Origin: Butyrivibrio sp. MC2013
GTDB taxonomy: Bacteria > Bacillota > Clostridia > Lachnospirales > Lachnospiraceae
NCBI RefSeq assembly: GCF_000424585.1
Contig: NZ_AUKE01000001.1
Span: 310,001-374,000, forward strand
Length of the DNA: 64,000 nucleotides
Direction of reading: 5' to 3'
Positions within the stretch are counted from its first letter, which is position 1; the number at the start of each line of letters is the position of its first letter. The notes beneath the pieces were generated by a model. It was not told where the DNA came from. It saw only the letters and a program-made list of their open reading frames with translations, and made no database searches. Positions 1 through 64,000 of this stretch are shown piece by piece. A program made the translations under genes and the position numbers.

Positions 1-520
1 GTTCTTTGCAGAGCTTTTCCAGTCTGAACTTATTACTCTCTGCTTTGCAGGCTATGCCCCTTTTCTTAAAGAATCTCAGGATAGCATAAGGGGATGTTCC
101 CAGGTCTCCTGCCATGGCTATGCCGTTCTTCTCAAAGATACTGATCAGATCAGGCATATAGGGCTTACCCGGCTTTCCCTGCTCATTTAAGCCCAGGGCA
201 TTAAGGGCATTATAAACAGCGATCACACCGCAGCCATTATAGTCCATGGCATTTACGCCGTATCGCATATCTTTAAAAGAGCTCTGGTTATCTATAAATC
301 CGCCCTTCTTATCTATTTCTTCCAGGTGCCTGCCCCAATTTGTGAAGTTGTGAGCATGATTTCTGTCTCTTACGCTCCCCGGCCACTGCAGGTGAAACTT
401 CTTATCACCAAGCCCCGGCAGACTTATAAGGAGCCCGGTTCTTCCCCTGAAGGGTCTAAAGCCATAGAAGGTCAAAACAAGTATTTTTCTGATCTTTTCG
501 CCAATTAACAATTTGTTCAT
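1..520 (-). CDS. C39-like cysteine peptidase-type protein, 3' end beyond window
   Basis: The minus strand is open from an ATG at 520 to the window edge, giving 173 visible residues with no stop. The segment around residues 93-109 reads DYNGCGVIAVYNALNALG, with the Cys near residue 97. This Cys-Gly followed by a short hydrophobic helix is how the nucleophile region of C39-like peptidases begins; the His and Asp that would complete the triad would lie beyond the edge. No signal peptide or membrane segment is evident, although residues 11-21 are mildly hydrophobic. Only a weak ribosome-binding site precedes the ATG. The family is inferred from one motif; a papain-like protein of another clan is the alternative. 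I am sure it is coding, less sure of the function. Confidence 0.7.
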   Translation of the reverse strand, partial: MNKLLIGEKIRKILVLTFYGFRPFRGRTGLLISLPGLGDKKFHLQWPGSVRDRNHAHNFTNWGRHLEEIDKKGGFIDNQSSFKDMRYGVNAMDYNGCGVIAVYNALNALGLNEQGKPGKPYMPDLISIFEKNGIAMAGDLGTSPYAILRFFKKRGIACKAESNKFRLEKLCKE

Positions 521-625
521 AATTTATTCCGAGTACGTTTACCGCCCATCATCTTTATGTCACAGAAATTCGATACGATATATATGTCAGATGAAGCAAT
601 TACCAACAAAACTTTTTCATAATAA

Positions 626-653
626 TGCCGGGTGAGTGGGGACTCATCCGGCA
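626..653 (-). terminator. Hairpin downstream of the GNAT gene
   Basis: TGCCGGGTGAGT pairs with ACTCATCCGGCA around a GGGG loop (12-bp stem, one G-T pair). It lies 40 bp after the stop of the GNAT gene on the minus strand. The downstream T-tract is poor (TTATTAT), so this may be a weak terminator. Confidence 0.55.
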
Positions 654-694
654 TCCTCCCTTTTATGGAGAGTTTTTTGCCATTTGATATCTAT

Positions 695-1138
695 TTATTC
701 AACGGTCCATGCAGTCCAATCGATATGATTGTACTGCATCACATCATCGGCATACTTCATTCCCAGTTTCTCATAAAAAGGCACCGCTTTGTCATTTGCT
801 ATAAGATAAACAGCAATGTCTTTCTCGCCGCCTGCCAGCTCATGAGCTTTCTTCATAAGCCTGGTGGCAATGCCCTGCCTCTCATAATCACGGTCCACTC
901 CCAGATCCGTAATGTATAGCCAGTAGCAATAATCTGTAAGTCCAAACAGCACACCCACCGCAAGTCCGTTCTCATTCCTTGCAACAAGGCTTATAGACAC
1001 GTTATTTACCAGTTTGGCAATTCTATCCTCAAATCGCTCCTTAGGATACTGTGAGCCAAGATCGGTACGCTTTAGGAAATCCACATATTCCTTTGCTGTG
1101 ATGCGCTCTTCGTTGATCACTATCTTTGCTGAATCCAT
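695..1138 (-). CDS. GNAT family N-acetyltransferase
   Basis: A 147-residue protein with the single-domain GNAT fold, expected to transfer an acetyl group from acetyl-CoA to a small molecule or protein amine in the cytoplasm. Residues 83-100 carry the acetyl-CoA pyrophosphate-binding motif (DYERQGIATRLMKKAHEL, the R/Q-x-x-G-x-A/G signature). The C-terminal part (AVPFYEKLGMKYADD) matches the usual beta-strand/helix with the conserved Tyr followed by a Gly. The ATG at 1138 follows GAGGATCGATA. A hairpin lies downstream. The substrate cannot be read from sequence. The gene stands alone between a peptidase-like gene and a DinB-like gene, all on the minus strand. Confidence 0.88.
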   Translation of the reverse strand: MDSAKIVINEERITAKEYVDFLKRTDLGSQYPKERFEDRIAKLVNNVSISLVARNENGLAVGVLFGLTDYCYWLYITDLGVDRDYERQGIATRLMKKAHELAGGEKDIAVYLIANDKAVPFYEKLGMKYADDVMQYNHIDWTAWTVE

Positions 1139-1146
1139 TATCGATC

Positions 1147-1195
1147 CTCGTATTTATCGGGTTTATGCGTGTTGTATAGATGCATTTCAAGTGTC
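1147..1195. repeat. Degenerate member of the dispersed double-hairpin repeat
   Basis: The tail GATGCATTTCAAGTGTCGC (1173-1191) resembles GATGCACTTGAGTGTCGC in the copy at 51.7 kb, and CGTGTTG precedes it where the other copies have CGACACGC. It lies just upstream of the GNAT start. Both palindromes are eroded, so membership is tentative. Confidence 0.35.
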
Positions 1196-1231
1196 GCTTT
1201 AATATTTACGCTTTTTCTATCATATCATAAA

Positions 1232-2293
1232 TCAGCCATAGCTGTTTTCTTCAAGGAGCTTTAATCCCTCATCCAGGTCATACCCAAGTATTTCCTGAAT
1301 CTTCTGAAAATCATACTTCTTATGCAGATTATCAAGAACGGCTACCAATTCCTTCTTACCATGCTTACGAATGAACATTGCCATCGCTTTCACTGCATTT
1401 GCATCACTTCCATTTGAATAAAAGCCTATCATACAGCCTGCCAGATTATCACAATCATAACAGCCATCCAGGTCTTTTTCCTTACAGCACGCAGCATTGG
1501 GGCAAGTTCTGTCAGGACAGCAGGTCGCGTAGGAACAAGTATTATAGGATGTCCTACAACCGCCACACCATTCTTTCAAAAAGCAATGATTACAGGAAAG
1601 GCCACAGTATGCTACGGGATCTACGCCTTTCCTTGCCTTACGACAAAGCTCGTTCTTAATACGACACATTGCTTCGACGTGCATGATCCAGTGTCTGGAG
1701 AAAGGCATCTGAATCAGTCCTTTAATATCCTTTCCGCACCAATAATCGATCAGCCAGAATGCATCTTCATCCTTACTAACTGTTCTGGTTTCGATAATCC
1801 TTTCCCTGTCATCATCAGTAAACTTCCTCTTTAAGTCTTTGTATTGCAGATCTTTAAGCAGCTCATTTGTTGAATCCATCACTGCCCTGCAATAATCATA
1901 CAAAGCTCTCACATCGAGTTTTGCAGAAAACTCCGCGTTTTCCTCTCCCTTCAGTTCATTGCCGGTGGTGATGATAGGACTGTTTATCCTGCGAAGCCAT
2001 TCATCTGTAAAGAGGATTTGACTATCCTGAGATATCAGTGTATGTGCCACTATATCCTCAATCCGGAATATATGCCACAGGGAATACCCCAGAGTCTTGC
2101 TGTGATACCCCTTAGCTCCTGCAAAAGGCATCAGGTAAAAGGCTTCTTTCGGGTATGTATTCACTATTGATGTTATCTGACCAAAAAGATCTTCTCTTAG
2201 CTCAAGCAGTGCGATAATACCATCATCAAAGTTCTCTTTCTTTCCAATCAGAGATTGCATTTTCTTGTTTTTTTCTGACCATTCCTTATTCAT
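1232..2293 (-). CDS. DinB-like domain protein with C-terminal Cys-rich DUF3795-like domain
   Basis: A 353-residue cytoplasmic protein with two parts. Residues 40-220 resemble the DinB/YfiT four-helix metal-binding fold: a His-rich helix (SLWHIFRIEDIVAH) and a later helix FSRHWIMHVEAM supply candidate metal-ligand histidines. Residues about 225-290 form a dense cysteine cluster of roughly 17 Cys beginning VAYCGLSCNHCFLKEWCGGC, which looks like the DUF3795 zinc-finger-like family. DinB-like proteins are often thiol-dependent transferases, but no reaction can be assigned here. The start is the ATG at 2293, because AAGGGGGG lies 7 bp upstream; a further in-frame ATG at 2323 has no ribosome-binding site. 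The pairing of these two domains suggests a metal or thiol role, which is inference. Confidence 0.75.
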   Translation of the reverse strand: MNKEWSEKNKKMQSLIGKKENFDDGIIALLELREDLFGQITSIVNTYPKEAFYLMPFAGAKGYHSKTLGYSLWHIFRIEDIVAHTLISQDSQILFTDEWLRRINSPIITTGNELKGEENAEFSAKLDVRALYDYCRAVMDSTNELLKDLQYKDLKRKFTDDDRERIIETRTVSKDEDAFWLIDYWCGKDIKGLIQMPFSRHWIMHVEAMCRIKNELCRKARKGVDPVAYCGLSCNHCFLKEWCGGCRTSYNTCSYATCCPDRTCPNAACCKEKDLDGCYDCDNLAGCMIGFYSNGSDANAVKAMAMFIRKHGKKELVAVLDNLHKKYDFQKIQEILGYDLDEGLKLLEENSYG

Positions 2294-2461
2294 ATCGATT
2301 CCCCCCTTCAGCAGTGCATACATCTACACAGTAAGCCTTATGAAAACATCCCACTATTATTATTAAGCCTACCATGTAACACTAAAAAAGTCCTTACCCA
2401 CACACATAATAGCCCAAATTTCGCTGAATCTATATGAAAACAAGCCCTTTGTTTTCTATAC

Positions 2462-2535
2462 AAAAAAGAGCTGCAAACTCAGATAAAATCTAAGCTTACA
2501 GCCATACACATTACTGCCGGCGACCGGGATCGAAC
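2462..2535 (-). repeat. tRNA 3'-end fragment plus terminator, copy I (att-like)
   Basis: On the minus strand GTTCGATCCCGG followed by TCGCCGGCA (2515-2535) is the T-loop and 3' acceptor strand of a tRNA whose 5' strand would begin GCCGGCG. It is followed by a terminator hairpin (2470-2502, GCTGTAAGCTTAGAT pairing with ATCTGAGTTTGCAGC) and a T-run. No 5' tRNA half exists here. The T-stem 5' strand is replaced by unrelated sequence, as expected where a tRNA-targeting integrase recombined. Closely similar copies lie at 3432-3501 and 11108-11186. Confidence 0.65.
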
Positions 2536-2638
2536 TTTCCTGCGCCTCTCAAACACAGATAGGAAGGAGGCTGGCGGTTTCACTTTATTTTCTGACCCCA
2601 CTTTTGAACCTAGTTTCTGCACCAACTTGGTGCAGTAT

Positions 2639-2870
2639 TTAATTTTTTGAATACTCTGAGTATTCGCTTATACCAGTGAGCATCTTAATAGCTTCAGCAT
2701 CCCAAAAAGTATTCTCCCAGCGATAATAAACATCTTTTCGCTTTTTAAAGATTCTAAATGGTTTTTCTGAATTGTCGTAAATATGTAAAATGTCACATAT
2801 CCGAACAAGCTCTGGAACTAGGGCCAAGGCTTTATCATATCTTGACAAAAACCATGACCTCTGGAAGCAT
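2639..2870 (-). pseudogene. Zeta-toxin-like kinase remnant, internally deleted
   Basis: A start (ATG at 2870, preceded by AAGGAG 7 bp upstream) opens the peptide MLPEVMVFVKI and then stops at 2835. Another frame (up to 2848) carries SRYDKALALVPELVRICD, then HIYDNSEKPFRIFKKRKD, the characteristic C-terminal end of zeta/PezT-like UDP-sugar kinase toxins. The peptide start MLPEVMVF resembles the strand that normally leads straight into the P-loop (GPNGSGKS). The P-loop and whole catalytic core are therefore deleted, leaving about 10 N-terminal and 69 C-terminal residues joined out of frame. The small gene at 2884 is probably its former partner. It sits between att-like copies I and II. Non-functional as a kinase; the toxin identification rests on the C-terminal motif. 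Confidence 0.65.
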
Positions 2871-2883
2871 GATTTTCTCCTTA

Positions 2884-3081
2884 TCAGACATATTCCTTCC
2901 TCCCATCCGGATAGAGTAAATATGCCTTTTTTAAATCAGCATCATATCCTGATGTTGGAAGTCCTTTTATCTTTCTTATCTCTTCATCAATACGAATAGA
3001 CTCAATAAATCTCTGAGTTAGTTCATCATCAGAGAGACCACATGTATAATCTAATTCATTTTTTTCTTTAATTTCACTCAT
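2884..3081 (-). CDS. Small protein, probable antitoxin-like partner of the zeta remnant
   Basis: A 65-residue acidic protein (MSEIKEKNELDY, ending YLLYPDGRKEYV) with no recognised catalytic motif. Its ATG follows GAGGGTAAAATCAT. Its stop is 14 bp before the start of the broken zeta-like gene, with GGAGGAAGG embedded in its last codons, so the two were translated as a pair. Small acidic proteins of this type with an IRIDEEIRKIKGLP-like helix commonly precede zeta-like kinases in Clostridia. If the toxin is dead, this gene is an orphan that may simply be decaying. Assignment is by context and general resemblance. Confidence 0.55.
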   Translation of the reverse strand: MSEIKEKNELDYTCGLSDDELTQRFIESIRIDEEIRKIKGLPTSGYDADLKKAYLLYPDGRKEYV

Positions 3082-3431
3082 ATGATTTTACCCTCAAAAT
3101 ATAAGTGTTTTCTTTTCGGCATGCACCTAACTGGCTCGCGGTTGTCACACTAAACCCACCCATAGACTCCATGTATCCCCCTGCCAGTAGGGATTAACAT
3201 TTCATAGCAACAGCTGCTCTAGTCATCTGTTTGTACTATCATCATACAGATTTTGAATATCAAATTCAACTGTATATCAACACTATAAAAATCATCAAAA
3301 TTTTGGCACCAGCAGGTGCCAAATTATTATTATCATTTTGGAACTCACGAGTTCTAAATTAGGCAATTGTATCTGTCAATTGATAAGCATACTATAATAA
3401 TGGTACAAAAAGTGGTTCATAAATATAATCG
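3082..3431. other. Gene-free stretch with two perfect or near-perfect hairpins
   Basis: No convincing gene. It contains a perfect hairpin TTTGGCACC-agca-GGTGCCAAA (3302-3323), a second near-perfect one TTTGGAACTC-ac-GAGTTCTAAA (3337-3358), and the half-palindromes CAATTG at 3364 and 3377. At 3399-3431 the plus strand reads GTACAAAAAGTGGTTCATAA. A mirror-like GTGGTTCAGAAAGTGGTTC occurs on the minus strand at 3564-3587, reminiscent of eroded integrase gene ends next to tRNA att sites. Confidence 0.45.
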
Positions 3432-3501
3432 AAAAATCGCAAACCTAGATAAATTCTAAGTTTGCGACTCATCACATTACTGCCGGCGACCGGGATCGAA
3501 C
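3432..3501 (-). repeat. tRNA 3'-end fragment plus terminator, copy II (att-like)
   Basis: The same 21-bp tRNA 3' end as copy I (3481-3501), followed on the minus strand by a hairpin TCGCAAAC...GTTTGCGA (3437-3467) and a T-run. Again only the GTTCGATCCCGG side of the T-arm is kept. Copies II and III directly repeat around the 3.5-11.1 kb island, so they are candidate attL/attR. Confidence 0.65.
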
Positions 3502-3636
3502 TCTAGGGAGCTGTGCAAATCCAGTAAGAAAGGGGTGTGTGGGTCTCGTCTTATTTTTTGAACCACTTTCTGAACCACTTTCTTATGGATCAAATCCGCT
3601 TCATTACTGAATAAAACATGCATATAAAGCACTTGT

Positions 3637-4512
3637 TTAAAAATCTAAAACAATGGTGATTTTTCCATTCTCATAGGTTGCATTAAGCCTCAAATCCATA
3701 CGATCTGCGAACAGTTTTACGATGGAAAGCCCTAAACCAGTTGATTCTCTGCTTCCTGTCTCCACAGTAAAGAACCTGTCGAACAACTTATTAACATCAA
3801 CATTAGAAAGCTTATCAGTGGAATTAGAAAAACTTAACACTCCCTCATCCGAAAGTTTTATCTCGAGATCTCCATCGCTGTATTTAAGCGCGTTACTCAT
3901 TAAATTATTTAATATCCTCTCCACATAAGTGGGATAAAGATATCTTACTATTTTTTTCTCGGTGATATCTATATCAGGGCTTATACCTCTTGCCTTCAGA
4001 GACGGATAATAATTCATAAGGCAATCTTCAAGCATCCTGTTAATATTTACTTCCTGCCTGTCCTCTGTGATCTCACCACCTGTCATCAGTGAATATTCGA
4101 AAAGTTCCTCAGTAAGCTTTTTCATGTGGTCAGTTCTTCCTTGGATTACTGAAAGATATTTTTCCAACTCAGGACTTTTATCCAAACGCTGTGCGAGCTC
4201 CAGATATCCGCTAATGGCTGTCAATGGAGTTCGTAGATCATGTGATATGTTGGTTATAGCTTTCTTTATCTCCTGATCGCCATTCTCATATCTATTATAG
4301 GCACTCTGGAGCTTTTCAAGAGTATTATTCATTGAAGACGCCAGTTGCCTGATTCGCCTGTCTCTGCTTGAAACAGTAAGAAGGGTGTTGGTGTGAATCC
4401 GCGACCTCTCCTCGTAGTCCTCTTTCATTTCCTTTAAGGAAAGCCGCATAGCTATAATCTTCATTACCAAAAACACAATAATAATCAGGCATACAATCAA
4501 CAGGTATTTCAT
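3637..4512 (-). CDS. Sensor histidine kinase
   Basis: A 291-residue membrane kinase. Residues 2-21 are one transmembrane helix, with almost nothing outside, so it is an intramembrane-sensing type. Residues 30-85 are a coiled coil. The H-box NISHDLRTPLTAISGY places the phosphorylated His at residue 91. The N-box RILNNLMSNALKYS lies near residue 210, and the G2 box STGLGLSIVKLF near residue 263. It is the last gene of the 9099-to-3637 operon. With no sensory domain of its own it probably senses through the ABC permeases, as in bacitracin/lantibiotic-resistance modules (family knowledge; inference here). Its cognate regulator is the OmpR-like protein at 8413-9099. The ATG at 4512 is 23 bp after the stop of the esterase-like gene. 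Confidence 0.92.
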   Translation of the reverse strand: MKYLLIVCLIIIVFLVMKIIAMRLSLKEMKEDYEERSRIHTNTLLTVSSRDRRIRQLASSMNNTLEKLQSAYNRYENGDQEIKKAITNISHDLRTPLTAISGYLELAQRLDKSPELEKYLSVIQGRTDHMKKLTEELFEYSLMTGGEITEDRQEVNINRMLEDCLMNYYPSLKARGISPDIDITEKKIVRYLYPTYVERILNNLMSNALKYSDGDLEIKLSDEGVLSFSNSTDKLSNVDVNKLFDRFFTVETGSRESTGLGLSIVKLFADRMDLRLNATYENGKITIVLDF

Positions 4513-4535
4513 AAAAACTCCAACGTATCAAATAT

Positions 4536-5819
4536 TTAGGAATGAATTGGATCGATGGGTGTAACCTCGTAGTAAAGAATCATCGCATCGAATCTGTTGA
4601 CAGGCACGAACTTACTTCGCTCCTGTTTGTAAAGATCCTGAATTGCTCCATATCCCTCCCCGGCAAAGCCACAGAAAATAAAGCTGTGGAGAGCTTTATA
4701 TATACTACTATTTTCATCGGTTACTTTCGAGAAATCAAGACAATAAATTCCATTTTCAAAATACTTTGCCTGATAAGCCAGCGGATCATCACTGCAATAA
4801 AAATGGTCTGCCCTCTCATAGTTTTCATCGAAGGTTCCTGCAGTATGAATGTTCACATAGCCTTCATAAAAATCGGTTCCTATGCAGAAATAGCTGCCAT
4901 CAAAGAGTCTGTCAATCTGATCTCCCATAGTCTCATCATCTTCACAGGGAAGGACACTCTTACCGCCTTTTCTGGTATGTCCACTGTGAGCTGTTATCAC
5001 AACTTGGCTGTAACCTCTGTCCTCTTCAATCTTGGAATAATCAAGAAGATTCTCCGCCATCCTTAGATCTCTGTTATGATCGTTCTCCTGTGGAAAATGT
5101 TCATAATCCGGGGCATCAATATTAAGAACCACGCTCCTTACCACCATTCCAAGCTGCTTACACCTTAGATCATCCATAGAAAAAAGTCTCTCAGACATAG
5201 CTACAAACTTATCGCGTTCTCCCCCGTACTGCTCTTTGTCATAAATATCAAGTGGAAGAATAAAGCTCTTCTCCTCCTCAGTAATGAGGTCACTTCCAGC
5301 ATTGATTGTCTCTTGTAAATATCTGATTGCAGTGTATCCACCCTGTATATCAACGCCGTAAAACATAAGGGACTCTTCATATGAAAGATTCTCATTATAT
5401 TCTCTCATCCACTGAAGAAGACCTGCGATTTCTTCTGTATCATATATGGGATATGATTGCTTTCCAACAGCCTCTATAAGGTCTGCATCCTTATCATGAA
5501 GCGCATCATTTAGCATTGCTGCATCCCCCACTGACATCTCAAAGCAGATACATCTTCCATCACCCTCGGTAACAACCTTTTCAAGGACATCTCTTTTAAC
5601 TGTCTGAAACTCACGATTTCCATGAGTAGCTTCTCCAATTCCAACGACCCTTGCAGCTACAGGAATCTTGAAATCTGCAAAGTTCTGTCCCACCTCTTCA
5701 ATTCCTTCCATTTTTCTCTCAGGCGAAAATGCCTTTGTGTTTCTGATTCCTGCGAGAAAGCCAATAAAAATTATAGTCACTAAAATAATCGTAAAGAATA
5801 TTGCTTTATATCGTCTCAC
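4536..5819 (-). CDS. Erythromycin-esterase-like protein, membrane anchored
   Basis: A 427-residue protein of the erythromycin esterase (EreA/EreB-like) superfamily, whose members use an active-site His/Glu arrangement to hydrolyse esters or lactones. Residues 5-25 are a hydrophobic signal-anchor. The motif VVGIGEATHGNREF (about 58-71) contains the conserved Glu and His, FEMS follows near residue 95, and ITAHSGHTRKGG (near 275) supplies the second conserved His pair. The N-terminal anchor implies the catalytic domain faces outside. It sits 22 bp after a permease gene and 23 bp before the kinase gene in one operon, so the module could combine export with extracellular degradation of one compound. 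The substrate is not known; macrolides are only one possibility, since most family members are uncharacterised. Confidence 0.8.
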   Translation of the reverse strand: MRRYKAIFFTIILVTIIFIGFLAGIRNTKAFSPERKMEGIEEVGQNFADFKIPVAARVVGIGEATHGNREFQTVKRDVLEKVVTEGDGRCICFEMSVGDAAMLNDALHDKDADLIEAVGKQSYPIYDTEEIAGLLQWMREYNENLSYEESLMFYGVDIQGGYTAIRYLQETINAGSDLITEEEKSFILPLDIYDKEQYGGERDKFVAMSERLFSMDDLRCKQLGMVVRSVVLNIDAPDYEHFPQENDHNRDLRMAENLLDYSKIEEDRGYSQVVITAHSGHTRKGGKSVLPCEDDETMGDQIDRLFDGSYFCIGTDFYEGYVNIHTAGTFDENYERADHFYCSDDPLAYQAKYFENGIYCLDFSKVTDENSSIYKALHSFIFCGFAGEGYGAIQDLYKQERSKFVPVNRFDAMILYYEVTPIDPIHS

Positions 5820-5841
5820 TTTTCAATCCTTCCACCAAAAC

Positions 5842-6585
5842 TTATTTCAGGTCTCTCTTTTCAAGTCCATGTACTGTCAAAAAAACCATAATCAGAATAA
5901 CCACTGCGGAAATAATGATCTGCTGCGGTCTCCCGGGATTGATGTAATCGTCTGCTAGCCCTGTTCCTGTGAACCATTGGCCAAACACTGTCATGTTGTA
6001 CACAACTATACCTATCTGCTTAGCTGTTCCCTTTAATACAAAAGCTATAAGTGCATTTCCAATCATTGTGCCATTATAGCTGACTTCCAGAATTAGGAAA
6101 GCGGCTATGCTAAGAACAACAACTTTAAGAATTCGAAAGCTGATAAGCATCATTGTTGCAATGTATCCACTAAGTGCAAAAACAAGAACGATGCTCAGAA
6201 CAGCCATTTTCCCAAAGTCTCTTGCTCCGCCCAAGATTCCCCCAAGAAGATAAGAAGCCATCATGATTACAAGAGCAGTCAGATGTCCGAAAAGGTGACT
6301 GAAATAAACCTGTCTCTGTGAAAAGCCAGCTGCAATCTTGTTTCTGATAACGCCGTAGCGATATTCATGATTTGTGTAGAGTGGCACGAATATTGTAAAA
6401 AAAATCATCATTGCTATGCTTATGAAAAACATTCTTCTGTCAGGACCAAAATCTTCAAAGCGTCCCCTCATCCCTATCAAGTTAGCTGTAAAAACAAATG
6501 TTGCCAGGAAAGCAATGACACATCCTCCGATAAAAATGAAGTTTCCTGTTATTCTTTTCATATTTGCTTTATATAAATTGATCAT
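5842..6585 (-). CDS. ABC-2 type transporter permease (second subunit)
   Basis: A 247-residue membrane protein with about six transmembrane helices, including FIFIGGCVIAFLATFVFTAN and ISIAMMIFFTIFVPLY. The cytoplasmic segment HEYRYGVIRNKIAAGFSQRQVYFS fits the coupling helix of the lantibiotic-immunity permease group (VIRNK-x-x-x-G). It resembles the other permease in this operon at the same place (GCIRNKLISGVRRSDVFLS), so the two likely form a heterodimer with the ATPase at 7363-8292. The start is the ATG at 6585 because GGAGAG lies 7 bp upstream; an in-frame TTG at 6600 has no such site. The operon continues into the esterase-like gene 22 bp downstream. Confidence 0.86.
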   Translation of the reverse strand: MINLYKANMKRITGNFIFIGGCVIAFLATFVFTANLIGMRGRFEDFGPDRRMFFISIAMMIFFTIFVPLYTNHEYRYGVIRNKIAAGFSQRQVYFSHLFGHLTALVIMMASYLLGGILGGARDFGKMAVLSIVLVFALSGYIATMMLISFRILKVVVLSIAAFLILEVSYNGTMIGNALIAFVLKGTAKQIGIVVYNMTVFGQWFTGTGLADDYINPGRPQQIIISAVVILIMVFLTVHGLEKRDLK

Positions 6586-6617
6586 TTCGCTTCTCTCCAA
6601 AAATAGTATTCATTTTT

Positions 6618-7385
6618 TTATTTCAATTCTTTTTTATTAAAAACAATAAGTCCTATCACTACCGAGAGTATCACCATGGCAAAGCACCCTATAATGTAGC
6701 TGCCAAAGTCATAATGAGGTCTCGTCATCAAATATGAGTAAGGGATATATTTGTCAACAAACCTGTAAACTGCAAGCTTTGCGCCGATAAGTGTACATGA
6801 CCCTTTTTCCGGATAGAGCTTATCAAGAATGAATGAGTCCCAAACTTTCATGACGAATGCAAGAAGCAGTCCTATCACATAACAAAGTTTATTGCCTCCA
6901 AGCATCAATACAAGCGCTGTGGAAAAAGCTCCTATAGCCATACTTGTCATAGTGGTAACGAGCCAGTAATCAGCAACTTCAGGCACTGAATAATCGATAA
7001 AACCAGCGGTGAACAACATGGTAAAGATAGCAGATATAAGGAATGCAAATATCGTATATATGGCTCCCTGAAGCATTCCGCCACACACTGATGATAAAAA
7101 AACATCGGACCTTCTCACACCGGAAATAAGCTTGTTGCGTATACATCCGTTTGAAAACTCTCTGTCAGTTATAAAAAGTGTTGCAGCTGTTACAATAAAA
7201 GCTGCTATCCCAGTAAATACAAAGGAGATATCATCCGCATCCAATGCTGTTCCAACAATGAAGGCATAAAGGCATTTCATGAATATCAAGTAGAATCCCT
7301 GATAAATCACGATGGCCCAAAGTGCAATACGAAATGCCCGACTAAGTAATATACTTCTAGTATCAGCATACAGATTTCTGAACAT
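6618..7385 (-). CDS. ABC-2 type transporter permease (first subunit)
   Basis: A 255-residue membrane protein with about six transmembrane helices. The coupling-helix motif NGCIRNKLISGVRRSDVF follows the second helix. It starts at the ATG at 7385, which overlaps the 3' end of the ATPase gene by 23 bp. GGAGG, inside the final ATPase codons, is 8 bp upstream, so the two are translationally coupled. The longer open frame upstream of this ATG is out-of-frame ATPase sequence. It pairs with the permease at 5842-6585. Together with the ATPase it should export or expel a peptide or lipid-II-targeting compound, an inference from the subfamily. Confidence 0.86.
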   Translation of the reverse strand: MFRNLYADTRSILLSRAFRIALWAIVIYQGFYLIFMKCLYAFIVGTALDADDISFVFTGIAAFIVTAATLFITDREFSNGCIRNKLISGVRRSDVFLSSVCGGMLQGAIYTIFAFLISAIFTMLFTAGFIDYSVPEVADYWLVTTMTSMAIGAFSTALVLMLGGNKLCYVIGLLLAFVMKVWDSFILDKLYPEKGSCTLIGAKLAVYRFVDKYIPYSYLMTRPHYDFGSYIIGCFAMVILSVVIGLIVFNKKELK

Positions 7386-8292
7386 TATCATTACCTCCAA
7401 GAAGTGAAAGATAAAACGCCTCGAGGCTTTCATCATGCTCCTGCATATTAATGATCTTACATCCGACCTTTTCGAAATCCTTTGCCATCTCAGAGAATGT
7501 AAGATCTGCAAAAACATCTGCAGTATTTGAATCAATAATCTTGTAATCGATTCTCTTTTCTTCCATAACCTTGGCCAGAAGCTTTACATCACTAACCTTC
7601 ATACGGATAGATTTGCGACACTCGTCACCTAGTTCCTTGGCAGTCATCTGTCTTACTATGTGGCCATTGTCGATAAATCCATAATTAGTTGCAACCTTTG
7701 CTAGTTCATCAAGTATGTGACTTGAGATCAGGAAAGTGATTCCTCTTTCTCTATTGAGCTTTATAATTAGCTCTCTCACCTCGATGATTCCCTGCGGATC
7801 AAGTCCATTTATAGGCTCATCAAGAACCACAAAATCAGGACTTCCACAAAGCGCTACTCCAATTCCCAGACGCTGTCTCATACCAAGTGAAAAGTTTCTT
7901 GCCTTCTTTTTCCCTGTATCTGTAAGACCTACAATTTCAAGTATCTCATCGACACATTTATAATCAGGAAGTCCCAGCATTAAACACTGCTGAACAAGAT
8001 TATCTCTTGCTGACATATCCAGATAGATTGCAGGTGACTCCACGACTGCCCCCATTCTACGTCTGGCCTTTGAGATATTCATATCTGTGAACTTTGTTCC
8101 CATAAGTTCATAGCTACCTGACGTTGGACGCTGAAGACCTGTCATAACTCTTATAAGTGTTGTCTTACCTGCTCCGTTCTTCCCAACAAAGCCATAAATT
8201 GCACCTTTAGGTATTTCCATATTCACATCGGAAAGTGCTGTGAACTTCCCGTAACTCTTGCTTATTCCATTAGCCTTAAAAACATATTCCAT
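7363..8292 (-). CDS. ABC transporter ATP-binding protein (bacitracin/lantibiotic-immunity type)
   Basis: A 309-residue nucleotide-binding subunit. Walker A is VGKNGAGKTT (about 36-45). The signature is the SLGMRQRLGIG variant typical of the BcrA/LanF-like group, not LSGGQ. Walker B plus catalytic Glu is VVLDEPINGLDP, and the H-loop is LISSHIL. A C-terminal extension of about 85 residues follows the ATPase core, as in BcrA-like proteins. It is the first gene after the terminator that follows the response-regulator gene, and its 3' end carries the ribosome-binding site of the first permease. Likely it powers the exporter formed by the two permeases. Confidence 0.93.
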   Translation of the reverse strand: MEYVFKANGISKSYGKFTALSDVNMEIPKGAIYGFVGKNGAGKTTLIRVMTGLQRPTSGSYELMGTKFTDMNISKARRRMGAVVESPAIYLDMSARDNLVQQCLMLGLPDYKCVDEILEIVGLTDTGKKKARNFSLGMRQRLGIGVALCGSPDFVVLDEPINGLDPQGIIEVRELIIKLNRERGITFLISSHILDELAKVATNYGFIDNGHIVRQMTAKELGDECRKSIRMKVSDVKLLAKVMEEKRIDYKIIDSNTADVFADLTFSEMAKDFEKVGCKIINMQEHDESLEAFYLSLLGGNDNVQKSVC

Positions 8293-8351
8293 CGCCTTTT
8301 TCTCCTCGTAAAATACTTATATGTTGATATCTCGGATTGCCTGCGCAAATC

Positions 8352-8394
8352 TGATAAAAAAAAGATACCACCTTCTCGTCAAGAAAGTGGTATA
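8352..8394 (-). terminator. Intrinsic terminator/attenuator between regulator and ABC genes
   Basis: On the minus strand ATACCACTTTCT pairs with AGAAGGTGGTAT around TGACG and is followed by CTTTTTTTT. It lies between the response-regulator stop (8413) and the ATPase start (8292). It either separates the transcripts or works as a leaky attenuator that keeps the transporter low until induction. Confidence 0.85.
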
Positions 8395-8412
8395 GAAATC
8401 GTCAAGATATGG

Positions 8413-9099
8413 TCAAGATTCATTAAACTGGAATCCTATCCCATAAATTGCCTCAATATGGTCAATGCCATCAAGCTGTTGCAGCTTTTTTCTCACATTA
8501 CTAACGTGCTGTTTTAACGACCTTTCTGTACAATCTGGTGTATCATCACTTATTCTGTCAAGAATAGTGTTCCTTCCAAGTGGTCTTCCAGCATTGCGCA
8601 TCAGAATACCAAGAATTGCAGCCTCAGTTCTTGTGAGATTCGTCTCCTTGTCTCCTATAATAACCGACAAAAGACTCGTATCCAAAGTGATATTTCCTGT
8701 TCTGATTACATCTCCATCATCACAATTCACTCCGCTTTTTCCTGCCGATGCCAGGCGTAGGTGAGCCTCTATTCTTGCTAAAAGCTCCGAGATAGCAAAG
8801 GGCTTAGTCACATAATCGCAGGCACCTTTTTTCAAAAGCTCTATCTTACTGTCAAGATCAGACCTTGCGCTCATAACAATGGTCGGAATGTTGTCAATTC
8901 TTGAAATCAATTCATCACCAGAAAGACCGGGAAGCATCAAATCTAAGAGGATCAAATCAGGCTTTAGTTTTTCCAAAATCATAAGAGCTTCTGTACCTGA
9001 ATATGCTCTATTAACTTCATACCCTTCTAATTCAAGCGCTTCCTGAAGCATATTCCCCACGTTTAAATCATCCTCAATTATCAATAAAGTACTACTCAT
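8413..9099 (-). CDS. OmpR/PhoB-family response regulator
   Basis: A 228-residue regulator. The receiver domain spans residues 1-120, with the acidic pair at residues 10-11, phospho-acceptor Asp53 in LILLDLMLPG, and the conserved Lys in DYVTKPF near residue 102. The C-terminal winged helix (about 130-226) ends with SLKQHVSNVRKKLQ and IYGIGFQF, the usual recognition helix and wing. It should control the ABC/esterase operon in response to the kinase at 3637-4512. The regulator gene is first and the kinase gene last, with the effectors between. A 34-bp perfect palindrome lies 73 bp upstream of its start. Its ribosome-binding site is weak and distant. Confidence 0.93.
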   Translation of the reverse strand: MSSTLLIIEDDLNVGNMLQEALELEGYEVNRAYSGTEALMILEKLKPDLILLDLMLPGLSGDELISRIDNIPTIVMSARSDLDSKIELLKKGACDYVTKPFAISELLARIEAHLRLASAGKSGVNCDDGDVIRTGNITLDTSLLSVIIGDKETNLTRTEAAILGILMRNAGRPLGRNTILDRISDDTPDCTERSLKQHVSNVRKKLQQLDGIDHIEAIYGIGFQFNES

Positions 9100-9171
9100 T
9101 ACTAGCTGTCAGTCCTCTCTTTTTATTCAGAAAGAATAGTTATTATCATAATACACAACTTGCATGGTGAG

Positions 9172-9205
9172 CTTGCACGGAACATGCATGCATGTTCCGT
9201 GCAAG
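9172..9205. repeat. 34-bp perfect palindrome upstream of the response regulator
   Basis: The half CTTGCACGGAACATGCA is followed immediately by its exact reverse complement. There is no loop and no adjoining T-tract, so a cruciform-forming or dimeric operator site is more likely than a terminator. It is 73 bp upstream of the regulator start. Confidence 0.85.
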
Positions 9206-9222
9206 TCGAATCATGCGAGCAA

Positions 9223-9430
9223 TTATTCATGCCTAAAATACCTCTGTTTAGGACTCTGTGGCTTATCTGGAATAGTTAAATCAATTTTTCTTGCACTAAT
9301 TAAAGGCAAAAGAACACTTAACCTAAAATGATCTCCAGATTTAAAGCCACAAAAATCCTGAAGTTCTTTCCTTGATCCGACTATTATCTCAGTTAATAAT
9401 ATAAAGCTATGCTCAACAAAATATCTACAT
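9223..9430 (-). pseudogene. C-terminal remnant of an AlbA_2/Fic-like DNA-binding protein
   Basis: The minus strand encodes about 66 residues ending RLSVLLPLISARKIDLTIPD, then KPQSPKQRYFRHE and a TAA. This is the usual C-terminal end of ATP-binding/AlbA_2 or Fic-type proteins (winged helix ending with an IPDKP-x-S-x-x-Q-x-Y segment). There is no start codon or ribosome-binding site. The frame runs directly into the 3' end of the ATPase gene at 9435, so the original gene was cut there. Confidence 0.6.
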
Positions 9431-9434
9431 TTGA

Positions 9435-10874
9435 TTATCTGAATAAGTCATCACCTGTCACAATTGATTGAATATTTCCATAATATGAATTCTTCTCTAC
9501 ATCATAATTTGTAACTAGCGTAGAGTGAATAGCATATTTTGTTTTTGTAGCCTTCTGTAAATCAGCAATTTTTCTGCGCATAGCTTTATCAAACGCCAAA
9601 TCAGGTACATAATCTGACTCTGAATATTTCATTTCACATACATTGATGACTTGATCTTTTCTAACTATAAGAAGATCAATTTGAGAGCCTAATAATCCTT
9701 TATCGGAATCTGAATCACACTTCCAAGAATTCACATCTGTCTTTACACCGGAAATTCCTAATGCATTTTTAATCTGGGCAACATGCTCAAGACACACCCT
9801 CTCAAATGCTATTCCTGCCCACGCATTTAATACCCCTGAATTGCTAGAATTTTCCCAATAATTTTCATCGGAAACATTGTCTTTCAAAAACCTATTATAA
9901 AAAAGTGTGTAATTATCAATTAGTTGATATAAAGCATTTTTACTCTCTGCTCCAAATGGCACATATTTCCTTATGAACCCGCAATTTTCAAGTTCCTTTA
10001 ACTTCTTTGTAAGATCTCCGGAACTGGGAATTTTTGTCTTTTTGCAAATTTCATCCCTGGTAATTCCTTTATTAATACTACAAAGAGCCTCAATTATCTT
10101 AATGTACTGATCTGGTTTGTTAAATAAAGCCTTATATAGGTTATCATATTCGCCTTGTAACGAAGCTCCTTCCTTGAAAAACAATTCATCAATATTCTGC
10201 GGAAAACTTCTTCCTTTTTTAAGCAAGCTCCAATAATATGGCACTCCTCCAAGAATCATGTAACTCTGGATAATCTGATGCCTGGTAAAGAGTATCTTTT
10301 TTGTTTCCAAATATGCTTCACATTCTGCCAAAGTAAATGGTTTAAGTTTTATTTGACCAGTTAATCTATTGTGCAGTCCTCCTTTGGAATTTACAATATT
10401 GTCCATCATCCAATAGGTTGCCGAAGCACATACTATCAATATTACATCCTTTTCTTGACGTGCCGTTACCCATCCATTCCAGAAGTGCTCCAGTGCAGAA
10501 ACCAATTCACTTCCTTTTGTATCCATCCATGATAATTCATCAATAAATATGACTTTTTTTCCATCTGCAGATTGTCCGATAAGTTCCTTCAAACAATCAA
10601 ATGCGTCATACCAAGAGTTTAATTCTCTATCAGTGGAATAGCCTGATTCCGACAATGATTTTGAAAAAGCCTCTAGTTGAGCCTTTTTTCTCATATTTTT
10701 CTTTATTGAATTGCTACTAAGACCCGTATGCTGAAAAGTAAACTTATAGTCAAAGCTCTCCCTTATAAGAAATGTTTTTCCAACTCTTCTTCTGCCAAAA
10801 ACAGCTACGAACTGTGACTCTTCTTCATCTAATAATTGCTGTAACTGTCTTTTTTCTTCGATTCGTCCTATCAT
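9435..10874 (-). CDS. AAA ATPase with DUF234-like/nuclease-like C-terminus, copy 1
   Basis: A 479-residue soluble protein in three parts. (a) N-terminal AAA ATPase: Walker A FGRRRVGKTFLIR (about 26-38) and Walker B VIFIDELSWMD (near 112). (b) A winged-helix segment near residues 265-315 (GITRDEICKKTKI, then LTKKLKELENCGFI). (c) A C-terminal DUF234-like domain with SQIDLLIVRKDQVINVCEMK, where the Asp and the E-x-K spacing look like a PD-(D/E)xK nuclease core. The start is the ATG at 10874, aligned with copy 3; an in-frame TTG at 10895 lies inside an operator-like half-site. It is about 90% identical by eye to copy 3 (53091-54530) and more distantly related to copy 2 (47647-49065). A conserved operator/promoter block precedes it. 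The biological role of this family is not established. Confidence 0.85.
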   Translation of the reverse strand: MIGRIEEKRQLQQLLDEEESQFVAVFGRRRVGKTFLIRESFDYKFTFQHTGLSSNSIKKNMRKKAQLEAFSKSLSESGYSTDRELNSWYDAFDCLKELIGQSADGKKVIFIDELSWMDTKGSELVSALEHFWNGWVTARQEKDVILIVCASATYWMMDNIVNSKGGLHNRLTGQIKLKPFTLAECEAYLETKKILFTRHQIIQSYMILGGVPYYWSLLKKGRSFPQNIDELFFKEGASLQGEYDNLYKALFNKPDQYIKIIEALCSINKGITRDEICKKTKIPSSGDLTKKLKELENCGFIRKYVPFGAESKNALYQLIDNYTLFYNRFLKDNVSDENYWENSSNSGVLNAWAGIAFERVCLEHVAQIKNALGISGVKTDVNSWKCDSDSDKGLLGSQIDLLIVRKDQVINVCEMKYSESDYVPDLAFDKAMRRKIADLQKATKTKYAIHSTLVTNYDVEKNSYYGNIQSIVTGDDLFR

Positions 10875-10887
10875 TTTTAGTTCCCAT

Positions 10888-11009
10888 TTTTCCAATTCTC
10901 TATTTTTTATCTATATTTGGAAATTATTCATATACCTATTGTAATAGGAGCTTATCGGATAAGTCAATAAAAATTTCCAAATCTATTTATAAAAAAGAGC
11001 TTTGGAAAT
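10888..11009 (-). promoter_or_regulatory. Promoter with two inverted-repeat operators, ATPase copy 1
   Basis: Four 10-bp half-sites: CTTTGGAAAT (11000-11009) and ATTTCCAAAT (10973-10982) form one inverted pair with a 17-bp spacer. ATTTGGAAAT (10915-10924) and TTTTCCAATT (10888-10897) form the second, also with 17 bp. Between the pairs lie -35 TTGACT (10962-10967) and -10 TACAAT (10938-10943), 18 bp apart. The same arrangement occurs before copy 3 at 52950-53073. Confidence 0.75.
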
Positions 11010-11107
11010 TTTAATCGCAAAATTCTGTACTATCTTCTGCCAAAGTGAAATCAGCCCCAAATATTACTTGCCTTTATCTCACATTATTGTGCCAATTAAG
11101 GAAAAAC

Positions 11108-11186
11108 AGAAAAAGCTGCAAACTCAGATAATATCTAAGTTTACAGCCATTTTATTACTGCCGGCGACCGGGATCGAACCGGTCGC
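11108..11186 (-). repeat. tRNA T-arm/3'-end fragment plus terminator, copy III (att-like)
   Basis: On the minus strand the complete T-arm GCGACCGG-TTCGATC-CCGGTCGC (11164-11186) is followed by acceptor end GGCA. A terminator hairpin (11115-11147) and T-run come next. The rest of a tRNA would have to overlap the cyclophilin gene, whose stop is at 11208, and is absent. This copy keeps more of the tRNA than copies I and II. Confidence 0.65.
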
Positions 11187-11207
11187 TGCTATAATTTCAA
11201 TTCCTTT

Positions 11208-11738
11208 TTATCTCTCAGGCAGCTTCTCGGGTTCGGGATAATCCACGCCAAAGGTCTCAACTGTAACAGTCTTCATAACCTGGGGCTTAACAGGTCTGTC
11301 GCTCCAGTCTGTCTCTGTCTCAGCAATAGCATTAACCACATCCATACCCTCTGTGATCTGTCCAAATGCAGCATAGTCTCCATCCAGATGAGGAGAGTTC
11401 TTGTGCATGATAAAGAACTGACTGCCTGCGCTGTCAGGGATCATAGTCCTTGCCATGGATAATACGCCGGGCTCGTGCCTTAGCTCATTGCTAAAGCCAT
11501 TGGATGAAAACTCGCCCTTTATGCTGTATCCCGGGCCGCCCATACCAGTGCCGTCAGGATCTCCGCCCTGGAGCATGAAGCCCTTGATGACGCGGTGAAA
11601 GATCACGCCGTCATAAAAGCCCTTTTTGATAAGGGAGATGAAGTTGTTAACTGTGTTAGGTGCAATCTCAGGATAGAGCTCTGCCTTCATAACATCGCCG
11701 TTTTCCATGGTAATAGTAACAATAGGATTCTGTGCCAT
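11208..11738 (-). CDS. Peptidyl-prolyl cis-trans isomerase, cyclophilin type
   Basis: A 176-residue single-domain cyclophilin catalysing proline isomerisation during protein folding. The active-site Arg is in GVIFHRVIKGFMLQGGD (about 44-60), and the substrate-groove motif AGSQFFIMHKNSPHLDG follows near 106-122. There is no signal peptide, so it is cytosolic. The C-terminal tail ends YPEPEKLPER. Its 3' end abuts the tRNA-like copy III, so it marks the backbone side of the island boundary. Confidence 0.95.
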   Translation of the reverse strand: MAQNPIVTITMENGDVMKAELYPEIAPNTVNNFISLIKKGFYDGVIFHRVIKGFMLQGGDPDGTGMGGPGYSIKGEFSSNGFSNELRHEPGVLSMARTMIPDSAGSQFFIMHKNSPHLDGDYAAFGQITEGMDVVNAIAETETDWSDRPVKPQVMKTVTVETFGVDYPEPEKLPER

Positions 11739-11982
11739 ACTGTGTCCTTTCTGATTTTCACTATATTATTCATAGGGGATTTTTTTCCCCCGTTACTATT
11801 CTCTTTTTTAGAAAGCAAAAAGTCAAGAAAACATTTGAAGTGTAATGAAAAAGAAAAACCACTTCTGACGTGCGGTCAATAAGCACCATTAGTGTGTGAT
11901 GATTAACAATCCCCGCTCCTATGTGATAAAATTATGATATTAGTATAGTTGTGACAGAAGTTTATGGTAATCAGGTAGAGTC

Positions 11983-12939
11983 ATGCTAAGGAAAGTAGTA
12001 TTTATTTTTCATTCCACTCCTTTGGAAGAGCTGGAAAATATGCAGGAAGAGATCAGGTATCTTAATGACAATCATCTGGAGGCTGAGATCATCTCATGCC
12101 AAAGGATACAGGATATCTATGCGCTCATGGCCGGGCAAACTCCCGGAGCAGGGCCCAAGAAGCCTCTGCCTGAGCAGTTCAAAGAAGATCTCTTTCTCTG
12201 TGATGACCCTTCTGACCTTAGTTTCTTGCAAAACGAAGGACTCTACACCTGCGGCATGATAAAAGATGCCGCGTCAGGCTCTTCATTTAAAAATAGCAGA
12301 TACATATTCAGCGATGTGGACGATCTGGATGCAGATTCGCTGATAAAGGCCTGGCAGAGAGAGGCAGGGATCCCCTGGACCATCCTTGAGACAGACAGAC
12401 TCATTATCAGAGAGACCACTCCCGAGGACCTGGACAGTCTCTACTATATCTATTCAGATCCTTCAATGACCCGATATATGGAAGGGCTCTTTCCAAACAG
12501 AGAGGATGAGCTGCGCTATCTAAATGATTATATCGAGAAGGTCTACCATTTCATGGGCTTTGGCGTATGGTCACTTATAGAAAAGTCCACAGGAGAGCTC
12601 ATAGGGCGTGCAGGCTTTAGCAGCAGAAACGGCTTTGACAAGCCGGAGCTTGGCTTCTTTATAGGAGTGGACTGGCAGCGAAAGGGCTATGCCACAGAGA
12701 GCTGCAGTGCCATATTGGACTATGGCAGAAAGGTACTGGGCTTTGACAAGGTCCAGGCCCTGGTCAAGGAAGGCAACGATGTATCCGTTCATCTCCTTGA
12801 AAAGCTGGGCTTTAAGATGCAGGGCGTAGTCAGCATCGAAGAAGATATATACGGAGGCAGCTACAAGAATCAGGACCAGGTGAGCATCGTTCCTGAGAAA
12901 AAAGGTAATTACCTCTTATTAGATAAAAATCTCTTATGA
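11983..12939 (+). CDS. HAD-like N-terminal region fused to GNAT acetyltransferase (RimJ/RimL type)
   Basis: A 318-residue protein. Residues 140-305 are a GNAT domain of the ribosomal-protein-acetylase group, starting [19 protein letters not shown], with acetyl-CoA motif [13 protein letters not shown] and the typical ending [15 protein letters not shown]. Residues 1-135 look like a degenerate HAD-type region ([20 protein letters not shown], then [13 protein letters not shown]) without the catalytic DxDxT, so it is more likely binding than catalytic. The junction [11 protein letters not shown] is close. The acyl acceptor is unknown. The gene is divergent from the cyclophilin gene and its stop is 49 bp before the glycerol kinase start. 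No hydrophobic segment is present. Confidence 0.8.
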
Positions 12940-12988
12940 TATTGCAATAGATTCATTGTTGCTAAATAATTGCATAAAGGAGGCAGAT

Positions 12989-14491
12989 ATGACAGGCGGA
13001 AGCTATGTAATGGCACTGGACCAGGGAACCACCAGTTCCCGTTGTATCCTTTTTGACAAAGAGGGCTTTATCGTATCCATGGCCCAAAAGGAATTTAATC
13101 AGTATTATCCGCAGCCCGGCTGGGTAGAGCACAATCCCAGGGAGATATGGTCCTCACAGCTGGCAGTAGCCATAGAAGCCATGGCAAACGTAGGTGCCAC
13201 CGCTGACAACATAGCTGCCATCGGTATCACCAATCAGCGTGAGACCACCATAGTATGGGACAGAGAAACAGGCGAACCCATATACAATGCCATCGTGTGG
13301 CAGTGCAGGCGTACAGCCGATCAGATCGAAGAGCTCAAAAAGGAAGGCTGGGACAGCCTCATAAAAGACCGCACAGGCCTGGTCCCTGATGCATATTTTA
13401 GTGCCACCAAGATCAGGTGGATACTAGACAATGTAGACGGTGCCAAGGTCATGGCAAGAGAAGGCAGGCTTGCCTTTGGCAATGTGGACAGCTGGCTGAT
13501 CTGGAACCTGACCAAGGGCAAAATCCATGTGACAGACTATACCAATGCTTCCAGAACCATGCTTTTTGATATACACAGGTGCCAGTGGGACGAGGAACTG
13601 CTATCACTCTTTAAGATACCTATCTCTATGATGCCTGAGGTCAAGCCCTCCAGCTGCATCTACGGAGACAGCGATCCTTCCGTACTGGGCGGGCCCATCA
13701 TGATAGGAGGAGCTGCGGGCGACCAGCAGGCAGCCCTCTTTGGACAGAACTGCTTTGAGCCGGGACAGGTGAAGAATACCTACGGCACAGGCGGCTTCCT
13801 CCTCATGAATACAGGTAGTGATGCCATAAGGTCAGAACACGGCCTTGTCACTACTATTGCTGCCAGCCTTGGTCCAAGGCCTGAATACGCCCTTGAGGGA
13901 AGCGTGTTTGTAGCAGGCGCATCCATACAATGGCTCAGGGATGAGATGAGGATGCTAAAGTCCTCTGCTGCATCTGAAGAATACGCAGATATGGTAGCTG
14001 ATACGGCAGGAGTATATGTAGTACCTGCATTTACAGGAATGGGTGCTCCCTATTGGGACCCTTATGCCAGAGGCACCATCGTGGGCCTGAGCAGGGGCTG
14101 CAGAAAAGAGCACTTCGTAAGAGCCACACTGGAGTCTATCTGCTATCAGTCAGCAGATGTGATAAAGGCCATGGAAGAAGACGCAGCCTGCCCTCTTAAA
14201 GAGCTGAGAGTAGACGGCGGTGCCAGCGCCAATAACTTCCTCATGCAGTTCCAAAGTGATATCTGCGGTGTGACTGCTTACAGGCCCAAGTGCATAGAGA
14301 CTACTGCTCTTGGAGCTGCATACCTTGCCGGTATCGCCACGGGCTACTGGAAGGACAAGGAAGACGTAGAGAGAAACTGGCAGCTTGGCAGAAAGTTTGA
14401 AGCAAGGATGGATGAAGCAAAGAGAGCTGAGCTATTGAAGGGCTGGCACAGGGCTGTGAGGGCCGCCATAGCTTGGAGTGAAGACATATAA
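12989..14491 (+). CDS. glpK: Glycerol kinase
   Basis: A 500-residue FGGY-family kinase that phosphorylates glycerol to sn-glycerol-3-phosphate with ATP. The N-terminal phosphate loop is LDQGTTSSR, the glycerol-binding motif NQRETTIVW is near residue 81, ATP-binding features [14 protein letters not shown] are near 246, and the FGGY signature 2 segment is [11 protein letters not shown]. The length matches the family. The chosen ATG at 12989 follows AAAGGAGGCAGAT; an in-frame ATG at 12956 lacks a site. The last codons and stop (GACATATAAG) are part of a dispersed repeat, and a strong terminator follows. No glycerol facilitator gene is adjacent. Confidence 0.97.
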
Positions 14492-14571
14492 GTGCATCCA
14501 TGCACTTATGAGCATGTCATTATACTTCCTTGTATTGACGACATATAAGTGCATCCATGTATAGAAATGCA
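14483..14571. repeat. Dispersed double-hairpin repeat, copy A
   Basis: Layout: GACATATAAGTGCATCCATG with its pairing arm CATGCACTTATG, then AGCATGTCA, a degenerate TATACTTCCTTGTATT hairpin, and a second GACATATAAGTGCATCCATG. The first unit contains the glpK stop codon. The same architecture is seen at 18607-18703 and 51740-51800. Confidence 0.7.
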
Positions 14572-14573
14572 TC

Positions 14574-14602
14574 AAAAAAGGAGGTCATTGACCTCCTTTT
14601 TG
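14574..14602. terminator. Bidirectional terminator between glpK and the diacylglycerol-kinase-like gene
   Basis: AAAAAAGGAGGTCA and TTGACCTCCTTTTT form a stem with an A-tract on the left and a T-tract on the right. It therefore serves both the plus-strand glpK and the converging minus-strand cluster. Confidence 0.9.
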
Positions 14603-14610
14603 TATATCTT

Positions 14611-15510
14611 TTATTGATCCGGTACTTTGATAGTAATAGCTGCAGGAATGATACGAACATCAAGTCTCCTGTGATCTCCGCCAAACTCCCCGTCTCTGGT
14701 CCAGGGTATCATGTCCTCTGACTCAAATAGGACATGGCTGGTCTTGAAGCTGATCAGCCTATCGGAATCTATGCTGCCATCTCCAAGGAGGGCAGCAGCC
14801 AGATTGGCCAGCTCCAGGGGATTCCTGGGGGGCCTTATTAGAGTCACTTCAAATTCGCCATCGTCAAGGCCCACATCACGTCCTGTGATACCTGGGATGC
14901 CGCCTACCTGAGTGGCATTGGTGACCATGCCATATATGAAATCATCCTCTACGGAGATCTCATCGCTGGTAACCCTGAATCTGTAGGTCCTGATATCCTG
15001 GATCTCCCTTACGCTCTGCAAGAGGTATGCAGTATGGCCCAGGATGTTCTTGAGAGACTGGTCCGTACTGTAAGAAATATCGGTAAAGATGCCAAATGCC
15101 GCGCAGTATACAAAATAGTCATCATTCATGATGCCCATGTCACAGCGAAAATCCCTGCCTCCTGTGACTACTTCTGCAGCCCGGGGCATATATGACGGGA
15201 TGCCAAGGGACTTGGCAAAATCATTGGTAGAGCCTGCAGGAACATATCCAATAGGGGTATCAATTCCGGACATCAAAATACCGGAAACGACCTCATCCAG
15301 GGTCCCGTCACCTCCGCTGCAGACTACCATATCGTAGTCCTCGCCTCTGTTTGCAACGCGACTTTCTCCGTCTCCTCTGCTCTGAGTGGGGTGAGCTACT
15401 ACCTCATAGCCCGCCTTGGTAAAGTGATCGATCAGATCAAGGAGATGATTCCTGATTGTGGCCTTTCCGGCATGTGGATTATATACGAATAGCATCCTGG
15501 GATGAGTCAT
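14611..15510 (-). CDS. YegS/BmrU-family lipid kinase (diacylglycerol-kinase catalytic domain)
   Basis: A 299-residue cytoplasmic/peripheral kinase expected to phosphorylate diacylglycerol or a related lipid. The N-terminal NPHAGK is at 11-16, the nucleotide-binding GGDGTLDEV near residue 66, and PAGSTNDFAKSLG near residue 91 is the PxGTxNDFA motif with Ser in place of Gly-Thr order. The C-terminal part (GDHRRLDVRIIPAAITIKVP) fits the beta-sandwich end of the family. It is the last gene of the minus-strand cluster, 10 bp after the crh-like stop, with GAGGCGGAT before the ATG. A role in recycling diacylglycerol from envelope polymer synthesis is the usual inference. Confidence 0.9.
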   Translation of the reverse strand: MTHPRMLFVYNPHAGKATIRNHLLDLIDHFTKAGYEVVAHPTQSRGDGESRVANRGEDYDMVVCSGGDGTLDEVVSGILMSGIDTPIGYVPAGSTNDFAKSLGIPSYMPRAAEVVTGGRDFRCDMGIMNDDYFVYCAAFGIFTDISYSTDQSLKNILGHTAYLLQSVREIQDIRTYRFRVTSDEISVEDDFIYGMVTNATQVGGIPGITGRDVGLDDGEFEVTLIRPPRNPLELANLAAALLGDGSIDSDRLISFKTSHVLFESEDMIPWTRDGEFGGDHRRLDVRIIPAAITIKVPDQ

Positions 15511-15519
15511 ATCCGCCTC

Positions 15520-15786
15520 TTATGCGCTGGTCTTAGATCCCTCTAAAAAACCTGTCATATCGTCAACAGCTTCCTGCTCGTCAACGCCCTCTGCAAGGAG
15601 GGTGATGGATTCACCGTTTCCAAGATTCAAAGTCATCATACCCATAATGGACTTTGCATTAACCTTGCGGTTCTCGTACTCGATATGAATGGTGCTCTCA
15701 TACTTACTGGCAACCTGTACAAGTTCTGCTACAGGACGTGCCTCAAGTCCGTGGGGAAGCTTGATTTCTACCAACTTCTTGATCAT
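15520..15786 (-). CDS. Crh-like HPr paralogue (Glu at catalytic position 15)
   Basis: An 88-residue HPr-fold protein. The segment PHGLEARPVAEL places Glu at position 15, where true HPr has the phosphorylated His (GIHARP); Bacillus Crh has Gln there. Ser46 is kept in NAKSIMGMM. It therefore cannot relay phosphate in the PTS but should be a substrate of the HPr kinase encoded in the same cluster, and so a candidate catabolite-repression cofactor. The ATG at 15786 follows GGAGGTATTT; the upstream in-frame ATG at 15798 is part of that site. It follows whiA, as crh does in Bacillus. The function is inferred from residues and synteny. Confidence 0.85.
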   Translation of the reverse strand: MIKKLVEIKLPHGLEARPVAELVQVASKYESTIHIEYENRKVNAKSIMGMMTLNLGNGESITLLAEGVDEQEAVDDMTGFLEGSKTSA

Positions 15787-15802
15787 AAATACCTCCATTT
15801 GT

Positions 15803-16756
15803 CTAGCGGGCGCCGCCTCTTAAAGATTCAGCCAGTTCACTGAGTTTCCTAAGGCGATGATTAACTCCGGACTTTCCCACCGGGGGATTCAGGTAGCCGC
15901 CCAGCTCCTGCAGTGACGCGTCCGGATGCTCCAGTCTGGCTTCAGCCATATCCCTGAGAGCGTCACTAAGTCTCGAGAAGCCGTAATGCTTCTCTATATA
16001 TCTGATGTCATCCACCTGCCTGCTGGCTGCATTCACCGTCTTGGTGATATTGGCCGCTTCACAGTTAACACGGCGGTTGACACTGTTTCTCATATCCTTG
16101 TATATCCTCATGTTCTCCAGCTCCATGAGACTCCTGTGAGCTTCCATCAGGCCCAGGAGATTCACAATCTCCTCGCCTTCCTTGAGGTATACAACATAAT
16201 ACTTCTTTCTCTGTACCATCCCGGCCCTGATATCAAAGGACTGCAATACTTCCATAATCTGCGCGGCCTGAGCGCTGCTGTCGCAGACATATTCCAGATG
16301 GTAGGACTTGCTGGGATCCGAGATAGATCCCACGCAGATGAACATCTCCCTGAGGAATGCTCTCCTGCAACATGGATTATGAAGTAAAAGAGGGCTCACA
16401 ACAGCCTCGGGGATACTGAGGCTCTCCTTATTATCCAGCTGTTTAAGCGCCTTTAACACGGACTTTACCAGTTCCCTGTCTCTAAGTACAGGCCTGTATA
16501 TACGTCCATCTCCATGTATTTCCGTTTCCGTCTCAAAAACGTCATTTTCTATATTAAAGGCTTTTTTTAATATTGTAAAGCATTTTCTGACAGCGTAGGG
16601 ATTGGCACTCTGAAGGTAGATAGCGGCCTCGCCGCCGCTTTCAAGCTCTATCCAGCCCTCCATCCTAAGGATCACGGCAAGACCTGCCAGCAGGCAGTGC
16701 CTGGCTTTGCTGTCACGCTGCATCAGCTCTTCTTTGACTTCTCTGGAAAAAGACAT
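15803..16756 (-). CDS. whiA: Sporulation/cell-division regulator WhiA
   Basis: A 317-residue DNA-binding protein with an N-terminal LAGLIDADG-homing-endonuclease-like fold (about 1-200; KARHCLLAGLAVI, then CCRRAFLREMFICVGSISD) and a C-terminal helix-turn-helix (about 220-310; ANITKTVNAASRQVDDIRYI, then LGGYLNPPVGKSGVNHRLRK). WhiA proteins affect division and chromosome segregation in Firmicutes. The ATG at 16756 follows GGGGAGAACCT and lies 13 bp after the rapZ stop; longer frames upstream read into rapZ. The yvcK gene that usually separates rapZ and whiA is missing here. Confidence 0.95.
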   Translation of the reverse strand: MSFSREVKEELMQRDSKARHCLLAGLAVILRMEGWIELESGGEAAIYLQSANPYAVRKCFTILKKAFNIENDVFETETEIHGDGRIYRPVLRDRELVKSVLKALKQLDNKESLSIPEAVVSPLLLHNPCCRRAFLREMFICVGSISDPSKSYHLEYVCDSSAQAAQIMEVLQSFDIRAGMVQRKKYYVVYLKEGEEIVNLLGLMEAHRSLMELENMRIYKDMRNSVNRRVNCEAANITKTVNAASRQVDDIRYIEKHYGFSRLSDALRDMAEARLEHPDASLQELGGYLNPPVGKSGVNHRLRKLSELAESLRGGAR

Positions 16757-16769
16757 AGGTTCTCCCCTA

Positions 16770-17639
16770 TCACTTGGCACTGCGTCTCTCCACATCTCTG
16801 TGGGATATCCTGAGTCCATAGGAGCCCTTGTCATACATACGAGCAAAGAGCTCATTGGCAATGGTAACACTCCTGTGCTGGCCTCCGGTACATCCGATGG
16901 CTATCACCAGCTGATACTTGCCTTCCTTGATATATCCGGGGATCAGGAACTGCATCATGTCGGAGAGCTTGTCCACAAACTCGCCGCATTCAGGAAAGGA
17001 TTTGACATATTCCTGTACCGGCTTGTCATTGCCGGTCATGGGGCGGAGATTCTCTATGTAATAGGGATTAGGCAGGAACCTGACATCAAAGACCAGGTCT
17101 GCATCTGCAGGAATCCCGTATTTAAAGCCAAAGGACAAAATAGTGATCATGAGGCTGCTGTAGCTGGCATTCTCCACAAAGATACGATCCAGCTCAGTCC
17201 TGAGCTCTCGGGTGAGAAGCTTGGAGGTATCTATGACATAATTTGCCTTGTCACGAAGGCCTGACAGTATCTCTCTCTCCCTCCTTATGCCATCCTCTAT
17301 CCTGCCGTCCTGGGCAAGAGGATGTAGCCTTCTGGATTCCTTGTATCTCTTGACCAGCACCTTGTCTCCTGCTTCCAGGAAGAGAACCTCCACAGGAACA
17401 TTCTTTTCCTTAAGCTTATCAATGATAGCGGGAACATCGCGAAAAGCTTCGCCGCCTCTCACATCCATGCCCAGCGCCACCTTCTCGATACCGCTGTCCG
17501 GAAGCAGGATCAATTCTATAAACTTCTCTATAAGCGAGATAGGAAGGTTGTCAACGCAGTAATAGCCTGCATCCTCCAGCATATGTATAGCTGTAGCCTT
17601 GCCTGATCCGCTCATTCCTGTAACTATAACAAATCGCAT
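16770..17639 (-). CDS. rapZ: RNase adapter/nucleotide-binding protein RapZ (YvcJ family)
   Basis: A 289-residue P-loop protein. Walker A is TGMSGSGKATA (about 7-17), the motif GYYCVDNLP follows near residue 25, and the highly conserved C-terminal region contains FGFKYGIPADADLVFDVRFL and AIGCTGGQHRSVTIAN. In Escherichia coli RapZ controls GlmS through small RNAs; in Bacillus YvcJ is a GTPase linked to competence. The cellular job in Clostridia is less clear. It sits between murB and whiA in the conserved minus-strand cluster. Confidence 0.96.
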   Translation of the reverse strand: MRFVIVTGMSGSGKATAIHMLEDAGYYCVDNLPISLIEKFIELILLPDSGIEKVALGMDVRGGEAFRDVPAIIDKLKEKNVPVEVLFLEAGDKVLVKRYKESRRLHPLAQDGRIEDGIRREREILSGLRDKANYVIDTSKLLTRELRTELDRIFVENASYSSLMITILSFGFKYGIPADADLVFDVRFLPNPYYIENLRPMTGNDKPVQEYVKSFPECGEFVDKLSDMMQFLIPGYIKEGKYQLVIAIGCTGGQHRSVTIANELFARMYDKGSYGLRISHRDVERRSAK

Positions 17640-17682
17640 CTATGCTCCTTTTTGCCCTACCAGAGGCAGCAAGTGTGGATGA

Positions 17683-18594
17683 TCACTCAAATTCACCCAG
17701 CAGTACCACCTCTGTTTCAAGCCTGATACCGCTCTTTTCCTCTACGCGGTCCTGCACCTGTCTGATGACCTGATATACATCATCTGCACTGGCACCGCCC
17801 TTATTGATCACAAAGCCTGCGTGCTTATCAGACACGGCAGCTGAGCCTACGCTAAAGCCCTTAAGGCCTGCCTCTTCTATGAGCTTGCCCGCATAGTTAC
17901 CTGCAGGACGCTTAAAAGTGGAGCCTGCACTGGGATATTCCAGAGGCTGCTTGTCCCTTCGCCTTGCTGCGTAGTCTCCCATATCCTCTTTGATCAGCTC
18001 CCTATCTCCCATGGACAGGCAGAGGATCACGCTCACTACGATAAGCCCCAGCTTTCTCACAGCGCTGGATCTGTAGGAGAAATCCATCTGCTCATTAGAC
18101 AGGCATACTCTCTTACCCTCAGGAGTGATGGCTTCTACCAGCTCCACTATGTCCTTCATCTCGCTCCCATAGGCTCCGGCATTCATGGTAACTCCGCCGC
18201 CTATGGAGCCGGGGATACCGGAGAGAGCCTCCATACCTGAGAGGCTGTGCTCCAGGGCTGCAGACGCTATCCTTGAGTTCATGGCTCCTGCTGCCGCAAC
18301 TATCCTGTTGCCATCTACTGTCACCTCATCCATGGCAGAGGTAGATATGATCACGCCGTCATAGCCCTTGTCAGATACCAGGAGATTGCTGCCATTACCT
18401 GTGACATAATAGCTGATCTTCTCCTTCTTGAGAAAAGCGATGAGAGAGGCCAGAGCCTCTGCATCTGAAGGCCTGATAAAGTATTTGGCAGGCCCGCCAA
18501 CTTTAAAAGTGGTGTGCCTGCTCATGGGTTCGTCAAAGAGGACCTGCTCTTTGTTGAAATTGCTATTTAGAAATTCTGTAAGTTTTGTATTCAT
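17683..18594 (-). CDS. murB: UDP-N-acetylenolpyruvoylglucosamine reductase
   Basis: A 303-residue flavoenzyme making UDP-N-acetylmuramate with NADPH in peptidoglycan precursor synthesis. FAD-binding features are HTTFKVGGPAKYF (about 27-39) and GNGSNLLVSD (near 66). GIPGSIGGGVTMNAGAYG follows near 125, and the catalytic Ser is in YPSAGSTFKRP near 225. The final Glu-containing segment RLETEVVLLGEF matches the third conserved region. It is type II (no long insertion), as in Firmicutes. A dispersed repeat copy lies just upstream, between it and the ROK kinase gene. Confidence 0.96.
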   Translation of the reverse strand: MNTKLTEFLNSNFNKEQVLFDEPMSRHTTFKVGGPAKYFIRPSDAEALASLIAFLKKEKISYYVTGNGSNLLVSDKGYDGVIISTSAMDEVTVDGNRIVAAAGAMNSRIASAALEHSLSGMEALSGIPGSIGGGVTMNAGAYGSEMKDIVELVEAITPEGKRVCLSNEQMDFSYRSSAVRKLGLIVVSVILCLSMGDRELIKEDMGDYAARRRDKQPLEYPSAGSTFKRPAGNYAGKLIEEAGLKGFSVGSAAVSDKHAGFVINKGGASADDVYQVIRQVQDRVEEKSGIRLETEVVLLGEFE

Positions 18595-18606
18595 CAGTAG
18601 CTTTCA

Positions 18607-18703
18607 CATGTACGATACAAAGCGCATGTATGCACTTCTATGTCATGAATACAAGGATGTATTCTGACATGCTCAGAAGTGCATGGATGCACTTCTATGT
18701 CAT
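18607..18703. repeat. Dispersed double-hairpin repeat, copy B
   Basis: Contains a near-perfect hairpin AGAAGTGCATGG-ATGCACTTCT (18675-18696), a second hairpin GAATACAAGGATGTATTC (18647-18664), linker TGACATGCTC, and ATGTCA at both borders. A third, diverged arm is at 18607-18645. It separates the ROK kinase stop (18716) from the murB start (18594). Confidence 0.75.
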
Positions 18704-18715
18704 AAAGTAGAAAAA

Positions 18716-19651
18716 TCACGGATCGATAACCATCCTGGCTGCGCCGCAGATGCCTGCTTCGTTGCCAAGCTCTGCCAGTGCAAAAGGAGTATCCTTGCAA
18801 CCCTTGAATACAAATTCTTCAAAAGAGGGCTTTAAGAGGTCAAAGAGCATGGATCCGCACTTGGAAACGCCGCCGCCCAGCACGATCACTTCAGGATTAA
18901 GAACAGATGCGCACAGTGCAAGGCCCTTACCCAGGTAATAGCCGTACTGCTTTGCGATCTCGCATGCCAGCTCATCTCCGTCCTTGGCTGCGTCAAAGAT
19001 ATTCTTGGCAGAGATCTCAGTATGTCTGAGCACGCTGTCCTTGTCAGAAGCTGCCAGCACTCTGTTAGCCAGAAGCACAGCTCCTGTAGCGGAAGCATAC
19101 TGCTCAAAGCAGCCATGATTGCCGCAGCCGCAGGCCTCTTCTTCACCGTCTACCAGGTGCATATGTCCGATCTCGCCGCCGGAACCTGTTACGCCGTTTA
19201 CGATCTTGCCATTTACAATGACACCGCCGCCTACGCCAGTGCCCAGAGTGACCATGAGCATATTCTTGTGGCCGCGTCCACCGCCCTTCCAGCATTCGCC
19301 AAGGGCTGCAACATTGGCATCATTGCCCGCCATAACAGGAAGCTTGACCATAGCGTGAAGCTCTTCCTTAAGTGAGAACCTGCCCCAACCAAGGTTAACT
19401 GCCTGGTGTACCACGCCCTTATCATCTACAGCTCCGGGTGCGCCTACGCCTACACCTGCGATATCGTTATCATTTAAGTTTTTCTCAGCGATCTTGGCTC
19501 TGATAGATGCTGCGATATCAGGAAGGATATTTACTCCCCCATCCTCTGTCCTGGTAGGGATCTCCCATGAATCCAGGATATTGCCATCCTGTGTAAGAAG
19601 ACCCAGCTTTACTGTGGTTCCTCCGATGTCTACTCCAAATGCATATCTCAT
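18716..19651 (-). CDS. ROK-family glucokinase-type sugar kinase
   Basis: A 311-residue cytoplasmic sugar kinase. The phosphate-binding loop is FGVDIGGTTVKLG (about 4-16), the catalytic Asp lies in MAGNDANVAALGE, the glucose-binding segment GGEIGHM is near 158, and the ROK zinc site is ACGCGNHGCFEQY (about 173-185). No helix-turn-helix precedes it, so it is an enzyme, not a repressor. The usual substrate in Firmicutes is glucose. Its location between hprK and murB fits carbon uptake and cell-wall precursor supply. The ATG at 19651 has GGGGAAAG upstream. Confidence 0.92.
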   Translation of the reverse strand: MRYAFGVDIGGTTVKLGLLTQDGNILDSWEIPTRTEDGGVNILPDIAASIRAKIAEKNLNDNDIAGVGVGAPGAVDDKGVVHQAVNLGWGRFSLKEELHAMVKLPVMAGNDANVAALGECWKGGGRGHKNMLMVTLGTGVGGGVIVNGKIVNGVTGSGGEIGHMHLVDGEEEACGCGNHGCFEQYASATGAVLLANRVLAASDKDSVLRHTEISAKNIFDAAKDGDELACEIAKQYGYYLGKGLALCASVLNPEVIVLGGGVSKCGSMLFDLLKPSFEEFVFKGCKDTPFALAELGNEAGICGAARMVIDP

Positions 19652-19711
19652 TATCTTTCCCCTTTTTTATTTATTTGCGCCCCTGCCCTCCGGGCCGGGG
19701 TAAATGCTCTA

Positions 19712-20656
19712 TTACTCGTCATCATCCTCATCTTCAGGGTGCCTGAGCGAATTCTGTACACGGTTGTACAGCTCCTGGGCTGCATTGTAGCCCATCTTCT
19801 TTTGTCTGTGGTTAACCGCAGCTGATTCGCAGATAACAGCCAGGTTTCTGCCGGGTCTGATAGGGATCCTGTGGCAGACGATCCTGTTGCCAAGATACTC
19901 TGTATACTGCTCTTCCAGTCCCAGTCTGTCGTATTCTCTGTTCTTGTCCCAGTCTTCCAGTTTGATGACAAGGTCTACTGCCTTGCTGTCCCTGACGCTG
20001 GATACACCGTAGAGGGTCTTTACGTCTATGATACCGATACCCCTCAGTTCTATGAAATGTCTGGTGATGTCCGGTGCACTGCCCACCAACAGCTCATCAC
20101 TTATCTTGCGCAGTTCTACCGAATCATCGGATACCAGACGGTGTCCTCTCTTGATCAGCTCCAGAGCAGCCTCTGATTTACCGATGCCGCTTTCTCCGGT
20201 GATCAGCACGCCTTCACCGTAGATATCGATGAGTACGCCGTGGATGACGATGCAGGGAGCCAGCTTCTCATTGAGATAACGGATGATCTCCGCCATCACT
20301 GCAGAAGTGGGCTTCTTGGTCATAAATACCGGCACCTGCTCCTCTCTTGCTATCTTGAGGAAGAGATTGTCAGGAACCAGCTCTCTGCAGAAAATGATAG
20401 CCGGAATGTCAAAAGAGAGAAAATCCCTGTAGGTCTTCTCCTTGACCTCATCTGACATGCTCATCATATAGGTATATTCAACGAATCCCACTATCTGAAG
20501 CCTGGTAGCTTCGAAGTGTTCAAAATATCCTGCCATCTGAAGCGCAGGTCTGTTGATATCGGGCTGATGGATCCTGATCTTGTCTATTTCCAGATCCGGA
20601 GTCAGGTTATCAAGTTTCATCCAATCAACCAATGTCTGAAGCTTTACACTTGCCAT
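19712..20656 (-). CDS. hprK: HPr kinase/phosphorylase
   Basis: A 314-residue bifunctional enzyme that phosphorylates HPr (and Crh) on Ser46 and reverses the reaction. Walker A is ITGESGIGKSEAAL (about 152-165), followed by the HPrK signature region LVSDDSVELR and HFIELRGIGIIDVKTLYGV near 200-220. The N-terminal MurF-like domain covers about 1-130. The ATG at 20656 follows GGAGGATCAAT. It occurs in the same cluster as a Crh-like protein with Ser46, which is its probable substrate in addition to HPr. Confidence 0.97.
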   Translation of the reverse strand: MASVKLQTLVDWMKLDNLTPDLEIDKIRIHQPDINRPALQMAGYFEHFEATRLQIVGFVEYTYMMSMSDEVKEKTYRDFLSFDIPAIIFCRELVPDNLFLKIAREEQVPVFMTKKPTSAVMAEIIRYLNEKLAPCIVIHGVLIDIYGEGVLITGESGIGKSEAALELIKRGHRLVSDDSVELRKISDELLVGSAPDITRHFIELRGIGIIDVKTLYGVSSVRDSKAVDLVIKLEDWDKNREYDRLGLEEQYTEYLGNRIVCHRIPIRPGRNLAVICESAAVNHRQKKMGYNAAQELYNRVQNSLRHPEDEDDDE

Positions 20657-20801
20657 ATTGATCCTCCATGGCGCACGCCTAAATCTATCATAGCTGCATA
20701 TCCCATAGGGCTATTGCAGCAGTAGTACGGTTCTCCATTATCTTTATCGGAAATCCATACCATAATACTTTATCATAGGTAGGATTAGCTGTAAAACGTT
20801 T

Positions 20802-22676
20802 TCACTTGTGGAAAAAATCATATATTGACTGCGCTGTCTTCTCAGGTATACCGGGCACCCTCTTTAGATCATCAAGGCTGGCCTCTTTGATATCCGTGAT
20901 GGATTCAAAGGCGCCCATGAGTATCTTGCGGCGCCCCGGTCCTACACCCGGGATATCATCAAGGGATGACTTCACCTGGGCCTTGCTGCGCAGGGATCTG
21001 TGATACTCTATGGCAAAACGGTGAGCCTCATCCTGTATCCTGGTGATCAGCTTAAAGCCCTCGCTGTTCTTGTCTATGGGCAGCTCTTCATTATTAAAAT
21101 ACAAGCCTCTGGTCCTGTGGAAATCATCCTTGACCATGCCGCAGACAGGGATATTTATACCCAGCTCGGAGAGGACATCAAGGCATATATTCACCTGGCC
21201 TCTGCCGCCGTCCATGAGTATGAGATCGGGGAACCTGGTAAAAGAGCCGTAGTCTGCATCTATCTGCCTGCGCTCCATATCCCTGCGCTCTTCAAGTCCG
21301 TGCATAAGGCGCCTTGTGAGGACCTCTTTCATACAGGCATAGTCATTGGGGCCGTCCACGGATTTGATGCGGAACTTGCGATAGTCGCTCTTCTTGGCCT
21401 TACCCTTTTCAAATACCACCATGGAGCCCACATTGGCAAAGCCCGAGATATTGGAGATATCATAGGCTTCCATACGGGACAGTCCCCTGATACCCAGTAT
21501 CTGCTCGATCTCTTTGACTGCGCCTATGGTCCTGCCTTCTTCTCTCTTAATGCGCTCCTTGTCCTTGGATAAGAGGAGCCTAGCGTTTTCGGTGGCCAGC
21601 TCCATGAGCTTTTCTTTGTCGCCCCTCTCCGGAACCTTGATATACATGCGGCTTCCCTTGCGGGTACTGAGCCATTTCTCTATGATCTCCATATCCTCTA
21701 TACGCACAGGGAGCATGAGTTCTCTGGGTACAAAGGGGGTACCTGCATAAAACTGTTTTACAAAGTCCAGGAGGATCTCCTCCTTGGGATTGCCTGACAC
21801 GTGTGTCATATAGAAGTGTTCTCTGCCAATGAGCCTGCCATCTCTGACAAAGAATACCTGAATAATAGCATCGTTATCATCACAGGCGATAGCGATGATA
21901 TCCTTATCATCCATGGCCTGGTCTGTCATCTTCTGCTTTTGGGCCACATTCCGAACATCATTAAGGAGATTCCTGTATTTGGCAGCCTGCTCAAATTGCA
22001 TTTCATCCGAGGCTTTTAGCATCCTGTTTTCCAGATCTTTCATCACAGGAGCATAATTGCCTCCAAGGAAATCCAGAGCCCTGTCTATATGCTCTCTGTA
22101 CTCCTCCTGACTCACCATGCCTGTGCAGGGCCCGCAGCACCTGTTCATGTGGAAGTTGAGGCAGGGCCTCTCCTTGCCAAAGTCTCTGGGAAGGGACCTG
22201 TTGCAGGTACGTAGTCCGTATATCTTGTTGATCAGGTCTATGGTAGACTTCACTGACTGGGCGCTGGTAAAGGGGCCAAAATACCTGCTGCCGTCCTTTT
22301 TCATCAACCTGGAAAAGAGGATCCTGGGATATGGATCCGTCACTGTTACCTTAATATAGGGATAGGTCTTGTCATCCTTGAGTAGGGTATTGTAGCGGGG
22401 CCTGTTCTCCTTTATAAGATTATTCTCCAGGACCAGGGCTTCCAGCTCTGAATCAGTGACTATGTATTCAAACCTGGCTATCTGCGCCACCATCTTGTCT
22501 ATCCAGGGTCCCCGCCCTACGATAGTACGGAAATAAGACCGGACCCTGCTATGCAGGTTCACGGCCTTACCAACGTACATGATGGTGTCGTCCACATCAC
22601 GCATTATATAGACTCCCGGCTTATTAGGGAGCTTTTTTAATTCTTCCTGAACATCAAAACGAGAGTTTTCTTCCAT
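20802..22676 (-). CDS. uvrC: Excinuclease ABC subunit C
   Basis: A 624-residue nucleotide-excision-repair nuclease that makes both incisions after UvrAB damage loading. The N-terminal GIY-YIG domain starts KPGVYIMRDVDDTIMYVGKA (about 18-37). A UvrB-binding UVR motif (MLKASDEMQFEQAAKYRNLL) is near 215. The C-terminal RNase-H-like nuclease domain has ILMDGGRGQVN, and tandem helix-hairpin-helix motifs DIPGVGPGRRKILM and RVPGIPEKTAQSIYDF end the protein. It starts 13 bp after the ftsH stop with AAAGGAT before the ATG. A 145-bp gap to hprK follows. Confidence 0.97.
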   Translation of the reverse strand: MEENSRFDVQEELKKLPNKPGVYIMRDVDDTIMYVGKAVNLHSRVRSYFRTIVGRGPWIDKMVAQIARFEYIVTDSELEALVLENNLIKENRPRYNTLLKDDKTYPYIKVTVTDPYPRILFSRLMKKDGSRYFGPFTSAQSVKSTIDLINKIYGLRTCNRSLPRDFGKERPCLNFHMNRCCGPCTGMVSQEEYREHIDRALDFLGGNYAPVMKDLENRMLKASDEMQFEQAAKYRNLLNDVRNVAQKQKMTDQAMDDKDIIAIACDDNDAIIQVFFVRDGRLIGREHFYMTHVSGNPKEEILLDFVKQFYAGTPFVPRELMLPVRIEDMEIIEKWLSTRKGSRMYIKVPERGDKEKLMELATENARLLLSKDKERIKREEGRTIGAVKEIEQILGIRGLSRMEAYDISNISGFANVGSMVVFEKGKAKKSDYRKFRIKSVDGPNDYACMKEVLTRRLMHGLEERRDMERRQIDADYGSFTRFPDLILMDGGRGQVNICLDVLSELGINIPVCGMVKDDFHRTRGLYFNNEELPIDKNSEGFKLITRIQDEAHRFAIEYHRSLRSKAQVKSSLDDIPGVGPGRRKILMGAFESITDIKEASLDDLKRVPGIPEKTAQSIYDFFHK

Positions 22677-22689
22677 ATCCTTTTATCAA

Positions 22690-25002
22690 TCAGAACTTGT
22701 CATCTGATACATGTGAGAACCTGCCGCTGTGGGGATCATGCCTGTCCTCGGGCTTTTCACTATGCACTTCTCCTGTCAGGAGGTCCATGGGATCTTCGTC
22801 AGGAGCAGCCTCCTCATGCTGCTGGCCCTCAGATGTCTCTGCATCTGTCTGATCATCAATGGTTGCATTCTCTGCGAAAGCAGGAGCCTGAGTCTGCTCA
22901 GCAGCCTCTGCCTTACCATTCGCCTGATCTGCAGCTTGTGTTGCCTCACTGTTCTCCCAGGACTTTATAGTGGATTCCATATCAAGACTTGCAGTCCTTC
23001 TCTCGCTGTTGCCCTCTTCAGGAACATCTTCGCCTACCCTTGCTGACTCAGGGCGAGTAGCAAAGATACGGAGCCTGGGCTGCTTATCACCTTCACCGGG
23101 CTCGGGAAGATTCTCCACCTCACGGTAGATCCTCATGAATTCCTTGCCGGAGATGGTCTCCTTGCTGATCAGATACTCAGCCAGCTTGTCCATGGCAGGA
23201 AGATGAGCCTTTATGATCTCCTTGGCCTCTTCATAGCAGTCAGAGAGCATCTGCATCACTTCCTTGTCGATCTCGGCTGCTGTGCTCTCTGAGCAGTTCA
23301 GGACTCTTCTGCCATCCAGATATCTGTTCTGTATGGACTCCAGCTGCATCAGACCGAATCTGTCACTCATACCATACATAGTGATCATGGCCCTGGCTGT
23401 CTCTGTAGCCTTCTCTATATCATTGGATGCACCGTTTGTGACTGTGTTGAAGATGATCTCTTCTGCAGCTCTGCCGCCCAGAGTCACTACTATCTCGTCA
23501 TGCATCTCGTCCTTGGTCATAAGGTTCTTTTCTTCTTCGGGTACCTGGAGCACGTAGCCCAGAGCGCCCATGGTCCTGGGTACGATGGTGATCTTCTGTA
23601 CAGGCTCTGTATTACTCTGCACAGCTGATACCAGGGCATGACCCACTTCGTGGTAGGATACCACCTTGCGCTCCTCCTTGGAGAGGATGTGGTCCTTCTT
23701 TTCCTTGCCCACCAGCACCTGTTCAACAGCTTCCAAAAGGTCCTTCTGGGATACAAACTCTCTGCCGCCCTTGACTGCATTGATGGCTGCCTCGTTGATC
23801 ATGTTGGCCAGGTCAGAGCCCACAGCGCCGCTGGTAGCCAGTGCGATCTCGTCCAGATCCACGCTCTCATCCATCTTGACATCCTTGGCATGTACCTTGA
23901 GGATCTCTACCCTGCCCTTGAGGTCGGGCTTCTCTACTACGATACGTCTGTCGAATCGTCCCGGACGAAGAAGGGCCTTGTCCAGGATCTCAGGTCTGTT
24001 GGTAGCGCCCAGGATCAGTACACCCTTGCTGGAATCAAAACCGTCCATCTCTGACAGGAGCTGGTTCAGAGTCTGTTCACGCTCTTCATTACCCCCGCCG
24101 TACTTGGAATCACGGCTGCGTCCGATGGCATCTATCTCATCTATGAAGATGATGCAGGGGGCATTCTTATTTGCTTCTGCAAAAAGATCCCTTACTCGGG
24201 ATGCACCTACACCTACGTAGAGCTCTATGAAATCCGAGCCTGTCAGTGAATAGAAGGGAACGTGGGCTTCACCTGCAACAGCCTTGGCCAGCAGGGTCTT
24301 ACCCGTTCCGGGAGGTCCCACCAGGAGGGCACCCTTGGGGAGCTTGGCTCCGATACCGGAATACTTGGCAGGATTGTGAAGGAAGTCTACCACTTCCACC
24401 AATGACTCTTTGGCCTCATCCTCACCTGCTACATCCTTAAAGGTGACACCGGTCTCCTTCTGTACGTATACCTTGGCGTTGGACTTGCCCACATTGAAAA
24501 TGCCGCCTGAGCCCTTGGACATACGGTTAAAGAGGAAATTGAGGAAGAACATGAGCAGGACTACCGGCAGTACATAAGATACTATGAGCCCTATAACGTA
24601 GCCTGATGAATCCGGAACCTCGCCATTGTATTTTACCCCGGCCTTGTCAAGCTTGGACTGCAGCTGATCATCGGGGACTATACCTGTATAGAGCTTGGTC
24701 CTGCTGTTTATGGCGTCATTCTCATGGCCCTCCATCTTTGTAATGGCCTTTACGCCATCCTTGGTCAGAGTGATGTTGATCTGTTCACTGGTGATCTCCA
24801 CCGACTCTACCTGCTTGTCCTCTAAAAGCTCCATGAACTCGTCGTATCTGATCTCCAGTGACGATGCGTTGGTAAAAAAACGCATGACATAGGACATGAG
24901 AAACATGCAGATCAGGGCTGCTATGAGCATGAGCATGAGATTCTGTCTCGGTGCTCCCTGCTGGTTCTGGCCCTGATTATTATTATTGTCTTTGTTATCC
25001 AT
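22690..25002 (-). CDS. ftsH: ATP-dependent zinc metalloprotease FtsH
   Basis: A 770-residue membrane-anchored AAA protease. Two transmembrane helices lie near residues 20-40 (LMLMLIAALICMFLMSYV) and 135-155 (GLIVSYVLPVVLLMFFLNFL). The AAA module has Walker A GPPGTGKTLLAKA, Walker B IIFIDEIDAIGR and arginine-finger region LLRPGRFDRRI. The zinc site is HEVGHAL. A C-terminal tail of about 130 residues (roughly 640-770) is acidic and Ala/Glu-rich, longer than in model FtsH. It degrades unassembled membrane proteins. It heads the minus-strand cluster followed by uvrC. Confidence 0.97.
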   Translation of the reverse strand: MDNKDNNNNQGQNQQGAPRQNLMLMLIAALICMFLMSYVMRFFTNASSLEIRYDEFMELLEDKQVESVEITSEQINITLTKDGVKAITKMEGHENDAINSRTKLYTGIVPDDQLQSKLDKAGVKYNGEVPDSSGYVIGLIVSYVLPVVLLMFFLNFLFNRMSKGSGGIFNVGKSNAKVYVQKETGVTFKDVAGEDEAKESLVEVVDFLHNPAKYSGIGAKLPKGALLVGPPGTGKTLLAKAVAGEAHVPFYSLTGSDFIELYVGVGASRVRDLFAEANKNAPCIIFIDEIDAIGRSRDSKYGGGNEEREQTLNQLLSEMDGFDSSKGVLILGATNRPEILDKALLRPGRFDRRIVVEKPDLKGRVEILKVHAKDVKMDESVDLDEIALATSGAVGSDLANMINEAAINAVKGGREFVSQKDLLEAVEQVLVGKEKKDHILSKEERKVVSYHEVGHALVSAVQSNTEPVQKITIVPRTMGALGYVLQVPEEEKNLMTKDEMHDEIVVTLGGRAAEEIIFNTVTNGASNDIEKATETARAMITMYGMSDRFGLMQLESIQNRYLDGRRVLNCSESTAAEIDKEVMQMLSDCYEEAKEIIKAHLPAMDKLAEYLISKETISGKEFMRIYREVENLPEPGEGDKQPRLRIFATRPESARVGEDVPEEGNSERRTASLDMESTIKSWENSEATQAADQANGKAEAAEQTQAPAFAENATIDDQTDAETSEGQQHEEAAPDEDPMDLLTGEVHSEKPEDRHDPHSGRFSHVSDDKF

Positions 25003-25060
25003 ATAACCTCCAAATAAGGCACCCTAACTGTGCGAAATGTCTAAAGATGATTATAGTTAA

Positions 25061-25090
25061 GAAAAGGCTATATTTCAATGAACATAGCCC
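25061..25090 (-). terminator. Probable terminator of the DUF6472-like gene
   Basis: On the minus strand GGGCTAT...ATAGCC closes a hairpin followed by TTTTCTT. It lies between the small Cys-protein stop (25248) and the ftsH start. Confidence 0.5.
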
Positions 25091-25247
25091 TTCTATTTCC
25101 TAAACTTTTAATAACCAAAACACGCGTAATTATAAACAAATTATTATCTGCGATTAAATTGCGCACGTCCAAATGGTCTTCTATAATGATATTAAGGATC
25201 CGAAAGCAATTTTATAAAGTAGTCTTTGACACTCTATGACCAGCATC

Positions 25248-25418
25248 TCACATCTGGTGGCGCACTACTTTATACTCGTCATCACTGCGATAGTAAGGGC
25301 ACGCCTTACTCTTCCTGGTCAAAAAATGATACATCTCATCCTCATCCAGATTGACCATGCAGCTATAGCTCTCATCCTCTTCATCATATACATAATTAGC
25401 ACAGCTATCACATTCCAT
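25248..25418 (-). CDS. DUF6472-like small Cys-rich protein
   Basis: A 56-residue protein with four cysteines: MECDSCANYVYDEEDESY, later SCMVNLDEDEM, and ACPYYRSDDEYKVVRHQM. The C-x-x-C, single C and C-P-Y-Y-R layout is that of a small Clostridia family annotated as DUF6472, function unknown, probably metal binding. GGGAGG lies 7 bp before the ATG, a strong ribosome-binding site. The gene is convergently close to nothing; its neighbour upstream (25453) is on the same strand 34 bp away, so it may be co-transcribed with the ferredoxin-ASKHA gene. Confidence 0.8.
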   Translation of the reverse strand: MECDSCANYVYDEEDESYSCMVNLDEDEMYHFLTRKSKACPYYRSDDEYKVVRHQM

Positions 25419-25452
25419 TTTGATCCTCCCTGTGAATTCTCACGACTGTTTG

Positions 25453-27159
25453 TCAGTCAGTTCCAAAAGTCATAGCCTCGTAATACAGTTCTTCAAATTT
25501 ATGACCGGCAGCCAGCTCCAGCTCCGAGCTCCTGCTGATAAGTCTCTCGAGCCTGTAGGCAGCCGCGTCCTTATCCCTATTATAATCCAAAAGGTACTGA
25601 AGGCATCCCCCAAGTGAAGAATTGCCTATAGATCTGACTTCGCCGGCAGAAGCCATGATCTCCGCCGGGATCAGTCCTATGGGAGACAGGCGAGTCATGT
25701 CAAGTCCCGATCCAAAGCCACCTGCTATATAGATTCTCGCTCCTTTCAGCGACAGGCCGTCTTTTTCCCGAAGCTCTAAGGCCAAAGCCCTGACTCCGGT
25801 ACTGATAGCTGCCTTGCCCAGCTGCAGCGCCCTGATATCCTTCTGACTAAAGACTATATCAGGTGTTGACGAGTCTCCACCTGCTCTCTTACATACGTGA
25901 TAACCTGTGTCAAAATACTCTTTAGACAAAAGCCCTGTCTCATCGATGATCCCCTTTTGCAGAAGGAAAGCTGTCAGCTCCAGCACACCGCTGCCGCAGA
26001 TGCCCACAGGCTCAGCACCCGCAATGGTAGTATATCCCTTATCGTCTATGTGGCATATGGCTCCCGGCACCGAGGGGCAGCCGCAGCTGATGCCACCGCC
26101 CTCAAATACAGGGCCTGCTGCCGCAGAGGTAGTCCTTATAATATCACCGTTTCCCGCAGCCATCTCTCCATTGGTACCAAGATCCAAAAACAGGAAGCTG
26201 TCCCCGGGATCTATCATATAGAGTCCCGCCACTATATCGGCTCCTATAAATGCTCCAAGCCCCGGAAGTATGGTGACAGGAATATCAGCTAAGAGATCGC
26301 CCCCAATGAGCTGCCTAAGAGTAAGTTCCTCCCTCTCCAGACTCACCGCTTTGTAAGGGTAACGGCCAAGGCCTGATACGTCATAGCCTCTAAGGAGATG
26401 GAGCATAGTGGTATTGCCTGCCACGACGCCCATACGTATATCTGCAGGATCTATACCGCTTCCAGCTATCGCCCTTGTAAGGAGCCCCCTTATATCCTCT
26501 TTGACAAGGCAAGAGAGCTCGACGGCATGCTCCCTTGCTGCATCAATCCTGGATATGACATCACTCCCGTATATCCTCTGGGAATTGGCAGCTGTATGGA
26601 CAGTCAGCTTCCTACCGCTATGAAGGTCTGCTATGGCAAGAGCTATAGTGGTAGTACCTATGTCTATGGCAAGGCCAAGGGGCGACTTATGAGCTGCCCA
26701 CATGTCATCGTCATGCTCCTTATTATCAGCAGCCCGTATTGGTGCCTCAGAACACTGAACAGATCTTCCATCTGCACCGATATTTACAGTATCTCCATCC
26801 GGCATATCATCCGGCGAATATATATCCTCACCATGCTCTATAACGATCTCGCAGTCATCCCACAGCAGCGCCTTGCAGGCCAGTCTCACTCCCCTGTCTA
26901 TATCTTCCTGAGAAAGAACGGCCATATCTGCAGCAGAGGGCTTTGGCGCACCTGTAACAAAGCGCACCCTGCAGCCGCCGCACCAGCCTCTGCCGCCGCA
27001 GGGCATGCTCATGGATATGCCTTCTGATTTTAGGAGCCCGCTAAGAGAGCGCCCTTTTCTGACGCTATAGCTATGAGGACTATACATTCCCTGTGCAATA
27101 GTCCTTATTACGACTGATATTTGATTAGAATCTTTGTCCCTGGAATTTTTGGTCATCAT
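25453..27159 (-). CDS. 2Fe-2S ferredoxin-domain ASKHA protein (corrinoid-activator-like, DUF4445)
   Basis: A 568-residue cytoplasmic protein. The N-terminal 2Fe-2S ferredoxin domain (about 15-100) carries the cluster ligands in MPCGGRGWCGGCRVRF and the later LACKALL. Residues 150-500 are an ASKHA ATPase-like domain with LGLAIDIGTTTIALAIAD, VVAGNTTMLHLL, FLDLGTNGEMA and the adenosine motif IYIAGGFGSGLD. This is the architecture of reductive activators of corrinoid methyltransferase proteins (RACo/RamA-like, DUF4445). No corrinoid protein or methyltransferase gene is nearby, so the partner is unknown. The start is the ATG at 27159, with no strong ribosome-binding site visible. Confidence 0.85.
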   Translation of the reverse strand: MMTKNSRDKDSNQISVVIRTIAQGMYSPHSYSVRKGRSLSGLLKSEGISMSMPCGGRGWCGGCRVRFVTGAPKPSAADMAVLSQEDIDRGVRLACKALLWDDCEIVIEHGEDIYSPDDMPDGDTVNIGADGRSVQCSEAPIRAADNKEHDDDMWAAHKSPLGLAIDIGTTTIALAIADLHSGRKLTVHTAANSQRIYGSDVISRIDAAREHAVELSCLVKEDIRGLLTRAIAGSGIDPADIRMGVVAGNTTMLHLLRGYDVSGLGRYPYKAVSLEREELTLRQLIGGDLLADIPVTILPGLGAFIGADIVAGLYMIDPGDSFLFLDLGTNGEMAAGNGDIIRTTSAAAGPVFEGGGISCGCPSVPGAICHIDDKGYTTIAGAEPVGICGSGVLELTAFLLQKGIIDETGLLSKEYFDTGYHVCKRAGGDSSTPDIVFSQKDIRALQLGKAAISTGVRALALELREKDGLSLKGARIYIAGGFGSGLDMTRLSPIGLIPAEIMASAGEVRSIGNSSLGGCLQYLLDYNRDKDAAAYRLERLISRSSELELAAGHKFEELYYEAMTFGTD

Positions 27160-27219
27160 AATAGCCGAGTCAATATGTGCCGGCGTTCACTAGTCGAAAA
27201 CACATGTAAATTATCAAAA

Positions 27220-27262
27220 ATGAGGATTGTCCCCTGTCATAATAAGGCAAGACAATCCTCAT
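27220..27262 (-). terminator. Terminator after the AraC-like gene
   Basis: ATGAGGATTGTC pairs perfectly with GACAATCCTCAT (12-bp stem, 19-nt loop) and is followed on the minus strand by TTTTTGAT. It ends transcription of the 27295-27498 gene. Confidence 0.75.
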
Positions 27263-27294
27263 AATCAAGCATATAGTATCAATGTCAAGTCCAA

Positions 27295-27498
27295 TCACTC
27301 CCCGCTCTTGGACAAACTTCTCAGGTAAGCATATACAGACGAGCCATACTCATCTATAAAAAAGCTCTGGAACTTCACCTGAGACATAGCAAAACGATCA
27401 GCAATCTCTCTAAGAGAAAAATCATCAACATGCTCCTGGAGATATTCCTGGATAGCATGGAGATCATCGCCGGATAAAGTAGGTACCTTATTGCTCAT
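27295..27498 (-). CDS. Small AraC-like helix-turn-helix protein
   Basis: A 67-residue protein consisting of one helix-turn-helix of the AraC type: DFSLREIADRFAMSQVKFQS then FFIDEYGSSVYAYLRS, matching the first half of an AraC DNA-binding domain (normally two such units, about 100 residues). There is no effector domain. The ATG at 27498 has GGAGGG 8 bp upstream; an in-frame TTG at 27504 is less likely. It could be a genuine short regulator or a relic. It is followed by a clean terminator, which favours a real transcript. Confidence 0.7.
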   Translation of the reverse strand: MSNKVPTLSGDDLHAIQEYLQEHVDDFSLREIADRFAMSQVKFQSFFIDEYGSSVYAYLRSLSKSGE

Positions 27499-27706
27499 TT
27501 GCAAAACCCTCCTTGTGCCCCGTCGGTTACAAAAACCCTTCTCTGTTGTTATTCTATTGCCTTTCCCTCCTTTAATTGTACGGTATTACGTCTACCCTTG
27601 CAAGATAAATAAGTAGTTCCGCAGAAGTTATTTTCCACGTTGGCGATAGCCCATATCATACGCAAGAAACTGATAAATAGTCTCATCTTACAAAACATAC
27701 AAAATG

Positions 27707-27734
27707 TAAAGAATTTAGAAAAATCTGACGATAT
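27707..27734 (+). promoter_or_regulatory. Sigma-28 (flagellar/chemotaxis) type promoter
   Basis: TAAA (27707-27710), a 16-bp spacer and GACGATAT (27727-27734) fit the TAAA-N15/16-GCCGATAA consensus for SigD/FliA. It is upstream of the chemoreceptor gene at 27855, with an untranslated leader of about 110 bp. The remaining gap 27499-27700 shows nothing else clear. Confidence 0.7.
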
Positions 27735-27854
27735 ATCATTGTGTGGATTCGCTATATATGCAGGTGTACAAAGCACAAATCGGATATCAGTGCTCTGCAT
27801 CCATACACGTTCTGATACTGTCTGACCAATGATCATTTGGAATGGAGGCCTTTT

Positions 27855-29582
27855 ATGAAAAACCTGAAAATCATTATGAAGCTCCTGCTCATCACAGTTC
27901 CTGTGGATCTTATTTTTCTGGGCTTTGCCATATATGCAGCCTTGGGTCTCAGGAGCATGGCTACAACTTCTATGGAAGTCTACTATGATGAGATTCATAT
28001 GATATCCAACACATTGGTATCAGCAGACAGAGATATATATCAGGCACAGCTGGCAGTATCACAGGCCAGGGCGGGCTTGGAATCAGGCGCAGGCATTCCG
28101 GACGGGGCAGAGGCTGATTACAAGGACAATGCTGCTCAGACCCAGGATGCGATCACCAAGCTTGAAGAGCTTTTTGCCATGGATGATTTTCTCTATCATG
28201 ATTATCCTGTAAACGGCATACAGTGCGACACGAGCCTTGCCGCATTCAAGTCCTCAATTGGCGACTGGATATCTGACAGTGACAGCGTCTTTGCAGGGAG
28301 CTCTGATATCGACTGGGATGCACAGGAGAGCCATTTCAAGGCGGCCAGATCCAATCTCAATGATATGGAGGATGTACTGGATGTATTCGGCGAGGAAACA
28401 GGCACAGAACTTCTAAAAGAAGTCAAGAAGAAGGCTATATGGATGCTGGCGGTAGCAATAGTCGTGCTCCTGGGCAGCTTCGTCCTCAATATATTCACCA
28501 TCAGATATCTGCGTATCAATATCACCAAGGTCAAGGATTCACTGAGCACCATAGCTGACAATGATCTGACAACTCCTCCCGATGTCAGTGATGGCAGGGA
28601 CGAGATTGGTGATCTCTCCAGAGCAGCAGGCAAGCTCTACAATAATCTACGCTCAGTAATAGGCGATATCAATGCATCCAGCGAAAGGGTGGCAGATTCT
28701 GGCAGGTCAATCCTGGATATAGCCCATGATGCAAATGAACAGGTCAGCATGATCAATAATTCCATAGGCGAAATGGCTACCACTGCCAATCAGCAGGCTG
28801 AGGACATCACCAACATAGCCGGAAATATGGCTGATATCAGTGATCTGGTAGATAAGAGCGGTACCTATTCCGACGAACTGGCAGAGGAGAGCAGCCGCAT
28901 AGACGGCGTCACCAAGGAAGGCATGGAGGTGGTAAACGAGCTAATGGAGACCACAGATGAAACCATGAAGGCCTTTGATGACATTTTTGCACTGGTACAG
29001 AATATATCCGACAGCGTAGTCAAGATCGGCGATGCCTCACATCTCATATCCGACATAGCATCCCAGACCAACCTCCTGTCTCTGAACGCGTCCATAGAAG
29101 CTGCCAGAGCAGGAGAAGCAGGCAAGGGCTTTGCCGTAGTAGCCAGCGAGATCAGCCATCTGGCAGAGCAGTCTGCCCAGTCAGCTGAGACCATCAATCA
29201 CATGATCGAAGAGCTGCAAAAGGCTGCAGGTCTTGCCAGCGACCAGGGCGAAGAAGTAAAGAAGCATGTAGATATCCAGAACGAGTGTGTCAAGAAGACT
29301 CAGGAGAAATTTGAAAACATCGTGGAATCTGTTGTCAACATGGACAGCCGTATTAAAAATATAGCAGGTGTCAACAAAGAAATGGGTATAAACTTTACCA
29401 ACGTAAATGACCTGATCTCCAGTCTCTCTGCCGCTTCAGAAGAAAATGCAGCTAACTCTGAGGAGATATCCGCCACCACTGAAACTGTGGGCGAGAGCAT
29501 GAACAATGTAAACGAGGCCAGCAAAGGCATCAACACAGAAGCAGACGCTCTGACCAAGGCCGTAGGAATCTTCCGCCTGTAA
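27855..29582 (+). CDS. Methyl-accepting chemotaxis protein (4HB-type sensor)
   Basis: A 575-residue chemoreceptor. TM1 lies near residues 5-27 ([20 protein letters not shown]). A helical extracytoplasmic domain of about 165 residues fits a four-helix-bundle sensor, and TM2 is [20 protein letters not shown] near 200. A HAMP linker and the signalling tip [20 protein letters not shown] follow; [14 protein letters not shown] completes the tip. GGAGG is 6 bp before the ATG at 27855. Ligand unknown. It is driven by a sigma-28 type promoter and is 59 bp upstream of a second receptor gene. Confidence 0.95.
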
Positions 29583-29641
29583 TAGCGAGTCATTTGGGGA
29601 CATGAGAGAAAGTCACTCACCCTTTAAGAAAGGAAAATGGC

Positions 29642-31651
29642 ATGAACAAACGTAAATCGCTGAAGAACACCCTGCTCTTCAAGATCATTGCCTACGCTGC
29701 TATTGTGATACTGCTCATCACCTCCATCAACATCTGGCAGGAATACAGGAATATCACTTCACTGACCTATGATGTGCTGGCGGGCGAGTCCGTCACCTAT
29801 TCCAGCGAGATCAGCGGATGGTGGAGCAAGATTGAGGAAAGAGTACAAAGGACTGCGGACATCATCAAGAATGTTCCCGGCATGTCAGCCGATAATACCC
29901 TTAATCTCCTGCTGATGCTGACTGCAAATGATCCGGATTCTCAGGATATCTATATAGCTTTTGGCAACGAGAATCTATTTCTGGACGGCTCGGGATGGGT
30001 CCCTGATTCTGATTTTGTCTTTACAGACAGAGTCTGGTATACAGGAGCCCTTAGTAAGAATGGCGATATATTCACATCTGATCCCTATCTGGATGCATCC
30101 ACAGGCAATACCTGCCTGGCATGCTCTGTGATGGTAAGAGATGGCGTGGTACTAAGCGCTGATGTAAATTTTGGTAAAGTCACTGAGATGACAGATTCTT
30201 TTGAATCCATCTCTTCAGATACCAGATATTACATCATCAACAAGGACAGCGGCAAAGTCCTGGCCAGCAGTGAAAAGAACGCCATAGACGAAGTCATCAC
30301 AAGCTCCTCGGATCCCGTTCTTGCAGGGCTCAGCAGCGTATTCTCAGGGATGGATACCTCTTCTACCACAGACGGAAGCAGGATAGCCACTGCAAGTACC
30401 GGCGCAGGCAAAATGATGTTTGCCGCCACAGACATAGAGGATACCAGCTGGGCAGTAGTCAGCGCAGTACCCTATTCCATAATAACAAGCAGCATAGTAA
30501 ATGCTGTGGGGATCACCCTCTTATCAACCATTATCTGCCTGCTACTCCTGTCCATACTGATATACATCATAATCAGAGGAGCCATAAATCCTGTGACCAA
30601 GATCACAGAGAGCATCACCGAGATCAGTAGGGGCGACTTTACAGTCAATATCACACCCGAAGGCAACAACGAGATCACCACCCTTGCAGAAAGTCTCAAT
30701 GATTACAAAGAAAAGATGCGCTCGACCATAAACAGTCTCACCGGCATAGCAGGATCCATGAACCGCAGAGCCGATGACTGTTATGACATATCCCATACTC
30801 TTGCAGATGCAAACAAGAATCAGAGCCAGTCCATCGAAAGACTAAATGGCACCCTGGGCAGCATGAACGGCTCCATAGAAGACATAGCCCATGCAGCAGA
30901 TGCGCTGGCTATCACCAGCGGCGAGCTCTCGGGCAAGGCAGACGACGTCATGAAGCTCTGCTCCGAGACCCTGGATGCTTCCAGCACAGGCAAAGAAGAG
31001 ATGGAGCTCATGACACGCAATGTAAATACCCTGGACACCACCATAGGCGAGCTGACAAGCCTCATAAAAGAGACAGCCAGATCCGTAGAAGAGATCACTG
31101 GCATCACGGAGACCATCAATGCCATCTCCAGCCAGACCAATCTATTGTCCCTCAATGCCTCTATTGAAGCAGCAAGAGCCGGCGAAGCAGGCAAGGGCTT
31201 TGCCATAGTAGCCACAGAGGTAGGCGTACTGGCCAATCAGTCCGCAGAAGCAACAGAGACCATCAGATCACTGGTAGAAGATATCACCAGAAATATAGAA
31301 AATATCAATGCCAAGGCAGATGCCGCCGGCAAGGATATGGAAGCCTGCATAAAGGGCGTGGAAGGCGCCAACAGCTCTTTTGACATCATATACGGCGATG
31401 TAGAAAAAGCTACAGACGGCATCCGCATCATCACAAGTGGTATAGAGAAGATCGACCAGGTTGCTTCTCAAAACGCAGCTTCCACCAAGGAGCAGGTAAC
31501 AGACATCAACGAAGTGCTGAGCCTGAGCGACACCATCCTCCAGGAAGCAGGCAAGCTCAAGGTCGAGACCGACAATATCACCACTGTCTCCGAGAAGCTG
31601 GGCGGATATTCAAAAGAGATCAACAAAGACCTTTCAGCGTATACTGTTTAA
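29642..31651 (+). CDS. Methyl-accepting chemotaxis protein (dCache-type sensor)
   Basis: A 669-residue chemoreceptor. TM1 is about residues 14-33 ([18 protein letters not shown]). The periplasmic-side domain of about 250 residues contains the dCache-like pattern [20 protein letters not shown], then [20 protein letters not shown], typical of small-molecule (amino acid or organic acid) sensors. TM2 is [20 protein letters not shown] near 290. HAMP and the tip [20 protein letters not shown] follow. AAGAAAGG precedes the ATG. It ends in AYTV without a CheR-binding pentapeptide. A strong bidirectional terminator follows. Confidence 0.95.
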
Positions 31652-31655
31652 AAAA

Positions 31656-31703
31656 GAGTCATGGGGACGTAACATCGATCAATCTGTTACGTCCCCATGA
31701 CTC
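31656..31703. terminator. Bidirectional terminator between MCP and MFS genes
   Basis: GAGTCATGGGGACGTAACA pairs perfectly with TGTTACGTCCCCATGACTC (19 bp, 10-nt loop), with an A-tract on the left. It serves the plus-strand receptor and the minus-strand transporter. The core GGGGACGTAACA recurs at 56.2 kb. Confidence 0.85.
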
Positions 31704-31707
31704 TCAA

Positions 31708-33033
31708 TTACTTTGTTTTTTTAACAAGAACAAGGCTTAAAAGAAAAGCAATGATATACAGTGCTAATGTAAAGATCAAAACATTCTGATAGCCTACCGG
31801 ATTAACCATAGAAACATTTCCAAGGGCATCTACAACTTCTTTATCGAATGCTCCGGTGTGATTAACAATATAGGTAGCTACCTGGTTTCCGGTAAGTCCG
31901 GCAAAGGCCCAGGCAGAAAGTGTAATGCCGTGAATTGCACTGATGCTGCCCATACCATAATGGTCAGACAACAGAGTCGGCACATTTGAGAATCCGCCTC
32001 CATATCCTGCATTTACAACAAAGATAAGTGCCAGCACAAGAAAAATGAGCATCGGATTACCGCTTCCATTTCGAATTCCACCGGTAATCATTACAAGTGC
32101 TGTAAAGGCTATGGAAAGAATAAAAATAAGCTTATATATGGTATTTCTGTCTTTCATAGTATCTGCCCATGCAGAGAATCCCAAACGTCCACCGGCATTG
32201 AATAAGGATGAAATAGTTGATATTATTCCGGCTGCACCTACCAGGCCAATACATTTAACAATGGATTTTTCCTGAGAGATGAGAGCCAGACCACAGGTGA
32301 TATTAATATAAAACATGAGCCATATTCCTATATAGTTAGTAATAGGCTTTGTTTTTAACACCTGCATAATTTTGGGTTTCTGACTTTTATCCTGCGGCTC
32401 CACCCATCCGGCCGGCTTGGCCAGAAGAAGGTGTCCGACAAACATCATCACGCAGTATACAACGGCAAGAATCATAAACATTTTATATATTCCGCCTTCA
32501 CCAAGCCCTGTGAGCATCGACTGCATGATTGGACTGGCAATAGCCTTGGCAGCACCAAAACCTGCTACTGCAAGTCCGGTGGCAAGTCCTTTTCGATCCT
32601 GAAACCAGAGCATCAGAGTCTTCACCGGTGAGAGATATCCGGTTCCGAGACCAATTCCCATGATGAGTCCATAACTGAGATAAATTCCTATTAAGGCTAC
32701 AGGACTTCCCTTGTGCATACCGCCATATCGAATAAATACACCTGTCAAAAACATGCCGGCTGCAAAGCAGATTGTTGCTATAAGTGATGACTTGTGAATA
32801 TCTTTTTCCACTATATTTCCAAGGAATGCAGCTGACATGCCAAGGAAGAATATTGCAAAGGAAAAAGCCCATTCTGTAGCGCTCTTAGAATGGCCTATAT
32901 AATCAGCGACCTCCTGGCTGAAGATTGACCAGCAATATACTGTTCCAATACTGCAATGCAGCAGCAATGCTGGAATGGCGGCGCGTATCCATTTGTTATT
33001 ACGCCATCCGGAGTTACTAATTGATTGTTCCAT
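31708..33033 (-). CDS. OFA-type MFS transporter (oxalate/formate antiporter family)
   Basis: A 441-residue membrane protein with twelve predicted transmembrane helices. It opens with the OFA-like N-terminus ALLLHCSIGTVYCWSIFSQEV, and the MFS loop region contains WFQDRKGLATGLAVAGFGAA, the pattern seen in OxlT-like proteins. Family members exchange oxalate/formate or transport related monocarboxylates, but the substrate cannot be read here. The ATG at 33033 follows AAAGGATTATAACATA. It is divergent from the glycosidase-like gene and shares the terminator at 31656-31703 with the MCP gene. Confidence 0.9.
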   Translation of the reverse strand: MEQSISNSGWRNNKWIRAAIPALLLHCSIGTVYCWSIFSQEVADYIGHSKSATEWAFSFAIFFLGMSAAFLGNIVEKDIHKSSLIATICFAAGMFLTGVFIRYGGMHKGSPVALIGIYLSYGLIMGIGLGTGYLSPVKTLMLWFQDRKGLATGLAVAGFGAAKAIASPIMQSMLTGLGEGGIYKMFMILAVVYCVMMFVGHLLLAKPAGWVEPQDKSQKPKIMQVLKTKPITNYIGIWLMFYINITCGLALISQEKSIVKCIGLVGAAGIISTISSLFNAGGRLGFSAWADTMKDRNTIYKLIFILSIAFTALVMITGGIRNGSGNPMLIFLVLALIFVVNAGYGGGFSNVPTLLSDHYGMGSISAIHGITLSAWAFAGLTGNQVATYIVNHTGAFDKEVVDALGNVSMVNPVGYQNVLIFTLALYIIAFLLSLVLVKKTK

Positions 33034-33165
33034 TATGTTATAATCCTTTCTGTATGTATCTTTTTGTGCAGAAGCAATTGTATATTATTATTCTGTATTA
33101 GTCCATGGTAAAGTTTGTTTTTTATAAGAAAGACGCAGAAAGAATATAGGAGCCATTCTTTTAGT

Positions 33166-34410
33166 ATGTTCATTAATAGGATTAAGAAGTATAGTATAGA
33201 TATAAAAAATTCGGAAGGAAACTATATAATCTCCAAAATCAAAAAGGCATCACAGCTTACTGCTATCGCTCTAATACTGGCATTGTCCGCAGGGCAAGGC
33301 GGCGCTGCCTTTGCAGCGGGAAATGGTAATAGTGCCACAAAAGCAGGCCAAGAGAGACATGACGCTTCCGCTTCAGCCGAAAATGAAAATGATGATAACA
33401 AGCCTATCCACGGGATCTATGTCAGTGCGTATGTGGCAGGCAGCACATCCATGATGGATGAGATCATAGAACATATAGATAAATGCGATATCAATGCAGT
33501 AGTGATAGATGTCAAGAATGACGAAGGCAATATAGTATTTGATATGGACTCTCCCCTGGTGGATGAGGCAGGCTCTGAGAATATACTCGTCAGGGATATG
33601 CCTGGGCTGATGGACAAGCTCCACGAGCACGGGATCTATGCTATCGCCAGGTGCGTAGCTTTCAGGGATCCCTATATAGATGAGGTAAAGCCCGATTGGA
33701 TGCTCAAGGACGGAAACGGAGCTGTCTATACCGATGCCAAGGGCTTTAGCTGGATCGATCCCAGAAACAAGGAGGCAGGTGACTACCTGATAGAGGTGGC
33801 CGCGGGCTGCGGCAAGGCAGGCTTTGACGAAGTGCAGTTTGATTATGTGAGATATCCCACAGGCCTAAAGGAAGAGGACAGCGGCATTAACGGATATGTA
33901 AAGCGCCACGGTATCTCCAGCTTTGTAAGGAGAGCCCACCAGAGTCTCATCAGGGAAAATATCCCACTGTCCCTGGACCTCTTTGGCACAGTCATAGCTT
34001 CGGATATTGACAGGGATATCGTAGGGCAGGAATATGGGAGCCTGTCCATGAACTGTGAATACCTCTCCCCCATGATATACCCCTCCCACTATTATGACGG
34101 GAGCATGGGCCTGGACCATCCGGATCTCTACCCCTACGAGACCATAGATGGGGCGATGAAAAAGTCAGCTGAGGAACTAAAAAGGGTCAATCCCAAAGGA
34201 ACGGGAAAACAAGCTGCAGTGAGACCCTGGCTCCAGGGCTTTACAGCTTCATATCTTAAGAAATACAGAAAATACGGCGCGGAAGAGATCAAGGCGCAGA
34301 TACAGGCAGTAGCTGACAACGGCATAGATTCCTGGATCATATGGAATCCTTCCTGTAAATACCAGTGGGAAGCCTTCGAGAAAACACCACAAGCAGGGAG
34401 CAGTAATTAG
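33166..34410 (+). CDS. DUF4015-like putative glycosidase, secreted
   Basis: A 414-residue protein. Residues 28-50 (QLTAIALILALSAGQGGAAF, then AA) are a signal peptide behind a long basic N-terminus. The mature protein begins with a low-complexity Ser/Ala/Asn/Glu linker. From HGIYVSAYVAGS (near 85) it follows the DUF4015 TIM-barrel pattern: INAVVIDVKNDEGNIVFD, IDPRNKEAGDYLIEVA, DEVQFDYVRYPTG and LSPMIYPSHYYDG. The Asp in DYVRYP is the likely catalytic residue in GH13-like relatives. The start is taken at ATG 33166 (AGGAG 13 bp upstream); an in-frame TTG at 33115 lacks a site. It probably acts on an envelope or plant polysaccharide, an inference. Confidence 0.85.
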   Translation: MFINRIKKYSIDIKNSEGNYIISKIKKASQLTAIALILALSAGQGGAAFAAGNGNSATKAGQERHDASASAENENDDNKPIHGIYVSAYVAGSTSMMDEIIEHIDKCDINAVVIDVKNDEGNIVFDMDSPLVDEAGSENILVRDMPGLMDKLHEHGIYAIARCVAFRDPYIDEVKPDWMLKDGNGAVYTDAKGFSWIDPRNKEAGDYLIEVAAGCGKAGFDEVQFDYVRYPTGLKEEDSGINGYVKRHGISSFVRRAHQSLIRENIPLSLDLFGTVIASDIDRDIVGQEYGSLSMNCEYLSPMIYPSHYYDGSMGLDHPDLYPYETIDGAMKKSAEELKRVNPKGTGKQAAVRPWLQGFTASYLKKYRKYGAEEIKAQIQAVADNGIDSWIIWNPSCKYQWEAFEKTPQAGSSN

Positions 34411-34470
34411 AATTTCATCAGAATCACACCCCCAAGCAGGGCACTTAAACACAGCATAAGGAGGACTTAG

Positions 34471-36315
34471 ATGAAAAAGAAACTGATATCATTATTTCTG
34501 ATCACCACCCTTACCATGACATCAGCCTGCAGCGCAAAAGCTCCGGCAGATGGCAGTGATGCAGCAAAAGCTGATGCAAATAGCAGCCAGGACGGAGACG
34601 CAGCTGGTAACAGCGAAGAAGAAGATGGCAAAGCAGATGGCATCGAAGCAGGAGATAGTGATGCAGATGGCGCTTCATCTAAAGACGACGCAGATGGCGA
34701 AGCTGCAGAAGGCAGTACAGACGGCGAAGCAGCAGAAAGCGATGACAGCAAAGGTGGCTTAGAAGATGCAGATCGTCCTCTTCCTACTTACATAACAGTC
34801 AGAGACTTTTTTAGTGACTATTATGATGAAGACGGCTCCTATACAGAGCTCTACAAGGGAAGGGAGGAAGATCTCCTGTTATCTGCAGATTCCAAAGAGG
34901 ATTATCCCCTTTTGTATGATGCATTATTCAGCAAATACATGGATACTCACAAGGAGAGAAAAAAGGCCGCAGAAGAAGAAATGGCGGAGTCCCGCGGTAT
35001 GTACGAGGAAGACTACTTCATGGGCGCTTTTGAAAATACCAACAGCATATTTATAAAAAGAGCAGATGCCTCTGTTATAAGCTATGCCAGTAACGTATTC
35101 AAATATCTGGGCGGAGCTCACGGCAATGGCTGGCTGGAGCCTGCAAGCTATGACGTATCTACAGGCAAGGAGCTGGCCCTTAGTGATGTGATCAATATTG
35201 ATAAAGATGAGCTGAACAAAATCCTCTATGATAAGATTTCTAATTACGGCGGCAATTTCTCCGACAAAGAGTACATGGATTCCTTTGGCGGACTGGAAGA
35301 AAACCTAAGTACCTATGCCTACAGCCTTGAGGAAGTAAGCGGCTCTGATGAATTATATTCCGTATACAACTGGTACCTGGGTTTTGACGGCATACATTTC
35401 TATTTTGCCCCCTATGCCCTGGCATCCTTTGCAGACGGAGACGTAGACGTAGTAATAGGATACAAGGAAAAGCCCGAGATATTTGAAGAAAAATATCTGC
35501 CTGATGCTCTAAGATCAGATTCTATGGGAGCACCTGAAGGCTATATAGAAAATCTGGGGCATCCTTTTGAAGAAAAAATGGATATAGACGGAGATGGCAA
35601 GGACGAACTAGTCACACTGGATACAAAATACGACGATGACTACAGCTATATCACAGGGGTGACAATTACTATCGACAATCAGTCTTACAAATATACCAAT
35701 GACTGGTTCTACTGCGAAATAGAGGATCTGAGACTCTATCATGTAAGGACTGACGACCAGCGAGACTACCTCTATCTTCAGACAGGCGGCATGGATGACT
35801 ACTGGACCTGGTCAGTATTTGATATAAACAAAGACAATCTGAAATTCATGGGAGACAGCTATTTTGGCAGTCATTATGAAGAAGTGGAAAACGGCGAGGA
35901 GTACCCTGCAAGCGGCATGCCTCAGCTCACAGATCCCGACAGGATGCTCTTTGGAGAGCACAGCGACATGCTGGGCACCTTTAGTGCATACGGCTATTGG
36001 AGAGTGGGCTCAGACGGCAATCCCGAGATCATAGACAGAAGGCGAAATGTGAACTACTACGGCGAAGGCGTGCGCTGCAAAAAGGAGATCAAATGCGATC
36101 TCATAAGCGCTGAGGGCGAGATCCTGGAGAAGGATATCACGCTAAAGGCCGGGGATGTGATCATGCCTGTATACTCAGACCTGGACAGCTACGTGGATTG
36201 CACTCTCTCTGACGGAAGGATGATAAGGCTGAATTACAGCGAGATTGGATACCCTGCAAAGATAGACGGCGTATCCGTAGATGACCTATTCGATAATCTA
36301 ATGTACGCCGGGTAA
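34471..36315 (+). CDS. Lipoprotein with DUF3298-like (RsiV/PdaC C-terminal) domain
   Basis: A 614-residue lipoprotein. The signal ends in a lipobox at TSAC (Cys near residue 20). It is followed by about 80 residues of Asp/Ala/Ser/Glu-rich linker. Residues 200-310 carry ISYASNVFKYLGGAHGNGWL and YDVSTGKELALSDVI, the signature of DUF4163/DUF3298 domains found in RsiV and PdaC. The C-terminal half (DGDGKDELVTLDTKYDD) may bind Ca via a short EF-like repeat. GGAGGA before the ATG supports the start. It lies 60 bp after the glycosidase-like gene, so both may be one envelope operon. No enzymatic residues were identified. Confidence 0.8.
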   Translation: MKKKLISLFLITTLTMTSACSAKAPADGSDAAKADANSSQDGDAAGNSEEEDGKADGIEAGDSDADGASSKDDADGEAAEGSTDGEAAESDDSKGGLEDADRPLPTYITVRDFFSDYYDEDGSYTELYKGREEDLLLSADSKEDYPLLYDALFSKYMDTHKERKKAAEEEMAESRGMYEEDYFMGAFENTNSIFIKRADASVISYASNVFKYLGGAHGNGWLEPASYDVSTGKELALSDVINIDKDELNKILYDKISNYGGNFSDKEYMDSFGGLEENLSTYAYSLEEVSGSDELYSVYNWYLGFDGIHFYFAPYALASFADGDVDVVIGYKEKPEIFEEKYLPDALRSDSMGAPEGYIENLGHPFEEKMDIDGDGKDELVTLDTKYDDDYSYITGVTITIDNQSYKYTNDWFYCEIEDLRLYHVRTDDQRDYLYLQTGGMDDYWTWSVFDINKDNLKFMGDSYFGSHYEEVENGEEYPASGMPQLTDPDRMLFGEHSDMLGTFSAYGYWRVGSDGNPEIIDRRRNVNYYGEGVRCKKEIKCDLISAEGEILEKDITLKAGDVIMPVYSDLDSYVDCTLSDGRMIRLNYSEIGYPAKIDGVSVDDLFDNLMYAG

Positions 36316-36335
36316 TCTATTCGACAAGCTGATAT

Positions 36336-36896
36336 TCATCCAAAATACTGCATCCACGTGCCAATGCCCATAGCTACGAGGAAAAACAGAAGAAATGTGC
36401 AGCCAAAAAAGGAAGCCCAGATGCCGGTAACAAAATTGGCGGGGTGACCGGGATTGACATATATCTTGTAGTTCTCGCCGGGCCTGAACTTTTTGTCCCT
36501 GTATTCCACAGTGTTCTGAGAGAAATTGTGATAGGACTCGCCGTCATACTCATAGTCCATATATACTCTTGAGTATACACTGCCCCGCCTGGAATATACC
36601 GGTACATTGTCCTTTCGTTCCTTATAAGTGGCCCTAATGGTCCTTCTATAGATAAAGGGCTTTATCACTCCGGACAGGGCAAATGCCAGCATCATGAGAT
36701 ATACACATATTCCTATAAAGGCAACGGCCCATTCTATCCTGACCCAGCAGCACACTCCCAGAGCGCCGAATACCAGGGATAGAAATAGTGTGAATTTGGG
36801 TGCCATACTAAGCTCCGGTTTTATCACCGATGCATAGAAGATCACAAGCGCGATCGCTATAAACAATAATCCAATAAAAAACTGTTGCAGTTCCAT
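36336..36896 (-). CDS. DUF3592-like membrane protein
   Basis: A 186-residue protein with about four transmembrane helices: residues 5-25 (FFIGLLFIAIALVIFYA), 32-50, 55-78, and 160-180 (FFGCTFLLFFLVAMGIGTW). The soluble loop 85-150 carries YMDYEYDGESYHNFSQNTVE and YKIYVNPGHPANFV, the core of the DUF3592 family of membrane proteins of unknown role. It converges with the lipoprotein gene, whose stop is 20 bp away. No operon partner is evident. Confidence 0.75.
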   Translation of the reverse strand: MELQQFFIGLLFIAIALVIFYASVIKPELSMAPKFTLFLSLVFGALGVCCWVRIEWAVAFIGICVYLMMLAFALSGVIKPFIYRRTIRATYKERKDNVPVYSRRGSVYSRVYMDYEYDGESYHNFSQNTVEYRDKKFRPGENYKIYVNPGHPANFVTGIWASFFGCTFLLFFLVAMGIGTWMQYFG

Positions 36897-36940
36897 ACAT
36901 ACTCCTTACATCAATAAACTAATACATTTTAACTCAAAAA

Positions 36941-36973
36941 GGATCCTTTATCTATAAAACAGATAAAGGATCC
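36941..36973 (-). terminator. Terminator of the acidic lipoprotein gene
   Basis: GGATCCTTTATCT pairs perfectly with AGATAAAGGATCC (13 bp, 7-nt loop) and is followed on the minus strand by TTTTTGAG. It lies 35 bp after the stop at 37008. Confidence 0.85.
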
Positions 36974-37007
36974 AAAATGTTGCACATATAGGAATATTTA
37001 CAGATTA

Positions 37008-38639
37008 TTATCTCTCACTGCCGTAGATTGTGCCCTCTCCTGTGTACTGGGGTGCATCCACGGAGATGCTGCCGGTGTAACTGATCTTGCCGTCGGCGCC
37101 AAAGGTAAACCTCATGGTAGTGGCATAGGACTCGCCATTTTGATCCATGCTAAAGGAAGTGACGCCTGTGGCTTCGTTGTAATTGACCAGCATATCAGCT
37201 GTCATCAGGAAGTCAGGCAGGGCCTGAGTATCAGAAAAGCTCCCTTCATTATTCTTGCCAGTAACGGTAATGGTACCTGTCTCGGAAAATACCTTGCCCA
37301 GAAGCTCATCCCTTGTGGGGAACTCGCGGGCAGGAGCTGCAGGTTCGGGAGCAGGTTCGGGAGCGGGTTCCGCAGGAGCCTGGGCGGGAGCTTCTTCTGA
37401 GGCTTTTTCTTCAGACTTTGCTGTATCCTTATTATCTTTTGTTTCTTTATCCTTAGTTTCTTTATCCTTATTGTCTTTATCCTTATCCTTGTCCTTCTTA
37501 TCCTCTTTTGCTGATTCCGCTATAGACTCATCTCCTACACTAAAACCCTTTAGCATGGCAGGAAGAATGCGCTTACTGGACTCACCTATGAGATAGGGCT
37601 CGCCGCAGCCAAAATAGTAATACTCATCATCAACGATGAACATATAGCAATAGAGGCTCATGGGCATAGGCAGATCTTCATCGGTCCATGTATTCTCAAA
37701 GCACAGGGCAGGATAACCTTCAAATTCAAAGGGCTCTTTGGTAATGATCTCATCTGCAGAATCCACATATTCTGATGCCAGATCAGCCAGATAATCCTCT
37801 TCGCTGATCTCGTCAAAAGCCTTGGTCACAGGCTCCACGTGGCCCATAATGATGGCCGGCATATCATCAGAGGTATAGTACATGAGGCTGTCATCCACCA
37901 TCTTGCTGTCCCAGGAGGATGAATCCTTGAAGGTGAGCCTGCCGTAGGTCCTATCATTATCGAGCCTTGGATCTTCAAATCTGTAATCCAGCTGGGTCAG
38001 CCTGAAGCTGTTATCCACAGTCTCTATCCTGAAAGCGTAGTTATAATACTCCTTTGGCTGAAAAGCTATGGTCGGCATGCCCAGGTCCTTAGAAAAACCG
38101 GTATAGGTACCAAATACTCTTACCTTCTTGCCAACAAGCTCGCCGCACATAACGTAATAATAATCCGTACCTGCACTGCCCACGGACACCTGCCAGTCTC
38201 CTTCATCAGTGCTCAGGATCATATAGCGCTCCGAAAGCTTATAATCTGTGATCTTGCCTTCCAGCCAGATGAGATCCTGCATCCCGGCATCGCCGGACTC
38301 GCCGTATTTCTCGTAATCATCAGCCCTGGTAAATTCGTCGTCATAATATACCTTGCCTTCTTCTACTTCCTCTTCGGCCTCTTCCTCTTCCAGCTCTTCT
38401 TCTGTTTCAGCAGCTTCTGCTTCCTCTTCCAGAGGCTCTTCCTGCTCTTTGGCAGGCTCCCCAGTCTCTTCTATCTCCTCTTCTATCTCCTCTGCGACCT
38501 CCTCTGCGACCTCCTCAGAAGGAGCATTACCCGGCACCGCAGCATCTCTTCCTGCATCCGGTGCGTCCGACTCAGCACAGCCAGCAGCCGACAAGATCAT
38601 TAGCATAGACAGCAATAATACAGATATCCTTCTTCTCAT
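37008..38639 (-). CDS. Acidic low-complexity lipoprotein
   Basis: A 543-residue lipoprotein. A signal peptide ends at SAAGC (Cys near residue 22). It is followed by about 75 residues almost entirely Glu/Ala with Val, and a second, charged Lys/Asp/Asn/Glu-rich stretch near residues 385-420 (KDKDKDKDNKDKETKDKE). A Pro/Ala/Glu linker precedes the C-terminal domain of about 110 residues (FPTRDELLGKVFSETGTITV, then GEGTIYGS). The middle (about 100-380) is unassigned but folded-looking. The start is ATG 38639 with GGAGG 7 bp upstream; the ATG at 38645 is too close to that site. Function unknown, probably surface exposed. Confidence 0.8.
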   Translation of the reverse strand: MRRRISVLLLSMLMILSAAGCAESDAPDAGRDAAVPGNAPSEEVAEEVAEEIEEEIEETGEPAKEQEEPLEEEAEAAETEEELEEEEAEEEVEEGKVYYDDEFTRADDYEKYGESGDAGMQDLIWLEGKITDYKLSERYMILSTDEGDWQVSVGSAGTDYYYVMCGELVGKKVRVFGTYTGFSKDLGMPTIAFQPKEYYNYAFRIETVDNSFRLTQLDYRFEDPRLDNDRTYGRLTFKDSSSWDSKMVDDSLMYYTSDDMPAIIMGHVEPVTKAFDEISEEDYLADLASEYVDSADEIITKEPFEFEGYPALCFENTWTDEDLPMPMSLYCYMFIVDDEYYYFGCGEPYLIGESSKRILPAMLKGFSVGDESIAESAKEDKKDKDKDKDNKDKETKDKETKDNKDTAKSEEKASEEAPAQAPAEPAPEPAPEPAAPAREFPTRDELLGKVFSETGTITVTGKNNEGSFSDTQALPDFLMTADMLVNYNEATGVTSFSMDQNGESYATTMRFTFGADGKISYTGSISVDAPQYTGEGTIYGSER

Positions 38640-38758
38640 GATCATCCCTCCACACTACCCTTAAAAAATCTTAATCAAAACAGCTGTATTGCACAGATAT
38701 ATTTAATTATCGGCAGGATGGGGAGATATGATAAGGTAATGAGAAAGGAAACAAATTA

Positions 38759-38794
38759 AGAGGGCGCCAAGACAAAGTAGTCCCGGTGCCCTCT
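38759..38794. terminator. Terminator downstream of the giant secreted-protein gene
   Basis: AGAGGGCGCC pairs with GGTGCCCTCT around a 16-nt loop. On the plus strand GTTTTAG follows; on the minus strand TTAATTTG follows. It lies 53 bp after the 38847 stop. Confidence 0.65.
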
Positions 38795-38846
38795 GTTTTA
38801 GCTATTTATAGCTTTTGGGTCTAATCTCAGAAGCCTTGACACATCA

Positions 38847-41800
38847 TCAACCTGCGGGAGCAGGGGTGATCTGTCCGCCCTTAGGAGGCTTAACTGTGAC
38901 TTTGACTGTTGCTCTTCCAGTTGTGCCATCCAGGTTCATCCAGCGATACTCGATCCAGCCCTGCATACCCTTATTGGGACTTGCTGTGTAAGCTGCATCA
39001 TAGTCCTTAGGATCCATGACACAGGTGAGCTTGCCTACCGGAGTAGTAGTGCTGAATACTGTAGCAAACTTGTTGATCACGCCCTTGGAGTTGACACCAA
39101 GGAGTTTTCCTGTGAACCATGCGCTGGATGCTGCATTTGCCTTGGCAGGAACATCGCCTGCTGCTTCGGTATCAAAGAATACGATGTTGCTCATAGTCTT
39201 GAAACTGATATCAGCAGAGCTTGTAAACTTGCTGTAGCTTGTGGACTTGATGCTAACCTTGGCCTTAGGTGCAGCTGCTGCTTTAAGAGTAACTGTTGCA
39301 GTCTTGGTTATAGCAACACCTTCTGCGTCAACAGGTGTGACTGTAAACTTATGTTTACCAGTAGGAATATGATATGTTCCGTCAGCGTCTACATAATCCA
39401 CAACAAACTGTCCCTTGGCATCTGTATGCATCTTGTATTCTGACTCGCCTACTTTTACAGCTCCGTTTCGTTCAAACAGATCATCATCCAAATATGCATC
39501 TGTTGTACTGATGATGACATCGGTATCTGCAACTGCAGTTCCGGACTTGGTCACAGTATATGTAACCTTGTTGACACTGCCTGCTGCCTCATAGGTATCA
39601 AGGCCAGGATAATACAGATCTGCAATTATCGTGCCCTTCTTATTGGTCTGCTTAGCAACGCCCTTCTTGGAATCATAGGAAGTGTCGTAGTAGTTAACAG
39701 CCGCAACCTTGATGGAAGCGGATACCTTAGCCAGCTTACTGTTAGTCAGGTTGATAGTCTGTGTTTCACCGGTCTTATTATCCTTGATCACAATCTTTGC
39801 ATTATGGGCTGTAGGATTAAGGGTATAGATGGTGCCGGGATATCCTTCATCCATATCATATGTAGCTGTTGATACCTTCTTAAGTCCGGTAAACTTGGCT
39901 GTATGATCTATGAGACCTCCATTCCTGCCGCTGACAACCAGAGTCATATACTTGCCTGAAGCATAGTCATTGACAGAATTGAATGTTCCTTCGCTTGCGC
40001 CTCCTACCATATCGATAGGTCTGTGATCATAATCTGCCAGATACAGCTCAAGGTTCTCATCTGACTTGATATTAAACTTGACTGAATAGCTCTTCTTAGA
40101 GCCATCATTTAGTGTAGCCTTGATGCTCACATTCTTTACATTAGCCTTGGGAGCGTAGTAGCCAACTACCTTTCCATTGACTTTATAAGCCTTAAGACCG
40201 GATACCTTATACGTTACGTTCTCAGCATTAACCGGAGTCATATCAGCATAAAATGCCTGAGGATGCATTATTCCGCCCCACATGCTAAGTTCTGATGTAG
40301 CATAACTTTCGCCGTTCTTGAGCTCAACGTCGCCCATCTCGATATAAGCCGGTGCTTCTGCATTTCTCATATCATGCACTTTGACATAGGTTGTATCACA
40401 AGCTGCATCATTCTCACGTCCGGCATAATCTGCAGGAATAGCCTTGATGTAGAAGTCCAGTCCATCATCAGGGATCACTACATTCTTACCAATAGTTACA
40501 GTACCCTTCTTATTAATGGATACACCAGCTAATGTAAATGGAATAGTACCATATGCATTCTTGGTCAATGCCCAGGATACCTTCTTGGTAGGAAGAGGCT
40601 TGGTGTTAGGAGTATAAGTAACAGTGGCCTTAACAGTTGCGCTCTTTCCTGATGTCTTATATACAGTTGAAGGAGCTGTTACTGTAACACCTGTAATACC
40701 CTGAGCAATATTCAGAGTATACTTGCAGGTAACTTCTTTGCCCATAGGCTCAAGTGCATATGCAACAACGTTGAATTTACCAACAAGGCCGAATTCTCTA
40801 GGATTGAAGGTTATTACGTTGTCCTTCTCTGCCAGGAATCCCAGATCCTGTCCGGCTGTGATCTGACCTCTAAGCTCACCCTTTGTAGTCTGGATCTCTA
40901 CCTTGGACAGTCTCTGAACGGGCATCTCGCTGCCATTTACTGCGTTGTACTTAACAGTGCCCAGTACAAAGTCTTCATCCATTGTATTATAGAGCTTCTT
41001 AGGAACAGACTTATTCTTGGTGAAGCTGATCTTGGTAGCAAACTTGCCGCCTACAACAGTTGCCAGTTCAGCATTTGTATAAGGGGTGGTGCTGACAGCA
41101 AACACTCCTCCGGTCTTTAGCTGTACCAGTTCGACAGTGGCTGTGTATGTCTGAGGATCTGCTGCTATTACGTTATCGTTGTCAACCAGGATCAGGTTAT
41201 AGCTTGTTGCTGTTGCAGGAACAAGGATTTCGCTATGACTTGCAAATCCGGCAACCAGAGCTGTTCCTGTAGTAGTGTTATTTGCAGTTATCCTATAATA
41301 CAGACCTTCTGTCTTGGTATCAAACTTACCTGTAGAATCCGATCCGTTAACTGCTGAGAAGTCAAATTTGATAGTATCAACACCGGCTGTAGCCTTGATC
41401 TTACTAAGGTCTGCGCCTGTTACCTGAGCTGTGCTTACTGTAAAGGCAATGCCTGTTGTTGTGAGTTCTGTTGTTACATTATGACTATCAAGCAGTTTAA
41501 GAGTGTAGAGGTTGTCCCGAGTGTAAATATAATCATCAGGATCCACTGTCAGTATCAGTGATTTACCATCAGCACTCTTTGCAACAGAAACATACTCTGA
41601 ATCAAGGCCGCTAACTTTAGGCTTATAGCAATTCTTATCAAAGCCTGTTGCAGGTACTGTAAGATCGATCACTTTAGTAGTTCCGGGAGCCAGTACAAAT
41701 TCCTCTGTACTCTTAAAGCCAATACCTGTTATAGGCTCGGAAACTTTTACCTTGAATGTATAGTCATATACAGGCTTTGCAGCTTCGCCCTCGCCTTCTG

Positions 41801-44800
41801 TAGCAAGTGACTTGATATTAACAGTAACCTCTTTGCCCTGTACCTGACTTGCCGTGCCTGAGAATACCTGATAGTATGCATCAGATAAAGCTACGCCAAA
41901 TACTGCCTCTGTTACATCAACAGGCTCAGCCTCTGATGTTGCACCGGGAATAGTAGCTGTTATAGTAGTAGCTGCTGTTCCAAGGTTCTGAGCTGCCTCG
42001 CCTTTTACCAAAGTGATAGTCTGAGGAACATTGTAATAAGCGTCAATAGTAGCTCCATTTGCTATTTCGTTACCATCTGCCAAAAGTGCATAGCGAGATG
42101 TGGTAGTGGCAAATACGAAGTAGTACTTGTCCATATTGGAAATATTGACAAGAGCCTTGCCGCCGCTGACATTGACCTTATTAACAACCTTGCCTGTTGT
42201 ACCGGCTGTAAGTTCACCATTCTCGATAGCCCAGCTCCTGAGTTCGCTAATAGTTGAGAACTCTTCCAGCTGGCTGGAAATAGCATCTTTGCTGACATAA
42301 TATACACCGCCCAGATCATATCCGGTATCAGCTGTCAGCTCTACTGTTGCATTCCTGCCATAAGGTACAAGTGCATACTGGCCCCAATCATCATAGTCAT
42401 AGTTATTCCAGTTCTCCGGATCTAATACTTCTCCGCCGACTTTAACCTTGACATCAGCACCACCGGCAACATCCATGTAGAGGTTCTGTTTCTGCTTGCC
42501 GCTTGACATAACCTTGGCTGTTATGGTGATAGTAGCGCCTTCAAAAGCAGCAGTTCTTACTACATCTTCCGGAAGCATCGCATATGAATATTCGGGAGGA
42601 GAAGTCCTGATATTCAATCTGCCCTTGTCAATTGTCTTCCCAGATTCTCCGCTGCCCTTGGTGACTTCATAAGTTGCAGCAGGATCCATCCTGTACTCTG
42701 TTACAGTATCAGGCTTAACCAACTCAAACTGCAGATTGTTATAGCTGGTACTTAAGTAATCGCTTGAACTGTAGGAGCTAAGGTATCCCACATAACCTGC
42801 TTTTTCGGGATGCTCACTGTCATAGACATCTCCCGCAAATTGCAAAGCAGTCGTAGGAAGCTTGGCTGTTGTGATAGTAGCCTCGAAATCAGCTGTAAGT
42901 GTACCCAGACGATAATGTGTGACCCCTGAATAATAATCGCCATTTACTTCTCCGGCAATCTCAGCGCCATCAGCTTCAAGTCTTGTAAATGTATAATACG
43001 AAGCCGGTGATTCAATATAAAAATCAGCTACAACAAAGCGTCCGGGATAACATGTTCCCTTAGCTAATGCAGGTGAAGTTTCAGTTGCAGCTGTCCAGCC
43101 AGCGCCGCCCCTTGATATTGTAGTTGTATTAAGTACAAGATCAGTACCGCCGTTTTCGGATAAATATTCCTCATAGGCTGCTTCGTCAGCAAATTCCATG
43201 TAGCTGACTGCTTCAATATCTTCGCTGTCAACTGTGAAGGTAATTTCAACAGGTTTAGGCTCAAGTGTAAGGCCAGAGATGTCATACTCTCTTGTCACTA
43301 CACTTTCATCTGCATATGTTCTTTCAAGGCTGATCTTCGATCCTTCAGGAATTTCATTTCCTACATAGAGGAGGATCAGTCCATCAGAAGCATCTACAGG
43401 ATATCTTGTTCCACTTACACTTACAACCGCGGTATCTGTTGTTGCTCCATCAACATGAAGGGCGAGGTAATGACCACTACTCATGTCTTCGCCCCAGGTG
43501 CCAGGATTCCATCCGTCAATAATATATTTCAGGCTTCCACTAATTGTATTGTCTGTAATCTCAACACCACTCTGGATATCAGCCAGAGTCTTGCCAAAGA
43601 AATCGGTATTCTCAGGAATAATTGTATTTGCAGCAAAACCGTCAAGTTCCAGTCCAGAAATATCATATTTCTTTACAACATCCGGTTTGCCATCATCATA
43701 TTCTGCAGTAACTACAAGAGTACTTGCATCCTTGTTACCTATAAAGAATAGAGCTGTTTTATCCGGATCATTTGTAAGGTCGGCAGGGATACCTGTCGTT
43801 TCTCCATCCTTCTCAAATGAAGCAACCAGACTTGAAGGTGCCTTTCCGCTTGTCTGGACCTCAAATGACAGATAATAACCTGAGCTACGAGCGCTACCAA
43901 ATCCGGCGAAGCCTGTAACCTCATACAATGTGCCTCTAATGTTTCCAATAGCGCCATTTTCGCCATCTGTAATTGTCAGAGTACTCTGAATTTCTTCAGG
44001 TGTCTTATTACCAAAAACTGATCCAAAATCAGCTACTGTAGGATTAACTACTTCAAAATCAGGCTCAGGCTCCGGTGCTAATGTCAGTCCGGAAACATCA
44101 TATACTCTCTTCTCAACTGAGCCGTCTTCATATGTTACTTCAAGATTCAGCTTGCCATAAGGAGCTGCAAGTGATTCTTCATCAACTATGATCACAAGCT
44201 CTCTGTCGAGAAGGCCTGCTTCCAGCTCTGCTGATGTTGCATTTGTTGTATATGTTCCCTTGATTCCATACTTCAGCGACTTAGCATTAGGAACGTCTAC
44301 ATTAAGCGCAAGATAATGGCCGTTCTGCTCATCCTCATTGCCACTGAAATCCTCATAATCATAAACATATTTCAGTGTTCCTGTGATTGCAGCATCAGTT
44401 ACTTCAACACCAGTCTGAAGATCTGAAGGTGCCTTACCAAGCAGATCCTGCTCACCCGAACCAAATGTTGCACTTGCTGCAAATCCTTCAAGTGTAAGGC
44501 CTGAGAGGTCATATAACCTTGGTTCTTCTTCTCCATACCAAACCTTAACCTTTTGCTCATCCTTATTTGTAACTCTTAAAACAATATCTCTGTCTGAGTC
44601 AAGAGTAACACCATTTTCCAAACTCGGATTAGCATAAGAAGGCACTATAGCAACCTTTGCAGGCTCACTGCCATTAACTTTAAGGTAAATATAGTGACCT
44701 GATTGCTCTGTTGCCTTGCTGCTAAAAGCAGTCCATCCAGTAATCGGCTTCAGAGTACCTGTAATCTTGTCTTCATTTATAGTAATACCACTTTGAATAT

Positions 44801-47006
44801 TGTCCTTATCCTTTTCGAACACTTCATCAGCATCACCAGCGACAAGGCCGTATTCTACATAATCTTCCCATACTGCATAGAGTGTGAGAACGCCATTATC
44901 AAATGCGCTGGCACCAAGAGAGCTAATTGTTGCCTCATCTAATATTGTGGCTTCTGTTGCGTCTTCTGTCAGTGCCCAGCCTGTGAAAAACTTACCTTCA
45001 TTTGTAAATGTGCATGCAGGAAGAGTAGCACCTTCTGTCATATCAGCTTCACGCATGATATCCATACTGCCGCTTCCGCCGTTAGCATCAAACTTGATAA
45101 CCTTCTCAAGCTGCAGTGCTGAAAGGTCATAGATGTAGTAAACATCCTTATCGCCGCCAGCAAGTGCACCGGTCTCGTCTCCATCGCCGATATCTTCAGG
45201 CAGTTCATCGGCAAATACTTTTTTGATCACAAGTTTCTTGCCGGCAGGATTGCCCTTTATCTGCCAGATATTTACGAAGTCATTGTAATCTACCTGTCTC
45301 CATCCATAGGTCTTTCCTTCTTCGAGAGGTTCGCCATCGGATGTTGCAACATAGATCCTGGCCTGAGGGTCATTAACGAGCTCCATACCCTTCATGTACT
45401 TGTAATCAGAATTGATATGGAACGCAAGGAAATATCCGCCATCAGCTGCACCCCAATCAGGATAGCTTTCCTGATATTTTAATTTACCTGTAACTGTACC
45501 TGTTCCACCATAGCAGGAACCATCCTGGAATTCGCCATAGTCGAACAGCTTAGTTTCACTTGTAGGTACAGGATCAAATGTAAATGCAATATTACTCTGA
45601 AGGTCTGCAGCACTAGACTTGCCAAGCAGACTTGCTGCAGGAAGATTAGCAGAATCAGCATCAAGAGGTCCGCCTACATATCCTGCAACATTAAGAGTAT
45701 ATGTCTTAGTCTGGACTACATCATTCGAGTCATTATAAACCTTGAATGTGATCCTATCGCCATTTCTTGCCCAAGGCCTTACAAGCGCAAACTCTTTGAC
45801 CTGTTCCTTAGTTCCTTCTGCGCCACCTTCCCAAGTTCTTGTTATGGTATATTCTTCAGGAACAGATGCCTTAAATGCCAGGAAATAACCTGTTGTATGG
45901 TTAGGATGCCAGCTTACATTGCCGTTCATCTCACCAGGATAGTTTCCTGTACTGTATTTAGGTGTGAAAGTGATAGTGCCAGCTGTATTATTAACAGTAA
46001 CAGTTCCTGTATCAGTTGCAGCAGAATAAGTAGTAGCATACTCCATGCCTTCTACTGTCAGAACATTTTGCTGAATTACTGTGTATTCTGCGGTGAATAC
46101 TGCTTCGTAACCGGAATTATACACAGTAGAATCATTTAGCCATTCTCCGTCAATTGTCAGAGTTCCCTCATCATCATCATAGACAACACTTTCTTCTGCG
46201 CCAGTGGGAGCAGTAAATGACCAAGCACCTGTATATCCTTCTCTTTCAGGCACTTCAGGAATATCAAATACCGCATCTTCGTTAGCGCCACTTGCAGGAG
46301 TGCCATCAGATGTCTTATTATAGTAAACTCCATCTACTGTACACTTTGCATTCTCGCCACACGGTGTATATACGTAACTGCCTTCTTCACCGCTTCTTGT
46401 GTAGTAACTTGATACGTCACTTCCCTCTATTGCTTCTTGACCAGGACTTAATCCTTCAGGATTAAAGGCCTCTTCGGAATCTACGGTATAGTACTGTGTA
46501 GCATCAAATTCCACAGGCTCATCTTCCAGAAGAGTGTAAATACCAGTTTCCGAGTTATAGCTATAGAAGGTACTCGCAGCAAATGGGTCTCCATCCTCTC
46601 CAGGAGAAAATTCTGCCATTACATAATCTGTATACGCTTCTTGATCATCATAAAGCTCTGCACTTTTATCTGTATATGTGCCTTCTCCTTTCAAATAAAC
46701 ATTATCGCCTAAAGAATCAGCAGACACAGCAGCTTCAGGCCTAGTCAACGCAGCCTCATTCACCTGTACGTATACAGGATCTGTTGCAGGCGTATACTGA
46801 CTGATATTCTGGAATGGCAATTCTTCCAATCCCAACTGGTCTGCAGTATAAGGCTCACTTTCTTCATCTAAAAAAGAAAGCGTCACTTTGTGTTCTACCG
46901 GAGCCGCTTTAACTTCTATAGTCGGTCCGCTTGTCACCGCCGAAGTAAACGCCAGTGCTGCTGACAAGCCAAGACTCGTCAGCCTTCTAAAAAAGCCTTT
47001 CTTCAT
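38847..47006 (-). CDS. Giant secreted protein with repeated beta domains and one InlB-type repeat
   Basis: A 2719-residue secreted protein with a signal peptide (MKKGFFRRLTSLGLSAALAF, cleavage after VKAA). Residues about 430-1290 hold about five tandem domains of 130-160 residues. Each opens around LLGKAPSDLQTGVEVTDAAI, contains a GHYLALNV-type segment, and closes with YDISGLTLE. One InlB/Listeria-Bacteroides-type repeat (FDANGGSGSMDI ... FFTGWALTED) sits between the first two domains. The C-terminal half is a series of beta-rich, Ig-like modules with many Lys/Thr/Val strands. The protein ends KPPKGGQITPAPAG; there is no LPxTG, no SLH repeat and no transmembrane helix. AAAGGAG precedes the ATG. 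A sigma-28 type promoter lies upstream. Likely an adhesin or surface-layer-associated protein. Confidence 0.85.
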   Translation of the reverse strand: MKKGFFRRLTSLGLSAALAFTSAVTSGPTIEVKAAPVEHKVTLSFLDEESEPYTADQLGLEELPFQNISQYTPATDPVYVQVNEAALTRPEAAVSADSLGDNVYLKGEGTYTDKSAELYDDQEAYTDYVMAEFSPGEDGDPFAASTFYSYNSETGIYTLLEDEPVEFDATQYYTVDSEEAFNPEGLSPGQEAIEGSDVSSYYTRSGEEGSYVYTPCGENAKCTVDGVYYNKTSDGTPASGANEDAVFDIPEVPEREGYTGAWSFTAPTGAEESVVYDDDEGTLTIDGEWLNDSTVYNSGYEAVFTAEYTVIQQNVLTVEGMEYATTYSAATDTGTVTVNNTAGTITFTPKYSTGNYPGEMNGNVSWHPNHTTGYFLAFKASVPEEYTITRTWEGGAEGTKEQVKEFALVRPWARNGDRITFKVYNDSNDVVQTKTYTLNVAGYVGGPLDADSANLPAASLLGKSSAADLQSNIAFTFDPVPTSETKLFDYGEFQDGSCYGGTGTVTGKLKYQESYPDWGAADGGYFLAFHINSDYKYMKGMELVNDPQARIYVATSDGEPLEEGKTYGWRQVDYNDFVNIWQIKGNPAGKKLVIKKVFADELPEDIGDGDETGALAGGDKDVYYIYDLSALQLEKVIKFDANGGSGSMDIMREADMTEGATLPACTFTNEGKFFTGWALTEDATEATILDEATISSLGASAFDNGVLTLYAVWEDYVEYGLVAGDADEVFEKDKDNIQSGITINEDKITGTLKPITGWTAFSSKATEQSGHYIYLKVNGSEPAKVAIVPSYANPSLENGVTLDSDRDIVLRVTNKDEQKVKVWYGEEEPRLYDLSGLTLEGFAASATFGSGEQDLLGKAPSDLQTGVEVTDAAITGTLKYVYDYEDFSGNEDEQNGHYLALNVDVPNAKSLKYGIKGTYTTNATSAELEAGLLDRELVIIVDEESLAAPYGKLNLEVTYEDGSVEKRVYDVSGLTLAPEPEPDFEVVNPTVADFGSVFGNKTPEEIQSTLTITDGENGAIGNIRGTLYEVTGFAGFGSARSSGYYLSFEVQTSGKAPSSLVASFEKDGETTGIPADLTNDPDKTALFFIGNKDASTLVVTAEYDDGKPDVVKKYDISGLELDGFAANTIIPENTDFFGKTLADIQSGVEITDNTISGSLKYIIDGWNPGTWGEDMSSGHYLALHVDGATTDTAVVSVSGTRYPVDASDGLILLYVGNEIPEGSKISLERTYADESVVTREYDISGLTLEPKPVEITFTVDSEDIEAVSYMEFADEAAYEEYLSENGGTDLVLNTTTISRGGAGWTAATETSPALAKGTCYPGRFVVADFYIESPASYYTFTRLEADGAEIAGEVNGDYYSGVTHYRLGTLTADFEATITTAKLPTTALQFAGDVYDSEHPEKAGYVGYLSSYSSSDYLSTSYNNLQFELVKPDTVTEYRMDPAATYEVTKGSGESGKTIDKGRLNIRTSPPEYSYAMLPEDVVRTAAFEGATITITAKVMSSGKQKQNLYMDVAGGADVKVKVGGEVLDPENWNNYDYDDWGQYALVPYGRNATVELTADTGYDLGGVYYVSKDAISSQLEEFSTISELRSWAIENGELTAGTTGKVVNKVNVSGGKALVNISNMDKYYFVFATTTSRYALLADGNEIANGATIDAYYNVPQTITLVKGEAAQNLGTAATTITATIPGATSEAEPVDVTEAVFGVALSDAYYQVFSGTASQVQGKEVTVNIKSLATEGEGEAAKPVYDYTFKVKVSEPITGIGFKSTEEFVLAPGTTKVIDLTVPATGFDKNCYKPKVSGLDSEYVSVAKSADGKSLILTVDPDDYIYTRDNLYTLKLLDSHNVTTELTTTGIAFTVSTAQVTGADLSKIKATAGVDTIKFDFSAVNGSDSTGKFDTKTEGLYYRITANNTTTGTALVAGFASHSEILVPATATSYNLILVDNDNVIAADPQTYTATVELVQLKTGGVFAVSTTPYTNAELATVVGGKFATKISFTKNKSVPKKLYNTMDEDFVLGTVKYNAVNGSEMPVQRLSKVEIQTTKGELRGQITAGQDLGFLAEKDNVITFNPREFGLVGKFNVVAYALEPMGKEVTCKYTLNIAQGITGVTVTAPSTVYKTSGKSATVKATVTYTPNTKPLPTKKVSWALTKNAYGTIPFTLAGVSINKKGTVTIGKNVVIPDDGLDFYIKAIPADYAGRENDAACDTTYVKVHDMRNAEAPAYIEMGDVELKNGESYATSELSMWGGIMHPQAFYADMTPVNAENVTYKVSGLKAYKVNGKVVGYYAPKANVKNVSIKATLNDGSKKSYSVKFNIKSDENLELYLADYDHRPIDMVGGASEGTFNSVNDYASGKYMTLVVSGRNGGLIDHTAKFTGLKKVSTATYDMDEGYPGTIYTLNPTAHNAKIVIKDNKTGETQTINLTNSKLAKVSASIKVAAVNYYDTSYDSKKGVAKQTNKKGTIIADLYYPGLDTYEAAGSVNKVTYTVTKSGTAVADTDVIISTTDAYLDDDLFERNGAVKVGESEYKMHTDAKGQFVVDYVDADGTYHIPTGKHKFTVTPVDAEGVAITKTATVTLKAAAAPKAKVSIKSTSYSKFTSSADISFKTMSNIVFFDTEAAGDVPAKANAASSAWFTGKLLGVNSKGVINKFATVFSTTTPVGKLTCVMDPKDYDAAYTASPNKGMQGWIEYRWMNLDGTTGRATVKVTVKPPKGGQITPAPAG

Positions 47007-47128
47007 TAGGTTCTCCTTTCGTACAAACTGATAAAAGCGTTACACCAAGTTACTATATGAAAGCCCTAAACACCTCCTTTTTTTAGATTATTGACTGATA
47101 AAAGGGCACAAAAAATGCGCTACACTTT

Positions 47129-47155
47129 ATATCGTCAGTTTTCTCTTGGCATTTA
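47129..47155 (-). promoter_or_regulatory. Sigma-28 type promoter upstream of the giant secreted protein
   Basis: On the minus strand TAAA (47155-47152), a 15-bp spacer, then GACGATAT (47136-47129). This is the same -10 as the chemoreceptor promoter at 27727. The untranslated leader to 47006 is about 115 bp and contains an isolated AAAGGAGGTG at about 47080 without an adjacent start. The flanking 47156-47430 is A+T-rich and otherwise featureless. Confidence 0.6.
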
Positions 47156-47430
47156 GTCTATTTTTGAATTATTATATTTAATATATTTTATTTAAATTAT
47201 TTCACTTAAATTTATTTATCTTTACTGTTCTGAATGCAGCAAGAAAGGGCATTACAGTCTTATTCAATATTTAAATATGTCCAAAACAAAACAAAAAATT
47301 TTTTGGCGTTTCCTCTAAGCTCAGGCTCATTGTGGGATGTTGTATATCATAGATTTTGCAGGTGTACCTATTGAAGGCCAGGGATCATCAGCCCCAAATA
47401 ATAGAGATAATGATCATAAGGAGAAATAGA

Positions 47431-47526
47431 TTGCCGAAAGGCAGCAAGAAGTATGTACTTAGATATAGGCAAAACAACAAAAAGAGACTAACCGAAATCA
47501 ATTTGGGCGAAATGGATTTCGGTTAG
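47431..47526 (+). CDS. Possible 31-residue basic peptide
   Basis: A TTG start at 47431 has AAGGAG 7 bp upstream and opens LPKGSKKYVLRYRQNNKK, ending at TAG 47524-47526 inside the hairpin at 47483-47531. The peptide is Lys/Arg-rich. It matches no family I know, uses a TTG start, and may be chance or a relic of a lost mobile element. Confidence 0.2.
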   Translation: MPKGSKKYVLRYRQNNKKRLTEINLGEMDFG

Positions 47527-47615
47527 TCTCTGCACTAGTCATAAATCAAGTTTATGACTGAATAATTCAACTCCGCTGAATCTATCTTTTTTTACAAGAT
47601 TAAGCGGAGTTGAAT
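47483..47615. repeat. Three consecutive hairpins downstream of ATPase copy 2
   Basis: (1) 47483-47531: AGAGACTAACCGAAATC pairs perfectly with GATTTCGGTTAGTCTCT. (2) 47537-47559: AGTCATAAA pairs with TTTATGACT. (3) 47565-47615: ATTCAACTCCGCTGAATCT pairs with AGATTAAGCGGAGTTGAAT, one mismatch. The third is the copy-2 half-site motif that recurs at 49069-49202. None has a terminator-like T-tract. Confidence 0.75.
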
Positions 47616-47646
47616 TTGTGGAATCAGTTTGCCACATCCCCTTGAC

Positions 47647-49065
47647 TCACACAAAAAGGTCATCCATTGTAACTACTGATTGAATGTTTCCGGAATAACT
47701 ATTATCGACAAGGCCATAACTAGTGATGATAGTAGGATATATGGCATATTTGGTTTTGCTGCTGAGCATCAAGTCGGATATCTTGTGCCTGATATCCCGG
47801 TCCACATCTCCGCTTATAGTATATTCGCTGGAAGAGTATTTCATCTCGCACAGATTGATAACCTGGTCATTTCTGACTATCAGTAGGTCAATCTGGGATC
47901 CGTGGATCCCGGCCTCCGGGTCAGCTTTGATATAACAGGAATTACTCTCCGTCTTTACCCCGGATATACCAAGCTTATTCTTGATCTGCATAATGTGTTC
48001 CAGGCATACACGCTCAAAAGCAAGCCCCTGCCAGGTATTGATCCTTGGGGTATTAATCTGACCGGACCAGAAATGCTCATCTGTCTGCCCATCTTCCATA
48101 AATTGATAATAGAATAGCGTGAAGTTATCTATAAGCTGATATACCGCATTTTTCTTTTTCATCCCAAAGGCGTTAAATTTTCTAATGAATCCACAGCTTT
48201 CCAATTCTTCCAGCTTCTTGGTCAGTTCACCGGAATTTGTCAGCTTCGTACTATATATTATTTCCTCTCTTGTCATACCAGCTTTTTTGCTGCCCAAGGC
48301 TTCGACTATCCTGATATATGCCTCAGGATGTCTGAATATAGAAGCATAGAGATATTTGAACTCATTTCTTAATGGCGCTTTTGGGGCAAATAATATCTTA
48401 TCTATATTCTGTGAGATGCTCAGTCCCTTTTCCAAAAAGGTCCAATAATACGGCACACCTCCAAAGATCATATAGAATTGCAGAATCTGATTTCTGGAAA
48501 AAGCAAAGCCATTATATCGAACGAATTCCTCACATTCCGCAAGAGAAAAAGCTGTTAATGCTATCTCCTCCGTAAGTCTGTGGTATAGCCCGCCCTTATT
48601 ATGTATGATATTAGAGAGCATCCAAGAGGTTGCTGAGGCGCATACTATCAATATGATATCTGTCCTTGCGGATGCCCAGCCATTCCAAAAGTTCTCCAAA
48701 GCAACCATCAGATCACTGTTCTGAGTATCCATCCAGGATAATTCATCTATGAAAATGATCTTCTTATTTTCTCTGGAAGCCCTGATCAGATCCTTCAAGT
48801 CCTCAAATGCCTCGAGCCAGTTCTTTCTGCTAGTGTCAGCGCTCCCTCCTGCATCCTTAATCGAAGCTTCAAAAGCAAATATCTGCTCCCTAAGACCTCC
48901 TGCTGATAATCCGGCATGCTGAAAGGTAAACCTGTAATTAAAAGCCTCTCTTATCAAATATGTCTTGCCAATCCTTCTGCGACCATACACTGCAATAAAA
49001 TGGGATCTATCATCGTTAACTGCAGCATTCAGCATTTTAATCTCGGCATTTCTTCCTATTATCAT
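47647..49065 (-). CDS. AAA ATPase with DUF234-like/nuclease-like C-terminus, copy 2
   Basis: A 472-residue soluble protein of the same family as copies 1 and 3 but clearly more diverged. Walker A YGRRRIGKTYLIR (near 27) and Walker B IIFIDELSWMD are intact, as are the winged-helix part (AGMTREEIIYSTKL) and the nuclease-like SQIDLLIVRNDQVINLCEMK. The ATG at 49065 has GCGGAG upstream; that site is part of the 19-bp half-site motif, so repressor binding there would also touch translation. An in-frame TTG at 49074 is less likely. The stop overlaps a TGAGTCAAGGGG phrase also found at 56.2 kb. Confidence 0.85.
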   Translation of the reverse strand: MIIGRNAEIKMLNAAVNDDRSHFIAVYGRRRIGKTYLIREAFNYRFTFQHAGLSAGGLREQIFAFEASIKDAGGSADTSRKNWLEAFEDLKDLIRASRENKKIIFIDELSWMDTQNSDLMVALENFWNGWASARTDIILIVCASATSWMLSNIIHNKGGLYHRLTEEIALTAFSLAECEEFVRYNGFAFSRNQILQFYMIFGGVPYYWTFLEKGLSISQNIDKILFAPKAPLRNEFKYLYASIFRHPEAYIRIVEALGSKKAGMTREEIIYSTKLTNSGELTKKLEELESCGFIRKFNAFGMKKKNAVYQLIDNFTLFYYQFMEDGQTDEHFWSGQINTPRINTWQGLAFERVCLEHIMQIKNKLGISGVKTESNSCYIKADPEAGIHGSQIDLLIVRNDQVINLCEMKYSSSEYTISGDVDRDIRHKISDLMLSSKTKYAIYPTIITSYGLVDNSYSGNIQSVVTMDDLFV

Positions 49066-49068
49066 ATT

Positions 49069-49202
49069 ATTCAACTCCGCTTAATCTCGATTAAAATATC
49101 ACTTTAAGCAAATTTTACACCTAAACAACGGCATCAGCAACCTCATAAGCAAATTCAACTCCGCTTAATCTGCCTTTTTGACAAGATTAAGCGGAGTTGA
49201 AT
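49069..49202 (-). promoter_or_regulatory. Promoter and operator-like repeats, ATPase copy 2
   Basis: Half-site ATTCAACTCCGCTTAATCT occurs at 49153-49171, its exact complement at 49184-49202 (12-bp spacer), and again at 49069-49087 over the ribosome-binding site of copy 2. Between them on the minus strand lie -35 TTGCTG (49140-49135) and -10 TAAAAT (49117-49112) with a 17-bp spacer. Confidence 0.65.
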
Positions 49203-49213
49203 ATAGTAAGATC
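49181..49213. repeat. Direct repeat flanking the 831-residue surface-protein gene (left)
   Basis: ACAAGATTAAGCGGAGTTGA continuing ATATAGTAAGATC matches 51891-51922 (ACAAGCTCAAGCGGAGTTGA continuing ATATCGTAAGATT) in the same orientation, with three mismatches in the first 30. The pair brackets the gene at 49221-51716. Confidence 0.7.
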
Positions 49214-49220
49214 TATTGAC

Positions 49221-51716
49221 TCATTGCACATACAGGGTGATGGTTGCGCCATCCTTTGAAGGAATCAGGGGTTCGTATACATCGCACATCTTCTTGCCTT
49301 TTGCGTCATAACTGTAATCAGGTAACATCTGTCTACCTTCTTCATCGCGATAGACTATAGCATGAAAGAGCTGGTCTAGTTTCGCCTGATCTACGTCGTA
49401 GTACAGATATGTATCAAAAGGGGCAAAGGCTTTGGTGTATTTCTGGCCGTTATATTCAATGGTCTTACCATTCGGATTGATGACCAGCTTGAACCTGGTT
49501 GGTTTGAAGACAGGCCTCAAATCCAGGTCCATTATGTTTCCTGCTTTAATCTGGGTTACATATCCGGATTTATTTCTTTTTAGATATTTTCCCTCGTATT
49601 CTGATGTTGGCTCCCAGCCGCAGAATGTATAGTTAGGCAGCGACAGGGTGGGCAATTTGATAGTTTTATTGCATGCATAGTATCCACTGTCATCATAATC
49701 CGGTAGGTACTCTGTCAGATCCAGACTATCATAGAGCTTATTATTGCCGCATAGCAGAGTAGCCTTGGAATTATATGTAACACCATAATTACAGACATCC
49801 CATATACAATAGAGGGTTACTGAACCGGTCCTGCCGCCAAAGTACTCTTCATCTACAGCCTCATAACCATGTTTCGCTTTTGGATTAGTAGAGAAGAAGC
49901 GCATTTCATAGCCTCTTCTGCTAAATGCCTCTGGCAGCTCAACCATATATTCTATATAATCCAGAGCAAACGCAGTGGAGCCATCTATTGTATATAATCC
50001 AAAGAGCATCTTTTTCTTATATTGATAGCCATCGCAGCAAACGCCTTTGGCATTTGGATCTATATAAATTTTATAAACCTTAGGCATATACACTGCATAG
50101 AGATTGATGTCCATCTTGCAGCCGGCCTTTATGGAAGTGACTAGCCTTATTTTCTCATCGCCTGCTTTGACTGTTTTATATCCCAGGTATTCGGAGTCTT
50201 CGTCGGTTGCCCATCCCAGGAATTTATAGCCTTTTTTGCTAGCCTTGGGCAGGGTGACTTTCTTCTTGCCGCTGAATCTGGTAACAGCCTTGGTCAATGA
50301 TCCGCCATCCGAAAAATAGCTTATCCTGTATATGTTCTTGGTCTTTTTGGTGACAGGATACAAGGTGAGATCGCTTTCACCTGTATAAAATCTCTTATAG
50401 CTCTTGGTGAGATTAAAATCTGCCTTGCCGCCCGGAGTCTTGGAAAAGCCTACCACCTCGGTATCGCATCCAAGCTGCTGGCTGATATAGTCTGCCGCAG
50501 CTGCGAAATTTATAGAATCAGTATAAAAATAGTAATTGTCCTCACCAAAGTTCGCAGGCTGCTCTAGCATAGTTCCATCTGCCTTAGCAAAATAGATACA
50601 AAAATCATTTTTGGTAAACTGTGCGTACAATGTAAGGGTGCCATAAAAGGGATATTCCGCATCAGGAGTCAGTGTGAGCAGCTCCCTATCATACCCTTGT
50701 TCTGCAAATTCGGAATCTGTATTATCGTAATAAGGCACCCATTCAGAAAAGTGGTATCCTTTCTTAGTGGGCTTAGGGAGCTTAATAGTTTCACCGGTTT
50801 TATATGTTGCAGGTGCGCTTTTTACCTTTCCGCCATTTAGTATATATTTGATCTTGTAGGTAATAGGAGAATATACAGCGTAGAGCTCTACCATATCGTT
50901 TTGCTTGCTTGTAAGATTCTTGATCTTATCTGTAGGCTTATAAGTTACTTCCTGACCGTTTACTGTGCCCTTCCACGCAGTGAGACGATAGCCATTGGGA
51001 GCGTCTGTGTATTTGGACAGATCAATAATCTCGTCGTACGCGACATACAGCATATCTCCACCTTCGCCATGCAGATCTAGATTATATTCAATAGGTGTCC
51101 ACATAGCGTACAATTCCAGCTTATTGCAGACCCCCTTATTCATTTTGGCATGATCGGCCCACATTTCATATATACTATGTGCTTCAATCCAGTTATCTTC
51201 GTCTTCATATCCATATATGAGGCCCTTGCTGCTCTTCCAGCCCGAGAATATATAGCCCTTTCTGGTGAAAATGTCGCTAAAATAATCTAAACTATCATCC
51301 TTCGAGATCACAAGCTTCTTTGTAGCATCTTTTTTCTTTGGTCCAGCGTGGAAGATCACTGTAAGTCCGGCTGCGGGATAAGGATAAACATCATCTTCTT
51401 CATCCTCTTCACCTTCAGAGCCTTCTTCATTTTCTGTCTCTTCTTCGGTTTCCGTACCCTCTTCGCTGCCTGCAGCTATATCGTTATCTGATACAGTGGC
51501 TGACTCATCAAGCTCCTCAGACAATTCATTATCCGAAACAGTAGCAGACCAAGCCGCATCTGTGGACAATTCATTATCAGAGACAGTTTGGATAGCATCA
51601 TACTCATTAGAAATTATTGCAAAAGGCGCTTGGGCCAGACAGCTGATCGCTGATGACGCGCCAATGACAAGTGACAGACAGATAGCACCGACACTTTTTA
51701 ATAGATATTTTTTCAT
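49221..51716 (-). CDS. Secreted InlB-repeat surface protein with TVSDN repeats
   Basis: An 831-residue protein. The signal peptide covers about residues 1-29 (LSLVIGASSAISCLAQA). Residues 45-80 contain three TVSDNEL/TVSDNDI repeats, followed by an acidic Glu/Thr stretch. About ten InlB/Listeria-Bacteroides-type repeats follow (RKGYIFSGWKSSKG, KKGYHFSEWVPY, KKGYKFLGWATDED and relatives), each with a conserved W/F and G. The C-terminus (DGATITLYVQ) is short with no sorting signal. GGGGGG lies 4 bp before the ATG. A promoter (51808-51837) and a dispersed repeat lie upstream. The last 414 bp are duplicated in inverted orientation at 55767-56180. Likely surface adhesin. Confidence 0.88.
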   Translation of the reverse strand: MKKYLLKSVGAICLSLVIGASSAISCLAQAPFAIISNEYDAIQTVSDNELSTDAAWSATVSDNELSEELDESATVSDNDIAAGSEEGTETEEETENEEGSEGEEDEEDDVYPYPAAGLTVIFHAGPKKKDATKKLVISKDDSLDYFSDIFTRKGYIFSGWKSSKGLIYGYEDEDNWIEAHSIYEMWADHAKMNKGVCNKLELYAMWTPIEYNLDLHGEGGDMLYVAYDEIIDLSKYTDAPNGYRLTAWKGTVNGQEVTYKPTDKIKNLTSKQNDMVELYAVYSPITYKIKYILNGGKVKSAPATYKTGETIKLPKPTKKGYHFSEWVPYYDNTDSEFAEQGYDRELLTLTPDAEYPFYGTLTLYAQFTKNDFCIYFAKADGTMLEQPANFGEDNYYFYTDSINFAAAADYISQQLGCDTEVVGFSKTPGGKADFNLTKSYKRFYTGESDLTLYPVTKKTKNIYRISYFSDGGSLTKAVTRFSGKKKVTLPKASKKGYKFLGWATDEDSEYLGYKTVKAGDEKIRLVTSIKAGCKMDINLYAVYMPKVYKIYIDPNAKGVCCDGYQYKKKMLFGLYTIDGSTAFALDYIEYMVELPEAFSRRGYEMRFFSTNPKAKHGYEAVDEEYFGGRTGSVTLYCIWDVCNYGVTYNSKATLLCGNNKLYDSLDLTEYLPDYDDSGYYACNKTIKLPTLSLPNYTFCGWEPTSEYEGKYLKRNKSGYVTQIKAGNIMDLDLRPVFKPTRFKLVINPNGKTIEYNGQKYTKAFAPFDTYLYYDVDQAKLDQLFHAIVYRDEEGRQMLPDYSYDAKGKKMCDVYEPLIPSKDGATITLYVQ
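49224..49637 (-). repeat. 414-bp inverted duplication, copy in the intact gene
   Basis: The 3' 414 bp of the surface-protein gene has a collinear copy of the same length, without gaps, on the opposite strand at 55767-56180. The first about 290 bp (in gene order) look identical; the last about 100 bp differ at many positions. Confidence 0.85.
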
Positions 51717-51739
51717 ACTTCCCCCCTGTTAAATGATTA

Positions 51740-51800
51740 GTCAGAATACACGGATGTATTTCGACACGCTTTGAAGTGCAGGGATGCACTTGAGTGTCGC
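51740..51800. repeat. Dispersed double-hairpin repeat, copy C
   Basis: GTCAGAATACACGGATGTAT, then TTCGACACGCTTTGAAGTGC, then AGGGATGCACTTGAGTGTCG: two hairpins and CGACAC borders as in copies A and B. It lies between the -10 (51808) and the surface-protein start (51716), so it is transcribed in the 5' leader. Confidence 0.7.
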
Positions 51801-51807
51801 AAATACT

Positions 51808-51837
51808 AGTATATCCCTCATTTCATGCAGGGGTCAA
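51808..51837 (-). promoter_or_regulatory. Sigma-A type promoter of the 831-residue surface protein
   Basis: On the minus strand -35 TTGACC (51837-51832), an 18-bp spacer and -10 TATACT (51813-51808). The initiation site would fall near 51801, giving a leader of about 85 bp that contains repeat copy C. The rest of 51838-51944 holds only the direct repeat at 51891. Confidence 0.65.
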
Positions 51838-51890
51838 TGAGTCAAAACTAAACGTCCCTGGCGGATCTTGGTTTTATCCTATCATTTTTA

Positions 51891-51922
51891 ACAAGCTCAA
51901 GCGGAGTTGAATATCGTAAGAT
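51891..51922. repeat. Direct repeat flanking the 831-residue surface-protein gene (right)
   Basis: Right-hand member of the pair described at 49181-49213. It contains the half-site motif of ATPase copy 2 (AAGCGGAGTTGAAT). Confidence 0.7.
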
Positions 51923-51944
51923 TCGCCGGATCATACACAATGTA

Positions 51945-51973
51945 TTGACAACGAATACACAGAGAATTACAAT
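51945..51973 (+). promoter_or_regulatory. Sigma-A type promoter of the RelB/DinJ-like antitoxin gene
   Basis: TTGACA (51945-51950), a 17-bp spacer and TACAAT (51968-51973), 44 bp before the antitoxin start. Confidence 0.75.
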
Positions 51974-52016
51974 GATAACAGAAGAATAACTTTAGTGTTT
52001 TAAGGAGGCATGCTCT

Positions 52017-52268
52017 ATGGCACAGATAAGTATGAGAATAGACGATAATGTTAAAAGAAAAGCTGAAATTGCGTGCGAGGCACTGGGAATGAACATGACA
52101 ACCGCCATCAATCTGTATCTTGTAAAGTTAGGTAATGAAATGAGAATCCCATTTGAGGTATCAGTTGATCCATTTTATAATCCAGTAAATCAGAGTGTTC
52201 TTGAAAAATCCATACAACAACTCAATGCAGGCAAAGGAAAACAACACGACATTATAGAGGTGGACTAA
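52017..52268 (+). CDS. RelB/DinJ-family antitoxin
   Basis: An 83-residue antitoxin. The N-terminal half (ISMRIDDNVKRKAEIACEAL, then GMNMTTAINLYLVKL) is a ribbon-helix-helix DNA-binding domain. The acidic tail (AGKGKQHDIIEVD) would neutralise the toxin. TAAGGAGG is 9 bp upstream of the ATG. The toxin gene starts 4 bp after its stop but is truncated, so the antitoxin is orphaned here. Such proteins also repress their own promoter. Confidence 0.9.
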   Translation: MAQISMRIDDNVKRKAEIACEALGMNMTTAINLYLVKLGNEMRIPFEVSVDPFYNPVNQSVLEKSIQQLNAGKGKQHDIIEVD

Positions 52269-52271
52269 TAA

Positions 52272-52421
52272 ATGAATAAAACATGGTCTGATATTGCCTG
52301 GGAGGATTATTTATATTGGCAAACAATTGTCCATCATGCTCAGCATAAGAGTCTTACCAAACCTACGAGGCCTTGTGAACAGGCTGACAGCATTATCCGT
52401 ATCATGAACCAGCTCATATAG
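52272..52421 (+). pseudogene. YoeB/Txe-like toxin, truncated after about 18 residues
   Basis: The frame starts MNKTWSDIAWEDYLYWQT, the N-terminus of YoeB/Txe ribosome-dependent mRNA interferases. After codon 18 it continues with unrelated residues (IVHHAQHKSLTKPTRPC) that are antisense to the AAA-like fragment, and stops at 52421. The catalytic C-terminal residues are missing. The breakpoint lies near 52325. Confidence 0.8.
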
Positions 52422-52487
52422 CATCTCGGTTTTATCTACATAGTAATTACCATGCTCCCTGATATCTCTAAAATCTGATTTGCCAAC
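52326..52487 (-). pseudogene. N-terminal fragment of an AAA-ATPase-like (DUF1703-associated) protein
   Basis: On the minus strand VGKSDFRDIREHGNYYVDKT, then EMLYELVHDTDNAVSLFTRP and RRFGKTLMLSMMDN, the start of the AAA-ATPase-like family with a C-terminal PD-(D/E)xK domain. The Walker A (RPRRFGKT) is present but the gene ends at the YoeB junction. It is joined in frame to abiEii sequence. Confidence 0.75.
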
Positions 52488-52745
52488 ATCAACCTCTTCC
52501 TTCAGATAGTAAATATCAAACACATCTTTATATCTTGTGGAGCGGCTTCCGAATCTCACAAGTGATTTCAGTTTTTCAGTAATCATCTGATGTCTGGAAT
52601 TAATCAAAAGGCTTACAGCGTCATCCTGGAATCCCACGTCAAAAGCATATTCTTCCTGTTCAAGCGTAAGGTCAGCATGAACACCTATATCCATCTTCAG
52701 AGAAAGCATTGTTCCCTCAACATCTTCGACAGTTAGTGTAATCCT
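52488..52745 (-). pseudogene. AbiEii-like toxin, C-terminal half
   Basis: On the minus strand RITLTVEDVEGTMLSLKMDI, then GVHADLTLEQEEYAFDVGFQ and STRYKDVFDIYYL: the middle and C-terminal part of AbiEii nucleotidyltransferases, including the conserved EKL segment and the STRYKDVFD helix. The N-terminal half is at 54719-55060 on the same strand. Together they form one gene split by about 1.97 kb that carries ATPase copy 3. Confidence 0.8.
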
Positions 52746-52949
52746 CTCAAAAAAGCACTATTTTTAAGAATAGTATCTTTTTTATTTATGAACTAATAGA
52801 GATATATATGATAATAAATATAATATTATAATCAATTCTGTATGAAAAAAGCTTTCAAATCTAGTGGAGGTAATTACAAATACAAAAGCAGTCGTACGCG
52901 GGAAACTGCCTTGTATAGTGTCAAGAATATATAGTCGAAAGAAAGTAAA
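52746..52949. other. Left flank of the inserted ATPase segment
   Basis: Right at the abiEii break is a hairpin ACTATT-TTTAAG-AATAGT (52757-52774) between an A-tract (52749-52754) and a T-tract (52777-52783), a terminator-like bidirectional structure. The rest to 52949 shows no gene; a GTGGAGGTAATTACAAATAC stretch near 52863 has an SD-like element but no recognisable product. Confidence 0.5.
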
Positions 52950-53073
52950 ATTTCCAAATCGCATTATTATTATGACATTTGGAAAATATAAACTTGACAG
53001 GCGGGACACGCTTTTTTACAATTTATGTATGATTTATTTCCAAATGTACTTAATAATCTTATGTTTTGGAAAA
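52950..53073 (+). promoter_or_regulatory. Promoter with two inverted-repeat operators, ATPase copy 3
   Basis: Half-sites ATTTCCAAAT (52950-52959) and ATTTGGAAAA (52977-52986) with a 17-bp spacer; promoter TTGACA (52994-52999), 17 bp, TACAAT (53017-53022); then ATTTCCAAAT (53036-53045) and TTTTGGAAAA (53064-53073) with an 18-bp spacer. The distance from the -10 to the third half-site is 13 bp, exactly as in copy 1. Confidence 0.8.
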
Positions 53074-53090
53074 AATGAGGTTTAAGCTGA

Positions 53091-54530
53091 ATGATAGGAC
53101 GAATCGAAGAGAAAAGACAATTGCGACAACTGTTAACCGCAGATGAGGCGCAATTTGTTGCAGTTTTCGGTAGACGAAGAATTGGAAAGACGTTTCTTAT
53201 AAGAGAGAGTTTTGATTATAAGTTTACTTTTCAACATACTGGTCTCAGTAATAATTCAATAAAGAAAAATATGAGGAAAAAGACTCAGTTGGAAGCTTTT
53301 TCAAAATCGTTGAAAGATGCGGGTTTTTCTACTGATAGGACATTAAACTCATGGTATGATGCATTTGATTGCCTAAAAGAACTTATCAAGCAGTCTAAAG
53401 ATACTAAGAAGGTAATATTTATTGACGAGTTATCTTGGATGGATACTAAAGGGAGTGAATTAATCTCTGCACTTGAGCACTTCTGGAATGGATGGGTAAC
53501 TGCCCGCCCAGAAAAGGATGTTATTCTGGTGGTATGCGCTTCTGCAACGTATTGGATGATGGACAACATTGTTAATTCAAAAGGTGGTTTACACAATAGA
53601 CTAACTGGACAAATAAAGCTAAAACCATTTACTTTGGCAGAATGCGAAGAGTATTTAAAAACGAAAAAGATATCTTTTAACCGACATCAGATTATTCAAT
53701 GTTACATGATTCTTGGTGGCGTACCTTATTATTGGAGCCTGCTTAGTAAAGGAAAGAGCCTTTCGCAAAATATAGATGAGCTCTTTTTCAAAGAAGGAGC
53801 TTCATTACAGGACGAATATGACAACCTTTACAAGGCCCTTTTTAATAAACCAGATCAATATATTAAAATAATTGAGGCCCTTTGCAGCGTCAATAAAGGA
53901 ATTACAAGGGAAGAAATTTGTAAAAAGACTAAGATTCCAAGTTCCGGAGATCTTACTAAAAAACTAAAGGAACTTGAAAATTGTGGTTTCATAAGAAAAT
54001 ATGTGCCATTTGGTGCAGAGAGTAAAAATGCGTTATATCAGCTTATTGATGGTTATACACTTTTTTATAATAGATTTTTAAGAGATAATGCATACGATGA
54101 TAATTTTTGGAAGAACGCAACTAACTCCGGGCAAATAAATGCATGGACGGGAATCGCATTTGAAAGAGTCTGTCTTGAACATGTTTCCCAAATAAAAAAA
54201 GCATTAGGAATTTCAGGAGTTCAGACCAATGTAAATTCATGGAAATGTGAGGCAAATCCTGATAAAGGATTGTTGGGGTCTCAGATAGATCTTTTAATCA
54301 TTAGAAAAGATCAAGTCATCAACGTATGTGAGATGAAGTATTCTGAGTCAGATTATGTGCCTGACCTGGCGTTTGATAAAGCTATGCGAAGGAAAATTGC
54401 AGATTTACAGCAGGCAACAAAAACAAAGTTTGCCATTCATTCTACATTGGTAACGACTTATGATGTGGAAGAAAATTCATATTATGGAAATATCCAATCC
54501 ATTGTAACGGGTGAAGATTTATTCAGATGA
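53091..54530 (+). CDS. AAA ATPase with DUF234-like/nuclease-like C-terminus, copy 3
   Basis: A 479-residue protein nearly colinear with copy 1. Walker A FGRRRIGKTFLIR and Walker B VIFIDELSWMD are intact. The winged helix is GITREEICKKTKI. The C-terminal nuclease-like core is SQIDLLIIRKDQVINVCEMK. The ATG at 53091 is the only start consistent with copy 1; a weak GAGG lies 15 bp upstream. It has its own promoter with paired operators and a clean terminator, so it is a self-contained transcription unit. It lies inside a split abiEii gene, in the opposite orientation. The family's activity is not known; an ATPase-controlled nuclease or regulator is inferred. Confidence 0.88.
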   Translation: MIGRIEEKRQLRQLLTADEAQFVAVFGRRRIGKTFLIRESFDYKFTFQHTGLSNNSIKKNMRKKTQLEAFSKSLKDAGFSTDRTLNSWYDAFDCLKELIKQSKDTKKVIFIDELSWMDTKGSELISALEHFWNGWVTARPEKDVILVVCASATYWMMDNIVNSKGGLHNRLTGQIKLKPFTLAECEEYLKTKKISFNRHQIIQCYMILGGVPYYWSLLSKGKSLSQNIDELFFKEGASLQDEYDNLYKALFNKPDQYIKIIEALCSVNKGITREEICKKTKIPSSGDLTKKLKELENCGFIRKYVPFGAESKNALYQLIDGYTLFYNRFLRDNAYDDNFWKNATNSGQINAWTGIAFERVCLEHVSQIKKALGISGVQTNVNSWKCEANPDKGLLGSQIDLLIIRKDQVINVCEMKYSESDYVPDLAFDKAMRRKIADLQQATKTKFAIHSTLVTTYDVEENSYYGNIQSIVTGEDLFR

Positions 54531-54540
54531 TGCATAAAGA

Positions 54541-54575
54541 AAAGAGACGGGTTTACAAAATCCGTCTCTTTACAT
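54541..54575 (+). terminator. Terminator of ATPase copy 3
   Basis: AAAGAGACGG pairs with CCGTCTCTTT and is followed by ACATTTTT. It begins 11 bp after the stop. Confidence 0.85.
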
Positions 54576-54661
54576 TTTTAATTTCGTTTGCAGAAATATT
54601 TTTTATGCACGTTTTCAGGAACTTTTAAAAAAATTTTTTCCAGTTTCTTTTCGTCTTTTAG

Positions 54662-54694
54662 TTTGATTATATAATTTGATTATATGTAATCAAA
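54662..54694. repeat. TTTGATTATAT repeat and palindrome at the right side of the inserted segment
   Basis: TTTGATTATAT occurs twice in tandem and the second copy is part of TTTGATTATATGTAATCAAA, a perfect palindrome with a 4-nt centre (54675-54694). It lies about 25 bp from the abiEii break near 54718. Confidence 0.65.
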
Positions 54695-54718
54695 CCACTT
54701 TCCGCTTAATATAAGGCT

Positions 54719-55060
54719 TTACTGATATTTATTTCCTTTGTAATCCTGATGATTAAGCTCCGCAATATTGCCTGCAATACCAATCTTTAAACCATCAAGG
54801 TAATTCAGTTTTCCTATAAATCTTTTAATGGAATCATCCGAAAATGAATATCTTATAAAATCAAGGTCAAGATCCTGCGTAGCACGTCTGGCATTCTTAG
54901 AGATACTGCGCATTACGACACCGCCCTTAATTGTGGCATTTCTCCCCATTCCACTCTCTGCAATTGCTTTAAGCACTATATCCTGGCATAGCTTAGCTTC
55001 AGCATTAGCTTCACTATACCCCTCATCTTTAATTTTTACTACTTCATCATGTAAATTCAT
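54719..55060 (-). pseudogene. AbiEii-like toxin, N-terminal half
   Basis: A 113-residue frame with the N-terminal nucleotidyltransferase core: ATIKGGVVMRSISKNARRAT followed by QDLDLDFIRYS, where GG and D-x-D are the catalytic elements of AbiEii. It ends early (NHQDYKGNKYQ) at the start of the inserted segment. The ATG at 55060 follows the abiEi stop by 3 bp with GGAGG inside the last abiEi codons, so the original operon structure is intact on this side. The missing part lies at 52488-52745. Confidence 0.85.
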
Positions 55061-55065
55061 TTATA

Positions 55066-55608
55066 TCAAAGGACCTCCATCTGTATCTGATTCATAATAA
55101 TTTCGCCTTTATGGAACATGTAGGCATAATCTTCTACGAGTCCAAAATCCATCTCTTCGGTGATACGTCGATAATTTTGAATGATTTCTTTATAATAATC
55201 AAAAGGTATTTTGGACCTAAATCTCATCAATTCTACCAGCATACGTTCCCTATTATATATCCTGATGGATATATTATTGTATTGCATTTCTTCAATGCCC
55301 GCCTCAAAAATTTCATCTTTTAAAAAAGATTGTTTTACGCGACTATCTCTAATCCGGCTATCTTCCCTTTTTGTGGCAAGATGAAAATAATCGGGAATTA
55401 CATCTGTAAGAGAGTGATAATAATATGCACTCTTATCAGTAAATACAGCTTTAGGATATTTGCTCATTATTACTTCAATATCTGATATATTACGCCTAGT
55501 AGAATATATTCCCTTTTCTTTCATGAAGATATTTCCACTAAGGATCTCTTTTTTGAGTCTATAGTCGCTCCCGTATTTATCTATACATTCATTGTATGTA
55601 AGAAGCAT
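55066..55608 (-). CDS. AbiEi-like antitoxin (transcriptional regulator)
   Basis: A 180-residue protein matching type IV antitoxin AbiEi. A short N-terminal winged helix is followed by the region YPKAVFTDKSAYYYHSLTDV and a C-terminal part with IRIYNRERMLVELMRFRSKI and YYKEIIQNYR, the usual AbiEi toxin-neutralising region. The ATG at 55608 follows AAAGGAGGG; a longer frame upstream lacks a ribosome-binding site. It is 3 bp from the abiEii start. In characterised AbiE loci AbiEi represses by binding paired inverted repeats, which are present here at 55629-55751. Since abiEii is split, this antitoxin is likely orphaned. Confidence 0.85.
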   Translation of the reverse strand: MLLTYNECIDKYGSDYRLKKEILSGNIFMKEKGIYSTRRNISDIEVIMSKYPKAVFTDKSAYYYHSLTDVIPDYFHLATKREDSRIRDSRVKQSFLKDEIFEAGIEEMQYNNISIRIYNRERMLVELMRFRSKIPFDYYKEIIQNYRRITEEMDFGLVEDYAYMFHKGEIIMNQIQMEVL

Positions 55609-55628
55609 ATCTACCCTCCTTTTTAAGC

Positions 55629-55751
55629 AAACATACACACGACATCATTCTTGTGTGTATGTTTACTTTAATTATAGGATATCTTCTGCTCACTCGCAAC
55701 ACAAATTTGAGTAAACATACACACGACACGCCTCTGGTGTGTATATTTACT
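55629..55751. promoter_or_regulatory. Two inverted-repeat AbiEi operators
   Basis: IR1 55629-55664: AAACATACACAC and GTGTGTATGTTT around 12 bp. IR2 55710-55751: AGTAAACATACACAC and GTGTGTATATTTACT with one mismatch. Two inverted repeats upstream of abiEi match the known cooperative AbiEi autorepression architecture. Confidence 0.8.
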
Positions 55752-55766
55752 TCAATAACATACCTC

Positions 55767-56198
55767 CCTAACTATACATTCTGCGGCTGGGAGCCAACAT
55801 CAGAATACGAGGGAAAATATCTAAAAAGAAATAAATCCGGATATGTAACCCAGATTAAAGCAGGAAACATAATGGACCTGGATTTGAGGCCTGTCTTCAA
55901 ACCAACCAGGTTCAAGCTGGTCATCAATCCGAATGGTAAGACCATTGAATATAACGGCCAGAAATACACCAAAGCCTTTGCCCCTTTTGATACATATCTG
56001 TACTACGATGTAGATCAGGCGAAACTAGACCAGCTCTTTCATGCTATAGTCTATTGCGATGAAGAGGGCGAACTTAGGCGTCCTGATTACAGCTACGACG
56101 CCAAAGGCCGAAATATGTGCGATGTATACGAACCCCTGATTCCTTCAAAGGATGGTGCAACTATTACTCTGTATGTACAACGGATTATCGAGGACTGA
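55767..56198 (+). pseudogene. Inverted duplicate of the surface-protein gene 3' end
   Basis: Homologous to the last 138 codons of the gene at 49221-51716 but on the plus strand, starting mid-sequence (LPNYTFCGWEPTSEYEGKYL). It has no start codon or ribosome-binding site of its own in the homologous part; the 5' boundary abuts the AbiEi operator IR2. Its last third is diverged (CDEEGELRRPDYSYDAKGRN against RDEEGRQMLPDYSYDAKGKK) and the stop is displaced to RIIED. It reads as a duplicated fragment, or as a silent alternative C-terminal cassette. Confidence 0.8.
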
Positions 56199-56207
56199 GT
56201 CAAGGGG

Positions 56208-56245
56208 ACGTGAGTCAAGGGGACGTAACAAATTGACTCACTGAT
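56208..56245. repeat. GAGTCAAGGGGACGT tandem phrase
   Basis: GAGTCAAGGGGACGT is followed directly by a second GAGTCAAGGGGACGTAACA and a closing ATTGACTC. Related copies are at 31656-31703 (perfect hairpin) and 47629-47652 (minus strand), with fragments at 29586 and 27230. Confidence 0.55.
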
Positions 56246-56253
56246 AGAAAAGA

Positions 56254-56282
56254 GGGCCCCGGGACAATTTGTCCCGGGGTCC
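56254..56282 (-). terminator. Terminator of the 1987-residue surface protein
   Basis: On the minus strand GGACCCCGGGACA pairs with TGTCCCGGGGCCC and is followed by TCTTTTCT. It lies 35 bp after the stop at 56318. Confidence 0.75.
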
Positions 56283-56317
56283 TTCAAATTAATCAATTAT
56301 CAGTTACTTGGAAAGCA

Positions 56318-59300
56318 TTAAATACCGCCTGTTGTCCTTACAGACTTCATTACGCTCCAACCGCCTTCATAATCGGGCTTTCCGTCTTCAGACTGAGAAT
56401 CTACAACTATAGGTCTTACTCTTACGTAGTACTCTTTACCGGCTGCTACAGGTGTGCCCTCTGCATTGCTTATAGTATACGGTCCGTCTGCATCATAATC
56501 TACAACTTTAGAATATGTAGCACCCTTTCTGAAGCTGATCGATGTTGAATACTCAATCTCATACTTGCACTGAGCATTGCCCTCGAACTTTACGTTAAAG
56601 CTTGTGGCTGCAGGTGTTCCGATCGTTACCTCAACATCTTCAGGTCTCTCCCAGATAGGATAGAATGTTACTGTTGAACCCTTCTTGGGATTGATGGATG
56701 TCTTGGTGATATCCTGCTTGCCAGCCTTGTCATAAGCATATCCTGTGCAGATATAGCCATTCTTCTCGACATTGATAACCTTATTGTTATTGTCGATGAA
56801 CGCTACCTTCAGGGCTTCTGCATTGGCTTTAACAAAGATATTTCTGTTGTAGGAAATAGGATTCTCAAGACCATCACTATATGTGAAGCCTGTTGTGATC
56901 TTGTTTCCTGCTTCATATCTGTGTCCGCCGTTAGGATCAAATGCTGCTGTAACCTTTTCTGCCTTGAATATTGCACGGAGATTTACATCTGCATCATTGC
57001 CCTTCTTGATGACTGTTACATAATTGCCGCTCATGGTTACGCTCTGTTTATCAGCACCTGCATTGAGCAGTTCCCATCCTACAAATGTATATCCGGGAAC
57101 ACTGGGTTTTTCAAGTGTTACCTTCTTACCAAAGGTAAGGGCCTTATTCTTGTACAGAGCCTTCCATGCCTTGCTGACCTTAGTAGCGCTTTCAGGCTGC
57201 AGTGTAGCCTTCAGTGTATCGTATTCAGTGCCACTTGTGATCAGAACTTCGTTATCAAGGATTGCAAAAGCATCTATAGCCTTATTGACATGCTTGGTGT
57301 TGTTGAGTTCCCAGATAGCATATACTTTGACATTCTGCTTATTCTTGGTACCAAGTGTGCACATCTCAAGAGCTTCTGCAGCAGTATCTGTGAGCATCTT
57401 CTTGCCCTTCTTGTCGGCAGCAAAGCCTACGAATGTATATCCGTTCTTCTGCCATCCAAGACCTGCGATAGTCTCTGTCTGAGAAGCATTATACTCAACA
57501 CTGTATGCCGCAGCCTTAGTTACTTCCTGGCCATCCTTTACTACATTACTGCCATTAGGATAGATCTTAACATTGAAGTTAACCTCTGCAAAATTAGCAG
57601 TTACTACGATATCACCCTTAGTGGTCTGTGCCTTGATAGCTTTGACCAGCTTCTTGGAAGTGGTATAAGTAGTGGTTGTATCTCCGTTAAGTGTCCAACC
57701 TGTGAACTTGTATCCGGGCCACTTAGGTGTCGGGAACTTACTTACGCTCTTAGCCTTATATGTCTTAGGATACTTCTGCTGGTCATTGGCATGGAGATTA
57801 TCATACTCAATATTGTAAAGGTTGCTGGAACTCCAGAATACATATACCTTTACGATACCTTCTTCGCTGAGAACCGCATCTCCAAACTTGGTAGCAGAAT
57901 AGTAGTTCTTAAGATTGAGATTCTTTGTATATTTGCCCTTGCTATTCTTCATGCGGATCTTGCTGGCTGCCTTGTCACCATTATTGCCTCTCTGAAGAGC
58001 AAGTGCTCCGGCTGCCAGGTTGACCTTCTGACCATATTTAGCCCTTTCGCCATATACATCGCTATAGAATACGCTTCTGGTCTCGTCGTCAGCATCGATG
58101 AATTCGATGTCATATTCAACAGGAACCCAGATAGCTGTAAGCTTAGCTTTGCCATAGCTTGCAGGATCTACGCTATAAACACCATTAGCATCAGCTGTTA
58201 CTGTGACGTTTGCATTGGAGATTGTCCATCCGCCAAATGTATAACCCTTCTTGGTAGGTGTCTGAAGAGCTACGCCTGTACCTGTCTTATAGGACTTGGG
58301 CTCAGACTTCTTTACCTTGCCCTTCTTAAGGTCATAGCTAAGCTTGTAGCTGTTTGCTGCCCACTGGCCATAAAGAGTTACATTATCTTCCAGCTTGGTG
58401 ATAGATGCATCAACTGCATATTTTGTGCCCTTGCCATCAGCCTGAGTATTGAAAGAGGACAGTGTATATCCGTTTCTCTTGAAAGGTGAACCATCTTCCT
58501 TGTTTGCTTCTGCAACAAATGCGCCAAGATCGAAGCTCTCATCATAAGGATGAGCACCTTCAAGAACTACTGTTTCAGCACCATCAATGTTCTGGTTGTA
58601 AGAAATGGATGCTGTGGAAACAGTATACTTTGCATACAGTGTAGCTGAGTAAAGCTTACCTGTTCTTCCTACGTTGAGGTATCCGGGGCCAAAGCCAGCA
58701 GCTGTAGAGATATTACTTGTATCATCATCCTTGTCAACATACCAATAATCAAATGTAAAGCCCTTCTTATAAGGATTAGGTATAGCAACAAATGATGTAA
58801 TATCGTTAGTTGTGTAAGAAGAGATGCGATCTACGATCTTCTTCTTATCAGCAGCTGTTGAGATATTATCGGAAGCAAATACGCCGCCATTGGTATCGAG
58901 CTTAACGGAATATGTTTCAGGCTTCCACTCTGCTGTCAGCTTTACATAATCGTCGTTTGTAGTAGACAGACTCTGGAGCACATCTCCTGTCTTATAGGAC
59001 TTGCCATTGGAGCACTTCCAGCCTGACAGTGTATATCCTACTCTTGTAAACTCTTCACCAGTCAGTGTATACTTGTCGCCTACCAGAAGTTCAGTAGTAT
59101 AACCTGTATAGTAGTAGGACTTTGATCCATGGTTAACGGTTGCTGATGTGATTCCGCCAAGTACGTCAGTATCGATATCAGATACAGCAACACCGTCGCC
59201 TATATCAAAGATCACATTATAGCTTGCAACATCCCATTTAGCATAGAGCTTCATCTCAGCTGCGGGGATGAGCGCTGAAGTGATATCAACTTTGGTGCTA

Positions 59301-62281
59301 GGCTCAAGTGATGCGTCTACTGCTCCAGATGCTGTAAGAGCCCAGCCCTTAAATTCGTAACCTGCAGGAGCTGCAAAACCACATTCTTCATTGTCTGGTA
59401 CAATTGCTGTGTCGCCTACAAATGTAGCCAGTGTAAAGGTCTGGTCTGCCCTAACATCTGTACCATAATTGCTGTTAAAGATAACAGACTTAGCTGCGCC
59501 CTTCCACCTAGCCTTCAGTGCCAAAGTGTTTCCTGTTAATACATTCTTATCTACTACTGTTGAAGCTGTTGCCTGATACTCTACGTCATCAACTGTATAG
59601 AACCATCCAACAAATGTAAAGTCGGTTGTTCCGGAGCTGACATACTCAGGAGTCTCAGTGAATCTCAGAACCTTGCCAAGTGATGTGCCGTAAGCTACAG
59701 TCTCATTTGCGCTGCCCTGATAACCGCCATTGTAATTGAATGCTACGGTTTCATTATCCGGTGTCCACTTAGCATAAACAGTGATGCCCTTCTGAATATC
59801 GGAATTGCTAACTGCCAGAGTCCAAGGGCCTGAACCTGTAAGGGGTTCTTCAAACTTGGAATCCTTATACCATCCGTTAAATGTGTAGAAGTCCTTAACG
59901 GGTGCATAGAAGGTAATAGTCTTGGGAGTTTCTCCGGTAACATCTGCAAGCACGTTTGCAGGGTTCTTGGAGTCATTGGTAGCGCCTTCAAGGCCCTTGT
60001 AAGTTACCGTATAATATCTACCTGTTGTCTTGGGTGTCCACTTAGCATAGAAGGTAATGCCTTCTGTATCTGTGGACTTGATGGTATATTCATATGCATT
60101 ATCAACGCCTGTCTTAGCAGGAACAGCTTTCTTGAATTCCTTATCTGTATACCATCCGCCGAAGTCATAGTCAGCCTTAGTTACTTCTGCTTTAGTAAGG
60201 GTGATTGTTGCAGGAGTAGCTACACCGGCATTGTTTATAGTATATGTTGTAGAGCCATCTCTTGTTGAAATACCGCCGTTAAGTTCAAATTCATATGTAT
60301 GTGTTTCAGCAGTCCATGTAGCTGTTACTGTGAAAGCTGTAGCGGGTATATCAGCTTTCTTGATAGTTACATTACCATCTTTATCAATTGTATTAGTTCC
60401 TGTTGCAATTGCCTCGGCATTATTGATCTTGAAACCTGCAAACTCATAGTTCACACGTGTAGGAGCTTTAACAACAAGATCTGCGCCATATGTAGCTTTG
60501 CCAGGTCTGTCTGTTGACCACTTTACAGGGTAAACAGTTGTGCTATCACTTGTCTCAGCATCTTTCCAAGTGATATTACTGCTTATAGGAGTGAGCTTTG
60601 CATATAATGAAAGTGCACCTGTCTTATTCTTGGTGTCAAATACGTACAATCCATCAGAATTCTTGGAAAGTGCATAAGCGCTCTCGAGAGAAGCTTCTGT
60701 GAACCATCCGCCAAACTCATATCCTGCTCCCAGTGTTGCAGATACAGATATTGCTGGAACAAGAACCTGTGTGGTTCCTGTAGCATATGTTGTTGCAACT
60801 CCGGTACCCTCGCCAACAATCTGAGTTGCCTCCAGATGAGTTGTTGCTCCGGCTTCGGATGTAGGATCAACTTTGAAATATTTAAGAGCATTGCTGTTTG
60901 CTGTAAGCTTTGCATACAGTTTCAGATTCTTAACGCCATCTGAACCTACTGTGCATTTTCCATCAGTGGTGTCATTGATTGTTAGTAATCCTGTTTTTGC
61001 ACCTTCTGTATCAAATAATACAGCTGTATTATCCTTAGAATAATACCATCCATCAAATGTATATCCGGGTTTGGATATTGCAGGAAGCGTTATTGCTCCA
61101 CCTTCAATTTCTGAATAACTGAATACTTTACCACCATCAGTGGTTCCGCCATTAATAGTTCCGTTAGCTGTATCATATTCAGGATAGAATGCTGTCTTAC
61201 TGAATACTGAACCTTCAGGAGTTACATATGTGATCCTGTAGCGGTTGTCAGTATAAGCTGCCTGGAATACAGCATCAAAACCGTCCTCATAGTTTGCATC
61301 CAAGAATTCAGATGTGAAGCTTGCTACTTGTCCACTCTCTGTAGTAGCGATAGAAGCTCCTGCTTCTGCGTTCAGGAATACCCATCTTCCATCACTTCTA
61401 CCGTTGACAGCGGGAACAGAAGGAAGTGTTACTGCATTTTCACCTGTTAAAGGGGCATTGGAAACAGCATCTTCATACTCTACCCAACCTGTTGAATCAA
61501 CAGCAGCAGTTACTTCAGCGTAGTACTTACCGGATTGAGCATAGCTATCTGAAGTCAACGTATATACCAGTCCGTTTTGAGCATGCTCATACTTGCCTGA
61601 TACTACTGTGCCATCTACATGTACATTAGTTATTGTTGCTTGTGTAGGTAAAGACCAAACAGATACTGCTTCAGGACCGGCCCCTTCGAAATCTTCTTGC
61701 GTAGCAAGTCTAAATGTATAGGGGCTTCCAGTAGTTCCTAAGCCTTCTCTTATGTATATACCCTCATATTCCCCGGGATCTTCAACTAAAGGCGTTTCAG
61801 TACCAGGGGTATAATACGTCATATTTGCTTGAGCTTCGCCAGAAGCTGTAATATACTCACCTTCTACCTCGGAATAATACTTGCCTGTTACGGAATCGCC
61901 AGTAATCGTTGCGGTAACAGGGAATTCTGTAGGAAGTCTGTAATATCTAGTTCCACTTGTGTAAGTGCCTTCGGCTGCCTCATAAGTATACGGACCTCCA
62001 TCATCTCCGCTTCTTGTATAATATGCAGATACGTCTGTTCCAGCCACTTCATCTGAAGGAGATACTAACCCAACAGCAGTTGGCGCACCCGTAGGTGATA
62101 AGCTTTCACCATTTGCGTCATAAAAATGATAAGTCAGTTTATTCGCTGTTAATATTGGAGTCGGTGTTCCCGTTGGTGCCGCCTCCGCAAACCTTCCCGG
62201 CGTGCCGGGTACCCCCGAGGTGAATGCAAGCATTACTGCAAGTGCAGCACTGAGCACTCTACTTAGAGATCTTTTTCTCAT
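56318..62281 (-). CDS. Large secreted InlB-repeat protein
   Basis: A 1987-residue secreted protein. The signal peptide is about residues 1-33 (VLSAALAVMLAFTSGVPGTP, then GRFAEAAP). After an N-terminal region of about 280 residues it carries roughly sixteen InlB/Listeria-Bacteroides-type repeats with the core Y-x-F-x-G-W (YTFDGWYYSK, YEFGGWFTEAS, YDFGGWYTDKEF, YTFNGWYKDSKF, FTFVGWFYTVDD, YEFKGWALTASG, YTLSGWKCSNGK, YTFGGWTISNAN, YKFTGWTLNGD and others). A final fibronectin-like domain (YYVRVRPIVVDSQSEDGKPD) ends MKSVRTTGGI. There is no sorting signal. The ATG at 62281 follows AAAGGAG; the in-frame ATG at 62317 has none. An adhesin or matrix protein is the likely role. Confidence 0.88.
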   Translation of the reverse strand: MRKRSLSRVLSAALAVMLAFTSGVPGTPGRFAEAAPTGTPTPILTANKLTYHFYDANGESLSPTGAPTAVGLVSPSDEVAGTDVSAYYTRSGDDGGPYTYEAAEGTYTSGTRYYRLPTEFPVTATITGDSVTGKYYSEVEGEYITASGEAQANMTYYTPGTETPLVEDPGEYEGIYIREGLGTTGSPYTFRLATQEDFEGAGPEAVSVWSLPTQATITNVHVDGTVVSGKYEHAQNGLVYTLTSDSYAQSGKYYAEVTAAVDSTGWVEYEDAVSNAPLTGENAVTLPSVPAVNGRSDGRWVFLNAEAGASIATTESGQVASFTSEFLDANYEDGFDAVFQAAYTDNRYRITYVTPEGSVFSKTAFYPEYDTANGTINGGTTDGGKVFSYSEIEGGAITLPAISKPGYTFDGWYYSKDNTAVLFDTEGAKTGLLTINDTTDGKCTVGSDGVKNLKLYAKLTANSNALKYFKVDPTSEAGATTHLEATQIVGEGTGVATTYATGTTQVLVPAISVSATLGAGYEFGGWFTEASLESAYALSKNSDGLYVFDTKNKTGALSLYAKLTPISSNITWKDAETSDSTTVYPVKWSTDRPGKATYGADLVVKAPTRVNYEFAGFKINNAEAIATGTNTIDKDGNVTIKKADIPATAFTVTATWTAETHTYEFELNGGISTRDGSTTYTINNAGVATPATITLTKAEVTKADYDFGGWYTDKEFKKAVPAKTGVDNAYEYTIKSTDTEGITFYAKWTPKTTGRYYTVTYKGLEGATNDSKNPANVLADVTGETPKTITFYAPVKDFYTFNGWYKDSKFEEPLTGSGPWTLAVSNSDIQKGITVYAKWTPDNETVAFNYNGGYQGSANETVAYGTSLGKVLRFTETPEYVSSGTTDFTFVGWFYTVDDVEYQATASTVVDKNVLTGNTLALKARWKGAAKSVIFNSNYGTDVRADQTFTLATFVGDTAIVPDNEECGFAAPAGYEFKGWALTASGAVDASLEPSTKVDITSALIPAAEMKLYAKWDVASYNVIFDIGDGVAVSDIDTDVLGGITSATVNHGSKSYYYTGYTTELLVGDKYTLTGEEFTRVGYTLSGWKCSNGKSYKTGDVLQSLSTTNDDYVKLTAEWKPETYSVKLDTNGGVFASDNISTAADKKKIVDRISSYTTNDITSFVAIPNPYKKGFTFDYWYVDKDDDTSNISTAAGFGPGYLNVGRTGKLYSATLYAKYTVSTASISYNQNIDGAETVVLEGAHPYDESFDLGAFVAEANKEDGSPFKRNGYTLSSFNTQADGKGTKYAVDASITKLEDNVTLYGQWAANSYKLSYDLKKGKVKKSEPKSYKTGTGVALQTPTKKGYTFGGWTISNANVTVTADANGVYSVDPASYGKAKLTAIWVPVEYDIEFIDADDETRSVFYSDVYGERAKYGQKVNLAAGALALQRGNNGDKAASKIRMKNSKGKYTKNLNLKNYYSATKFGDAVLSEEGIVKVYVFWSSSNLYNIEYDNLHANDQQKYPKTYKAKSVSKFPTPKWPGYKFTGWTLNGDTTTTYTTSKKLVKAIKAQTTKGDIVVTANFAEVNFNVKIYPNGSNVVKDGQEVTKAAAYSVEYNASQTETIAGLGWQKNGYTFVGFAADKKGKKMLTDTAAEALEMCTLGTKNKQNVKVYAIWELNNTKHVNKAIDAFAILDNEVLITSGTEYDTLKATLQPESATKVSKAWKALYKNKALTFGKKVTLEKPSVPGYTFVGWELLNAGADKQSVTMSGNYVTVIKKGNDADVNLRAIFKAEKVTAAFDPNGGHRYEAGNKITTGFTYSDGLENPISYNRNIFVKANAEALKVAFIDNNNKVINVEKNGYICTGYAYDKAGKQDITKTSINPKKGSTVTFYPIWERPEDVEVTIGTPAATSFNVKFEGNAQCKYEIEYSTSISFRKGATYSKVVDYDADGPYTISNAEGTPVAAGKEYYVRVRPIVVDSQSEDGKPDYEGGWSVMKSVRTTGGI

Positions 62282-62592
62282 ATGGTTTTTCTCCTTTCGC
62301 AATATGCTTTTTCTCACCGGCCATCCTTGCCGGTGAAAACAACATGCTATAACTTGAAAAAAGATAACACTTACTGCTTTCCAGTCTACTGTGCGCTAAT
62401 CCCGCGTTTAGTGAAGACTTGATTCCACCTCCTTTTGATATTTGACAAGCGCACAACATTTGATGATTGCTCTCTCTTTTTCGGTTAAATAAATTGAAAT
62501 AGAAAGGGGCTGGCGTAAAAATATTTAACGAAAATTTTTTAATATTTTTAGCATTATGAACAATTGACTATTTTTATAGAAGATTGCACAAG

Positions 62593-62625
62593 AAAAAAAC
62601 TCCTTATCACATCAGTGATAAGGAG
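62593..62625 (-). terminator. Terminator of tRNA-Lys
   Basis: On the minus strand CTCCTTATCAC pairs perfectly with GTGATAAGGAG around TGAT and is followed by a run of T. It lies 24 bp after the tRNA 3' end. The stretch 62282-62592 (leader of the 1987-residue gene) otherwise holds a hairpin TCACCGGC...GCCGGTGA (62316-62337) and an isolated AAAGGAGGTG near 62430. Confidence 0.85.
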
Positions 62626-62648
62626 CCTCATAAAATCAATATCTTTAG

Positions 62649-62721
62649 TGCGCTGCCAGGGTCTCGAACCCTGGACAACCTGATTAAGAGTCAGGTGCTC
62701 TACCAACTGAGCTAGCAGCGC
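62649..62721 (-). tRNA. tRNA-Lys (CTT)
   Basis: A 73-nt cloverleaf. Acceptor GCGCTGC pairs with GCAGCGC, discriminator A. D-arm GCTC-AGTTGGTA-GAGC, anticodon arm CCTGA-CTCTTAA-TCAGG with anticodon CTT, T-arm CAGGG-TTCGAGA-CCCTG. The 3' CCA is not encoded. A terminator follows. Confidence 0.97.
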
Positions 62722-63050
62722 ATATATGTGAACGCCACCGCAGTGACGACAGTTATAATTTATACCACTTTTCCGAAACTAATGCAAGCCCTTTTTGGAA
62801 TCTTTTTTTATAATAACATGCATTTTCTTTAGCGGACCCTTACACACTGACCTCTGTTTTTCCCTCCGTCCACGGAATCGCCATAAAGATCGCTTGTCTT
62901 TTATTATTTGTCAAAGCCTTATCAGAGTAGGCATCCAGCCATACCATGCAATCGTTTTATGTCAATAATTTTATATATAATTATTTAATCTATCCAAGTT
63001 TTGTAGTATTATTAATACATCTAATTATCTATAAAGCAAGGATGGATCCT

Positions 63051-63641
63051 ATGTATAAAGGAAAAAATAAAACGGCGCTGTCTTCTCTTGAAAAGATCTC
63101 AACTGCCCTATATGAACTCCTGAAGACACATCCATACTCATCTATTTCAATCAGTTCTATATGCGAAAAAGCCGGGCTCTCCCGTCAAACCTTCTATTCA
63201 TTGTTTGATAACAAGGATGAAGCAGCCTGTTATCTAATGGGAACTACCAGTAATTTCTTGCGCAGTGATTTATATCAAACCCGAGGCGATAACAGCCTGT
63301 GGGATATATGCGTAAGCTATGCTCATTTCCTCATTACTCACAAGGACCCACTGCATATACTCTTTATTGATAACAAGCTGGCCCCTCTCTTTTACAGATC
63401 AATTCGCGATGTCATAATAAACGATCCGAAAACGATCATACTTCTCAGAAATACTACAGACTCTCAGGAGCTTGCAGATCCGGAATTGTATGCCTCATAC
63501 TGGGCATCCTGTCTAAGCGGTTTTGCAGCAACAGTCTACAGAAATTGGGACGATAGTATTAACGAGGCTCTTTTGGCCAAGAGGTTTTATTTCTACTTGT
63601 CCGGAGATTTTGCTAAAGGTCGTTTTAAAGAACTGCAATAA
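63051..63641 (+). CDS. TetR/AcrR-family transcriptional regulator
   Basis: A 196-residue regulator. The N-terminal helix-turn-helix (KISTALYELLKTHPYSSISI, then SSICEKAGLSRQTFYSLFDN) is the TetR signature, with recognition helix SRQTFYSLF. The C-terminal domain resembles the TetR_C group seen with DUF-type ligand-binding regulators. AAGGATGG lies 5 bp before the ATG at 63051; the in-frame ATG at 63042 is inside that site and the open frame to 62946 has no site. It is divergent from tRNA-Lys and converges with the DtxR-like gene. The target genes are not in the window. Confidence 0.88.
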   Translation: MYKGKNKTALSSLEKISTALYELLKTHPYSSISISSICEKAGLSRQTFYSLFDNKDEAACYLMGTTSNFLRSDLYQTRGDNSLWDICVSYAHFLITHKDPLHILFIDNKLAPLFYRSIRDVIINDPKTIILLRNTTDSQELADPELYASYWASCLSGFAATVYRNWDDSINEALLAKRFYFYLSGDFAKGRFKELQ

Positions 63642-63643
63642 AA

Positions 63644-63672
63644 ATAACCGGCGGCCATGAACCACCGGTTAT
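63644..63672. terminator. Hairpin between converging TetR and DtxR-like genes
   Basis: ATAACCGG pairs with CCGGTTAT, with an inner GG/CC pair after one mismatch. T-tracts are weak on both sides, so termination is likely but not strong. Confidence 0.6.
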
Positions 63673-63724
63673 ACTTATGCCTTTTAGATCTGCTATAGCT
63701 CCATTATGTCATATATGAAAAAGA

Positions 63725-64000
63725 TTATTTCCAGCTTGCGCAAAGCTTCTCAATGGCCCTGAAGGATTCCTCGCTGATATCATGCTCAATCCTGCAGGCA
63801 TCTTCCCTTGCTATCTCCTCATCCACACCCATAGCCACAAAGAAGCTTGTAAGAGTCTTGTGCCTGGTGTAGATCTTCTCTGCTATCTCCTGGCCCTTAT
63901 CTGTCAGAGTGATGAAGCCTGAATGGTTCATCTCCAGGTATCCGTTCTCTCTAAGGCGCTTCACAGCTATGCTGACACTGGGCTTGGTAACCGAGAGCAT
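63725..64000 (-). CDS. DtxR/MntR-family metal-dependent regulator, 5' end beyond window
   Basis: The 91 visible residues belong to a DtxR-like repressor: winged-helix recognition region VTKPSVSIAVKRLRENGYLE and wing FITLTDKGQEIAEKI, then the metal-binding/dimerisation segment DEEIAREDACRIEHDISEES with His and Glu ligands (ARED-A-C-R-I-E-H-D). The first helix is missing, so the gene continues past 64000 and the ATG at 64000 is probably internal. A metal-responsive repressor for Mn or Fe transport is the family role. The short MntR type (about 120-150 residues, no SH3 domain) is likely. Confidence 0.88.
   Translation of the reverse strand: MLSVTKPSVSIAVKRLRENGYLEMNHSGFITLTDKGQEIAEKIYTRHKTLTSFFVAMGVDEEIAREDACRIEHDISEESFRAIEKLCASWK

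Follow-up and report, generated by a model that had tools for sequence, protein, structure and literature searches.

PDC-S27 ATPase–nuclease genes in Butyrivibrio adjoin helically phased palindrome arrays that may serve as their own operators

Replication initiators bind phased repeats and autoregulate, the C-proteins of restriction loci are separate small regulators with inverted-repeat operators, and RAYTs, HUH transposases whose many REPs are dispersed, have genes flanked by cognate palindromes that also exist as solo copies. STAND/Avs nucleases carry a P-loop ATPase and a PD-(D/E)XK domain on one chain (Avs3, 8dgc), as does the protein studied here, which at 479 residues leaves no room for a long repeat sensor and, compared with the Avs layout, has its nuclease at the opposite end. 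The STAND-type ATPase_2/DUF234 ATPases of archaea resemble our proteins in their Pfam matches and differ from them in that the four archaeal members tested have no comparable palindromes. Autoregulated defence and restriction loci (WYL-type regulators, RptR) likewise place inverted-repeat operators over a defence-gene promoter and use a separate small regulator; in the present case a single protein would combine the roles of regulator, ATPase and nuclease, and each copy would have an operator to itself.

The protein family itself is catalogued. All five copies scanned match the PADLOC candidate defence model PDC-S27 (PDLC04984) over its full length (model positions 3–4 to 473 of 474, E 3.6e-191 to 8.4e-203), and the family, which the initial annotation had called possibly uncharacterised, is already discussed in print as such a candidate. 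PMC12988326 describes PDC-S27 as the fusion of an ATPase with a PD-(D/E)XK member; published counts stand at 3,503 copies in archaea, 4,562 in bacteria and 2,865 in rumen genomes. PDC-S27 is an abundant, unproven immune candidate, whose proposed defence role derives from guilt by association in PADLOC. The main text of PMC12988326 makes no mention of palindromes, inverted repeats or a promoter, and the literature searched contained no description of PDC-S27 palindromes and nothing on mechanism.

Three members lie in the window, by which we mean the whole 64,000-nt stretch of Butyrivibrio sp. MC2013 DNA that was analysed.

9435–10874, minus strand: copy 1 gene, ATG start; AAA ATPase, winged-helix region and PD-(D/E)XK nuclease, PDC-S27 type
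9435–10895, minus strand: full extent of the copy 1 ORF, with a TTG at 10895; the ATG giving 10874 is internal
47647–49065, minus strand: copy 2 gene, ATG at 49065; domain order as in copy 1; ORF reaching to a TTG at 49074
53091–54530, plus strand: copy 3 gene; domain order as in copies 1 and 2; 88% identical to copy 1
54162–54338, plus strand: predicted nuclease active-site residues of copy 3, E358, D400, E414 and K416, all four 100% conserved in 111 aligned relatives

All three claimed ORFs are present, as members of a genome total of eight intact copies plus one fragment rather than a family of three. The further claim that each copy stands beside broken genes or repeats holds for copy 3, which adjoins a broken toxin-antitoxin/ATPase fragment, and for copy 2, which adjoins its own palindromes, but not for copy 1, where the flanking response-regulator and cyclophilin genes both look intact.

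The three-part architecture proposed in the initial annotation is broadly supported. ATPase_2 (PF01637) scores above cut-off in all three window copies, and the residues of the Walker A and B test (R28, R29, K33, T34, D112 and E113) are invariant in 111 sequences. The middle region gives weak Pfam matches to HTH_24 and MarR_2, below cut-off, and contains helices and strands in the predicted model, in line with a putative winged-helix-like region. With the AAA and winged-helix part as query, Foldseek places Pyrococcus 2qen first, then ORC/Cdc6 chains, with NB-ARC and Avs at somewhat higher E-values. DUF234 (PF03008) is above cut-off in one of the four C-terminal parts scanned (copy 3, 22.7 versus 22.5 bits) and below it in three (copy 2, 19.4 bits). 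The predicted structure of this part has an alpha-beta3-alpha-beta core (pLDDT 87), best matched by AF1548 (E 7.8e-4, the sole match below 0.001) and Card1, followed by NucS/EndoMS, BstEII and Cas4-like nucleases. Predicted fold and invariant residues mark the C-terminal part as a PD-(D/E)XK nuclease with an intact active site, for which activity is predicted; the structure check does not speak against the nuclease-like core.

Each gene has a dedicated repeat in its control region, as had been claimed.

10888–11009, minus strand: putative operator array of copy 1; half-sites 10888–10897 (two mismatches), 10915–10924, 10973–10982 and 11000–11009 (one mismatch)
10938–10967, minus strand: predicted copy 1 promoter, TTGACT / TACAAT, between the two dyads; consensus match, equal score in 2 of 30 shuffles
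47565–47615, unstranded: second copy 2 dyad, 3' of the gene end; 19-bp arms with one mismatch, 13-bp spacer
49069–49087, plus strand: copy 2 half-site, immediately before the start codon; 84 bp to the same-orientation half-site at 49153
49153–49202, unstranded: putative operator dyad of copy 2; two perfect 19-bp arms, 12-bp spacer
51894–51912, minus strand: lone copy-2-type half-site, two mismatches, upstream of a neighbouring repeat-protein gene
52950–53073, plus strand: putative operator array of copy 3; half-sites 52950–52959, 52977–52986 (one mismatch), 53036–53045 and 53064–53073 (two mismatches)
52994–53022, plus strand: predicted copy 3 promoter, TTGACA-17-TACAAT, between the two dyads; equal score in 1 of 30 shuffles

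Copies 1 and 3 have the same design: counting sites beside the genes with up to two mismatches, four 10-bp half-sites each form two dyads, 85–87 bp apart, around the predicted promoter (same-orientation spacing 85 bp in copy 1, 86–87 bp in copy 3). The element ATTTGGAAAT occurs exactly four times in the window, always in the control regions of these two copies (0.29 expected); allowing one mismatch gives 11 window sites, six at the two arrays and five elsewhere. Copy 2 has palindromes on both sides, before and after the gene, and its 19-bp motif (up to three mismatches) has six sites within 4.4 kb around it; the lone half-site is a possible remnant. The motifs are not widespread as far as searched: the 19-bp motif has one further site, with three mismatches, in the whole 3.8-Mb genome, and the 10-bp motif, sought as exact direct-orientation pairs within 200 bp, has a single genome-wide match, at copy 3. 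An unrelated 34-bp palindrome also lies near copy 1.

The association extends well beyond the window. An inverted repeat precedes the gene in each of the genome's eight intact copies; seven different sequences are represented, copies 1 and 3 having one in common. Defining a strong repeat as a best inverted-repeat score of at least 12, we find one upstream of 113 among 137 related genes, which span several phyla (the other 24 scoring below 12), versus 17 of 177 control upstream regions. Within the genus sample the figures are 50/56 loci versus 5/32 control window ORFs, the latter hand-picked, and 9/1,120 shuffles; for rows from named genomes they are 63/81 versus 12/145 control ORFs from the same loci (p=1.8e-23). 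The arms are long, reaching about 25 bp, and many are perfect. Nine plasmid-borne members have at most 33% identity (four of them archaeal), and of these only the Rhodothermus repeat beat all 100 shuffles; among six members at 35% or more, five did so, two of these being the same sequence. The sixth, a short-armed Wolbachia phage copy, did not beat all 100, and the 56-bp spacing of its two palindromes does not amount to an integral number of helical turns. The DUF4143 family, considered as a control, offered too few cases: three genome copies tested, one strong (L204, matched by 0/100 shuffles), the others matched by 4 and 50 of 100.

The arrays have the signs of DNA operators. Same-orientation half-sites lie whole DNA turns apart: their distances peak at 52–54, 62–63, 83–84 and 94–95 bp, with a best period of 10.5 bp (R=0.75) that 0 of 2,000 jittered sets matched. 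In 49 of 56 loci the best sigma-70-like match, a prediction without a separate position control, overlaps the best dyad or falls between dyad and gene. In five copies (L005, L023, L025, L029 and L048) the predicted -10 box ends 6–7 nt before the inferred start codon, so the repeat would be outside the mRNA there. Phasing and predicted promoter position together lead us to read the arrays as DNA operators rather than RNA hairpins. Across all 35 close pairs, arms are 80.3% identical, the dyad-to-start stretch 74.8% and the spacer 62.3%, with arms exceeding dyad-to-start in only 24 of the 35. Leaving out five pairs with badly aligned arms, a choice that favours the arms figure, gives 87.9%, 76.1% and 64.1%, next to 85.9% for the gene. 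We rejected the spacer as a cut site; its low conservation (62.3% versus 74.8%, 35 pairs) is adequately explained by neutral drift.

Close relatives of one protein retain its half-site sequence in other species, and half-sites are often recognisably common only above about 60% protein identity. We compared half-site similarity with AAA, winged-helix and nuclease identity in 111 of the 137 rows, having set aside 23 with a weak repeat and three with a short frame (26 in all). None of the three domains is distinguished (Spearman 0.03–0.09), and 47 of 500 permutations gave winged-helix coupling equally high. We make no claim for the winged helix as reader of the half-site, because half-site similarity tracks it no better than the other domains.

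The family is patchy (30 of 61 genomes in the genus sample), and one unit has 99.5% identity across species that have 77% identity in their cyclophilin genes. Units move horizontally, and they have repeatedly been lost, sometimes with part or all of the array left behind. Patchiness and transfer bear out the idea of autonomous, separately regulated units rather than housekeeping genes. A chromosomal empty site for copy 1 was sought at cyclophilin loci (neighbour found in 56/61 genomes; 30 loci fetched, including its own), uninformatively: the 29 other loci held no copy 1 neighbour within about 1.5 kb except a 25%-identity match in L167. IMG/VR yielded only seven loci, two on one contig, besides seven phage records; this amounts to no direct phage link, and we use it neither for nor against defence.

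We favour, with a probability of roughly 0.58, a single-gene, defence-type ATPase–nuclease whose private phased operator mediates its self-repression. Each copy would be a one-gene unit, in which the copy's own helically phased palindromes flank or overlie the promoter of the ATPase–nuclease gene. Most likely the protein binds these palindromes cooperatively, in dimeric or higher-order form, and binding would repress its own promoter, so that the dangerous nuclease stays rare and parked. Release of the protein would come from a trigger that the ATPase senses, with phage infection or foreign DNA the most plausible, whereupon expression would rise and the presumably active nuclease be switched on. 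Operator sequences differ between nearly all distinct copies, so that many copies could coexist without cross-control. Self-repression does not explain the half-sites found downstream in 14 of 104 loci, or the arrays that persist without a gene.

In a possible though unlikely reading, the palindromes are sites that a mobile nuclease element recognises or ends in, serving as homing or transposition substrates, and promoter overlap is secondary. It draws on near-identical copies in different surroundings, whose common block is compact, starting near the outer edge of the palindromes and ending shortly after the stop codon (L090/L102, from one MAG, 90% identical, –90 to +3), and on the 14 loci whose own half-site, sought up to 150 bp downstream, flanks the gene on both sides. 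In Wolbachia phage WO, moreover, the gene adjoins a palindrome that five other phages have without the gene at that place. Against it, blocks from the most recent transfers end away from the palindromes (L010/L012, –188 to +20; L021/L022, –233 to +161), a site within 150 bp 3' of the gene is absent from 90 of 104 loci, and at least two gene-less states of the flavodoxin locus look like losses, not empty targets. Five pairs examined by eye had neither a common terminal sequence nor a target duplication; short matches of the GCCTGTA/TACAGGC type were rejected as transposon ends, not being common between pairs. The copy 2 motif is not dispersed in its own genome. RAYT/REP membership was rejected on similar grounds: this is an ATPase_2/DUF234 protein with a PD-(D/E)XK nuclease, its palindromes are non-dispersed where tested, and the copy 2 motif has only that one three-mismatch site off-locus.

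A rather doubtful elaboration makes the array both operator and address, by which a selfish or defensive nuclease would recognise its home locus among other DNA. The two partners, protein and array, would co-diversify into orthogonal pairs, array and gene would spread together, and gene-less arrays (phage WO, sister genomes) might be immunity tags or decoys.

That an unrelated host regulator binds the arrays, and not the adjacent gene's own protein, fits the lack of any domain covarying with the half-site. We consider it decidedly unlikely: a common regulator would be expected to leave one consensus, whereas the copies differ in sequence, and a given protein's half-site is retained by its close relatives in other species. 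A replication-initiator or partition-like system, with an ORC-like ATPase on phased iterons beside its own gene, would account for the 2qen and ORC/Cdc6 matches and for phased repeats with autoregulation, which are typical of initiators; several patchily distributed units per genome, compared blocks that mostly hold this gene alone, an invariant intact nuclease site and the NB-ARC and Avs matches at somewhat higher E-values make it very improbable. RNA-level control, with the palindromes as transcribed hairpins (attenuator or RNA antitoxin), has the long and often perfect arms in its favour and is the hardest to credit, since 10.5-bp phasing is a double-helix property, in five copies the predicted -10 box is downstream of the array and the spacer, the would-be loop, is the least conserved part; as for type II and III toxin–antitoxin systems, most shared blocks hold this one gene alone and the predicted promoters contradict an RNA reading.

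Under self-repression, the presence of its own phased operator on most bacterial copies of the clade gives each protein a predicted binding site, and the arrays would allow the gene to be derepressed in phage tests. The family would also constitute a natural library of about a hundred protein–DNA pairs, with many different sequences.

The three window genes below each encode an AAA ATPase with a winged-helix region and a C-terminal PD-(D/E)XK nuclease, domain calls of the initial annotation that we uphold.

9435–10874, minus strand: copy 1
47647–49065, minus strand: copy 2
53091–54530, plus strand: copy 3

They belong to a larger set than the three first described, a protein search of the genome finding eight full copies together with a 3′ fragment located where a contig ends. 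As had been proposed, each has its own repeat: an inverted repeat precedes the gene (in gene orientation) in all eight.

Inverted repeats before the eight full copies of the genome (loci L001 to L008)
L001/L002: ATTTGGAAAT
L003: ATTCAACTCCGCTTAATCT
L004: 24-bp arm around TTCTGGCGATTTATAA
L005: TTTAATCAGCGG
L006: TTTTATCTTTATCT, two dyads
L007: two dyads, differing from each other
L008: TTGACCGCCGC

The 10-bp half-site ATTTGGAAAT occurs exactly four times in the 64-kb window (0.29 expected), always ahead of copy 1 or copy 3. These two copies have four half-sites apiece (one with two mismatches), forming two dyads (paired arms around a spacer) with a spacing of 85–87 bp. The 19-bp ATTCAACTCCGCTTAATCT, at up to three mismatches, has six window sites (0.01 expected), all around copy 2, with a same-orientation pair upstream (spacing 84 bp) and an additional dyad 3′ of the gene. 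Scanning the genome (3,813,073 bases, 48 contigs) adds a single site, with three mismatches. Were a host regulator responsible for the arrays, one consensus would be imposed, but the repeat sequences differ between copies.

Other features surround the window copies. A perfect 34-bp palindrome without spacer (9172–9205) lies between the end of copy 1 and a response-regulator gene, and a hairpin beyond the downstream palindrome of copy 2 (47483–47531; 22 bp with a 5-bp loop) looks like a terminator. Next to copy 3, 52018–52709 holds an antitoxin gene, presumably RelB/DinJ-like, then the start of a toxin gene, which we take to be YoeB-like, breaking off into a fragment that matches AbiEii and AAA-ATPase_like (PF08843, PF09820). 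Two short minus-strand ORFs 3′ of copy 3 (54719–55638), the first a weak AbiEii match below cut-off, are perhaps a type IV toxin–antitoxin pair.

The AlphaFold model of copy 3 (pLDDT 85, pTM 0.83) is matched best by Foldseek to a Pyrococcus ATPase (2qen, E 2.9e-11), followed by ORC/Cdc6, Avs3, Card1 and the NB-ARC protein Roq1. The C terminus, previously read as nuclease-like, is predicted, when its 149 residues are modelled separately, as helix, three strands, helix, strand (pLDDT 87), with AF1548 as top match (E 7.8e-4) ahead of Card1, NucS/EndoMS, BstEII and Cas4-like proteins (E 0.002–0.04). Residues E358, D400, E414 and K416 and the checked Walker residues are invariant in 111 sequences, so nuclease and ATPase both look active. 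PADLOC assigns the whole protein to the defence candidate PDC-S27; NCBIfam and PHROGs searches return no specific family. The PDC-S27 model matches 4 of 149 genomes of a phylum sample at E ≤ 1e-60, Butyrivibrio sp. MC2013 among them, and 0 of 14 control genomes. PDC-S27 is described as ATPases fused to PD-(D/E)XK members, with 3503 archaeal and 4562 bacterial systems (PMC12988326), and 2865 are counted in rumen genomes (PMC13356809); a link between the archaeal ATPase family and the N-terminal portion of DUF1703, a different nuclease family, has been drawn (PMC1913061). Among the matches listed (titles and abstract beginnings, with preprints and most subscription journals outside the scope), no paper concerned palindromes of this family.

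Relatives at E ≤ 1e-40 occur in 30 of 61 genomes of the genus sample. From 59 listed matches 57 were taken (without G042:C1:1266876 and G014:C33:6455), and L019, whose gene start is missing, was dropped, leaving 56 loci. A second set of named genomes comprised the best 80 of 564 confirmed loci, from Lachnospiraceae, Bacteroidales, Kiritimatiellae, Lentisphaerae, Succinatimonas, Synergistaceae and others. Each gene was scored for its best inverted repeat in the preceding 250 bp, 12 or more counting as strong. Strong repeats precede 50/56 genus loci versus 5/32 other, hand-picked window ORFs (9 of 1120 dinucleotide shuffles), and 63 of 81 named-genome genes (two with doubtful starts, L060 and the second of L081) versus 12 of 145 control ORFs drawn from those loci (Mann–Whitney p = 1.8e-23), a test in which related loci are non-independent and many control ORFs are probably intra-operon, which may depress their scores.

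Fifteen plasmid and phage loci were tested apart. At ≥35% identity, five of six beat all 100 shuffles, the Wolbachia phage copy not doing so; L171 and L215 show the same sequence, and L203 is L045 again. Among the nine at ≤33% identity, four of them archaeal, only Rhodothermus beat all 100. One IMG/VR contig bears two different ATPase gene copies (L220, L224).

The arrays sit at the predicted promoter. At 49 of 56 genus loci the top-scoring sigma-70-like match either overlaps the best dyad or falls between that dyad and the gene, and at seven it is farther upstream; 21 of the 56 matches exceed all 30 shuffles, the others being weaker. At five copies the predicted −10 box ends 6–7 nt 5′ of the inferred start codon, so that the array is predicted not to be co-transcribed with the gene. 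Same-orientation half-site distances (n = 88, ≤150 bp) cluster at 52–54, 62–63, 83–84 and 94–95 bp, close to 5, 6, 8 and 9 times 10.5, some dozen distances falling between peaks; a period scan, in which related loci are non-independent, has its maximum at 10.50 (R = 0.75, reached by 0 of 2000 jittered sets). An RNA hairpin would not require this 10.5-bp phasing and would be transcribed.

Across 35 close pairs, overlapping in members, arms are 80.3% identical, dyad-to-start 74.8% and spacers 62.3%, arms exceeding dyad-to-start in 24. Leaving out five pairs with arms ≤60%, a step that favours arms, gives 87.9, 76.1 and 64.1% (gene, 85.9%). An own half-site lies within 150 bp past the stop codon at 14 of 104 testable loci, versus a mean of 0.4 (maximum 1) with swapped motifs. 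L078 has a second array ~1 kb upstream, ahead of an apparent truncated ATPase gene (read by eye). In one further genome, G054, several sites in the vicinity of two ATPase loci (L040, L052) bear the palindrome ACATTCCGGCAT/ATGCCGGAATGT, perhaps an independent dispersed repeat.

The ATPase genes of L007, L021 and L022, from three species, share 99.4–99.6% DNA identity versus 77–80% for cyclophilin genes; on these identities the ATPase is a recent horizontal transfer. Close copies in differing surroundings have compact common blocks, extending past the array in recent pairs; some pairs have longer common flanks (for example, L024/L047) and are simply orthologous.

Common blocks of close copies
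L090/L102 (two copies, one MAG): −90 to +3
L105/L111: −111 to +11
L004/L041: −111 to +6
L010/L012 (recent pair): −188 to +20
L021/L022 (recent pair): −233 to +161
L023/L025 (recent pair): −774 to +15

Between L090 and L102 the asymmetric position in the arms of the two dyads changes sides, left for right, resembling an exchange of arms.

Gene loss is visible, with a tree as guide, at a flavodoxin locus. The gene is present in L178, L181, L182 and L185; L179, sister of L178 (flanks 97–98% identical), is without the gene but retains a single half-site, reaching to mid-dyad; L183, sister of L185, is likewise gene-less with one half-site left; L180 and L184 have neither gene nor clear half-site. 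Between L047 (2760–2900) and L179 (560–1440), most of one gene, presumably MerR-like, is missing in L047, with GATAAATTT flanking the gap on both sides. Two half-sites searched as patterns in the 61 genomes gave 12 and 10 matches (reversed controls, 0 and 3). The 12 comprise five at ATPase genes, five gene-less dyads or arrays (no ATPase within 1.5 kb either side) and two in long open frames; L229, L230, L234 and L237 are one orthologous place, L229 being 3.4 kb from the L027 ATPase, and L235 is the L027 locus minus the gene, array kept. A T-rich run comes after the solo L229 dyad, which may act as a terminator. The 10 comprise four at ATPase genes, two arrays without an intact gene (L242, and L247 with a gene remnant) and four in long open frames.

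In Wolbachia phage MN180249 a copy with 38% identity sits between the head protease and decoration genes, preceded by two palindromes whose 56-bp distance does not amount to whole helical turns. A like palindrome occupies the same gap in six of seven WO records examined, once per record with the pattern used, and five of these six have no ATPase gene there; it may be a target, a remnant or a phage element.

Promoter position, phasing, symmetric arms kept better than spacers and sequences that differ between copies are what a self-bound cooperative operator would show. We propose that the protein binds its own array cooperatively as a putative operator; because a nuclease is fused to the ATPase, tight control would be needed. 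Defence is inferred as the most likely purpose, since the protein is listed as PDC-S27, is patchily distributed, has spread horizontally and includes a nuclease.
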